Shown: piece by piece, positions 1 through 64,000 of the stretch
Position numbering within the stretch: the stretch's first letter is position 1
Layout of the letters: every line of letters starts with the position of its first letter
From: Apostichopus japonicus
Taxonomy: Eukaryota; Echinodermata; Holothuroidea; Aspidochirotida; Stichopodidae
NCBI RefSeq assembly: GCF_037975245.1
Contig: NC_092572.1
Location: forward strand, 14,264,269 to 14,328,268
Reading direction: 5' to 3'
Length of the DNA stretch: 64,000 nucleotides
The notes under the pieces: model-generated
Databases searched by the model: none
What the model was told of the DNA's origin: nothing
The model's input: only the letters and a program-made list of their open reading frames with translations
Position numbers and translations under genes: made by a program

Positions 1-81
1 CAGAAGGTAGTACTGAGAGCATGGTGATTTTTATCTGTTGTGGGATCATCCTTGTAATGGCATTATCTATGTTCATAAAGA
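1..81 (+). CDS. Transmembrane exon of the pseudokinase receptor
   Basis: The open frame from base 3 reads a short acidic stem (EGSTES) and a hydrophobic helix, [15 protein letters not shown], followed by IK. A donor GTGAGT follows at 82 (a second GTAAG lies at 86). Ending at 81 leaves phase 1, which fits the first kinase exon at 5917. The long intron means an extra juxtamembrane exon could be missing. Confidence 0.6.
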
Positions 82-3000
82 GTGAGTAAGTTCGTAAGTT
101 AGTTTATGATGTTTATATCAATGATTTACTAAAGGAAAGTCTACTAAACGGTAATAATTAACGAATACACTACAAGTCACCTATTCATAACAGATGCGAA
201 CATATTTTAATATCAACTGTACAGTATTTTCGTGGGTGGGGTGGGGGGGGGTAGGGGAATGGTTTGAATAGTTTAGTTCTCTTAGTATTTAGAACAATTA
301 ACATAATTTGTATTTAAAGAATTCCTAACAAAGTTTCTTTGGAGTTTGTTGTGCATACGTTATTTTATGTACTCAATGTAATCAGAGATATTAGTAAGCT
401 TTGTTGTTATAATGAGTCCTTGTCAGTGTTTTTATTTAGTAGGCAGTGGACTTTAAATAAAAATTCATTCATTCACTCATTCATTTCTTTTTTTCACATA
501 AATATTACAATGTGAATGGAAGTCTTCTGAAAAGCCTATGCTGGCTTAACAAAACAGAAGACTCCCATGAAGAAAAGATAGAAAATAGTGAAAATAATGT
601 TAATAACAATACGTATACGCTTCAATATGTGAATATGCTGCTATGCGACTATACAACTAAATCATAATTAATAAGACATGATAATTTCTTTAGAAAGACA
701 TTTACTAAATGTGAAGCTTGTTTTCTTAGTTTTTAAAGTTATTGACAGTGAATTCCAAATTTTGGTTGCACGGTTTCTGAGGCTTAACATGCCAGTGCGT
801 GTTTTATATGATTTATAATGTGCGTTGCTAGCCGTTCTGGTATTACACTGTAAAAACACCTGGGTCATTTTGTGTGACCCATCTGCTGAGTCAGCCATAC
901 TGTACCCAGAAATGGGTCGTATTGGTTGAGTTATTACGCAAGATTGTTTGAAATTGTGAAATAGCTCGATGAAAGTTTGACTTTTACACTGGTCATTCAC
1001 AAAGACTTTTCTCATTGGATAAGTTATGTCATGTGACCACTATCAGCGATTTTGCATGACGCCTTTCGTAGACAACAGCTGAACACCGTCACACAAATCT
1101 ACAAACCATACGTAAATTCAGGACCAAGAAGGCAGTCTTAGTTGAATCAAAAACTTTGATGGGCTCTGAAAATGGACACGTTTGTTAGTTCCATCCTTGA
1201 TGACTTGGGTTTGCCAATGTAAATACCAATATTCAAAGGTAAATATACGCCAAAGTATGCTGACTAGTTCAGGCCACAGGCCCTCGCAACGTTAATTATT
1301 TAAATACTATATTATAGTATGCCATTGTAGATATGATGATAGGCTAGGCCTAAGTAATATGTTATTAGTGCTGCGATCGCCGTGGTTCAGACAAGCCCAT
1401 AATTACCCTGATACAGTGATAGTGATACTGATTGTGATACATAGACAGCTGTAATGTTAGACCTAACGTTTGGTCTTTAATAAAGCATAGGCCTAACCTC
1501 ACTACGTAAGTTTAACTAAATATAACGTTAGAGGCTAAGACTAATATAATGTTACTTGTTAATAGCTATCTTGCTGAACAGAGAGTTAACAGTGTGCTAT
1601 TAAATGTAGTAAAACAGTAGTATAATCAGACTTTTTAGCGGGGGTGGGGGAGAGCTGAAGGGTAGCAAGGAGTCTGTGCAAGGGGAGGGGGACAAGATAT
1701 GGGAGAGGTGTAAGGGGAGGGATAAAATTCTTGTATTTAAGGGGTGGACAAGAAGTAAAATGGTTCATCATTTCTATCTTACTAATTTTCTTGTTTGTCA
1801 ATTTGGGGGGATGGGGTGACCAATTGGGGGCTTTTCCCCTACTGGTTATGCTTCTGCAGTAAAATATGATATACTCCAACAAACAGTCTTTGCCAAGACT
1901 ATAGTCGGTGTAATTGAACAATTGAAGTTAACTATATATGTCCTATTTTTATCTGTGGACTATAGGTAGCATGGTACCCAAAAGCCCATGGGAAACATCC
2001 TGCTATAGGCTATGCTACAGACTATCTTGAGGAAAGATTGCCCGAAAACGATCCCATGCCTTTAAGAAACAAGGAGCAACACCGAAAGAAGTAAAGAAGC
2101 TTACAACTGTAAAGTTCAACATAAAAACAGATCCAAAAGGTACTAATACCATTATCTTGAACAGTCTACATACAATATACTCAGTAAGGGATATGGGTCA
2201 ATTTCTTTTAACTGTGTAGGCTAAGTAACTGATATTCCTACATCCTCAGTCATTCCTACTGGTAATGTAATTAAATCACATAAAATGTCATGATGATTTT
2301 TCACTTATTACAGTCAGGTGCCAAGTTAAGTTGCTTGAACCTTAAACTTAGTATGTAGGTAGCCCTTTGTGAGTATATGATCCCTCTATTTTTTCATGGA
2401 GGTCCAAGATCATTTGAGGTCAACAGAATCTTAAATCTGTTATGGTAATGATTAAAGTGAAAAGATTTGCTAATTATTTAAATTAGTGACAACAGAATTA
2501 AGTGTGCATTGAAAGCAGCAATTTATTTTCTTTTTTCCAAAGGTTGGGACCAATCTTCCTCAATTCATGGAAGATGAGCTTAAGCAAGATAGAACTCGAA
2601 AGCAGCCATTCGTCCTTGCATATGGTGACAGAAGGTATCCGACTCAGTCATTTGTGATCATCGAAGGGGTTGCTCTGCCAGCAACAGATTTGATTGCAGC
2701 TTTTGATATTTCTTTCAAATCATTTTACGTGTTTGACATAGCCTAGCCCTGCCAGTGTCAAACAACCTGGGAATTTATACACAAATTCCTCATTAAGGTT
2801 AGTGAAGGGAAAGGAAAGGATTCGACATCCCCTTCAGTAAGAAGCCTACATGTTTTTTTTAAGTAGTCAGTAAGAGAAAAAAAGGAATGTAAACAACTTT
2901 GTCAAAAGTAGTGTTTAATATGATTTATTTGTTTTTTTTGTACATTGTTACCTTTTATCGTATAATTTTCTCAAAACACATATAAGGGATATGAACATAT

Positions 3001-6000
3001 CTCCTGTAAACCTTGGGCAGTGCAACATTAGGTTAACACTTAGTTCATGGTCATTTACATGATGGGATGATTACATGAGGTTGTTTTAATTTACATAATG
3101 TGACAAAGTTGTTTGCTATTTATGTTTGCATGTTATATTACCTTGAACAAGGTTTAAGTTTCATTTGGTATTTGTTATTGTTAAGTTTAGAGGGACTAAA
3201 GAAGCAGAACTGCCTCACAAACAGTGGTGCAAAACTAGTGTTCTTCCATACATCATAAATGCACAACTAGCCAAAAGCATGACTGATGTACATTTTTTGC
3301 CTGAGCAACTGTAAATTTAATACATATTGTAACATATTGGTGGTGCAACAATATTTATTCACAGTGTTTCCGTTTATTGATGACTTTTCAGTGATCATAA
3401 GTCTTGTACTGTATGCTATAAACAGCTTTTCCTCATTCAAATCTAATGCTGTTTTGGTACAAGAACTACTGAGGAAATTATCACCTTAGGGATATGCTTG
3501 CAAGATTTTATTAATTGGCGGCTGGCCATAGGGTTTGTCTTGCCCCACCAACCCACTGCAAAATATGTTTGATATTGTCTTTGACTTTTGACCATGACAA
3601 AGCCCACACCAAACATTGAGCTTTCCAAAATATTTGATTTCTTACAGCCACCATTGATGTACTACATGTCTTCTTTGTATACCTAACATATTATACAATT
3701 GATAACTATGGAATGTTGTTTATTTATATTCTTTAAAAACAATTAGAAATGCTAGCTAATAATCAAATTACTACAGTGCCTAAGGATACAAGTAGAGAGT
3801 GAGTGCATGCCCCAGTCTTGGTTAACTTAATATTACAAACACTGCAGCAAACCTAGCTGTGAGATCAACAATTAAAGTCTTTCAAGTAGTACAGAACATA
3901 TTCCTCAGTAAACTAAAGTTTGTGCACATGAATAAATGATCAGTTGTTTTAGTTAAGTATGTCAGGATTTTAAGGAACATTGCTTAGTTTCCAATGATTC
4001 TCAATTGGTACATTAGCCTTAGCCTATGTTCTTGTGTTCATTGTTTGTTTAGTTTTATGAGTATCATATTACTCTGATTTTTACTGTTACTATGATGTTC
4101 TAGTTGGAATAAAACAAAATGAATATCGATAATTATATGTGAAATAGAAGATCTTGCATGCTTTATTGTAACACCACTTTGTGTTTTGAATAAATTAATT
4201 TATCATTAGGAATCGAAGTCTTATCATTTCTTTTATAGACTACCTGCAACTGCAAATGTAAATTCAGCTTTGACCCATTTACGTGGTCAATTTTTTTTAC
4301 CCAATCTGCTGGGCTGGTGGAGATTGCACTAACCACTGGGTCAAAAGCTGGGTCAAAGTAGCATATGGGTCGAAGTAGCGTATGGGTCAAAATTACCCAG
4401 TTTTAGGTCAGATGTCAAATGACACAGATCCTTGGTCAAATTGACCCAAACCTGGGCTGGTGGAGATTCCACTAAGTTGCTGGGTCAAATTTGGGTCAAA
4501 AAATGACCCAAGAGTTTTTACAGTGTATGATTATGGAAATCTGTGTTGCTATTTATACAATTTCGAAAACTGATTGGTAATGATCCATTCAAGCCTTGTA
4601 TGTAAATGTTGCAATATTAACTTTTATAATGTCATCTAATTTCAATAAATTGAGTTCTTAAAGAGGGAGCTTGTATGTTCACGCGGTGCTGCGTGAGATA
4701 TTTAATTAACTGTTTATATTTAATGTTTATGTTTATATTTATATTTATGTTTATGTTTATATTTAATTAACTGTTTATATTATTAATTAACTGTTTATAA
4801 CGTATGTAAACTATATTGCAGAGGGTGTCCGGTTATGTAAATTCTACGGGTGTAGTTGGTGAGTAGTATCTACGTTTTCTTTATGTATAGTAGCTTTAAT
4901 TAAATGTGTTTGATAGATCATAGAACCATCATAGTTAATATTGAACAGTACAAATCAAAAGTTTATAATTTCTGGACACACAAACCAAGGTACAGTTTTG
5001 ATATGTTACAGTTTCACGGTTGGAGACGAACGTGTTTATTGTAATAACAACAGATAAGTTTCTCTTTAAATCCATTTATTAAGAAGAAATATGTGTGTAG
5101 AACAGGTAAATATAACAAAACAGAATCTTGCAAGTTTTCATATTATCAAAAATCTCACTAATGAACAACCGAGTTTTATTCCAATAATGCTAACATTCGC
5201 TTTCGCCTTTCCATTAACCTTTAATTCAGGAATTAAATACATGAAATAATTCAGCCTGGGCAACATAATTAGTGATAAGAGATTACCAGGAAAGTAAATT
5301 TGGAAAGATTAAGCTGTAATAAATTTCTGATAACAGCTTTACCTGCAATTCAGTATGTCATACCGAAGCAATGAAGCACGTAGGAAAAATGTAGGTTGCT
5401 TTAAAGGCAGCCAAGTAATTGTTTCGGAACCAATTTGTAATATCATTACTTTAAGTTTTATCCAACTCAAAAAACACATATTTATCTCACCTAAGTCTCA
5501 GTTGCGTGATTGTGATCGTGAGATTAATGACTGATGATAGATGATTACAATCGTCTGTAGCTCTTTTCAATGTATATCTCACATACAGGCAGCTGTCCTT
5601 ATCTAAATCAGCAGAATATGACCTTGGTAAGTGAAAGAAACCGTAACTTTTACCGTTTAAAACATAGCCTTCTAACTTTGACAATTTAGGAAACATAAAA
5701 TAAAGCATAACACCAACATTTTGGCTGTTAAGCTTATTTATTCTCCAATTAATTATTTATCTTCTTCGTGCGTTGGGAAGTGGTTCCATTTGGTTTACTA
5801 CACTATAGCAGAAGACAGGTACTGCAACGTTATATTTACACCAATGAACTTTACTATCAGTTATAGTAAAATATATCGAACAGTTGCATATATGTAAATT
5901 TGTACTTTCATTTCAGAGTTAGATAACCTACACAGCGGAACCGTCACAACATTTTCACAAACAGATATGGTATTTTCACTTCTGCTGAAGAAAGGAAAAT

Positions 6001-6967
6001 TCAGGCACCGGTGGATAGGAATTTTCAAAAAAGGAACAGATGTTCAAACCAAAGTTATTCTATCGACTGCTGGAGGTAACCGTGTAATATAAAGCACAAT
6101 ATACCTTATCAGTGCCTTTTCTCTCTATTGATCTCGCATCTTGGGATACTATTATTCACTCTTTAGTGATGTGTAATCTTACAAAAAGTTTGGACCTTTT
6201 TCACCTTTTGCGCGATAGCAACTTATACATATTTATCAAGTATTATTACTATTTTTTTTTAAATGTTTAAATTGTATACACATACCAGTCTTGCTCATAA
6301 AACAAATGAGAGGTGCATAATACTAGCATCTCTGTTTGGCTGTTGTGTCAAACCTAGAATTTTGTTTTCATATGAAACTAACACTATAGCAATTTAAACA
6401 TGCATTTTCATTTCAAATAGTAAATTAAACCTTTTTGTAATGGAATTGATTATTAAGTGTGCGCCAAAATATCTGCAGTGATTTCTCTTTAAATTATAAG
6501 ATTACAGCGGCTGTGAAGCTGATTGGCGTCATGTTTGCCAGATGGTTCGAGAAATGCCAGACAACGAGAATGTTGTTAAATTTCTAGGACTTTGCATAAA
6601 GTCAGGTAGGGTACAACCAACTTATTTTCTGATGTTCTGAACAAATTGGTTGGATGTGGCTCTTTTATTACCAACTTAACGATCTGATAATAGCTTGTAG
6701 CAGTGTTTCAGTCGAATCAACAATTATGGAGCGTATTTAAGAATGATACCTTTTCCTTCGCAACGTTCAACCTCATGGGCTCAACATTCGGGAAGGACAT
6801 GACTAACTTTTCTTCTGTCCCCCCTCTATCTCTCCTTGCCCCCCATCACTCCTCTTCTCAAAGCTCTCTTCCACCCTTTTTTTCTCCACCTCTTAATTTC
6901 TTTGTCCTTCTCCAGTTTATTCCCTACCCCTTCCCTTAATCCTGCAGTCTGCTATATAAGCAGTTTG

Positions 6968-7045
<78 letters not shown>

Positions 7046-7159
7046 ATATATATATATTATATTATATATATATATATTATATATATTATAAAATATCTTA
7101 CTTAGATCGTATTTAAGTGTTTGATTTGAGAGAGCGATACATAAGATTGTCTATTAAAG

Positions 7160-7257
<98 letters not shown>

Positions 7258-9683
7258 CTTTAATAGACAATCTTATGTATCGCTCTCTCAAATCAAACAC
7301 TTAAATACGATCTAAGTAAGATATTTTATTCACATTGCAAATTTAGTCAAATTCGATTAATGATCACATATTGGAAAGTGCATATTATAGTGGAATGTCA
7401 GGTTTTAGTGATGTCAGGTTTTTAATCGTGTAGATATAATAATTGATTTCTTCAGATACAGTTTATTGTGTTCATGAACATCTGGCATACGGTACTGTCC
7501 GTACTCTACTGGGAAACGACTATGGAAGAAACATGGTACAGGGAGAACTAAATGGAGGAGTCGCACCTTACTATTTCTTCCGATTTGCTCTTTGCGTCGT
7601 TCGTGGGATCAAGTTTCTGCACCAATATCACTGGATCCATCCTGGACTATGCATTGACAAGTTATTGCTTACGGCGAATAATAATTCCTGTAAATTGTAC
7701 AGCTTTTGCCATTCAGCGGTCAAAGATCTCGAACCGAGAGCAGATGTAAGTCCGGTTTTTCGTTGCTGACATTTTAAGAAATCATCACTTATTGTGTAGT
7801 ACAGTTATCTATATCTCCCGATAAATTTCGTAGCATATTCTGTTTTAAACGCACATTAACCTTCATGCTGGCTGGTTGTCTGAATCGAGTATTTCAATGC
7901 TGGCCGTTACACATCAGTTATTTCGATGACGAAGCACTTTACGAAAATGATGGGATGGTCGTAAACGGAACATTGCCTTGAATTAGTCTAAGGAAACGGA
8001 CGCATCGAGTACTAGTTATGTTTCAATCGAAATATTTAATGGACGATTATTTGATTCTCCTATGTTGTTGGCCTGAATATTAATATCATAAAAATTGTAT
8101 ATATGCTAATTAACATATAATTTTTAAATTTTGCATAAACAACTGAGCATCCTTTATAAAACTGAATACTATGTTTTGTTAAAATATGATATACTAACAC
8201 TACGAGGACATAAAATGTTATGCATTTCAGTTGAGAATTGTTATGATTATTATCAAGTAAAATTACAGTAACCCTTCAAAGCAGTTGACAAGAAAGTAGA
8301 TTATTAAGTTAGAATAATTACTTCAAGCAATAGCAAGAACATACATTTGTTTGCTAAGTAACCGGAGATTATGACGATACGACACCTTTCCAGTTCAAAC
8401 GAGAGAAAAAAAATACGCGTTAAATAATACTCAAATTCACTGTGGCAATTCATTTTCATTGTCTGTTTTCTTTGCTTCTCCTATTGTGTCATAGGTTTCT
8501 ACTTCCTTCGTTCCGTTGTATTTTCCCCCGGAACACATCGGGAAGAGAGTGTATACAAAGAAAAGTGATGTTTGGGCTGTGGGAGTTGTGGTATGGGAAA
8601 TATTCTCATATGGTAGGTTAACGGCTCTACCGGTAATTCCTATTCATTGGCATAAGCTCTACATATCTTCGTGTTTTCGTTTTTCTTTATTTTGCCAAGA
8701 ACATGTTTACAATGCTATACATTGCAATGATCGATTGCAATTACATGATATCATGATTAGTATTTTACGTTGATATTTACGTGATTGTTTCAGTCGCATA
8801 TTGTAAGTCAAACAAATTTCCTTCAATATTATATGGCTGTAAGTAATATATGACATTATATTTAGCTTAGATATAATCACGTTGTAATTCTCCACAGGAG
8901 TTTTGCCGCCCACCCATGCTGATGTTCGTTCTCGTGTTGATGTGTGTAGGAATCTGAAGAAGCCAAGCAGATGTCCAGACAAAATGTTAGATTTAAATTA
9001 AAACGGTGGTTAAACTGTTTATTTCATTAAACAACTTATAAATTAATCAGTTTTCCATCTTCAAGGAATTGTTTGTTTATTACTCTAGAATAGAATTTAA
9101 CACCTTTCTGTAGACCATCAGCTCCAAACTATCTCACTTTCAAGTATTAACGTAGCTATATGTATAGCCTTATCGAGATGGTTAAACAAAATGAGATTAG
9201 TATATATAAAAAAATAATAATGTGTAAATTAGTATAAATGTATTTGTAATGTATATATGTAATTGCTCCATTTATAGATACTCCGCAGTCAGTGAATGTT
9301 GGCACTTTAACATAAACTTGCGTCCAAACCTTCAGAGGTTGGAAGAGTGCTTGGAGAAGGCTTTCGATGATCACCACATAATCCATAGTAATGAAGTAAG
9401 CGGAATTATGTACGCATTTTATTGAATTAAATTACCGGAGGTGAATATTATCAATGACGAATCTGAACCATTTGTACTTTCGGGTTTCTCTTATGTTATC
9501 GGATTTAGTTTGTATATAATTTAAAAATTTTAATTTTAAAATTTAAAAAAAAATTACCATTGTCATGATTGTAAATTTGTCTTTATTTTCCATTTGAAAC
9601 AGGCTTTCTATGATATACCACAAGTGGAAGTCGAAGGTGGATCCAAATGTTATGATAATGTTTACGATCGTCAAATCTTATAG
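1..9683 (+). CDS. Receptor-type tyrosine pseudokinase, 3' part of gene (5' end outside window)
   Basis: Exons I read: TM exon <1-81, then 5917-6075, 6501-6605, 7456-7745, 8495-8612, 8898-8985, 9278-9395 and 9603-9683 (TAG). All borders are GT/AG and phases agree: 1,1,1,0,1,2,0. The kinase-like part plus tail is about 320 aa. Landmarks of a tyrosine-kinase fold are clear: NVVKFLGLC after the alphaC region, [14 protein letters not shown] at the catalytic-loop position, [17 protein letters not shown] then [10 protein letters not shown] (subdomains VIII-IX), and [14 protein letters not shown] (subdomain XI). Catalytic residues are lost: VAVK reads VILS, HRD reads HPG, DFG reads SFC, and the glycine loop is degenerate. 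It should therefore act as a scaffold or allosteric pseudokinase at the membrane (inference). The tail has YDIP and YDNVYD, possible SH2-binding sites. The ectodomain lies upstream of the window; from the neighbours it may be Ig-type. The intron between the TM and kinase exons is filled by nested transposons. Confidence 0.82.
1172..2745 (+). pseudogene. SAM-domain (SAMD3-like) gene fragments carried in the transposon
   Basis: Three plus-strand stretches look like exons. (a) 1172-1218 starts [15 protein letters not shown], like the first helices of a SAM domain. GTAAAT follows at 1219; if read on, TAA is met and then IPIFK before another GTAAAT at 1241. (b) About 2040-2139 reads [21 protein letters not shown], Lys-rich. 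(c) 2543-2745 reads [11 protein letters not shown], then [24 protein letters not shown] and [10 protein letters not shown], then TAG. Stretch (c) resembles the C-terminal region of the multicopy SAMD3-like proteins of fish and marine invertebrates (memory-based). Phases of (b) and (c) do not join directly, so exons are missing or the gene is broken. Confidence 0.4.
4270..4510. repeat. Subterminal TGGGTCA / TGACCCA motif cluster
   Basis: About a dozen TGGGTCA-type heptamers occur in both orientations, including two related blocks beginning GGGCTGGTGGAGATT (4311 and 4453). They sit just inside the right end of the transposon, with a smaller set inside the left end at 861-915. Such arrays commonly bind transposase; that role is inferred. 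Confidence 0.55.
6972..7256. repeat. Long (TA)n microsatellites in a pseudokinase intron
   Basis: Nearly pure TA runs cover 6972-7031 (with TATTATAT variants to about 7090) and 7161-7256. They give only apparent Ile-Tyr open frames, which are not genes. Confidence 0.9.
7088..7329. repeat. Perfect 242-bp palindrome with (TA)n core
   Basis: Bases 7088-7160 are the exact reverse complement of 7257-7329 (73 bp, no mismatch that I see). The 96 bp between them is pure TA, itself palindromic. It lies in the intron between pseudokinase exons 6501-6605 and 7456-7745. Confidence 0.85.
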
Positions 9684-11600
9684 CTGAAAATTACTTTGCT
9701 TTGCTTTAGAACCGCAGCGCGGCATTTGCCCATCGTTTTTAACTCTTACATTGCTTGTTATAAAACGTAGCGATTTAATTTTTGTACGTTAAGATTGTAA
9801 CATACCTAGGAAATGTATGAAAATGTTATATTATTACCTGTTTATGACACCGTTATAAATGCATTGCCATTTCCATTTCCATTTTGTTTTTACAAAGATA
9901 TGCAAAAAATACATTTTCTATGTTTCCATTTTATAAGATTACCAACTTAATAGCTTGAATAATTAAACTAACATCTTAACCAACTGTAGTTTCAAAACTA
10001 AAACATGACGTAAATAAAATGGCTCCACTTATACCGCGTAAACTAAAATGCAGCTGTAATAATATCTACTTAAAAAAACTGATTACTTTAATTGTTTAGT
10101 TTATTATGATTTTTATTCTATCATGCTTATATTTTGATTAAACCATCATTATTTAACTCAATGTAAACAGAGCGTTCATCCAAAAGGAAACGTTTTGTCA
10201 CACATTAATTATAGTCTGTGGGATTTATAATTAGTTATTGGTTGAAAAGGGTTAATATATAAATTCAGTAAAGCAAGATTCGAGGTGTGTGAGATATGCT
10301 ATGAATATAAACGACTGCGATAAGAGAGATCTCACGACTTAATCAACGAAGGTCGTCCAAGAAAATTACCTATAATAACACTCATCTGAAGGAAATCTTT
10401 AATACAAGCCAATGTAATATTGGATTCATCAAACGAGTGAATTTCGAAAAGAAAAAAGGTCGACGGAAAAGTGACAGATACAAACATTTTGAAGAATAAT
10501 TACCCTAAGTTATTTGAATATTCATGGGAAAAAGCTATAATTATATTAACTATAAATCAGTCAATTATTCAAGCTTGCTGAGAGAAATCGTTTGAAACCC
10601 TTGCAAAGTTTGGTTTGTATACTGAAGTTAAGGATAGCTGTTAACGGCATGTCTGAAGAGATATGGAACATGTTGTCAGTTCTTGTACTTAACTTTTACA
10701 GCGTTTTAGCTTCAATTTATTTGTATATTTGATAAAACATTACGATGCTTCTTCAATTGAAAAAAAAACCGACATCTGTTTATACTCTTTAGCGTTGTGC
10801 TTTTTAATAGCTCTATTGAGTTTAATAAATAAAACACAAAGTTTTAATTGAATTTTCAATACTTACAGATGTGCTTAACTTTCATGTGTATAAAGAGCAT
10901 TTGCATTTACATTGCTAACGGACTGCAAAATCTCCGTCATGTCTCCACCCCACCCCCTTCTCCACCCCACCCCTCCCCTCCAATCTCCTAACACTTCACA
11001 ACCGTCCCACCCTTTTCCATCCACAAATGACCTACTAACCTACTACCTAAAGTAACCTACTTTCAATTTCGATACAATAATCTGACGCATTTGCCAAGCA
11101 GTGAATATCTCCCTGTATTCGAAATCGTTGTACTCTGATTTACAGTAGTTATTGTAATCTCTGTGTGAATCGGCTGGCACCATCCTATAACTATGAATTT
11201 GTGCTCGCAGTCACGTTTTAATAACGCCTTCGTCAACCAAAGATCGAAGAACTTATAGTTCTAAGGGTATATGAAACCAACACGAATTTTTCTATCAGAG
11301 GCGATATATTTAGTTTATTATGTGAGTATCACATATTCAAACATGATGGATCATTTAAATGCATTATTCAAGCAAAGATCGTTCTTTCTTATCCATCAAT
11401 AATAGCTACCCGGAAACAATTACAGCATTCATCGTACTTGCATGCGTTAACGCCACCTGAACCGTCAAATATTTATTGCATTGTACATTTTCATTAAGTG
11501 TCTTTAACTTTCCTTTGTTTAGTGGATGTTAATTTTTTTTATCTCCTGTTGCTCTTTATGGACTGGATTTCCCTTAACTTTCAACACAGAGACAGCCAAT
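9684..11600. other. Intergenic; no gene seen
   Basis: AT-rich sequence downstream of the pseudokinase gene with stops in all frames. Only a short C-rich stretch (10944-11000) and one MITE-end-like sequence (11137-11170) stand out. Confidence 0.6.
10013..10018 (+). promoter_or_regulatory. Candidate polyadenylation signal of the pseudokinase gene
   Basis: AATAAA about 330 nt after the stop codon at 9683. Plausible position, but the region is AT-rich and the hexamer is common by chance. Confidence 0.3.
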
Positions 11601-11601
11601 T

Positions 11602-11891
11602 CACACAGAGATTACAGTAACTACTGTAAATCGTAAAATTTTGTACCACAGTAAATACTGGACTGTGCTGACAAATCTAATAAATCGGTAGCATGCGTTA
11701 TTACGTTTATAGTAAGAACTGAGGATGTGTGTAATCACAACTAAACACAACAACTGGATTTGTTGGAATTACTCATATCCTCATTTCATACTGTAATCAT
11801 AATAGCACATGCTATCGATGTATAACACGATCCAGTTTTTACTTTGATACAACATTTTGACATTTACAGTAGTAACTGTATTCTCTGTGTG
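11602..11891. mobile_element. MITE-like element, CACACAGAG termini
   Basis: The left end reads CACACAGAGATTACAGTAAC and continues to ACTACTGTAAAT. The right end is the near-exact inverse (ATTTACAGTAGTAACTGTA then TTCTCTGTGTG). Size is about 290 bp with no coding capacity. A third copy of the right-end motif lies alone at 11137-11170, so a larger or tandem arrangement is possible. Confidence 0.55.
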
Positions 11892-12268
11892 TATCAAGTG
11901 ATGGTGCGGCTGTGCGACCCAGGATGTACTTTAGAAACTTGATTGACAAGGTTATAGACGCATTCAGTTTCATGACAATGAAGAAGTGTGGCATAATTTA
12001 CAATCACGGCAAGTTATAGTTACCTATAATGAGAGTGAAATCGACATATGTTGCTATGCTCTTGTCAATATAGTAAGAGGCTAGGCATAAACATTGGTTT
12101 CATCCTGCAAATAGGGATTTTTAATGATGTATAACAATTATTTTTGCAACACGTTTATCACAGAAACATTTTTACATTATAACTATACATTTGATTAACA
12201 GCTCAGTGCAATGAACGTTGTCATGCCAACAGCTGTATTAGAACAATACATTGTACCTATATACTATC

Positions 12269-12272
<4 letters not shown>

Positions 12273-12334
<62 letters not shown>
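12273..12334. repeat. (TA)n microsatellite
   Basis: Pure TA dinucleotide run of about 60 bp in intergenic DNA. Confidence 0.9.
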
Positions 12335-12335
<1 letters not shown>

Positions 12336-12534
12336 TATCTAATGTTTACTTATATTTGTAAACAATCATTAATTCATTGTATTCGATAAAACACACGGTA
12401 TGATTTTGACAAGTTTCTGATTGAAAATCCTAATAAGGCATCCAAACGAATTAAAATAACATGTTGATATTTTATTAAAAATTAATTTAAAATCAAAATC
12501 AAAATAAAATAAAACTGTTAGCAAACTGCCTATC

Positions 12535-12890
12535 CACTAGAGAGCCTGTGTAAGAGAATGTATAAAAGTAAGTGGGCCTGACGTTTCGATCCTAGCAGTA
12601 TCTTCTTCAAGAGCTAAATGACAAGTAACGGTAACAGAAGGGACAAAAACACACATAGAATACAGACAGGTTAATGAGCATGGTGAACACAAAGATATAG
12701 ATGGAAGGGGATTAGTGGACAAGGGATGGAGAGAAGAAAGAAAGTAACCAACAGGGGAAGAGAAGAGGTGGGAGAATGATTATAAAGAGACGACCTGGGG
12801 CATCTAGAATTTAGTGGTATAAAACCTGCACATGTTAATCCTAGGGTGTTAAAAAAATCGCGAGGCAACGGGCACAAATTAACATATCAA
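12535..12890 (-). mobile_element. Penelope-like or related retroelement 3' fragment
   Basis: Contains the sequence GGGCCTGACGTTTCGATCCT then AGCAGTATCTTCTTCAAGAG on the plus strand. I recognise this as a widespread repeat end in marine invertebrate genomes, often linked to Penelope-like elements. Minus-strand frames are open but short and broken. Family assignment is tentative. Confidence 0.35.
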
Positions 12891-15427
12891 AATATAGTTT
12901 GAGTTAGAGAAAAAAGATATGACGTAATATTTGTTCAAGTCAAACTTTTAATGACATATTGGTAGTTTTAGGATTTTAGTGGAATTTCTATTTTCGAGTC
13001 AGTCCATACATTCTTGGGTTTCTTGTTAGTAGCTTGTGAAAGTACAATCCCGGAAACCATGTATTTAATCGATGTCTAATAAAGGTACACTGTTATGCGT
13101 TTTCATCATTATGACGGCACGGCTTTTCTCATAAAATGAGTGGTATCCACTTTTATTTTTATATTTGTCCTTATTTATCGTATTTGTTGGGTGCGTTCGT
13201 TAACATCCCGTCTGTGTGTTCTATTTAAAATGGTAAAGAAAGACAAGATATAACGATTAAATGGGAATGTCCTAACTTAATAGTGTATATCCAATCTGTG
13301 TACCGTCGATATATTAAACAAATACAAAGTATTCAGATACAACCACTGACTAAAATTATATTTTTCTGGAAAAGTCGAGTGCTCCAAACATTATTAAACT
13401 AATTTGAAAGAACTGTTCCGACATGTAAACTGAATAAACGACCAATTTGATGATATCTTCACGACAACATGTTTTCAAGCATGAAATATGAAAAGTGATC
13501 CGAGTTCGGATGGACTAACAAGAAAGTTTTATCTACCGCTCTGGTGATTGTTAAACTAGATGAGTAGGTCGTTCTCAAAAGCGCTTGAAAAAAGTTACTC
13601 TCCGACAGCGAAATATTTAGCTCGATCACTATACTACCTACTACATTTGTGTAACGTGCGCATTGTAACTTCATCGAATTTGGTTTCAAGTTGCTTGTCA
13701 AGTTCTGCCCAATACACTGAAAAAATAAACTAGTCAATATTGCCACGGACTAACGTTAAATTAGTCTTTAACGTTAGTCAATGCACCAGGACTAGCAAAA
13801 ATCTTCGTTTCATCGCTGCTTCTTAGTTAGTTTACACTGACTAAGGAAAATATAATCGCAGCTTAGTCGGTGGCGACGGACTAAGGTATTTTAACCCATG
13901 GACTAAGAACGATACGGACACCCGATTTACGCCATAATCGTAGCTTAGTCGGTGTCGACGGACTAATGTATTTTAACCCAATTCGATTCACTTCAATTTG
14001 GAAACCGAGAGGCAACGGCAGCTTGCTGGGCTTGGCATAGTTTCATACGATCACTCTAAGCAACTTTCAACCGTAAATCACCCAAGAAGGTCTTTAGAAG
14101 AATGGAGGTATTAACTGCATCATCGGCCTACCTGTTATTCCTTTAACTAGAAGGTAAAATGAAAGTTAATTGTTAGGCCACTGGCACTAGTACTGTATTA
14201 TGGTTAGTGTAACGCTACCGTTGTCACGTTGGCGTTTCGCAATACACAAGTGCAATGACAGTGAGTAGCCTATAGGCTTCTACTGGGTACTGCAGTGCAT
14301 TCTCAACACTAAAGTGTGCATTCTAAACACCAATTAACAATGTGTTATGTGTGTATTGGGCTAGATTGAACAGTGGCACATAATCTTCTAATTTATTCCC
14401 AAACAAATGCTGGAACTATAAGGCTCAATAGTTTATTTGAAGTCTACACTCATTTGGTAAAGATTTCCTGTAATTTCCCATGTGAATCTAAATGGGTAGG
14501 CTTTGTGATATTGAATAAGCAAGGCTAGACCTTCAAACGTACAGTCACAGTCGGCTGAACACATGTTGGCTAGTCAACGGTATTATGTTGCGAGCAGTCA
14601 GGATGCACGCTTCAGTTCTATTTAACCTTTTCATTTATCATTTTTTAGTATTTAATTTCCGGTCACGCCCAGGAAACAATTGCGACATTCCTTCACGGTC
14701 GACTTGCTTACTGTAAGAAGTATTAACCGTTTTTTTCTCAGGAAAGCTTGATAGTCTGAAGTTATTATAACATGTGCTTTTAGTATACTGCCAAAAGAGT
14801 AAGTTGCTGTATTTGTATTGATATTTTATGTAGAAGTAACGGAAAATTTAGTATGTTTAGTTTGGTCTAATTGCACGTTTTTTTACTGTCCAATGTAGTG
14901 CAGGGTTCACTTGCGCGAATTCAAATTATTCTGTTTATGTGTATGTATATGCATCGATTCTTAGATCATGATGTTTTTTTGACATGTATTTGTAATTCAA
15001 GCATATCTGTTTAGTAGCAAAGTTTAAAGGTTAAGATTAATTAGTTTTCTCTTTTTGATCCTAGATTGAATGAAACTCATTGGCGTAAATAATAGATCAG
15101 ATGATACAGTTTAACGCAGTTGCTAAAACTCTGGGTATTCTCTAGTCTTCGCCGGTCCATTATATACTTTAGTACTACTAGTAAGACTAAATCAAAACGA
15201 CCGTAGACAAACTTAGTGTAACAAAGTACTGATTCTCCTCTAGCCTAGGTCTAAACAGGCTTGTTATGTGAGCAAGCAAAATAACAACTAAAAACGATTA
15301 GGCCTATAAATAAGTTGGCTCAGTGCATTTCTGTTTCTAAAATTTTATATTTTTAAAGATCATAAAAACAAACAAAGATTTAGCCCATGTTTTATTATCT
15401 CTGTATTCTGGGCATTTGATTCTGGTT

Positions 15428-15603
15428 GCAATGGTGATGACACTCTCGTTCAAATTTTCAGCTTTATACAGTCTGCTTCAAACTTTGGGATTGTTTTTTT
15501 GAGACTATAGTGGAAGCAATGGTGATGACACTCTCGTTCAAATTTTCAGCTTTATACAGTCTGCTTCAAACTTTGGGATTGTTTTTTTGAGACTATAGTG
15601 GAA
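15428..15603. repeat. Tandem duplication, 88-bp unit, two copies
   Basis: The unit beginning GCAATGGTGATGACACTCTC occurs at 15428 and again at 15516, nearly identical. The next period boundary is at 15604. It lies inside the 13715-18658 element. Confidence 0.85.
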
Positions 15604-16040
15604 GCAAATCTCACATAACTTTGTGGTGACATCTTTATTTTATTTTTTTTTCAAATGATGAATACTTTGCTGTTTCTTTTTTCCAGCAGGAATTGAAAAG
15701 TCAAATATCTAAGTCAAGGGTGAGCTTTCCTGTGATGTACGACACCAGTGTGGAGGCAACAACAGAAGAGGAGAACTGTGTTATATATGGCTTAAAGACA
15801 TGTTTTAAGATGATATATTGGTACCCTTCGCAGAACAAAAGAGTTTATCCAAGAGTCCAAAAAGCAAAGGAACAAGTACCATAGAGAAAAAAGATGGAAG
15901 AGTGAGTTTAACTATTGTACCCAACTGTTTAATGATATATAAGATACTTTTCATAACCTGTTTTAAAAAAAAAAAACAGTCTAGTTTATCATTTACGTGC
16001 AAGCTTCATAAGTTTGGTCAAATTTTCACTGATCTGTAGA

Positions 16041-17642
16041 GCGGGAGTCCAGAGGGTTTGGCTAGCTGGGAAGGTAACCAATTGCCTGGTACATCACAAT
16101 GTTCACAATGCATTCCTGTATATGAAACCTGACGACTGGCAAACCGACTGTGGTGGATGTGGCTGGGAGAGCAATTTTAAAGTCACCTAATAGCTAACCT
16201 AGAGCAGCTTTCATGGTAACCACATCAAAGTAAGAACAATGTGTCAGGTATGGCCCCAAGAGCAACAAATGGCCATTGCCAGTAATTATTGGTGGTGGGG
16301 TACCCCTGCCAGTGATCTATAATTGACCCCTCACGGCTGACCTAGGTCAGCTCATGAGGTAACCACTTGAAACCTACTGGAAAATGTTGGTTAGGACTTC
16401 AGATACAAGGGATGGGCATTGCCAGTAATTTTTATTGGTGGGGTACCCCTGCCAGTAGACCCTTCATATGTAAGGATGGGCATTTCCAGTATTTTATATT
16501 GGTGGGCCACCACTGCCAGAGTCCGCCCATCCCTTACATATAGAATCCTGTTAATAATTTTCCAGTAGTTTTCAACTGGTTAAATCATGAGCTGACCTAG
16601 ATCAATGAGGGGGGGGGGGCTTTTTGGGGGTCTACTGGCAGGGGTACCCCACTAATATAAATTACTGGAAATGCCCATCCCTTACATATATATAGAGTCC
16701 TGCCAATCATTTTACAGTAGTTTTCAACTGGTTACCTCATGAGCTAATCTAGGTCAATGGGGGATGGGCATTTTGGGGGTCTACTGGCAGGGGTACCCCA
16801 CTAATATACATTACTGGAAATGCCCATCCCTTACATATATATAGAGTCCAGCCAATCATTTTACAGTAGTTTTCAACTGGTTACCTCATGAGCTAATCTA
16901 GGGTCAATGGGGGATGGGCATTTTGGGGGTCTACTGGCAGGGTAACCCCACCAATGTAAATGACTGGAAATGCCCATCCCTTACATATGAAGTGATACCT
17001 ATCATTTTCCAGTAATTTTTCAACTGGTTATCTCATGAGCTGACCTAGGTCAATGAGGGAATGGGCATTTTGGGGGTCTACTGGCAGGGGTACCCCCCCC
17101 CCCAATATAAATTACTGGAAATTCCCATCCCTTACATATGAAGTGATACCATTTTCCAGTAGTTTTCAACTGGTTACATCATGAGCTCATCTAGGTCAAT
17201 GGGGGATGGGCATTTTGGGGGTCTACTGGCAGGGGTACCCCACCAATAAAAATTACTGGCAATGCCCATCAGTTGTATCTGAAGCCCTAACCAACATTTT
17301 CCAGTAGGTTTCAAGTGGTTACCTCATGAGCTGACCTAGGTCAGCCTTGAGGGGTCAAATATAGATCACTGGCAGGGGTACCCCACCACCAATAATTACT
17401 GGCAATGGCCATTTGTTGCTCTTGGGGCCATACCTGACATATTGTACTTACTTTGATGTGTTACCATGAAAACTGATCTAGGTTAGCTATCAGGTGACTT
17501 TAAAATTGCTCTCCCAGCCACACCCACCACAGTCGGTTTGCCAGTCGTCTAGTTTCATATACAGGAATGCACTGTGAACATTGTGATGTACAAGGCAATT
17601 GGTTACCTTCCCAGCTAACCAAACCCTCTGGGATCCCGGTCT
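16041..17642. repeat. 1.6-kb fold-back with internal tandem units
   Basis: The outer arms, roughly 16041-16450 and 17220-17642, are inverted copies; both contain the TTTGGCTAGCTGGGAAGGTA-like and CCAGTCGTC..GACGACTGG-type sequences. Between them, a roughly 150-170-bp unit is repeated about five times. The unit includes GGATGGGCATTTTGGGGGTC, CTACTGGCAGGGGTACCCC and TTTTCAACTGGTTACCTCAT. Small apparent open frames here are repeat artefacts. Confidence 0.75.
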
Positions 17643-18660
17643 ATTGGGATCATTATTAACATGATTAACATAATTATTAAGTTTTGAGAAATAACTTGGT
17701 GTTATGCTGTGCAAAGCTAATAATAGTTTGGTAAAGCTGCTATTCCTGGCTTATAATTTGAGGGACCTAGATTTAAATGTATACCTCCCAATATGTTATA
17801 AAATTTTAATGTAAATGTATGTTTATGATAATGTGAGTTATCATGTGCTATATCTGTATCTGTGCTTACACGTATATCATATTTTCTGTTCACAGGTCAA
17901 TAATGGTGCAGATTTTGGCTTCCTGAAGACAAGTGGGAGGCCATTTGTAGTTAAGAGAAACACTCTTTGTTCGTGAAGACTTAACTGGTGTCGATTTGGG
18001 GTACCACTTTAAAAGGAAAGTCATGAGGAACCCTTGCCCAAGATCCAACTTTGCATTATTGTGCAGTGCTATACTTTTGCGATTCATGTTTGATCCATTA
18101 ACTTGTCTTAACTTTGTTGGAAAAAAAATCAGATTTTCAGATTTTATTTACAGTGATTTCTTCTCTATCTGTCGAAAGTCAGCCTTTTGTAGACATCAGA
18201 AGTTTTATCAGAAATAAATACTGCCAACGTACACATTATTTGTGTTTCTTCTTCTCTCTTTTCTTTCAGTGATGCTAGTCAGTGAAACTAGTCGGGTTTA
18301 ATTCTTTCAGTGAATCTAGTCGGTGCAACTAGTCAGTCGATACGGACTAAGAAAGGTTAGTCGGGAGAGGCACCATCCTGACTAATGTAAAACCTGCTAT
18401 AAACTAGTCGGTGGCTCATATAAATTAGTCGGTAAAGACCGACTAATGTCACCAACTAATGTAACTGACTAATATACATTTACCGACTAAGAAATTGTTG
18501 ATCGACTAAGCTGACGGACTAAGATGACCGACTAAGAAATCCAACTGACTAAGGAATAAATTAGTCGGTATAGCAACTGACCAAGGCTATGTTAGTCGGG
18601 AGAGGCACCAGATGGACTAACGTTATGTTAGTCGGTGAACCAATTTAAGTTTTCAGTGTA

Positions 18661-21600
18661 CCTTAATACTTGCTATGCTAAATTATGTGGGTGATCTTCA
18701 ATCTTATCCCGTAAACAGCAAAAGTGAGCTGCAAAATATATAAGGTTCATATGAGAATCGCTGGATTTTGTAAAATAAAGAGGTGTACCCTTTACATGGT
18801 TTGACTTGACAATATGAAGACATGTGAGATGGCGGATTTTAAATATGTAAATAAAGTCTCAAAAGGATTTAAGTTGTAACAATCCAGAAGTCTCAGTTCA
18901 GACATTGTTCATGGGAGTTGCCGTCATTGCAGGTCTTCGTCACCTCTGAGTACATTCTCTTGGATACGCATTATTTATCCTCTTTTTTACCGAAGTGGTG
19001 TTTAACAAAGTGTGATCAGTATGGTGATGATCTTCGTCCTGGAAGTTGGAGCTTCATATTAAAGGCTTCGTGGTCGAAGCATAACTTCAATATCAATGGT
19101 GGAGAATGGAAGGGCAAAGTTGTCTTTGTAACGACTGACTCTATAGTAAGAAAATAACAAAATCAGCTGGATTTTGCTCTGGAAGTGACTTTGTAATATT
19201 TCTATAATCCTAGAGCAGAATACGTTATCCCTTGAGGTATTTGATTCTACAGGAGAATGCAAATTGTATTTTATATGAGCGGGCAAAATGGATCACGTGA
19301 AAAGAGGGGGTATTGTTTCCGAGTCTTTCTCGTTCAGAAGGTCCTGTTCCAGAAAGTAGTGACAGAGTTGCCCCTACAGAATCGTCATTCCGAAAGTATT
19401 GTGTGCTGCACTGATCACGGTGCAGAGTGCTAGACTTCTTTTACTAGTGTAGAGAAATCAGAAGGAGACATTTGCCCAGCACCGTTGCGTAATGAATGTC
19501 ACAGACTGTACCACTTTCTCTTTATAATAACGTTTCAGTAACAGAGCGAACTATCCGATGACAAAAAATAACACACCCCAGTCATGAATTCCTTCGCTAG
19601 CAGATGAATTCATGACTAAGTTCAGGTTAATTGATGACCAAGTGCCAACACGTGCCGACAAGGTCGTGTTTTATTCAGTGAAGCAAAGTTAAAAATGTTC
19701 ATGTTACGGTTACTTTTATTTCTATCCATACGTGGTAAACCTGTCGTTATTTTTTTTTTGTGTTCTCTGGGACAAAATCAAATGTAACGGACTATTAGTG
19801 GCAGAAAATGCCACAAAGTCTGAAAGTTTTGCACACTAGCCTAGTACTGTCAAGAAAAGAATTACTTCGGTGTGTAGAATACATTTGGAAAATAACAACG
19901 ATTTAATCGGTTTATTTAACAACAAAATACTGGAATGCAATTTTATTCCTCAAAATAAGCTTGATGTTATATTGACTCATTTTTAGTAATACGCATAGTT
20001 AATTTATATTATTCCTGTTCCCTTAAGATAAATATAAATGGACAATGACAATTCATCATCCAGTAAGCCAACCATCTCCATCAGATTGCATGGTAAAACA
20101 AATGTTTGTTTAAAAAGTGATAACATCACTTCCCTGTAGCCCTGGCTATAGGCGTAAGTACATTAATAGGAGAAAGAAATAAAAACAATCATAAACATTT
20201 GCTATTGTTACTAATAAACGTTATAAATCATTAATTACTCTTTTAAAGAACACTTTCGAAAACTTGAAATATTCAACTATTAAGCACTTTAAAGGAGATA
20301 CGAACATGTCGTTGGGGGGTTAATTGTGTATCCTTTGTTAACGGACATGAAAAGGTACTTTAAGTATATACAATGCATATGAACTTCAACGAACAAAAAA
20401 CAATATAACACACTTATAGAAGTAAATGTTCAATCACAATATTGCTATAATTGAACAATGTTAACCTTAACAAATGCACACTGTTACTACTTTCTTATAA
20501 GACAATTGATTGCTTTATTGCCCCACAAAACCATCGTTGATACAGTAGCATATTATCTGTAATTAGAGGAAGTGTTTTAGGCTAACTTGTATCCTCAAAC
20601 CATATAGATATTGCCTAACAAAACTATTTTGTATACTCATTTCAGTTACAGCAGTGGTGTTATTTATATGAAGTTAGCTGAATGTTAAGACGGAATGCAC
20701 CTTCATTCATACCGTGTTATTCCAAGAAGTGGCAGCTACACACTAGAGCTACGGACTATGATCGCATCCTCCATAACAACAAAATGTAAAAGATTGAATC
20801 AAAGTTGTTTCACACCAAAGTGATATTACGTAGAGTGAAACATCATGTTTTGTTAATACATGTAAGCATACAATCCAGCTCTTGACAGCATCATTTTGTC
20901 AGCAACACTGAAAAGAGAGCAAGCAAATTTAAATTATTAAATAAAATGATCAAGACAAGTCTAAAAAACAACTTAATTATATCAAAAAATCAACAAAAGT
21001 AAAGGAAATAGAGCATAATAACATATACCTGTGTCATTCCCACATGTACTGTACTGGAGACTAAGGGTTCACTAAATAAACATTTTTGTAAACATGCTAT
21101 TAAATAGCTGCTAAATCGCGCCCCTACGTGGATATGTGTGCATAATTGGATGGTTCCATATGGTAAAACAATAGCATGGGGACGACTCATATTTAAATGC
21201 ACATTGTACCACTGCCATAATAGTTCACCTGCCTCAGGTATATCAATAGGCTCTCGCGGTTGATCAGCGGAAATTTGAGCTGAGGAAGTGACTATTCTAA
21301 GCTCGTTTCTATTGCCAGGATTGGCGGATTGATTACGTAACACACGCGCCAATGTTTTAGACTGATAACCTTGAAAGTTACAAAAGTGGCCAGCGACTTA
21401 AAAGTACTAAGGGCGGATTTTCAAATGTTACTCAAAGGAAGGGATATTCGTCCCCTAAGAACTATCCCCAGGACTGATATCGGGACAATACCAGTCCCTC
21501 AACCCCTCCCCGCCTTCAAGAACCTGTATACATGCCTGTATTGCCGTCGCAAAATACACGAACAACATACATATAGCATATCCGTCACTGCAAACAAAGG

Positions 21601-22048
21601 AACACAAATGAGGCATTGTCGCTTGTATCAAATTTGTGTTAATATTTGGGAAATTGTAACTTCCGTTTTAATTATATATTCATCCAATTTATATGAACTA
21701 GCCTGTTATTATACGTGTTTTACGTTTGTACTTTGTTATACGTGGCCTCATTTCAAGTCGCTCTTTTTTTTTGTATTGTAATTTTACACGTTACTCTGTT
21801 TTGCTTGACAGTAGTGTGTTCACTGCAAAATCATCAACGCATGCGCACTATCACATGGTGGAAACTGTATCTAATAAAGTGAGCCTAAGGCAACTGCATT
21901 CATTATTTGTGTAAAGTTCCGTACAAATGACAACACACTTGATTTGATTACCGATTTATTTTCATTTTTTATTCATAGATTGAACAGAAGGCTAGGAGAA
22001 ACTTAGGCCACAACAAATGCGGAACCGAGAAGCTGATTTATCATCAAA
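18661..22048. other. Intergenic; no supported gene
   Basis: AT-rich DNA between the second CACTG element and the four-Ig receptor. A 120-codon open frame on the minus strand (21352-20990) and shorter ones at 18918-19157 and 21371-21781 show no recognisable domain and no supporting splice pattern. Confidence 0.5.
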
Positions 22049-25000
22049 ATGTCTTTAAAGTGGAGAAGAGTATATTTACTGCGCTTTGTTTTCATAATAG
22101 CAGTTGGTTCTACGTTTACGTTAGTTGGTAAGGAAACGAAAATCATTAATACATTTTACAGTGCTTCGTCTCATATTCTTCTTAAAACTTAGGTTATGGA
22201 ATGGACACAATCGAAGTAAAATACACAATGGAAACTTACCGTTGATATAATACCACCAAATATTGTATGTCTTATGATATGATGAGAATATTTCATTCTA
22301 ACATTTGATTTCAGATTCTTCGAAAAACAAGACGGCAGGAGAAAACGAGAGATTGCAACTGGCTTATATTGGTTCCTCGGCAAAGATTATTTGCTCTTTC
22401 GAAACATTTCATGAGCATGATGTAGTACAATGGTCACACGGAGAGAAAATGATAATAGCTCACCAACCAGTTAAAAATGAGGAAGACAATATCTATACAA
22501 CGGAAAATATTGAAAATACCGCTTCACTTATAATTAAAAATATTACGTATCATAACGCAGGAGGTTACAAGTGTAAAAAAGTTACAAGCGTAGGAGGAAG
22601 ATGGGTGGTCCAAAACTGGCTGTTAATAGTACAAGGTGAGATATATTGCATAATGTGCCATCTATAGTTTTCCAAATCTAAACCTCTCCAGTTACTAACA
22701 TAATTTCAAAAAATAGTTTAACGTGTAATTAAAGGTTTCATATCAACTACAACAAAATCACATACACTGTAACTCTTTGAGTGGTGTTTTCGAACCTATT
22801 CCAGCTAATACTTTACGCTTTACAAACCAGTTTCATTTCTTTTTCAGATGGACCATTCTTGGAATCAATTACAACGGTAATGGAAACTGAATCCATTTCG
22901 GCGACTTGTTGTGTAGAATTTTCACACGCCGTTAATGACGTAAAATATCTTTGGTCGATTGATAATCCAATATTCATAACAAACAGAAGCAGCGACACAG
23001 TTGCACCCAGAGTCCATATTTGCAGCAATGTGTCAATTACAGCAAAACGAAGCTATCACAACAAAATGTTGGAATGCACTATAGCAAACGAACTCAATGT
23101 CTCCAGCCACAGGCGTGTAACAGTTATGTGTAAGTAACAGTGCCAAAAGGGAAATATCTTTACCGACCAATTTTTCTGCATCTAGTTTCATACTTCTAAA
23201 GTTCATGATGCTTTGTTCTCGAGTTTCATTCATGCTGTCAGTGCTTTCATTTTCTTGGTTTTCATTACATCTTACAGACCCCGCCACAGCAGTATGGGAA
23301 TCTCCAGAAGAGTCAACGACTCCATTAATCGTTGAAAATAACACTTACATCAATATAACATGCGTATATGATGGATTTCCGCCTCCTAATATTACATTGC
23401 AAAAGCACAATGCTGATTTAGAAATAGGATGGATCAACACGAACTCATTTCCTGAACCTGTTGGACGAAATGATACACATATCACAGTAACGTTTCTGTA
23501 CTACTTCTCAAGTGAGAATTCAAGTGAGAGGTTAAGATGTTTTGCTTCAAACAACTTGTCAGACACTCAAGGCGGCCATGGGGTTCTCGTGGAAGCATTC
23601 AGTAAGGATGTTATTCGTTTCGTAAATATGTCTTCTTGAAAATTGTTAAAATGGAATGTAAGGTTAGAATTCACTTTATAACAAGTTTGCTTAAATATGT
23701 GCAGCTTGTCAAGGTATATTTATCATGTGGTAACTTAAAGGAAAATGCAAGCCTTACCATTGTCTGAACGTTGACTTAATCTGACATTATTGTAATAATG
23801 TTGGTAAGTGTAGGGTGTAGGATTTTTGTTCGTAACGTTACTAAGAGTTAAACATAGGGATTGCCTTTATAGCTATGTCGTGAACAAATTCCGAACAAAA
23901 CAATGACTTTTGCCATAGAGTCAAAACCGCCAAAATAAGGACAAAGGGAAGTGGCAGTATAACACCAAACTGGAAAATACATGCTTGAAACGAGTTTTAT
24001 ACTCTGATACCCCCCCCCCCCCCTCCCTCTTGCAAAGTATAAAATAACTTTGGGAAGTTGCAGACTATCGTGACTATCATATGAATCAAATATATCAGCT
24101 AGGGGTTTCAACTCCTGTAAAATTAAACAAACATTAAACAAGAAATATATTCAAACAACATAAAAGCATTTATATATCTAGCTTGGTCTGTGTTCAACAA
24201 GTCAAATTAATGTTTAAACAGCCAGTTCATTCGTGTCACGAATGCTTTGCAACAGTTATATGTTCTATTTACTAACGTATTTAAGTCTGGCTTTTTCAAC
24301 ATTATCCAGTCCCAGCAATGGTAGTGATATTGTCCGGGCCAAGGTTCAGCCATGTGGGTGATAACATAACGATAACGTGTGCTAGCTATGGACGTCCAAT
24401 GCCAGACGTTTCCCTACAAAAGAATGTTGTTGGCGAATGGGAAACAGTGAATGAAGTGTCACCTACTAAGAATGCTACCACCAATCCACTCCAGCTCATA
24501 TGGGAATTTCGTCTGGTAGTGAACAGTGCTGATACGGGAGAGTACAGATGTCACGCCAATAATACAATAGACACTTTTGATGATAGTAGTGCTTTACCTG
24601 TAGAAATTTCAAGTAAGTAATGGTCATTTGCACAATGGTCCTTTTCAATATATGAAGTGCATTCTCCAATATATAATCTGCATATTAAAACATATTTATA
24701 AAAAAGGCTCTTCAAAGCACTACTTTGTTTTTTATGTTGAACCGCTTTATCCATACCATACCCTCGAATTAAGAACGAAACTATTCTCTATTCAGTATTC
24801 GTCACTGCACGATTTATGGTGTACTTAGTTGTAGCAAATATATATTACTATGTACTTATATAACTAACTCCAGCAATTGTTGTCAAGTGTGATATTTGTT
24901 TATAAGCGTAAATTTGCAGCTGTATGCGTTATTTGCCTGGCAAACTTTGGGTTCACCTTTGCTTCCTAAGGGTACATGGTACCTTTGACCTCGGAAGCTT

Positions 25001-28000
25001 GTAACCCTTCGTGAAATGTCAAATCATGCAAATCGAGGGTGCATTTAGTTATTCTTTTGATAAAGTTTGGCGAAGCAGTTAACCGTATCTTGTCGCCCTT
25101 AAAGAGGTCTTCCAGGATTTCTTTTTTAAACGACAAAATAGTGTGTATTTTGTAAGAAAAAGGTTACATTCAAATAATTTCAAATATGTATGTGTGACCG
25201 TGTCACATGACCACACATAGTATTCTTATTGTTATTTTTATTGAAAAAAGGACAGGAGTAATTGCTGATGAATATGCTGTTTTATAAACGTATACTTGCT
25301 TTCAACACCTTCGTTCTCAGATTCCGAACCGAATAATTTTGCAGTTGACTTATAGGCTGGGCTTAGAGTTTTTCCGTCACTCTGACGGAAGAATAGGTCT
25401 GTCAGAGGAAAACAAGGTTACAATGGTCACCTCCTTAAAATGATGTCATATTTTTTAACAATGCATGCGTATTTTCTTCACAAATTGAATACAATGAATT
25501 AACATATGATGAAATGAATATAACGTATACAAACAGCAACGAATTCATACTCTCCCCAAAGCAGGTGATCCAGATGTCAACATCTACTGGCTCGAAACAT
25601 TGCTTGTATCTGACCAAAGTTAAGATGAACTTGATAAACAGATGGGTCAAAATATCTTATACGAACTTATTCTTTTCTCTCCGCCAACTACCGTTAAATT
25701 TCTATTTGTATATAGACATACCAGCCGTTACTGGAAAGAGAAAATTTCTGAAAAATATTAAAGTCCAGGGAAGCTTTCGGGATTCTTCCACGGTGTTACC
25801 GTGAACGGTGCAAAAACTGATTAAGGAATACAAATGGGCAATGCAAATGAAATCACTTTTAAATGTCGATGTTTTATGTGTCATATTAATTACATGTTTA
25901 GTGAAATCATTCATATATTAACATGAACTATTAATAGCATTATGGGGAAGAGGTGTGGGATTTAGGACGTGTTTTTTGTGATTTGCACTTGACACAGATT
26001 TTTAAAATGTTTGCACACTAATCGTTGGCTTGCCCTCACTTCCCCTTCCACTTTGGGATTTCTGTTTCCCTGGTATGTGTTCCAGTGGTTCTTATCGGCG
26101 GATATTTGATTAATTTTATATTACCATGCAGCTCATGCTTACTTGAACGGCGTTAACTAACTTAAAAGTTAACATTAAGTCATATATGTTACTTTGTTAT
26201 GTCTTCCTTACAAAAAAAAGTGTTCTGAGGATGAGATATTGTACCCCATCGAACTTTTAATTTCCAAAATAGGGAATACAATTTCGGTCCACTTCACATC
26301 CTTTAAGGCGCTGTGCTGAAACTCGGTCGGTCCAACTGCAGGGTGGGTGGGAGGTGGGTTATCATAGACCGACACGATAACGAGGAACATACCATTTTCA
26401 AACTTGGGTTCAAAATGTAATGTATGTGTATATTAGGGTGTGAAAAACATTGTGCACGGTAATTTACCCTAGATATCTTCAAATCTGCTAGGTATGTGTA
26501 TCGGTATGGGGTGCCTTGCCTCCGTTACTTTCGACATTAAAGAATAAAAAGTAAAATACAGAAGAAAAAAAAAACAGCATGTTGCCAATATCAGCGTACG
26601 ACAAACTTGTCGAAAACAACAGACCCATGTGGGATATCATATCTTGCAATTTTGCATACTTTCATTTAAGACGCCAGTGGCCCCATGATATAAGGAGTTT
26701 AAACATGCCCAAACGTGGTAAGTATGTGCCCGGGAAGTCAAAGTGAAGTATCCAAAAGTCAGCATTGTGGACATTACATGTATGCCAAAAGCAAAATTAT
26801 AGCACGATCCTTTAAACATAGGTAGGTAAACACAGATATGTTTTTCAAGTACAAAAGGGTCAAATGTCAGAGAAGAAATTATTAAAAAACAACACTCTTG
26901 TTATTACAAATATAACAATTTAGTACCAATATGGTTAAACTCTAAAGCTGATACCACAGACTACATACGTTCTAATAGTGTTTTATGCAGAATGTCAAAT
27001 AGGTACAGGTCAACCTGTGCACTTATCAAAAGTCTGTAATTGGGTAATTGTGTAAGTTTTAAGTCAAGGAAAGTTTATTGATCAACAACATTGCTATGTA
27101 AATAACTAATGACACAATAATTTAAAGTTTTGCACTCACGAGGATTGTTTTGTACATTGTTTGTATGGTATTTTTTATTACATATAAACACACATTCGAG
27201 GATGAGATCTGAAATTCCATTAATTGCCTTCTTGTTGTTGTTTTTTTCCTTTTCTAAATGGATACAGAAATGGTCTTCTATTAAACACACACGTGTAGGC
27301 TATCTATTGCACTCAGATTTTAATCAGGAAGATAAGCCTAAATTACGTAAACAGTTCAGGTTGTAAAGACTTACCCATTTTTTCCGAAACTGTTAACTTA
27401 TCACAAACCAAATAACTTCCAGACCGTTCCTATTTGGGCTTTAAAAATTCTTTTAATCAAATTTTGAAGCCCTATAAGCTTACATTGTATATTTAAATAT
27501 GTTTTTCATTTTTTTGTTTTCGCACAGTCAGCTTTTACTTGTTTATCCAGCAAAATATCCAAACAGCTGTTTGCCTACTCATCGGTGTTCTAGTCATCAT
27601 TATTGTAATAACAGGGACTATTTGTCAAAGTAAGAATATTATTTTAATCGTTTACGAGTCTTTTAGAGAAGGATAAGAATTTTATTCCAAATCCAAGATA
27701 GCTGTTACTGTTGGCAATCGGATACGTTATCTGCAAGTGTCACTCCGTATAACAATATGTTTGTAATGGCGCGTGCGTGATAGCCTTTTTCGTGCTTCTT
27801 GACTTAAAATAACCAATTTACCCTTAACAATTTAACAATAACAATATACCCGTTGGTGATATTCTGATCAAAATCCATAGCAAACATATTTTTAATTATA
27901 GACATAAATATTATTATTATTATTTGTTATATTAATATTTCAAGATTTGCTTCATCATGATCATTCTGTTATTTTTTTTTTATGGCTGATATGATACATT

Positions 28001-31000
28001 TTTTATCCTGCTTTTTTAGGGCGCAATTCTGCACAACACTTCCGTCCTACAATCAGAAGGTATTGTACTTTTAATAGAACATAATTCTTTATGATAGACA
28101 CAAAACATTGTCTATGGTAAATTGTTCTGTAAAATTACATCTGACAGACATTGATAGAAAAAAAAAAGATTAATTGGATAATTAACTAAAGACACTGGAT
28201 TTTAGATTGATAAAACTGGACTATCACATCAACCTGGAATATTCACCGCCTCACCTGATTCATCGGTCAAAATCCTTGTCTATACTTCATTTGAAGTTTT
28301 GTATGGCTTGGTATAGATATATGTGTTTATAAATAAACGTAGGCTATGGAGTTTGTTAAATGATAGCATATAAAACGAAACAAATGAAATGGAAATTTAA
28401 TAATTAAAACATAAAAAAAATAGTTGTTAACCATGGATTAGTCACACTGACATTATAGGGCGGAGAAATGTCTATAACAATAGTTTTTATATAAATTAAA
28501 TTATGGAGATGTTAATATTACTCTTTTACAGATTGTATCTTTTCATGCTATATCGATTTCTAAATTTCTTTCTTGTAGTTAACGTTGTCATATTCTGGAA
28601 GTAACATATCATAATATAGAATCAAGAATTTCAACTCATATGTACCTTAAGTCTGCAATAAATATGGGAGTAGACCAAAACGATAGAAATGGGTTTCAAC
28701 ATATTTCATTGTTTCCGTGAAGAAACTGACTAATCAATATATATTGTCAATATTTTTTCACATATTTATATTATAGATACCGTGGAATAATTCGGAATTC
28801 CCTCCACTTTGGCAACGATTCCAATCCGATCCCTAATGTTCCCGACATTTGCCAAAATGTAGGACCGTTACCTCCAGATACAAGTAGTATGTGTACAACT
28901 ATTTTTTTATAGTTTCCTTGTAAATCATTTCATTTAATTTTTATTTTTATTTCACTAATCTTATTACTAGCTGGTACGAAATAAATCGGATTTATTATCA
29001 TTTTCGAAAATTTGCTGCTAATGAAACACAAGCATTAGACGTTCAGATAAGACAGGGGCTTACTTACTAACTTACTTACTTACTAACTTACACAAATGGC
29101 GGCGAACAAATATTATTTAAAATATGATATAAATATTGTGTATTAAACAAATATTTTCCAATAACGATGTTATTTAAAAGGGCGACAATGTGTTAAATTC
29201 CTTTGTGAGTATTCTGAATATTGCAAATACTTTCCTTAATGCAACGTCGCCTTCATCAGTTATTTTGAGAATTACCAGACGATTTGGGCAGATATTTTGT
29301 TTCATATTTAATTGAAGACTGCTTGTCAAAAACGCCTTTAGATTTCGCGCTATCATAACTGTTTTAGTCAAGCATTATATCGCCATGTCATTTAATGACT
29401 TAAGTTGTTTAATTCTCTGAAACGTACTTGTCTCAGATATGGCAGTAAGATATTAATATGTCTTGATCTACTACCATGACTTCCAAATAAAGAAAAAAAC
29501 TGAGTGTTTCTGAAGGTCGTGTAGCCCGCTAAGAAATGTCTTTCTCAAAGGGTAGACGTGTTTAAGGGCTGCTAAATGTGCAGTGGAATTTGATCCCAAG
29601 TAGTGAAATAGTATCAGAAAAGTGACATGTTGTCCAGAATACTTCTTCCATCACTTATTCTTAAACTACGTTCCTGAATTTGTTTATAATCGTTCTAATT
29701 TAAGAACATATAAGGGCATCTATCGTTACTGCTTTTTTATTTATATTTCCCAGCATAATTATAGTCATCATCCTTATATTCGAATTCGATTTCATATATC
29801 CTAACTGCATTGTTATCGTGCTAATTCTTCAATTAATGTTAATGACAGTGGAATTTTAAATGTATTTTATTTCGTTGCAGATATACCTGTTTCTGGCCGT
29901 GGCAACCGGGATGAATTACTTGAAACATATGAAGAGTGAGTTGCACCATTGGCTTTACCCATTCTGGTTTAATTTGATTAAACAATAATGTCCACTGAAC
30001 AAGAATGAGTTGATCAATTTCCCTGTCCTGCAAATAGCTGGTTTAATCTTTAGATGAACTCTAACATGTATTAATATTGGCATCTAGGACAATTAAAAGT
30101 AATTAAATTGATGTTGAGAGAAAGTTTCATTGTTGTTAAAATGTTGCTGTCTACTGTTAACATACAGACTCCCGGACAAAGGCGACAATGAAGAACATCT
30201 GGTCAATCCTCTCTTGTCCAGCGAAAGGGTAAACTATGCCGTTGTGCAAAAGAAAAGGTGATTCAAGTTATTTAATGTTTTCCGTATGTAACATATCAAA
30301 TGAATGGTCGACAGCATCATTCCGTGCTTAGTACTAATTTATGTTGTGTTCTAATGTTATGTTATCATGTTGCTAATGTTAAAGTGCAGAGCTTGACACA
30401 CAACGGAAACAAAGAAAGAATCAGATTCTGAAGGAAACACTTCTGCGGTGAACAGCATATATAATGACATGACATGAGTTATTTTTCCGTTATTGCCACC
30501 CCGATATAAAGTCTTATGAAACCTTGAAATGGACAAAGCGCATTTCCGACAATATACTAGTTCTACGTTCATGTTTCTCATTCACTCATCAGTGTATATT
30601 TTGAAGGCTTATCAACTGTGGATCCTTCCTGATAATGTTGAACCTACAATATTAAATCAAATCTGGTTCCATTTTAATTAACTGTATACATTCCTAAACA
30701 AAATGAGGATAGAAGACAAACATGTTTGTATATAAAAGACCCTAATAGAGAATGTATAACTATTTTTGGTGGAAAAAGCAAAACAAATGTAACATCTTTT
30801 GTGGCTGTTTTTGGTAACTATATAGAGAGAAATATATTTCTTTCATCCAAAATTTACATGCGATTTCCACTCAAAATTAAGTTTAAGAAAATGTTGATGT
30901 TTATATGCGGAATTCTATAACCTTGTAGTTTAACAGAAGTATTCATTTGGATGTTTACGTATGCAGGCTTTTTGCTACATTAAAAATTTGTTAACAGGAT

Positions 31001-32265
31001 TTGTTCTTTTTGTTTATTTAATTGATATCCAGTTTTGCGAGACATTTAGAGTGAGGCAGGAATTGCAAAATAGCAGCATTGAAGTATGTATATATTACTA
31101 CTATAGATATAAGCAACATAGCAACGTTTGTTTACTATTTGTCATTGAATTACATGTTTCTTAAACTCTCTTTCATAACGTCTGAAAAAAAGCACAAGAA
31201 TTGATCAGCAAACAGAGATGAAGAATGAAAATAATGATGTTACATTCAACCAGTGTGAAGAATCAGCGAGTTACTCCGTTTTGCGACCCAAATGTTAACG
31301 TTCCATATGCAAATATATTTCATAAAGAAGTTATTTACTTTAAAGCCACATGCTATGTTGGGTTGTTAATTTGTATCATTCCTACAAAGGTATGCGACAT
31401 TATGTACTTTTATAAATAATTTCATCTTCTGGCGACATGCGCATAGAAATAGAAATTCAACCTATTAATTTAATATTAGGCCATGCACTTGCAACAATCA
31501 ACTGATGGATTCTGTAGTTAATGGTATTTTTGGGGGGCCGTATTTCCTTAATTATTAGTAACAAAAAACTCTTCCAATAACTTCAGACATTTCTAGGATA
31601 ATGTAACATGTACATGGTAAGTCTACATCACATACTATTTCTTTCTAATTGACAAGTTCAATGGTTCCTCTGTAGCTAATTGTTAACATGCAATAAGTGA
31701 ACACATACACAGGCTTGGCTTGTTATGTGTAGTGAGCATGTACCAAACGTTATGTAGACAAAGAAAAAAAGACATTGCATATTCGTGTTTCAAGAGCCCG
31801 CTAAGCAACGGTTGTTGCAGCTTATTATACATTATTTGATACAAGAGCTAAAGGCACGGCACAATAACTTTAATATCATACAAGATAAAGAATAGAATAA
31901 ACATGCCATGCTTATGTAAATACAGACACATACCAGTAAAGTCTCCTTTTCGTTTTAATAATCAAGTAGTTCAAAGTCCAGTCTTGATAAGCTTAAGTGT
32001 TGGCAGTTTCGTTTTAGCGATATGTGAATATGTTATTGCAGCTGCATATACCATTGTACCTCTTTGTTAGTTAAAACGAAATTCTGTCTTCATTTACGAC
32101 AAATTCTGTCTTAAAGAGGTAAGGATATTATCAATCAATATTATAATTAATATAAATATAAATGCTATTATTATGTTATTATTATTGTTATTATTATTAC
32201 GTTTTGTGAGATAAGGTGAATTCATTTCCTCTCTTTGTTTCAGAGTGCTACAACCTTTTCCTTAA
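22049..32265 (+). CDS. Ig-superfamily type I receptor, four Ig domains, tyrosine-motif tail
   Basis: Exons: 22049-22127 (signal peptide), 22315-22635, 22848-23129, 23278-23601, 24310-24612 (four Ig domains, each a phase 1-1 exon), 27528-27629 (TM), 28020-28059, 28777-28886, 29881-29935, 30168-30257, 32244-32265 (TAA). The sum is 1728 nt, 575 aa, in frame throughout. The start gives MSLKWRRVY and a hydrophobic leader. Ig1 has KIICSF, VVQWSH and AGGYKC. Ig2 has SATCCVEF, YLWSID and LECTIA. Ig3 has NITCVYDGFPPP and LRCFASN. Ig4 has ITITCASYGRP and TGEYRCHANN. Many N-x-S/T sites are present. TM helix: TAVCLLIGVLVIIIVITGTI. The tail carries YEEL (across the 29935/30168 junction) and VNYAVV, the latter matching the ITIM consensus. 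Likely a cell-surface recognition or adhesion receptor (inference); ligand unknown. An alternative last exon is possible at 31193-31298. Confidence 0.83.
31193..31298 (+). CDS. Candidate alternative 3' exon of the four-Ig receptor
   Basis: After an AG at 31191-31192, and in the phase left by exon 30168-30257, the frame is open to TAA at 31298. It encodes an acidic, Asn-rich tail ending SASYSVLRPKC. YSVL is a YxxL motif like those of immunoreceptor tails. The acceptor is weak (run of A before AG). It would give a longer tail than the exon at 32244. Confidence 0.3.
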
Positions 32266-32698
32266 AGCCACGCTCATCATATAATATTTATGTTTCACGC
32301 AATCTAAAATGAACGGAATAATGGTAGTAAGGAATCCCTGTATAGATTTTCAAATTTCCAGCCTTTTGCTAAATTTAATTGGATGAAAGTAATCAATACC
32401 ACATGTACATGAACATATATTGTATATTTATTCTTGCAACTTAAAGCCAAGCCTGTTCCCCTACATCCAGGAAAGCTCTAAAGTACTATTACTTTACTTA
32501 TCTTAGTTGCATCCATTACATGTTTGTGTGTATTTGATGTATATGACAATTATTGTGGAATATCTTTTTTTCACTCAGTGATATGTTTTGTTCAACCCTA
32601 TGGATTTAAGTTTGCTTCTTTTAAATGTTCATGTATAATCATTTTGTGGTCAAAATCTATATATGTTCTTTTAAAGGATGATAACACAAAAATGAATT

Positions 32699-32704
32699 AA
32701 TAAA
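32699..32704 (+). promoter_or_regulatory. Candidate polyadenylation signal of the four-Ig receptor
   Basis: AATAAA about 430 nt after the TAA at 32265, with no other gene in between. Confidence 0.35.
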
Positions 32705-32889
32705 TGAATGGTTGTATGTATGGATTGACAGATTGATAAAGGAATGAATGATTTCTATTAAGGTGTCGTTTATAAAAGAGACGAAAACGGGGTCTGTGGG
32801 AGAGAGATGGGTATGTCGAGACGTTTCACAATCGCTGTGGATGTTTTGTATACATACAAATACAGCGTTAGTTTGTAACAGTGATTAGC

Positions 32890-33090
32890 ATTCGCTGCAT
32901 TCGTATGTATATGTGATCTTCCCGCAAGCAGGAACTCGCGAAAGAAGCCATGGAGGCTTGTAGACTCGCAAGCTGACCGAAGCCAATCTCTCGGCACACA
33001 TCCATTTAACGTCCATGTCGGGAAGTTGTTATTGAACAACACCCTTGCCAGACGACACACATTGCTGTCGGCGGGGAATCGAACCGGGGA
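32890..33090 (-). repeat. SINE-like interspersed repeat, copy 1
   Basis: Contains GATCTTCCCGCAAGCAGGAA, CTCGCGAAAGAAGCCATGG, AAGCTGACCGAAG and TTTAACGTCCATG, shared with a second copy near 35850. On the minus strand GGTTCGATTCC matches a pol III box B; I see no convincing box A. Confidence 0.5.
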
Positions 33091-35844
33091 TCTCATGACT
33101 GTCCAGAACAGTCTGTCCTGTCCAATTCTGTCCAGAGCAGTCTTTCATCACAGCATTGATTCATTAGCAAAAAGCGCATAACACTTGGTCAAAGTACAAG
33201 ACTTATCGGCTATGTCTAGAGTTAGCCTAACATACTTGATAACAAAAAGATAAACAGTGTTGAAGGTTACAAAACGTATTTTTTATTTATATTGAGAGAA
33301 CAATGATCTAATGTGGAAGGCAAACAAGAAACTCAACGAGATCGCCGCACATGGACGCGTTATTTTAAATTGGCAAAATGCACCCCAATAGTATTTTTCT
33401 CCCCATTAGTATATTAAAAAGAGCCGTCTGTTTTACATTTCTGAACTATGTAGTCTTTTTAAGCAACTCCTTCAAGAATGATGGGTAATTTTACTGGCAA
33501 ACAATTCCATCCTGCGAGTATATAGATACACGTGTGATCCGTGGTGGCACCGCAATAGCACCAATGAGTAACGTGTATTACATCTGGCCTTTAAGATCCT
33601 TTCAGTTACCTTAACAAGACTTCGGACAAGTAAAACTATAACAAAATATATATTAATATATTAAACTATGTCGAAAAACTGAAACAATACGGAAAAACAA
33701 AGAAAGGACACGCTCAATATCATGTTTAGTCCCGGAACCAGATACAAATTTGTCAGCTAAGGCTTTGGTGAAATAGTACAGTATAGCCTTTCATTAAATC
33801 ATTGATGTATTATACCTAGGTTTGATTAGCACTGTAGGCCGCATTTGGTATTTTTGTACACCTTCCTGTGTCTACATGTTGATATAAATAACAAGCTTTT
33901 CAAAGTACTATACAATAACTCTTTGTGACTAAATTGATCAATTCTCTTTCGTGAAATAAATGTTCGTGTTCTCATTAAGTAGTTTACCAAGTATAAATTT
34001 ATGACATGCCCTGTACAAAAAGGTAGATATTGTACTCAGGGCAAATTTTAATGGGTAATTTATACTAAACCATACCCACCCCCCACCCCCACCGCCTCTC
34101 CTCGCTGTATATAATACTCCGATGGAAATTTAATTGTCACATCACCTTTAATGATTAATGATCGCTGTTATTCCTCTGTCAGAGATTAATGTGAAGATAG
34201 TTTAAGGAATTAGGGATAACCATTTAATAAATGCTATATATACTAAATATAACTCATCGAAACTATTATTCAAATGCTTATCGAAATTTGAAGTAATTAA
34301 TAATTAAATTACTCAATTGACGATATCTTTGATGTTTGCCACTTTTATTTCCATTCTCATTTAAGTTCTACAATCTCCATGTTCATTATCAATAAAAAAT
34401 GTATTGATCTAACTTTACTTACCGAATCTACTAGATTATATATAGGTTAAAGTACCACTAGTCTTGATGACTCAGTATCGCAAAAAAACAAAAAACAGAT
34501 TAAGATATCTTGAGAGTTCAACGGCCAACTTTTAACAATCTTCTTTCTGTTTTGAAAAAAAAACAAACAGAAAGAAAATTTATATGATGATGATAAATTG
34601 ATATGGTGATTTATATACAATATTAAGTACTCCATAACGCAGATGCCAAATCGTTAGGTTTCTTGTTAGCGGCGACCTAATTCAACAAATACAAACTTAC
34701 TTCAAGAACTTAAGTCATTATTTGTAAGTACAACGTTCAAAACTATTGCAAACGAATGAAACCTACACTCAGTTAGTTATTAAGATCTATAAGTGATTAC
34801 AAAACAACAGGATATGCATAAGAGTCTATTCAACAAAGGACTAAAGTGCACGTCATAAAGCATAGATTTTAACCCGTTGTTTCACTTTACAGCACATTAT
34901 TGGTTGTTAGAATCCTTCTGCAGCTTCTCGACCGGTTGGCTATGTGTAGTATCTGTTGTTTCCTAAGGGAATCGTGATACATATTTGCAAATGTACACAC
35001 AGTCACATTCTTTATGCAAGGGTACTGGGATTGAGAGTGGATCAGTAGTGTTGTAGTTTGTCGTTCGTGCCAAAGCTATTTTTTTGCCGAGGTGAGAGGG
35101 GGGGGGGGGGGGATGACAGTCTTTCTAAAACATTTATAATTAGAGCCAATTTGATTAAAGAAAAGCAATTGAAAATATTATCAAATCATAAGAGTAGTAC
35201 TTTTCCATTGAGCAAATTTCAGGTAAAATTTATTTTCTAACCTAATTGACAAAATGAAAGAGTTTCCTATAAAGCGTAATGGATAGTTGCTCCTTGTGAA
35301 TGTTTTACTTGGAGTTGCCAATCTGTAGCTGGTAAATACGTTAATCTCAGTTTAGGTTAACTTTGTGTGAAGGTGCCTCTCCAGTGGAACCAATAATTCA
35401 TATCCGCACTGTTCACTATCCACACAGAACATAGGGCAGATTTATTAGGAATATCACAGATTGATCTATAGCATAGTAAGTGTGAGAATCCGTATTTTCT
35501 AAAGTAATTGCAAAAAGAACAACATTTTTTAATACGTCTGATCTTTGTGAACCTGAAGTTCAAATGTTGTAAAAGTCTTGGAGTAGAGGAAATGAGGCGG
35601 ACATAAAGTCCGGTGGCTCTTCATAGACACTGCCCTCTTTTGATCTTGATCTCTGCCTTATTTGCATATTAATATACATGGCGCCACCAAACAAAAGCGT
35701 TAAAATATAAACTACTGCTTAATTATTTGTGTATTTTGTCCACAACACCCTGGCAGTTGGAAGCAACTGATTGTTGCTCCACATTCAGTAAATCACTATA
35801 GTAGAAATTGGAAATTGCACTGAATGTGTTGTACGTATGTATGC

Positions 35845-35985
35845 ATTTTAGATCTTCCTGCAAGCAGGAACTCGCGAAGAAGCTATAATTGGCTTATCAA
35901 AGCAGCAAGCTGACCGAAGTCAGTCTCTTAGATTCATATTTAACGTCCATGAAGGCACTGGCGTTAAGCAATGAGCTAACACTCT
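35845..35985. repeat. SINE-like interspersed repeat, copy 2
   Basis: Shares ATCTTCCTGCAAGCAGGAAC, CTCGCGAAGAAGC, AGCTGACCGAAGTCAGTCTC and TTTAACGTCCATGA with the copy at 32890-33090. It lacks the box-B-like end. Confidence 0.5.
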
Positions 35986-36265
35986 TGTAAGAATATTACT
36001 ACAAGTAACATAGACATAGTAAGATGCTGGTAACACATGTTGTTCTGTTGCAGTCAATCAGGTCAGGTAACATGTACCTTTGGTTAAGATTGTTTGGCTT
36101 ATTTGGGCAAATGTAAGTACAATAGTATAACTACTTTCAGTTGTTGTTTTTAAAAATACAATTTGGTATGCAGTGATTTAATCTATGTAACTTTGCCTCT
36201 TTCATATTTTGTTTTGTTTTTATGTTCACAGTGAGAAGTGACAAGCATAACTACATAATAAAAAG

Positions 36266-38974
36266 ATGGACACTGCAACGGTATTATGTATTGTGGGTCT
36301 TCTTCTGCGTATTTCTGGTGAGCTTTTAAACTAATTTTATATAATAACTTAATAATAGCAAGAGGGCATTCCATGGACTTGCATATGGACTTGCATATCC
36401 CATTCCCAAATAACACTGATTTCAAATTACAAAGTTTTTAATAACTGTTTTAATCTGGCAATATCGTTTTTGGAGTTAACAAGAATAAGCCGTTTGTGAG
36501 CCCTACACCGAGCAAGTCCAGAATCATACCTTTAGATGATACAATTTTTGTGAAATGTTCTATACACACACACACACACACACAGGACCAGGCCAGGCAC
36601 AGTACTGTACTTAGTTCCATAGTTTTAGTAATCATTTGCCCAGGCTTAATATAACAATAAGCTTCAGGTTAGTGTGCTACAGCTAGATCTATGTTTATTA
36701 TAGGCTAGGTATATGATCCTCATTTTCAATAGGCGGACTGGATACTGGTATATAAATACATGTGGCATTTAACCACGTGACCTTTGATCTCCGTTTTCAA
36801 ATCAATTACATATTTGATAGCATTTACCAAACGCACACACGGACACGTTTTGACCCCTCCCTCGATCATTTACTTCCGTTAACCATGGGGTACTCTACCA
36901 TGCGTGACCCCTGAGACTAGCTACTCAGGAAAATTATTCATAACAATGGTAATTGTTGCTATGGCAACTGAAGCAGCTGTATATGGCCCAACTGACAAAC
37001 CAACTACAATATATTATCCTGCCTATTGGATCGATGAGATCATAATTAAGTTAAAGTTAAATGAGTAATGTTATGAACATATATGATATGGAAATTTATG
37101 AAAGCAACCATCATCAATAGCTTGCATCTGGTTTTCGTGATGGAGTGTTATAAATAAGTCTTCCGTAATTGGCCATACACATAAAATTAATTCATTACTC
37201 CCCCATATCTGGTCCTCTATTCATACATCAATGTTGATTCCACAATTCGAGTTTCCATAAGATGGTTCCATAATAATACACAGATGATTAATAAATGATA
37301 TTACAGTCTGAGGGAATGACGTTACGATCTACATTAGGTTCACAACCGACGTACTCAACATTTAAATTTCAACGTGTATATTGAGTTGGTATTACGTTTG
37401 TTTCTAGTCGCAGTACCTACCCATTCATGGGATGAATCCGACCTCTCAACGGCTTCAGTAGTGGTGAAAGAAGGGGAATCTGCGGAAATATCTTGCATGT
37501 TGAAGGAAAGCAACGTTGCATATTTTTGGTTAAAAGGCGGATCTCTCGAAAATAGCACTGTAGTTGCCTCTTTCATCAGCGGCATAACTATAAACGACCC
37601 TGACGACCCTTTCACTGTAACAGAAAATGGAACCCTTATCATAAAGAAAGTAAGCCGTAATGATGAAGGAAATTATATATGCAGAGTTTCTTCGGAAGAG
37701 ATCAGTTGTCATGGTGACGTTTTTGTATTTGTACAAGGTAAGTTCACTGAATTATCATTTAAAGTGGTCAACGGGACAACGGAATCACAATATTACTTAA
37801 TGTAATAAGTTTGTTATCTTAATTTATACTCTAAACGCAAAAAGTTTGACGTTTCATTTTTTTGAAGAATTCACATGAATATGGTTGTGTCTAAATATGT
37901 AGCAAAAGGGATGTAACATATAATGTTTAGCATATGTTTTAATATGTGCAATTATTGTTTTATAAGATCTAAACAGGGTGAACAAAAGCTATACAGATAT
38001 TGTAGTGTGTTAATTACATAATATAACACTTATAAAAATGCAAGCAACTGTGTAGGCCAAGCTGTCATCGTAGCAATATGTTACAAACAGAACGATATAT
38101 TTGATGTCATATTTGCAAGCACTTTACAAAGTTTTCGTGGTTTAATGAAACATTTCAGACAATCAGCTCATAATCCCATCATTTCAATAGCTACAAACTT
38201 TGCATTTTCCTATAAAAAGAAAGAAAGAAAAACGAAATACAATATTACGGTTAGTAACGGTGCCTGTAATATCACAACCAATGCTATGTGGAATGAAGCC
38301 GGTGCGTAATTTTTGCCCCAGAACTCCCACACCAATGTTTATCTTCAAAGATGCTAGACTTCAGTTGTGATTATTTTATATTTAGCTGTCCTTCAAGACT
38401 TTCAGCTTACAATTGAATATTGCGAGCCGGAGAACAGTTGTGTGATCAGCACTGAATCCACGAAACCAACATCGTTGACATGTAAAGCCACCAATGCGTC
38501 ACCATCGATGAAATTAAAATGGTTTAATGGATCTCGTGAGATAAAGGATAACATCGAAGAAAACAGTTTAACAAAAGGGACATCTATAGAAATCTCAAGT
38601 ACAATAAAAGACGTCTACAAAGCTCCTTCTACGTTAACATGTCAAGCTGTAGATTTCAAGACAAGCAATGACGATGGAATGTTTGCTCATGTCCAATTCC
38701 GTACTTCTGGTAAGGAGTTCAATCAATATGATATTATCTTATCTCGACTTTCTACGTTATAGCATTCAATCGAATTTGTAATTGTACTCTTTAGTTGCCT
38801 TGCTTAGTTCAATGTTGATCCAATTCCTTTTAATTCCATTCTAATGTCATATTTTTTTCATTGTCTTCACATCCCCAGTTGCAGCTGCAGACATATCTCC
38901 AGGGTGGATTGTGACCGCCATTTTGTTTATTATAGGATTTGTAATTTTGTTTCTTATAGTTATCTTCATCACAG
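36266..38974 (+). other. Ectodomain and TM part of the Ig-kinesin gene
   Basis: Leader MDTATVLCIVGLLLRISG (residues 1-18), start in a good context (AAAAGATGG). Ig1, about residues 18-127: AEISCMLKE, AYFWLKGG, then GTLIIKKVSRNDEGNYICRV, a V-type pattern. Ig2, about 128-235: PTSLTCKATNASPSMKLKWF and STLTCQAVD, C2-like. TM, about 236-267: WIVTAILFIIGFVILFLIVI. The Ig1 acceptor could be TAG at 37405-37407 or CAG six bases on; both keep frame. Confidence 0.85.
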
Positions 38975-41900
38975 GTATGTAGCTAGTTTATTTGCTTTAG
39001 TTAATATTTTTGTTATTTGTACATGACTATTTCAAACACTCGAGGAGTCAAGTTATTAGTAAACTCGTACTCATGATTTGTGTGCTTCTATTAGAGAAAA
39101 AAATGAGAGGTGTTTTTTCGGGGTTATAATATCTGCACGTAAATTTTGATAGTTACATCAATAAAATTGGTAGGTTTGTGTTAACATAAACGTTCTCTAA
39201 TGGTTACAAATGATAGATACAATTTATACTAATTTTGCAGTGTGGCCAAAGCTTCGAAATGGGAATGATGTTAAAACACAGTAAGCAAGTTTCTTTTTTA
39301 CATTTTTATTAATACTATAATTTGTCAATTGCTTAATTGTTGCTGCAAAATTACTAAATTAAGCCCAATAAAATTGGACAAAATTGCATATTATTCATAT
39401 AATAAATCGATCAAGTTTCATACTAAGCAGTTTTAAGATCAGTAGTTATTGATCGCTGTTTGTTACCATTAGCATCACATTGAGTACTGTTCACCAACGG
39501 AAATTACTAGCTGGAAAGAATACATGCCTTTATTCTTTGCCGACCATAAACTCTGTGTATGTTCAGCTTAGCTAGTAAATTCATCTATGCAAAGCATATG
39601 GTTGGCCAAAAGTGCTTTAGACTTTCCCTATACAATCCTTCCTCTGACACCTTGAAATCATCATGTCAGTGATTTATATGGACTTCATTTACTTAACCAA
39701 AGATAAAATCATATGGAAATTTACAAGCCTCCTTTTGCATTTTGCAGGAACAGTGAAGAACGAGAATCCTTGCTGGTATGCGATTGCCAATAATATCTAC
39801 ATTTCGATATTGATATTCCATCTGGTACTCTCTTATTAGTATCAAGAACATATTCTTGATACGTTTAGACTGCGAAGCGATAACTTATCCTCCTTTTTTT
39901 CAAATTCCTACTTTTTCCTGCTCTGATTTTTTTTAAATGTTACCTTCTACGAAACGGCATAAAACCATAGAATACTGCTGAAATGATTAGCATGAGTGAT
40001 GAACTAAAGGCCTGATGGGATAATTAGACCCATGAATAAAGGTTTTGATTAGGAAATATAAATCACCTAATGTTCATAATTGAATCTAAAATGTTAGTCA
40101 TGATTGTTACATATCATTACGGATATCGACTAACACGTTTTTACTTGTTGAATGTTTAGTTTAGTTTTCGTGCCCAGGATCTATCTTGGGTAACTTTTCT
40201 CGAACATTATCTCAACAGATTTAAGAAATTAACTGTGTTCTTCTTTGTTTATTGCGCTAAAGGTATTTTATTAGACTAAAATTGAATTTTCAAGTAAAAG
40301 TTGGGGTCAATTGCCCGGTTACATTAATGAAGTCCTTATTCTTAGTTCAAAAGTCCTTCCAGCTGGAGGCCTGGTAATTACCAAGCGATGCGTAAAATGT
40401 ACACCTCGGTCGAACGTCATGTTTTATTATCTCCGTTTTCATAAGACAAAGCCAGCTTGGATAAGGTAATCGTAGGATAACACATCAAGTTAGATTTACG
40501 ACTGAACGTTTTTACACGCGTCGATTTCACTCGGATTACCTTCATATTTTATGTATTTATCCCAACATAAGGTACTTATTATTTGCGTCAGCATTCTTTT
40601 CCGTCAAATATAATGTGACGTTAAATCTGCAGAAATAGCAAAAAGGATTTAGAAGGAGTTATGTATTTCAATTCACAAGGTATGTCAACATGACCAACAT
40701 GGTTGAAAATAGCTGTTATTTGACAATATATATTCAAAATTCCAGCCAAAATGATTTATTTCAAGAGATACATATACCTAATTAACAACCTCTCAGCCTA
40801 GATATCACACTGGCGACCATATATTCTACGATAAAAATTCCCTAAGTTACGAATCAGATCAGTTTGTTTCTTTCAGTTCAGATGACATCTTTAATGTTAT
40901 TATATGTGTCTATCCTAGCATAAGGTTGTTTTAACTAACGTTATAATTTTTTATGCAACGTTGTTTAATTTCCACAGCGAGCAAAACAAGATTTGATAGG
41001 TAAAAATGCAGCACTGGAGGTAAGCATTTAAGTCACAAGTATAAGCAATTTATAGAACCAGGTCAAAGAGGATTAAGCACTCCAAACTATCGAGAGAAAT
41101 AATTGGTTTAAAGATGATATTAACCAACGAGTATTACAATGTACTTTGAAAGTATACGACGACGAACTGTGGCAGTACCATTTACACTACTAGCTTATGT
41201 GAATGAGAGGAGGTTGGCGGTTAGTATTGGGTACTAATACTATTAGGCACATCTACTTTAGATGTAGTAGAGTTAATTTTACTCAACCGAGAGATTTGTT
41301 TAAAGGAGCGTGGTCGTCATGAAATATCGACAGCAATTTATTTTTCAATTTTATCATTGGTTTAAGGTTTGTTGCCAAACATCATTGTTCATAGTGATGT
41401 AAGTGGTTTAAACAGGGGAAAAAAATGTTTTCAGTATTCAATGTCAAGCTTGTAACTTTAAAATATATATATTGCGTTGAATATTGCAGGTGACTGGTAA
41501 GATTGATTCTACTTTAGGTAAGAGAGAAGTATAAATGGTAGCTGACTACTCATTTCCAAGAAGTCTGCCGAACATATGTGTGCACAACACATGCGTTGTT
41601 GCCACAACGGCAATATGAAGTACATGCGCTACGTAATATGTACAGTTCTCATCGCACTTACCGAATCGGAACCGTTGTTGTGTGTGCTGTACGTGTGTCT
41701 ACAGACTTACAGTACAGGCAACCGGTTGACAACTCACCTTTAATTTATGATACTACATTCTACACCACCGCCGAAACATTCGCTCGAACGTATCTTTTGT
41801 GGATTTTGAGAAACCGTCTTTGAAAATTAGAAACAAGATGACATCTGAACTAACGTTACACTCATTTTCCTGTTGAGAACCTTCATGCTAATAACACCTG

Positions 41901-44900
41901 TCATAGACAGGTCAGCAATAGGACAAGGGGCCGAACAGGCGCTAGGTGTCCGTGAAAGGGACTAGGGGCCTTTTGCAATTTTTTATGAACGTGTGGGACA
42001 AAAACGAAAGCTTGCCAGAATAAACATATGGTAAGTTAATAACTGTCAACACAGCGTCTAGGTTTAGGTAGGCTAAGCCTGAATGTGTCATTATTCAGCC
42101 TATTATATTATTAACTGGTATAAGGCGAAGGGTAAGGGTGGTCTCGGCGTGCAAACGAATCGTCAAATATAACGCATGGTTGGGAGGGAGGGTGTCATAT
42201 GCACTTACAAATTGAACTTTAATGGACAAGGCCTTATTTCATCAGCAAAGAAATAATTTATTTATTATATCTATTAATATATTAGCCATATAGGCTAAGT
42301 CTAGTAAGTATATATATTGGCCTAACTGCCTATATAGTGAACCAAATAAAAGTAGGCTTAGGCTTGGGCGCTTGACATAAATAGGGTTAACGAGAATATG
42401 ACACTGCTTTGAAGAGTGAGGGCGATTAGGGGATGGTTGTGGGATTAGGGAATGGTTGTGACCAGCATGGCAAGCCCTGATACAAGCATGGTAATATTCT
42501 AGGACTATATGATTGAGCTGGTATAGTACTGTACATACATCAGTGGTTCTATACCGTGGGGACAGGGGGTTAGAGGATGGTTGTGACCAGCATGGCAAGC
42601 CCTGGTACAAACCTGATAAGAATCTAGTACTAAAGGGTTAAACTGGTATAGTACTGTACGCACAGCAGTAATTCTCTTTATATTTTTTCTGAATTTTTCT
42701 TTATACAGGACTTGGCAGACACTAGTGAGAGTGAGGTCTCATCAAATGAGCATACAGTAGGTGAAGATGATAGTGCACCTGGACAGCAGAATGTGGCTTC
42801 AAACAAACATGAATCTCAACTTCAGGTTGGCATAGCACACATTTTTCACTTAACTAAATATTTACATTACTTTGATGATCATAGACCACAAAAATCATAA
42901 CGTATGCAGAATATGATGCATATAATATAATGTAGTACGAGTTTATGTCACAATGTGCAACTGTGCTCAATGTTATTAGACCAAAAGTTGCCTAATTTTC
43001 TATTTATAATTTATGTTGTACCGAATTTTTATAACAAAAATATTGTCAGACATACATTGGTGATGATTGGGCCGAACCGACCCCCCCCCCCCATCCGCCA
43101 CTTCATAATCCAAAATGATTTATCCACACAATATATTCATTCAAAATATTGCAGTTTGATGAAAACTCAAACTCACAATACATTACCAGCTAAAACATTA
43201 ACATTCCAAACTATGTCAGATTTCAAGGTTTTAAGTAAATAAAGATTAGAAAATAATGGTATAGCTTCTGAGGAATGTCAGTGTTTGTGAAATCAAAGAA
43301 AACCACATTTTGTCTCTTTCAATGATAACCGAACTAGTTATCTATCAATATTACTGTTATGTTTTGTTACATGTGAATGGCTGCGATCGGAACTTGTCTG
43401 ACCTTACCTGGTTTATTTTGGTATGAAATCAAATGAAATGTGTGTGTTCAGTTCGTTCTTAAAGGGATATTCCAGTGGCTGAAAATGTGACATTTATGTA
43501 GATAAGATAAATATTCCATACTGTCAAGGTTTCTGTGTTAACAATTCCATCAAAATGCATCTTTTTCATAACTTTCATATGTGAAGAACTGAATGAAATA
43601 GCTTATAAATAGACAAAGCATTTGAATTTAAAGTGCCATGATTGGATCATTCACTCTGCTGTGTTGCCACATGCATTCACGAAATACCAACATTTCACCA
43701 TTCAGAGTGCTTTGAGGTAGTGAGTTTGACCCAAACTTACCCTGCATTTTTACTAGCAGCCAACTTGTCGGTTATCCCTTAATATGTTCATGATTGTACT
43801 GAAAGAAATAAGCTGTTTTCTATTCTCCAACAGATGTATGTACAAATATTGTCACGGGAACAGTTAGAGCAGGTTGCAGTAGAGCTTCTCCGCAGAAACC
43901 CACTTGCTCACAGTGATCTCACTGCGCCAATCCAGACTGAGGACGTGACTGCTTCTTGTGAAGTCACTTCATGGTGCAAATGTCTGCAATGTGTAGAGAT
44001 GCTAAGTGATGTGGAAAATAAGTGCTGCACAAACAGGGTGCAACAATGTGTAACCTACTCAGATGCATTTAGGGATAGTTGCCTTAATGCACACATCTTG
44101 GATTTAAATATGCGCATGCGAGAGGATGATCTTGCTTTGAAGAAAAGAGAACCAACAGGAACTACAGACATTATGCTTACAGAATTGTTTTTATTTACAG
44201 GAAGTTTGATCGCCTACGTAGAGGAAATAGAATGGTATTGCCATCCTGTTGCATCTCAAATATAAGGGAGAGATTTCCATCTGTTGATGGACAATATGTA
44301 GGATTCAATCCTGGCAACAACCTCATCGATTAAGAGAGAAACAGTTTGAAAGAAATCATATTGGCACAGTGATAGTGATAAATTTGCAGAAAGTGGTAAC
44401 TCAAGTGGGGTGATGGGGGCAAAGTGGGGAGGGGTATGGGGTTATGGGTACTCCAAGCAGTGAATCTTTCTTGAAGGCAAACGTAATTATTTCATGGTTT
44501 GTAAAAAGTTATTCAATCTTATCAACAACCTTTGGTAGAGTGATGGTCATTTCTGTTATAAAGTATATAGACAGTAGTAACCAATGTGGGATGATGGTGG
44601 GAGATGTGGGTGGTGGTGGGGGGGGGGGGTTACTGTTACTCCAAGCAGTGAAACATTGTTGAAGGTAAACTGATTATTTCATGGTTTGTGAAAGTGTCTA
44701 AGTCCTACCAACCTTTGGCACAGTTATGGTAATTTATTTTCGTATGTATATAGACAATATTAACCTATGTGGGATGATGGTTGGTTGGGGTGTGGGGTAA
44801 GGGGTTATTGTTACTCCAAACATTGTTGAAGGTAAACTGATTATTTCAAGGTAGCACAATAATGGTCATTACATTTTCTTAAGTTTATAGAGAGTGGTAA

Positions 44901-47900
44901 CCTAAGCAGGGTGGAGGTGAAGGGGTGTTATTGTCCTTCCAAGGAGTGAAAGAAGTTTGCAAAATATGCTGAAGGTAAAATATTTATTTCTTGTTTTGAA
45001 AGGTATGAAATGACACGATCCGGGGAAAAAGTTAGATAGTAGGTGGCAAATAGCAAATGCAGATCCAAATATTACAGATATGAGCACTCCAAATAAAGGT
45101 ATAAAATGTTTAAATTCAGTTGATGACAATGTATTCTCTTTTCTTTCCCTCAATAATGAAGTATTATCACAGCCATTGTGATGTGTTATATACAGTTAAA
45201 ACCATGAATGCTATCATACCAAGTTACCAAGCTTGTTATTCTACTTTTAATTTGATAAATGACCTCTTAAGCAGCCGAGTTTCATCTATTACAGGGGATG
45301 GACTACAGTATGTAGTCTAACAAGATAATAGAAGGTCCAAACCCTACTAAAAGCCCCATTGACTTACATGTTAAACCATTACAATAATATGTTCGATATA
45401 GTCGATATGTCGAGATAGAAGTTCTGACTAAATGCTACTCACCACTGGATAAGACTGGAGTATGCCACCTCAGATGCATGCAAAACTCAGCTTCGTGTGA
45501 CGGTGATCTCTTCTTCACATAAGGCTTACTATGGTCGTTTTTACATAGGTGGTGATAACTACATTCACCAGCAACCACTGGTGTTCGCCTACAAGGTGGT
45601 GAAGGAGTGACAGCAAAATTGACTTGAGTTTGATATCATTACCGCCGCACTCTTTTGCGGAGTACCAGAAATGATTACGTATGGCAGAGATCCATAAGTG
45701 CAGATCGGTGTTCTGTTTGGTATTTGCTACGTTAACGAGTTTCTTGAAAAGGTTCTTTTCTCCATATCAAACATACAATGGATAAAAAATTCCATCATAT
45801 TTTGGACAGTTTTTTTAGCAGTGCCTTTATCAGGACATGGGCATCTGTCACTACTTCACAGATTTTAAATCTTTCATTAGAAAATCCAATCCTCTCTCAT
45901 GTTTGGACTTCCCCCACCCCTACTTCCCTAAAATCAACTACCTCTAAATGCAACATTTTCGAAGAAGCTTCATCCATGAAGCTGTAAGTACAGTATAGGG
46001 CACAATGTCCAGGGTATCTGTTCTAGCATCTCCTGCTACACATAAACCTCTGTCTTTAAGTTTGCAGAATTCTGCCTTTGTACTTTCTGCTAAGTAGCTT
46101 TAACAGCTGGAGTTACATACAAACTTTGAACAAGTAGAAATGTTGTGTTGCTTACCAAAAAAAATGGAAACTTTAAAATACAATGCCATTTTAGAATAAT
46201 TGTTTCGTTACAGCTGACGAACATTGAATGTTACCTGAAAAGATACCACAAAATCTGTTTTGTGACTAACATTTTCCACACACATGGCCATCTTCACACT
46301 TCCAAGAAGAAATCATTGCTGTACCAATAGCACACCATTGATAAGACCTGATTTTAGTACAGGTTGTGTGTGTGAAGTACTCCCAATGTATTAACTTCAG
46401 CAGTTCTAACAATTTGTTTACAGATATAATACATTTCGCTTCCTCAATTGTACAAAGAGTTTCCCCTGTGGGCAGTTCTCTGGAAGAGACTCTTCACTCT
46501 GTTTTTCTGTGGAGGTAACACCTTACTCTCTACAGTTTCATTGGGGAGTAATTCTCTGTGAAAAGAAAATCCAAAAATTCAGTCACCAGATATATCGATA
46601 ATAGATTGTGGAAGCCTATTTGCATCAGTACTGTAGGAACTGTAATGTAAGTGCAGAGGCACAAACGTCCAGTCATGGTATCTGTATTTTTTGGAGGTTG
46701 GGGGTGGTATACTTGACACGAAAGGTGCATCAAATAGGGAGATATTGTGGGGGCAGGGGGTAACCTCTATATTAACATGAATCATGTTATCTTGTAGCAC
46801 GTTTGAAGCACAACAACCAAGGTCAGCTTTCAGAAAGAAGAATAACTCTTAAAATTAGCATTCTTCTCTTGCAAAATATTTATATTCCTAACAATCCCCC
46901 CTCCCCCCTCTTATGGCCTTTCTCCCCATGTTGACATGCCAAAATTAAGAGCGACTGTTGAAAACGTGACAAAGTAATTCACAAACCAGTGAATTATTTA
47001 ACAAACAATTGCCTACGGCAAAACATTCCTCCTCAAAATTCACTTGAGCATTAATACTTTGTTACTTGATAGCACGAACTTCCCCAAATTGACAAGTACT
47101 GGCATTAGGAATCATCCTTGAGTACACCTAACTAATTGACAGTTGCCACATGGTTGTAGAAACAAGTGCTATAATGGCCAACAATTCTTTCCTGTGTGAA
47201 GACAAATTTGGCTTGACCACTGGAATAGTACAGTGTGTTTCATCATGCATTTGTGCAAAGGGGCGTTTAGCATGGCTAGCATTATCAAATCCTGTTGATA
47301 TCCAATCTCCCGTGTGGTTTTTGCCCAAAGCAGGGTGCTTTTGGTGGTATTCGCTATAGGCAGGGAAGATTGCAATTAATGTTTTGTATAATTTTGGTAA
47401 AGCATGGAATATAGGAATTTTCAATGGCCAACATTGTTGACCTAGTAAACCACATTTAGCAGAGTATTTAAACAGGATGCATACCCCAACTTCACTAAGG
47501 AAATGGAATAGGTCATAGATGAAACCGTAGGACAGGGCTAAGCTTACTTTAACTGATTTTGTTCACTTCTTTTCTTGACACTTTAAATGAGAATGAAAAT
47601 AGTTGCTCACTTGACAGTATGGCTGGCTCCAAACTGTACAGCAGTGTGAACCTGCAGGTTATATTCCATTTAAATTACACTGAAAACTCTCTGCATAAAC
47701 ACTTCCATAGAGTAACTATGTGGCAGTATTTACTATATACTCACCCTTCATCAATACACACAATAGTTCTTCTTCACCATGGGAGAGGGCTGCAATACCT
47801 TCTTCATCACTGTGAAACGACCTTCAACAAAGTGTAATAAAAACAAGTAGTTACAATGGCTGTCAAAGCACAAATTTCACTCACACCACTTTCTACTGAA

Positions 47901-50900
47901 CAGAGCAACATGTTTGTAGGTATAAGTCTTCATCAACGTTGGTCTAATATGACTCCAGCAATTAAATAACACCAGGTAGGCAACATTATGCAAACTTGTA
48001 GTTAACTGGTGATCCACAGACAACTCCTACTAATGAAAATATATTTTCAACGAGAATATATCTTGTGTGGGAGGGAGAAACCTGGAGTCCGCTCTAAACA
48101 TTTTGAGAGGATACACTGCCATCAGATACAATCTTACAAGTTTCAAACTGAGAAATAAAGGTCTGGCACTACTTCAGTTCATAGTGGCAATCAATGCTGA
48201 TATTGTCCATAGCTAAAAACAAGTCCAAAAAGGGCCCTTGACAGAATAAAACCTACACGAAGAAGTTAGGCCTAAATAAGAGGCTTTTGCAACGAAAATT
48301 AGGCCTGAGCCTATTCCTAATCAATTATTTGAAAGGTTCTTGGAATACTGTATGTACTTGCTTCACCTAGATCGAGAGAAAGCAATTTAGTTTCAGTTAT
48401 AGGCCTTCATCAATGTATGACTTGTTCACCTGTGGATGGAAGACCTAGGCCTATCAAATGTTTGTAAATGTTTATGCATGCTGAAAGTTACCAGCAAAAA
48501 CGACTTGCAGTGAGATGACATTCATGGAAGTTTTTGACAAAGCCACAATGTGTTGAGGAAACCGTTAAGTCTTTGTCACCTATCCCTCGACTTTCTTTAA
48601 ATTCACCTCGTTTCGTCTCGAAGCCTTTTTTTTCTGTCGAGCCCACTCATCAATGGCGTCGGAAAGAAGAACCAATGTTGACCTCCGTTCTATTAATTTC
48701 CGCATTAAATATCTAATTTACAGAAGCCTTTTGTCAATAATACAGTCACTCCCTGCATTGTGTACTGGACTTTCCCTTTGCTGAATCTGTACATGTAGCA
48801 GACTGCATACAGGCGAAAGCTGCCGATGTTCGTCGCGGTGATTATTCGTAAAAGTACTGAGTGACGTCACCTTCGTGACGTCAGAGAAATGTACTGTACA
48901 AAACTCTGACGTCCAGAAGAAATATTTTAAAAACCACTACGTCACGACCACGCCTCTTTAAATATTACATTTATATTACACAAGCGCTACCACGTTATTC
49001 CTTCGATTCGATTTAATCTTTGTGTTGATTGGGATAAATAATTTCTGGTACTCATGAGATACTGAACTTATAAAACTGGTCATTTGCTTCACAAAAAGAA
49101 GTCATTATTCGCATAATGCAGGAATTTGTTCTTAATTAGAGACATGATTGCTTTTCTCTGATGATGATGTAGTGTTTCAGATCAGACTAAGTACGAGTTT
49201 AGTCAATTATTCATTAATGCTGTTCTTATACATTGGCCACACATATGAAAAAAATATGAGAATTTTAGGCTAGTAAAAATTACTTGACAAAGATAAATAA
49301 CGTAATCAGTAGGAAGGGCGGTGGTTCTCATTAAGACAAGACAAACAAAACGTATGTGACATTTATCGTTGATATTATGCTTTATCATAAATGTGCTTAC
49401 TGCCAAGTTAGCACCGTTTGTAATGTAAAGTTACCAAAATATGTACATCAATCGTGTCAGGACAATGGAGCACTAAACAATGCAAGATAACGTCGTTACG
49501 TTGTTGTTCACTTTTGGGAATGTTACCTAACCAATACATCTAAATTTATGGAAACTTCGAAGTTTTAATAGTGTTATTCAAGGCTTTACTAATTTGGGCC
49601 TATATAAGAAGATAACAGTTCATTTATTCATCGATGAATCATTTCATCATATTATCATTTCATCATTTCATCAATTCATAATTTAATCCATCCATCCGTC
49701 CGTCCGTCCGTCTTTCCGTCCGTTCGTCCGTTTGTCCGTTCATCCTTTCCTCCGTTCTTCCATCCATATATTCATACATCAATACATTTACACATTCATA
49801 CATTCATACATTCATCCATTCATCCAATCATCCATTCATCCAATCATCCAAGTATCCAATCATCCATTCATCCAATCATCCATTCATCCAATCATCCAAG
49901 TATCCAATCATCCATTCATCCAATCATCCATTCATCCAATCATCCAATCATCCAGTCATCCAGCCATTCAGTCATCCAGTCATCCAATTATCCAGTCATC
50001 AAGTCATCCAATCATCTAATCATCCAGTCATCCACTCAACCAGTCATCAAGCCATACATTCATGAATTCTTCCAGTCATACATTCATCCAGTCAATTAGT
50101 CAATTCATTATTTCATCAAATCATCCATTCATCAATTCATAATTTAGTCCATCCATCCGCCCGTCCGTCTTACCATCCGTTCGTCCGTTCGTCCGTTCGT
50201 CCGTTCGTCTGTTCATCCGTTCCTCCGTTCTTCCGTCCATCCATTCATCCGTCAATCCATCCATACATTCATACATCAATACATGTACACATTCATACAT
50301 TCATACAGTCACCCAATCATCTTGTCATCCAGTCATCCATTCATACAGTCATCCAGCCATCCAGTCATCCAGTAATCCAGTCATCCAATCATCCAGTCAT
50401 CCAAGCATTCAGTCATCCAGTAATCCAGTCATCCAATCATCCAGTCATCCAAGCATCCAGTCATCCAGTCATTTAATCATCCAGTCATCCAATCATCTAG
50501 TCATACATTCATAAATTCTCCCAGTCATACATTCATCCAGTCAATTAGTCATCCTTAGGTCATTCAGCCATTCTGTCATTCAAATATTCAGTTATTGTGG
50601 CATTCAATGTTGAATTAATAAATTAATTAATTAACCAAGAATGACGAAGACGATGACGTTCAGTAAATAGGGCTTTGTGGTGATTGATATTGTTTTTTAC
50701 ATTTTGGAGAGCAAAGACATCAAATTTAAAGATAAACGAATGCAAATCTTGAAATTGGAGGTAGAAAATTTGTCATGCACTTATATCTAATAGCTATGGA
50801 GTCATTAATTGTACTGTGGCATCCTCGAAATGTTTTATCTGAAAATTTTAACTTTTTCTTTACGTTTCAAGTGATAAATTAGAAGTTTTATGCCAAAGTA

Positions 50901-53900
50901 TAACGTGCATTTTATTTAACTTCTAAATGTGGATTTTTTCATCTACAGTTGTACATGTTTTTACCAAACAATCGACGTTTTATCTCCAAAAAATGATAGT
51001 TTATATCATAATTTGGACGTTTTTTCTCACATTTACGACAAAAGAATATACGATGTTATATTTCAAACTTATTACGTTTTGTGTTATTCTTCCAACGTTT
51101 AATGTGTCAATCGAAAGTTTAATGTTGAAATACCTCCATGTATACATTTTATTATATCAATTCAGAAATTATATCAGCAGAATTACTTTTCTTATGACAG
51201 GAGGCGTCACAGAATAAAGACGATCAAATTAAAATGAAGAATGAAGAGATCACAAAGCTGAAGGTAAGTTACGTAACAGATGATTACCAATTGAGGTATA
51301 CTTAGTTCGGATTTGTTCGACTGGAAACAAGAAATCCTTTAATGAGGCCGAATTCTTCAGCTGGTAAATTGATATGTATGAATTTGGCGTTTGAACGCTT
51401 TGTAGAAGCAATATCGAAATACTTTATGTTAATTAAATCTAAACTACACCCTTTATATTCGACATCATATCATATTGTCGGAAAAGAAGAAATAATATCA
51501 AAGAAAGATAGATACGAACCATCATCTTGTTCAATCAAACTTCTTGTGCTAGAAATATGAACAAAAATACTAAAATGAAGCAACTTTGAATACGTCAGGT
51601 TTAATTGGAGAAATTAAATTTACGTAATCAGATGCCGAGAGCTCAACCATGCAGTCTTTAATACATCATAGATATTACATATCATGTAGAGATAACTATT
51701 CAATATATTCAAGATAACTTAACATTGAACGCAAAGAGCATAAAGAAACTGGACTAAAAATTGTTTTTTTTTCATTATAATATATTTTAAAGTAGCTTGA
51801 GTCGTCTGTCTAAAATGTAATTAGTATAGACTCTCAAAATATTTTAGAGCGTTTTACTTTTTAACCATGTGCGCATGATATAACCGCTTCCATAGTTTGG
51901 TTGAAACTGAAAATGGTTAATTTATTTTTCTAAACGGGTTCCAAATTCGTACTATACTACAATTTGTTATAGAGGAGAAAATGCAAAGAACCGTAACCTG
52001 GCAGTTGATCAAATTTATGTTTTGCTACCTACCCAGGAAACTCTTATTAAGGCAGATGCAAAAGAAGAGATCATACACGTCACCGCTGAGGTAAGAATAA
52101 TGTTTTGAGCGATATGCTTATCGCTTACAGATTTTGAATTTAATATTTAAGCAAACTTTTCGGAGAATCCGCAGAGCCACACTGTCGAATTAAAGATATG
52201 TACAAGAAAAGTAATACGGTATAACACTTAAATAATTTAGATGTGTAATCAACATGTCGTCCTCGAGCCTGTTAAGTAATTATCGCAACTCATGAGCAAT
52301 ATAAAAATAGGATAAAATATGTCTCTGTCTGTGATATTTCCATTTTCCAGGCAAAAATGAAGGAAGACACCAGAGAAATACAGTTAAGAGATCAATCTAT
52401 TGCCAGCATTAAGGTGAGCAATTCCACGGTAGATTTAAAAACGTTTCTTTGCTGCGTTTATCATAAACATTTAGTTGCATACTGATAATAGCTGGTTGCA
52501 AGTATAACAATTCTTCAATCGATGTTTCGTATTGTGTTGACTTAACAATAGGCCTACCTTCGTTTTATCATGGCTTTAGAATCTTATATTTAGGAGGAAT
52601 CGGTCCATTAAAACCATTAACCATTTTAAGGAAGTTGGAACAGGAATGGTTTGAGATTACCATAAATATTTCACGGAAAAAGGACTATATACATAATACA
52701 CCGTGCATTGTTCTCATATATATAATACCCTTATGATGAGATTTTCAATAACGTTACGTTAGACTTTCAACAAATGTAAGTAGATAACAAATAACTCATA
52801 ACTCATAACTATAAGGGGAAACAGGTTACCTATTAAGAGAACGGGACAGCATCGATGCAAAAATGCAAACATTGTGTAATCGAAGTCGTCCTCAAGACTC
52901 TAATGTAACTATCGTATCTCATGAGTTATACAGACAATGACCAAATATGTCTCTGTTTGTGATATTTTCCTTTTCTAAGGCAAAAGTGCAGAAACAAGAT
53001 GAAGAACTGCGGGTTAAAGATCAAACCATTGCCAGCATGAAGGTGAGCAATACCACGGCAGATTTAAAGTCGTTTTTTGCTCTGTTTATTATAAATATTT
53101 AGTAGCGTATTGATAATAGTTGGTTGTATAACATTTCTTTAATCACTAAACCTTACCTTAATTTTATCAATACATTGGATTCCTTTATATATACGGTAAT
53201 GGGTCTACGAATCAACATTTAAAGGCCAGTGCATCGCCAACTGCAGAATTTTGGCATTAAATATCCCAACAGAGACAACATAAAAATAACTCCATGGTCG
53301 AAAACCATGCAACGTTAAATACATGTTTCATTTAGCTAACAAACGGAATCGTATGTGTCACGAAAGATTTTTTGGTATATTTTACAGGGTCATATTATGG
53401 GAATGAGTTTAAAAGTGTAAAACTATCGAGTGACTCCTGCATAATCTTTCCACAAATGTACAGTTATAATACGTTATGATAGGAAAACTGTCGAATCTAT
53501 ATAAATTGTTCATATAATAAAACAAAATTGTATACATTAGATTTCACAATGGTTTACGTTACAGTTTAAGAGTACCAAATTATATGTGCGTTTCTCTACT
53601 GTAAATGTATAATATCTTCATTAATATGCAAGCAGAAACCAAGAAAAGCCTTCAAATGAATATGAAGTCCAATGACATCATATGTTTTTCCTTATATATA
53701 TATATATATATATATCATACATTAATGCATTGTCATATTTCCGTTCATCGTAGACTACAGAACAAGTTAATGAGAAAGAACTAAACAAATGTAAACAGGA
53801 TATGGCTGATTTGAATGTAAGTAAAAATAGTGTATATTATCGTGAACAGTACAAAACCATTATAAGATAGTTTGGAAAGGAATGGTTTGAGAATACCATA

Positions 53901-56900
53901 CATATTTGAAGGAAAATGGACTATATTCATAACGCAATGTGCATTGTTCTCGTTATTTTATATAATACATTTACAATAAAGTTTTCAATTATGTAACGGT
54001 ACACTTCCAACGAATGGAAGTAGATAAAATAACTCTAACTATTAGGGGCAAAAAGGTTACCTGTTTAGAGAAGGGGAAAGCATCGAATAAGATGGGTGAT
54101 GCATAAATGCAAACATTGTGTAATCGTTAAGTCGTCCTTAAGTTTATAAAGCAATTATCGTATCTCATGAGTAATACAGAAAATGACCAAAAGTCTCTGT
54201 TTGTGATATTTTCCTTGTTCTAGGCAAAAGTGCAGAAACAAGATGAAGAACTGCAGGTTAAAGATCAAATCATTGCCAGCATGAAGGTGAGCAATACCAC
54301 GGCAGATTTAAAATCGTTTATTGCTCTGTTTATTATAAATATTTAAAAGCATATTGATAATAGTTGGTTGTAAGTATAATATTTCTTTAATCACTAAACC
54401 TTACCTTATTTTATCAATGCGTTTCCTTTATATATGCGGTAATGGGTCTACGACTCACCATTTAAAGGCCAGTACATCGCCAACTGCAGAATGTTGGCAT
54501 TTAAATATCACAACAGACAAAACATAAAAAACTTTATGATCGAAAACCAAGCCACGTTTAATACATGTATCATTTAGCTAACAAACGGAATCGTATGTGT
54601 CGCGAAAGATTTTTTGGTATATTTAACAGGGTCATAGTATGGGAATGAGTTTAAAAGTGTAAAACTATCGAGTGACTCCTACATAATCTTTCCACATATA
54701 TGTACAGTTATAATACGTTATGATAGGAAAGCCGTCGAATCTATATAACCATATAATATAACAAAATTGTATACATTCGATTTCACAATGGTTTACGTTA
54801 CAGTTTAAGAGTACCAAATTATATATACGTTTCTCTACTGTAAATGTATACTATCTTCATTAATATGCAAGCAGAAACCAAGAAAAGCCTTCAAATTAAT
54901 ATGAAATCCAATGATATAATATGTTTTCCCTCATAATTATAATACATGAAATCATTGCAATATTTCCGTTCATCGTAGGCTACAGAACAAGTTAATGGGA
55001 AAGAACTAAACAAATGTAAACAGGGTATGGCTGATTTGAATGTAAGTAAAAATAGTGTATATTATCGTGAACAGTACAGAACCATTATAAGATAGTTTGG
55101 AAGGGAATGGTTTGAAAACACCATACATATTTGAAGGAAAATGGACTATATTCATAATGCAATGTGCATTGTTCTCATTATTTTATATCATTACATTTAC
55201 CATAAAGTTTTCAATCATTTTACGGTACACTTCCAACAAATGGAAGTAGATAACAAATAATCCTAACTATGAGGGGCAAAAAGGGTACTTGTATAGGGAA
55301 AGGAAGCATCAAATAAGATGGGTGATGCATAAATAATGCAAACATTGTGTAATCGTTAAGACGTCCTCAAGCCTGTTAAGTAATTATCTACCTCATGAGT
55401 AATACAGATAAAGACCAAAAATGTCTCTGTTTGTGATTTTCCCCTTTTTCTAGGCAAACATTGTGTAATCGAAGTCGCCCTTAAGACTTTAAAGTAATTA
55501 TGATCGTATCTCATGAGTTATATAGACAATGACCATATATGTCTCTGTTTGTGATATTTTCCTTTTCTAAGGCAAAAGTGCAGAAACAAGATAAAGAACT
55601 GCAGGTTAAAGATCAAACCATTGCCAGCATGAAGGTGAGCAATTCCACGGCAGATTTAAATCGTTTCTTTGCACTGTTTATTATAAATATTTAATAGCAT
55701 GTTGATAAATAATGGTTGCAAGTATAACATTTATTTCATCACTAAACCTTACTGCGTTGGATTCCTTTATCAAGGCGGTAATGGGTCTACAAATTACCAT
55801 TAAAAGGCCAGTACATAACCAACTGAGGAATATTGACATTAAATGTTACAACAAACACATCAGAAAAAGAAATTTTATGATCGACAACTTAGTCAAGTTA
55901 AGTACATGTATAACTTAACTATACTCTCGTCAGGTTTCACATACTATGGTTTATGTATCGGTTGTCTTCGGATGGAGTAGATTCGTGAAAATATTGAATA
56001 AACTACATATTTTACCATGCCGAGCAGCATATTCTAGAGTATGTCACTCTCCCTCTCTAAACATTTCCATAGCAAAAGAAGGGCACATTGCAGAAGAAGC
56101 TCTCGAGTCAAAATAATTCCCTTTGTATATATACGCTTCTTTTGCATATTGTACATTGATTTGAAGACATTAACTAGCGCATGGGCCAAATTAAATTGTT
56201 TGTTAACAAATAAGGCTTCAACTCTGATAATATGTCAGAATGTTTGTAAGAAAAATACCTTGTCATAATTGTGTAATTTCTTTCTTAAAAAATAGTATAT
56301 AAAAAAAAGAGTATGAGTGTGTAGGTAAGAGTAGGTTTCGGTTGGCTGAATGCATCACATCGTTCACAGAAACGTTTTCTTTTTAACCATTTTGGGATTA
56401 ATATATCCTCTGTTCGCTGTTTTATAACCTTCAGGTCACGAGTAGCTAGATTACGAATGATTAAATAATCGTATCAATGTGACTTTTAACATTTTAGATG
56501 TTGAGTCTGACAGCATTCTATGCTTTGAATATACTTTTTGATTAATGTTTAGGATCTGGAAAAAAAGTCCCTTGAAATTAATACTCAACACAAACAGGCA
56601 ATGGTAAGTTTAAAAATGTTAATAACATACACGACTTTGGTGATTACATGTTGAAGTATAAATATGGATACGATTCGAGTTAAAATATCATTAAATTGAT
56701 TCATAGTTAAAATAAACAAAGTATGGCAAAATGCATGAAATTATTCTTGGTTGTTCACACGTGAATCATGATACCAATATTTCTGATATTTGGAATGTTC
56801 CACTGACTTTGTTAGTTATAGCGACTAAGATGGTAGATCACTGCACTGGTTTATTAGCAACGTATATTTTTCATGTCCTCTCTTCGTGGGAGGAGTAGGT

Positions 56901-58342
56901 TGGGAAAAAAAATAAATTTAATCATCCATTTTACACGTATTTGTCTTTACCTACCCATTTAAAGAAAACAAATGATGTATAAAATAGTCCATAGAAATGT
57001 GTGAACATTTATAATTTGTAAGGAAATGTTTATCGTATAACTTATACCATCGGCCATCATATTATCACGGTATTTATATGGAAATCCAGTTCATTTTTAA
57101 GTTAATATTTGGATTCTTGTTAACATTTGATCCATGCTTCAATTTAGGAAAAGGAACAACATATCAAAGACACTGTGAAAGCATTGGAAAATAGAGAAAA
57201 TAAGCTGAAGGTTTGTAATAGATTGTTTGCTTTTGACATGTCACTCCCTTTTGTCAACGAAAACTACGAGCTTTACGAAATGTAAAACTGGATTAATCCA
57301 AAAATATATCGAACTACTTACACCCAGATTATATCAATTAAACAATAAAATATGGATCGCGCACTAGCATACTTTTATTCACAGAATGGATCTGTATCAG
57401 TTTCAGTTTAATAGTAATTATTCGTTGATATTTACAAAGACACGAGTTATTCATCGCGACAAGTAGAAATAGTATTCCTGTTATTTAGACACTTCTTTCC
57501 GATGTGATGGCAATGCTTATGGTTAAAATGTCTTACTAATTATTATTATTTTTTTTTGGTAATGGGTTTAAAGAAAAAACCTTCTCTTCATTCTCCACCC
57601 AAATGCACGATTTATTTCCATTACTGTTTAAATGCTAGGCAAAATGGATTACAATAACTCCGAAGTACTGATATATTCTGGGATTTGTATTCCAACATAA
57701 AGTTCTCCCAACTTTTCTATAGCTATGCCGGGTAAATTAACTCACACACCTGGAGATAATTATTAAAAGAACCTGGTACATGTTGCATTGTTTAGTTCCT
57801 TTATATTTTAAGTTCCTTTATATTTTTAGGATTTCACTTGCAAGATGTATTATGTAATGAAAAAATGTTCACTGTAAATGTAATGCAATTCTATCAAACG
57901 ATATATCATATGTGTAGGTCTATTATATTTATCAAATAAAAATTTTCATAACATCAAACTTCTTTCAGTTAACTGTACATCCTTCCAGAAAAAAATGCAC
58001 TTCTTTAATACTGTTTTCAGAATTCTTACAGGGAACTTGAAAAATCGGAGAGAGCCTTTCGAGCAAAGAAAATGGGCGAACTGGTAACATGATTGGGAAT
58101 ATCATTACAAATTAATAAAAAAAAATGGAGCAAGCACACTGATGTTTCTTGAAACCTAACATTCGTCGACAAGGACACAGATAATGTTCCATCTGTAACT
58201 TACAGAACTGTTTTTGTAGAAGATTAGGTCATGTTACACATAACAAATGCAATGATTTATTCACAAACAGTGATGTCAATATATTTGACAAGATGTTCTC
58301 GTTCGGAGCAACTGTATTTTAATTCCCGTTGTGAATATTAAC

Positions 58343-58395
<53 letters not shown>

Positions 58396-58435
58396 ATATA
58401 GCCCATATAGAGCCTATACATATATAAATAAATAA

Positions 58436-58468
<33 letters not shown>

Positions 58469-61400
58469 TTATATATATCATCGAGACCATTGCTTCAGAT
58501 ATTAAGTTATATTTTCTCATTTGCTCTAAAAGCACATTACAAAAGGTTTTTGCGGAATACGTCCTTTAAAAGGCAGTAAATCTCTTACGGTAAAAATTGA
58601 CGGAACACAACCTTCCATCGCACCACATGTGAGTACCTAATTTCATTAAAATTATCTCATAATAACAAAACATTGAATACAACTCGCATATTTGAAATAA
58701 AGCTGTTGCAACTATATAGTGACGGACTTACACGATGAATCATGATGCTTGAACACATTTCTGATAAAGATTTTTTTCTTTACTTTAAAATCTCCAAGAA
58801 CGTTGATATCGGAAGTATTTTAAGCTAACGTATGTAAGAAACAAACCCTGAATTGCTCTGTTCTTATTTTCTCTGTCAGGGCAAGGAGTCAAAATTCAGT
58901 CATATCTTCAATGTTGGCGACAATGTTCGAGAAACCTTCGAGAAAATGAGTGACTTCGTAGAGGTGCGTTCTTTGTTTTAGTGCTAAGCTCTTAACGTAT
59001 TTTTGTTTCATTCCATTGAAGGGGTGGGGGAGGAGGGGAGGTTAGGAAGCGCATAAGTGTCATCAATTTACAAAGTCATTTTAACTGATCAAAATAAATG
59101 TTGTAATAAGTTCTTGCATTGATAAAGCTGAGGTAGTTATACAATTTGCAAGATGTAGTGCAATAAAAAAATGCACTAATACATTGATATAACATTCTAT
59201 GAAATGTTTCATCTTAAATATACTTTATTTACGCTTCGTGGAAGATGTATACTACTTATCGTGAACCTCATGTAAACATTAAGCACTCAACCACAAAATT
59301 CATGCTCTTACATTCGTTAGAAGCATATAAGTGATGACATCAATATGATTCCGACAAAAAGAGGTGTAACTATACACTATAAGACTGTAAAGTTGTCACT
59401 CTAAATGTCCTTTTTTCATTCTCATAGAATGCCATTGATGGAGGTCAATCATGCGTTATCGCTTTCGGTAATTCAAGGCGTCATGACCAAATGAAAACTA
59501 TGTATGGGGAGAATTCAATTATACCACTTTCATTTAAGAGAATATTGGAAAGATCGAAAGAAATGAAACACAGAACTTACAAGGTTTGTAATATCAGATA
59601 TAGCCATTTTCATGTAAATATAACTGTGAAAAACATTCATCACATACAGTAAGTAAAACATTCAAAGTGATAGTTTGCCAGATAGTGTGGGTTAAACTGT
59701 AACGAAACATAATTTATTATCACATTACTAATAAATATTCATCACAGTAGTAATGTAAACATATTAATTGACTAACACTTAAACAAATGCGACATTTATA
59801 AATGGCCATTCGGTACTTTCCCCATGGCAAGTGATTATAATATCATTCATTGCGAGATATTATGTACGTCCCTTCCTGTATTTATTACAATAGCCATTGG
59901 TTTACTAACAGACTGGAATATCAATTACATTATAAACTTATCTTATCAATATTCACCTTAGGTAAGCGTTCAGGCAAGACTTGTTCATGCGCTGGAGGAC
60001 TCACACGGTGAAATTTTCATCTTTAAAAGAAAACAAGATCTCGTTGATAAATGCATAAATCCGACAGATTTAAAAGCTATACATGTGAATGACGAAGAAA
60101 CTGTAAGTCTCAAACCTCATTTTTCTTGTCTTGTGTAATCCAACTTGAAAAAAATCCATACTTTTACTATCCTTTGCAGTACCTGAAAGCCGGTATTAAA
60201 AATGGTGTTTTTGTTTTCAGGTTTAAACGTAAGATGTGTTATCGGTTGAAATATCTCAACTTTTAGTGGAATAACAGTTCTTTCAGTAGCCCTCGAGGAG
60301 ATACATTTTAAATTTACATCCGTTTCATTTAAGCGAAGTTCGTCTTTGGTATTCACAATTTTCTCTCATATTTCCTCCCAAAGCCAGAAGTCAGTAATTA
60401 TCATGTTTGAAATGTGTGTAAAACTGAATGGGAATGTAAAACTGAAAGAAAGTCTTTTCTTCTGTGCTCAGTGTTTGTTAGTTAACATGATACGATTTTA
60501 CAAGAATTAAATAAATGTAAGGACAATTCTAGCGTTTTTTTTAGAAGCCGCTTAAAAGGTGACCCATTTGCTGTCTCTTTTATCATGTCAACAGATGGAA
60601 CAGCTGCTTAAAGATCACATGGAATCCCAGAAAGAAACAGACACAAAACACGATTGCTTCGTTCAGTTCATCATTAACACAACAGAGGATGGCCAAGAAA
60701 CAGCAAGAACGGGTAAAGTTTTTATTGATATGTGTACACTTATACGTAAACCTTTCAGAACTACTGGGGAAAATGCGGTTAGCTTAAACAAAACATTAAA
60801 ACATTTATATGTTAATCACTTTAGCTGTAAAGCTGTAGTATTTAAACTTTTTAATTGCTCAGATTTTACTTCGACAATATGAGCAGAGATAAAGTTTTTA
60901 AAGAAAGAGTCTTTGTTAACTTTTTAAATGCAGTCAGTAAATAGTAATGTTTTTAGGAATGCTTAGTGCTAACAGTTATATTAGTTTTGTTGAAAACAAG
61001 GCACTTATTGTATACAGCATATTCGCCTGTTTAGAAAAGTATGCCAACATGATGTATAACATAGTATCTACAACTATCTTACGAACATTTGATAAATAAA
61101 AGCTTACAACATATATAATTACACCTGTAAAAATGGAAAACAAAACATCGAATGTCAAATTGTTTTCTTGTTGAAAATGTCATTTAAAGAATAAGAGGTG
61201 CCCTTCTTCATATTCGAAATAAAACCCCCAATAAACTCTATGTTTCCTACAACTACAAGTTACCCTTTGGGTTAAGATCAGTAACATGTTTAATTGCAAC
61301 TGAATATGTGCTACATGAAGTACAGGTGATGTATTTCGTCAGGAACTTTGATGGTCGTCAAATTCCCATAACCAGAATACGAATTCTCCTTACCCTGATC

Positions 61401-62476
61401 ACAAGTTAGTTGTCTCTGTTTTCCACAGGTAAGATTACTTTTGCCACACTCTTCGGACTTGAAATGATCAAGAAATGTTTCTTGGAGACTAGTAAAACTA
61501 AACTTACTCAGTACTTATCGAAGATTATTCGAGATCCGAACAGCAAAAGGTACGTCCCCCCCCCCCCCATAGCTTGGTAAATTCGTAACAAAATCATAGC
61601 AGGAAAGGAATAAATATGGCATAATTAAGTTCAAATTTATCTTTTTTCTTTCTTTTTTGACGTTAATTGGTGACAATTACTGGTCAAATATGATATAATT
61701 TTAAATTTCTAATTTATATGAGTTAACAGCAACGTTGACTAACTCCAAGGTTTCCCTTTTAAAATCTTATTGTGCTGACCTTTTCTAAAGACCTTTTACA
61801 AGGTCAATATTCACCAACTATTGTAATATCTTTGATGCCAAAGGAGCACATGTTCATTCCACGTTTTCTTATCACTTGATAGTAGATTGAATTTAACACT
61901 GTTGCAAGTATCAAATACAATTGCTTAATTCATACTGACAAACATATTTTTTAATGGTAGCAGTTGTCGATCAAAAAAGGAGTTGCCCATCGTCATTTTT
62001 TAAAACTGTGCATTTATGGAATTTATTGAGCTATCATATCATGGTGCGATTATGCAATTGTGTAATTATTTTAACATTTTCAAGTTATCAACTTAGTTTA
62101 ATGATTTCTGTCCGATGAACCATGAAATGGTTTCTTTTATTTTCTTCCCGTAATTGTACAACCTCAGTTTATTAATTGTGCACCTCGATGAAGAAAAGGA
62201 TGACTTGAAGGAAATTTTAAAGGTAACAGGTCAGGTAGGTAACGATTGAAGATTTTGTACTAAGGAAATGAGTATAGGAATGATTTTCCGACAGTTTTCG
62301 GTAAAGTAATTAATAATATTACCCATTAACTTGCTCCATCTTTAGTGTATGTTTTATAAAAGTATATTTTCAGTTTATCTGAAGTGGGAAAATGTCATTT
62401 TGGTAACGTATGGCGTTTCTTTTTGTTCCAGATCACAGAGGAAAGCACAAAGAAATCCAAAAATATCCGGAAGTGA
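36266..62476 (+). CDS. Ig receptor - transmembrane - coiled-coil - pseudo-kinesin fusion protein
   Basis: Twenty-six exons form one frame of 2412 nt (803 aa). Signal peptide 36266-36317; Ig 37408-37737 and 38386-38709; TM 38879-38974; linker 39241-39280, 39748-39775, 40978-41019. Coiled coil 51201-51263, 52037-52090, 52351-52413, 52980-53042, 53754-53816, 54224-54286, 54979-55041, 55572-55634, 56553-56603, 57148-57210, 58021-58083. Motor-like 58533-58628, 58880-58963, 59428-59583, 59962-60102, 60595-60712, 61429-61549, 62168-62234, 62432-62476 (TGA). Ectodomain exons are phase 1-1, the two tail exons shift to phase 0, and all coil exons are 0-0, so the parts join only this way. The 5' part has no stop codon or poly(A) signal of its own, and the 3' part no start that I can find. 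The joining intron (41020-51200) is long and holds a transposon and a satellite, so RNA evidence is needed. Predicted: single-pass membrane protein with a cytoplasmic dimerising stalk and an ATPase-dead kinesin head. Confidence 0.72.
39241..41019 (+). other. Cytoplasmic linker exons of the Ig-kinesin gene
   Basis: Exon 39241-39280 gives VWPKLRNGNDVKTQ, 39748-39775 gives NSEERESLL, and 40978-41019 gives RAKQDLIGKNAALE. ERESLL fits the acidic di-leucine sorting consensus [DE]xxxL[LI]. The last exon is already helix-forming and continues naturally into the first coil exon at 51201 (EASQNKDDQIKMKNEEITKL). Confidence 0.65.
42709..44333 (+). CDS. P2X7-type ballast-domain protein, probably frameshifted
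   Basis: Exon 42709-42825 (phase 0, acidic and Ser-rich: TSESEVSSNEHTVGEDDSAP) splices to 43834-44333. The second exon has REQLEQVAVELLRRNP, then TSWCKCLQCVEM and NKCC (zinc-type cysteines), CLNAHILDLNMR, RHYAYRIVFIYRKF, VLPSCCISNIRERFPSVDGQ, YVGF and TAA. This order is that of the cytosolic C-terminal (ballast) domain of vertebrate P2X7 receptors, which occurs as stand-alone proteins in many invertebrates. There is no channel part. Between LALKKRE (44140-44160) and RHYAYR the frame changes by one base, so a 1-nt deletion (or assembly error) breaks the gene. The first exon with the start codon is not identified. Confidence 0.7.
44389..45000. repeat. Tandem repeat, about 183-bp unit, four partial copies
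   Basis: Related blocks start near 44391, 44574, 44757 and 44893 with GTGGTAACTCAAGTGGGGTG-like sequence. They continue with G-rich stretches, TTACTCCAAGCAGTGAA and AAGGTAAACTGATTATTTCA. They separate the two converging genes of the transposon. Confidence 0.8.
45430..46335 (-). pseudogene. Decayed transposase-like gene (RNase H-type family of marine animals)
   Basis: Reading the minus strand downward: MISSWKCEDGHVCGK (about 46310); VAGDARTD; GHCALYCTYSFMDEASSKML; HLEVVDFREVG; ERIGF; CEVVTDAHVLIKALL (about 45840); YGEKNLFKKLVNVANTKQNT; DLHLWISAIRNHFWYSAKEC; LLHHLVGEHQW; HHLCKNDHSKP. This order matches a multicopy protein family of fish, corals and echinoderms with GDGR..SPG.CA.Y.TY, VTD.H and RNHFWY motifs, which I take to be a transposase-like RNase H fold (memory-based). 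At least two in-frame TGA codons and several frameshifts show it is dead. Its upstream part (46400-48700) is too eroded for me to assign. Confidence 0.6.
46400..48957. other. Right part of the TTAA-flanked element; no intact gene
   Basis: Presumably the 5' region of the minus-strand transposase-like gene. A minus-strand open stretch at 47424-47128 (98 codons) could be an eroded exon, but I recognise no domain. The last 100 bp is rich in TGACGTCA-like palindromes (48862-48885), often seen near transposon ends or promoters. Confidence 0.35.
49620..50580. repeat. ATCC-type satellite, two related blocks
   Basis: Degenerate array of (T/A)CATCCA and CGTCCGTC tetramer-based units. The arrangement (TCATTTCATC, then CCATCCGTCCGTC, then ATACATTCATACATTC, then CAATCATCCATTCATC) occurs at 49620-50050 and again at 50100-50560, so a larger unit of about 470 bp is duplicated. 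The open frame through it (His-Pro-Ile-Ile-Gln repeats) is not a gene. Confidence 0.85.
51201..58083 (+). other. Coiled-coil exon array (stalk) of the Ig-kinesin gene
   Basis: Eleven phase-0 exons, nine of them exactly 63 nt (21 aa, three heptads); the others are 54 and 51 nt. Sequences are rich in E, K, Q and D with hydrophobic residues at heptad spacing, e.g. AKVQKQDEELRVKDQTIASM. Three exons (52980, 54224, 55572) are near-identical, and two others (53754, 54979) form a second near-identical pair. Flanking introns are also alike, so the array grew by tandem duplication. Expected role: parallel dimerisation, as in kinesin stalks. Confidence 0.78.
52330..55910 (+). repeat. Tandem segmental duplications carrying coil exons
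   Basis: A unit of about 1.24 kb holding two coil exons (52980 and 53754) is repeated with exons 54224 and 54979. A partial third copy carries exon 55572. Introns share long blocks such as GGTGAGCAATACCACGGCAG and ACAAACGGAATCGTATGTGT. The exon at 52351 heads an older, more diverged copy. Confidence 0.85.
58346..58480. repeat. (TA)n microsatellite in the Ig-kinesin gene
   Basis: TA-rich runs (58346-58400, 58436-58479) with short interruptions lie in the intron just before the first motor-like exon (58533). Confidence 0.85.
58533..62476 (+). other. Degenerate kinesin-14-like motor domain
   Basis: About 276 aa against about 330 in active kinesin motors. Order matches a kinesin head: KGFCGIRPLKG (beta1, normally IRVFCRVRP); KFSHIFNV..NVRETFEKMSDFV (usually F.FD.VF..); SCVIAFGNSRRHDQMKTMYG where active motors have AYGQTGSGKTYTM; IIPLSFKRI (GIIPR); KHDCFVQFIINT at the SSRSH strand; GKITFATLFGLEMIKK where DLAGSE is expected; KTKLTQYLSKIIRDPNSKSL (DSKLT..L..SLGGNSKT); LLIVHLDEEKDDLKEILK (the end of the head). 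The P-loop, switch I and switch II signatures are all absent and the segment between DLAGSE and DSKLT is shortened. The C-terminal position after a coil fits kinesin-14. Yeast Vik1 is a known precedent for a nucleotide-free motor homology domain. Confidence 0.8.
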
Positions 62477-64000
62477 TCTTAATATGACTTCAGTAATGTT
62501 TGAATATTGTCGACTATATGAAGGTCCATGACTTGGTATTCTTACAACCGCCAAGTTCAATCAACAATATTACTCAACTATGTACTACGGCGTAGTGTTC
62601 TTAATCAGGGAGAAATAACATGTTAAGGTCACATACAGGAATATTTACTTTTCACGTCGGGGATTATTTTTACATAGCAGGCTAGTTGGTTATAATTAAT
62701 CATCTGCGAAGATTTCGGTTCTGATCAAGAAAAATAATAGCCTACAATATTACGCTCGAAGACAGTTAAGAGGTTAATGCCTCAGGCTTACATTTGAGCA
62801 ATTTACCAGTTTCGAATACCATATTTCTCAATACAGGTATAATAATAAATCGATTCTTTCTGGCCATTTACTTCAAGCAATGATTTGTTTCTCTTTTTGT
62901 ACAAGATCAATTGGACCATTGTTCTATGCATTGAACGCTCATTCAATATTAATATAACGTTCAGGCATTTTGGAAAGTGTAAATTATTATTTAGTTTCAG
63001 AATCCTTTTGAATATAATTGACAAGTCAAGTTATTGTTTAACATGATAACTTTAGCACAATAAAGTTCTAAGAAGAAAAAAATATTGATGACGTAATTAA
63101 TTTCTGATCCTTTTACTTGGTGAAAAAGGAATTTGTTAAATGGCTAGTTATGTGCATTTACGTCTAGTTTCCATTAAAAAAAATGTATTTAATTAAATTA
63201 AATTGTCCTAATACAGCCCTTTTTCCAAGCGCGCACGAATAAAAATAAACAGAGGGTGGCAAGCATACTTGTTAAGCTTTTTCAATAACCTGTTAAAATT
63301 GTGAATCAACCGGTACACCGCTTCTTGCGGTAAATGGGGGAAGCTATGAAAATGACTCCCAAATGGTCCGTATTAACCCAAGCCCAACCATAATTGGGTA
63401 AACGATTTTTTTTTTAAATATTTGAAACATCTAGACGCTCGGATATGGAACTCTCGGGTTCACTCTGTTCATGGCATGTTTTATTTTGAATACCATAATG
63501 GTGGGTATCGGGTAATAACTTTATTTATACTTTTAGTTGGCCGACTTCAGTGGATTTTTGTTTGCCAGTACTTGTCACGCCGCTGTCTGGGGTGATCTTT
63601 CTACAGAGTTTAGATCAGTACCGTACCCTAATATATCATTTGGTCGATTTCTATCGCTTATGTTCAGTAACTTTTGCATATTTAGCAGATAAGCCAGTTT
63701 TAATTTTCTCTGTCTAGCCATCTACAAAATTGTCCCCATTCGACGTTTTCTTCTTGCAGAAATCTGGTTTTTAAATTCACTAGTTTCTCACCAAAACCAC
63801 TGTTGTTTTGAACGCATCAATTTGGTGAATTACTTAGTGGAGACAAATAGGGAAAACGTGCGACTTAAAGTTAGCACTCCCATTTCCGCAGCAAATACTC
63901 TCCCGCGTCTACACGCACAGGTGGTTGACCATTATATTGTAACGCAAATTTACCCTTTATTGTGTAAGCTGGTGGCTTTTCTGGCAAACAATTTGACGCA
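62477..64000. other. 3' flank of the Ig-kinesin gene; nothing further seen
   Basis: 3' UTR to about 63080, then AT-rich DNA without open frames or repeats that I recognise. Confidence 0.5.
63059..63064 (+). promoter_or_regulatory. Candidate polyadenylation signal of the Ig-kinesin gene
   Basis: AATAAA about 580 nt after the TGA at 62476, in otherwise featureless sequence. Confidence 0.35.

Follow-up and report, generated by a model that had tools for sequence, protein, structure and literature searches.

Does the sea cucumber Apostichopus japonicus encode a membrane receptor with immunoglobulin (Ig) domains whose cytoplasmic end derives from a kinesin, or do two neighboring genes lie side by side? 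This question is raised by a 64,000-nt stretch of its genome (hereafter the window; NC_092572.1, positions 14,264,269 to 14,328,268 of the forward strand), for which an initial annotation had proposed a single chain of exons running from two Ig domains through a membrane helix (TM) and a coiled coil into a kinesin-14-like head. We rebuilt every exon base by base and obtained a 26-exon model (window 36266-62476, + strand) in which all introns are GT-AG and whose spliced length of 2400 nt comprises 799 codons and a TGA stop at 62474-62476. The proposed exon chain, with compatible phases, a length that is a multiple of three and a proper stop, was thereby borne out. The same holds for the order of parts on one strand and in one frame, namely two Ig domains, a membrane span, a heptad stalk of 238 residues and a kinesin-scoring head, and this order recurs at six more loci (copies 2 to 7, with the window gene as copy 1). 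Exon phases in copy 1 run 0-1, 1-1, 1-1, 1-1, 1-2 and 2-0, remain 0-0 across stalk and early head exons, and close with 0-1, 1-2, 2-0 and 0-stop in the head.

All exons lie on the + strand. Exon 1 (36266-36317) holds the start codon and, judged by eye, a signal-peptide-like sequence (MDTATVLCIVGLLLRIS), and resembles the first exons of copies 2 and 4. The two Ig domains recognized by Pfam are encoded by exons 2 (37408-37737; V-set/Ig_3) and 3 (38386-38709; the second Ig_3 stretch), both of phase 1-1, followed by a membrane span (GWIVTAILFIIGFVILFLIVIFIT; hydrophobicity assessed by eye) in exon 4 (38879-38974; phase 1-1). Directly after this span come the basic residues of exon 5 (39241-39280; phase 1-2; juxtamembrane sequence WPKLRNGNDVKT), which has phase 1-2 counterparts in copies 2, 3, 4 and 5. 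Exon 6 (39748-39775; 28 nt, phase 2-0) was rebuilt as NSEERESLL, and a 28-nt phase 2-0 exon likewise follows the membrane part in copies 2, 3 and 5, its equivalent in copy 4 being read as 55 nt.

The stalk begins in exon 7 (40978-41019; 42 nt, phase 0-0; RAKQDLIGKNAALE), identified by heptad scoring and matched by 42-nt counterparts in copies 2, 5 and 6. It continues through exons 8-12 (51201-51263, 52037-52090, 52351-52413, 52980-53042, 53754-53816) and 13-17 (54224-54286, 54979-55041, 55572-55634, 56553-56603, 57148-57210), all of phase 0-0, and ends with the neck in exon 18 (58021-58083; phase 0-0; NSYRELEKSERAFRAKKMGEL), which has 63-nt counterparts in copies 2, 3 and 4. Together, exons 7-18 encode 238 residues, or 34 heptads, and most of them measure 63 nt, i.e. 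exactly three heptads. When scored singly, 10 of the 12 stalk exons favored the same heptad register, and the mean heptad score of stalk windows exceeded that of all 500 shuffles. A scan of 291 kb for 42- or 63-nt exons of coiled-coil type returned 19 on the + and one on the - strand; 17 of the 19 sit between a TM exon and a kinesin-like head, although these TM-to-head intervals account for 62.5 kb (21%) of the scanned sequence (binomial p 5e-10, a value that is too small because the copies are relatives). Within the stalk, the exons at 52980, 54224 and 55572 (AKVQKQDEEL type) are near copies of one another, as are those at 53754 and 54979 (TEQVNEKELN type); therefore, the rod was lengthened recently by duplication of exon pairs. 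The introns of these repeated pairs (window 52980-55634) are similar, too.

The head occupies the last eight exons. Exons 19 (58533-58628) and 20 (58880-58963) cover its first strands, with KGFCGIRP aligned to IRVYCRVRP of KIFC1, and exon 21 (59428-59583) the P-loop region (AFGNSRRHDQMKT versus AYGQTGSGKTFT in KIFC1), which has no Walker A motif. The switch I region, without SSRSH, falls into exons 22 (59962-60102) and 23 (60595-60712; phase 0-1), and the switch II region, with ATLFGLE versus VDLAGSE, into exon 24 (61429-61549; 121 nt, phase 1-2). The last aligned strand (SLLIVHLDEEKDDLKEILK) is in exon 25 (62168-62222; phase 2-0), and exon 26 (62432-62476) adds ITEESTKKSKNIRK and the TGA stop.

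Pfam matches of the spliced 799-residue protein were Ig_3 (E 1e-13; two stretches), V-set (4e-11) and Microtub_bd (4e-6; 27.2 bits versus a cut-off of 27), the Kinesin family itself not being among them. With the 292-residue neck and head as sole query, Microtub_bd (7e-8; 32.9 bits) and Kinesin (1.4e-7; 31.3 bits versus a cut-off of 29.3) were both returned. The best PDB matches of the copy 1 head were kinesin-14 proteins (KCBP, 5e-8; Kar3 relatives, 2e-6 to 3e-6); caspase and de novo-design entries (6 of 27 rows, E 0.096 or weaker) were taken as chance. The copy 5 head matched Kinesin at 7e-22, and its best 20 PDB rows were all kinesin-14, while that of copy 2 fell below both Pfam cut-offs, Kinesin and Microtub_bd (24.1 and 15.6 bits). 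In genome-wide searches with the Kinesin and Microtub_bd profiles, no exon of copies 1-4 was among the matches.

Where does this head come from? The genome contains an intact KIFC1-like gene on C7 (GQTGSGKT, SSRSH and DLAGSE present; best PDB match KIFC1, E 4e-98). In an alignment of this gene with the copy 1-5 heads, four introns coincide in column and phase across the six sequences (78/0, 137/0, 244/1 and 315/2), representing four of the six KIFC1 head introns; for the first and the last one the phase agrees, with positions 3-7 columns off in the poorly aligned ends. A further intron (198/0) is found in all five receptor heads and is absent from the KIFC1-like gene, and the switch II exon measures 121 or 124 nt in the receptor heads versus 214 nt in KIFC1. 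At the two comparable sites in a kinesin-14 gene on C13, no intron was visible. Thus, judged by intron positions and nearest relatives, the ancestry of the head is KIFC1-like (kinesin-14), and the common columns and phases indicate that it represents a 3' piece of such a gene. Since the heads are 16-26% identical to KIFC1 and 14-41% among copies 1-5, the fusion event would be old. In the simplest history, the 3' part of a KIFC1-like gene was probably captured once together with its introns, fused to an Ig receptor, and later duplicated.

The features that make a kinesin a motor are largely gone. At the position of Walker A (GxxxxGKT), copy 1 has GNSRRHDQMKT, and the motif is also absent from copies 2-4; copies 5 (GAPKSGKT) and 6 (GTPKSGKT) have kept it, yet without both switch motifs, SSRSH (switch I) and DLAGSE (switch II) being absent from copies 1-6. 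Besides, about 30 residues are lacking in the five aligned heads from the exon that encodes loop 11, alpha4, loop 12 and alpha5, the exact place of the deficit depending on the alignment. Loop 11, alpha4 and loop 12 form the main microtubule face of kinesin. Given the loss of all three motifs together with the shortened switch II exon, it is very unlikely that the copy 1 head acts as a conventional motor, and it may not bind microtubules at all. The initial annotation had placed a kinesin-derived head directly under a recognition receptor, which stands as regards order and ancestry; a head at work in that position does not follow, as the motor motifs are missing.

We therefore favor, with a probability of roughly 0.8, a small family of Ig receptors that cross the membrane once and carry a non-catalytic tail of kinesin origin. 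Part order, family and motif loss are evident from the genomic sequence itself; from these we infer one transcript, the membrane topology, dimerization and a docking function. The two Ig domains would lie outside the cell and bind a putative ligand, and the cytoplasmic part would form a dimeric coiled coil ending in the KIFC1-derived neck and head. If straight, the 34-heptad rod would extend over about 35 nm (from the textbook coiled-coil rise). As its nucleotide site is lost and its microtubule face incomplete, the head would most likely serve as a docking module, whose partner might perhaps be a catalytic kinesin-14, as for Vik1/Cik1 with Kar3, or the microtubule lattice itself. A docked head could then link the clustering of receptors to vesicle traffic or the cytoskeleton.

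The alternative that survives best has the head still binding microtubules, as a passive, non-stepping anchor for the receptor or its vesicle. It draws on the Microtub_bd match of copy 1 and those of the copy 3 and copy 5 heads, both above the cut-off, as well as on the described role of Vik1/Cik1, non-catalytic kinesin-14 heads too, as a microtubule foothold (PMC4338441). However, the shortening by some 30 residues affects just the loop 11 to alpha5 exon in all five aligned heads, and we regard such an anchor as unlikely, if worth keeping in mind.

The receptor with a non-catalytic tail presupposes that both halves belong to one gene, a point on which the remaining loci are informative. All six further loci lie on the chromosome that carries the window (C12); five have open heads and one is decayed. 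Copies 2-4 lie within 300 kb downstream of the window on the same strand (C12:14.42-14.63 Mb): copy 2 with Ig at 14418152, TM at 14419630 and head at 14434821-14439695, copy 3 with Ig at 14476533, TM at 14476996 and head at 14493338-14500741, and copy 4 with Ig at 14619088, TM at 14620707 and head at 14623009-14627573 (all C12, +). Copies 5 and 6 (C12:21.85-21.91 Mb), the latter with an open first Ig exon, form a second cluster with the decayed copy 7 (cluster span 21.85-21.92 Mb), so that two clusters with the same part order are 7 Mb apart. The search yielded no final exon for copy 2 or copy 3, and no complete first Ig exon for copy 3. On the - strand, the TM-to-head interval of copy 3 contains long Glu-Lys simple repeats (C12:14486230-14488030). 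Copy 7 (C12:21917301-21919700, -) could be mistaken for proof of one compact gene; we rejected this, as its second Ig exon contains stops, it has an internal deletion, its stalk and first head exon are missing, and its Walker A reads GKN instead of GKT.

The recurrence of the Ig-TM-stalk-head order at six more loci renders one gene much likelier than two neighbors, and for copy 1 we consider it highly likely that the Ig receptor and the kinesin-derived part are joined. The competing explanation, in which exons 1-7 form an Ig receptor and exons 8-26 a degenerate kinesin, same-strand neighbors that were duplicated jointly and are spliced separately, would preserve the order equally well, joint tandem duplication of two genes sufficing. 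Its focus is intron 7, which spans about 10 kb (after 41019, before 51201) and contains other open stretches. One of them, at window 43783-44265 (+), is P2RX7_C-like (E 2.8e-6), and its presence on the same strand makes a gene boundary within this intron possible; an acidic exon-like stretch precedes it (window ~42710-42824) and matches no Pfam family. Window 49638-50514 (+) is repetitive and open in all three + frames, with Ser/His/Pro/Ile runs, and resembles a tandem DNA repeat rather than a gene. Upstream of exon 8 (51201) there is an in-frame stop 6 nt away with no ATG between, and an in-frame ATG lies inside the exon at 51234; judging by sequence, a separate start is thus possible, from which a shorter protein could begin. 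Besides, the DNA similarity between copies 1 and 2 (window 36266-41089 versus C12:14416478-14422195) stops just past exon 7, by about 70 nt. Yet exon 7 has no stop, is of phase 0 and encodes coiled coil; donor sites are present in it as in its counterparts, and an exon that would end the receptor was not seen. One heptad register runs through the coiled coil from its beginning in the receptor part into the head part. In copy 4, the TM exon and the first head exon are only 2.2 kb apart, and no start codon occurs there ahead of residue 15 of the neck exon. Finally, we inspected 14 of the window's stalk and head exons: 13 of them have either no in-frame ATG upstream before a stop or, in two of the 14, one that lies 33 nt upstream of an internal exon. 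Two separately spliced neighbors are therefore improbable.

The Ig exons of copies 1 and 2 are 94% identical at the DNA level, with a dN/dS of 0.23 for the Ig part, whereas their heads are only 27% identical. Ectodomains hence seem to have been exchanged between, or copied onto, different tails, and the end of similarity at 41089 could possibly reflect recombination in intron 7 or the edge of a module. One might also read the contrast between 94% Ig DNA identity in copies 1 and 2 and 14-41% head identity among copies, along with the decay of copy 7 and the lost motor motifs, as a sign that selection acts on the receptor part and the tail is baggage drifting toward loss. Against this, the heads of copies 1-5 have all retained open frames, splice sites and phases despite such divergence, and copies 5 and 6 show no indels across eight head exons and a head dN/dS of 0.53 (23.3 of 177.5 synonymous and 48.7 of 671.5 other sites; Fisher p 0.02), an estimate that rests on this pair, copies 1-4 being too diverged. 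Decaying baggage is accordingly a touch less probable still than separate genes. With six further loci arranged alike, a lone chance alignment of unrelated exons can be dismissed.

Relatives of the two Ig domains are abundant, with 78 matches listed (window copy included) and large clusters at C12:6.37-6.78, C12:13.99-14.23, C12:20.54, C12:24.87, C19:10.46-11.12 and C7:15.5-15.8 Mb. Near these relatives (C12:6.37-6.78, C19:10.46-11.12, C7:15.5-15.8 Mb and others), single-protein and Pfam searches, which also miss known diverged copies, revealed no heads. Another multi-Ig gene lies upstream in the window itself (22302-24620, +), with at least three open stretches scoring as Ig (Ig_3 2e-6, 2e-4 and 3e-7, the first two below the Ig_3 cut-off). 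It is these Ig clusters alone that hint at any immune role. Elsewhere in the assembly, a 31-kb unplaced contig carries broken COX1 pieces (C29:14745-31219), which points either to mitochondrial DNA within the nuclear set or to misassembly of a mitochondrial contig. The mitochondrial contig proper shows the gene order COX1, ND4L, COX2, ATP8 and uses AAA at Asn positions of COX1, both features being typical of echinoderms.

How does this architecture compare to known systems? With Ig-superfamily receptors (V-set plus a second Ig, single pass) it shares the ectodomain and the 1-1 exon phases. The tails of such receptors generally carry a signaling motif or a kinase, in place of which we find a kinesin-derived rod and head. 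With KIFC1/HSET/Ncd it shares the head family, the placement of this head at the C-terminus, behind coiled coil and neck, and the four introns of same column and phase. KIFC1, however, is a soluble motor with Walker A, SSRSH and DLAGSE, all three lost from the copy 1 head, which in addition has a shortened switch II region and is preceded by Ig domains and a membrane span. We know of no receptor class with a motor-derived tail and, for this reason, rate the combination of an Ig receptor with a kinesin-derived tail, on the literature, as new, every single domain being already known. No report of a receptor with a kinesin part was found in the open-licence PMC literature, and a term search of the available text of the Holothuria glaberrima genome preprint (PMC13228809) gave no mention of kinesin or immunoglobulin.

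The closest functional parallel may be Vik1/Cik1, described as non-catalytic partners of the yeast kinesin-14 Kar3, whose coiled coil likewise terminates in a kinesin-14-like head that lacks a functional nucleotide site (PMC4338441). Vik1/Cik1 are soluble and have neither Ig nor membrane part, and a pairing of the sea cucumber head with a catalytic kinesin is a proposal by analogy. In A. japonicus itself, the membrane receptor AjNLR-new was reported to act during phagocytosis on microtubules and actin, which makes a wiring of receptors to microtubules plausible; going by its description, it has NACHT outside and Ig inside, recruits Fidgetin, contains no kinesin part and is not related to copy 1 in sequence (PMC13133943). 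More broadly, the family could constitute a new class of surface receptors, with Ig ectodomains in one polypeptide with a kinesin-14-derived head, arisen from one capture of a KIFC1-like 3' part and shaped by tandem duplication and recombination between ectodomains and tails, whose ligand recognition would act on microtubules without a separate adaptor; this wider proposal we put forward tentatively, as less probable than its negation.

If transcribed as read, copy 1 would encode a receptor whose cytoplasmic end derives from a molecular motor and has no signaling motif. It would show that a receptor can capture a motor gene, introns included, and members that keep Walker A would allow the loss of motor function to be traced stepwise inside one genome. 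The family would likewise offer a handle on whether surface recognition in echinoderms is wired to microtubules.
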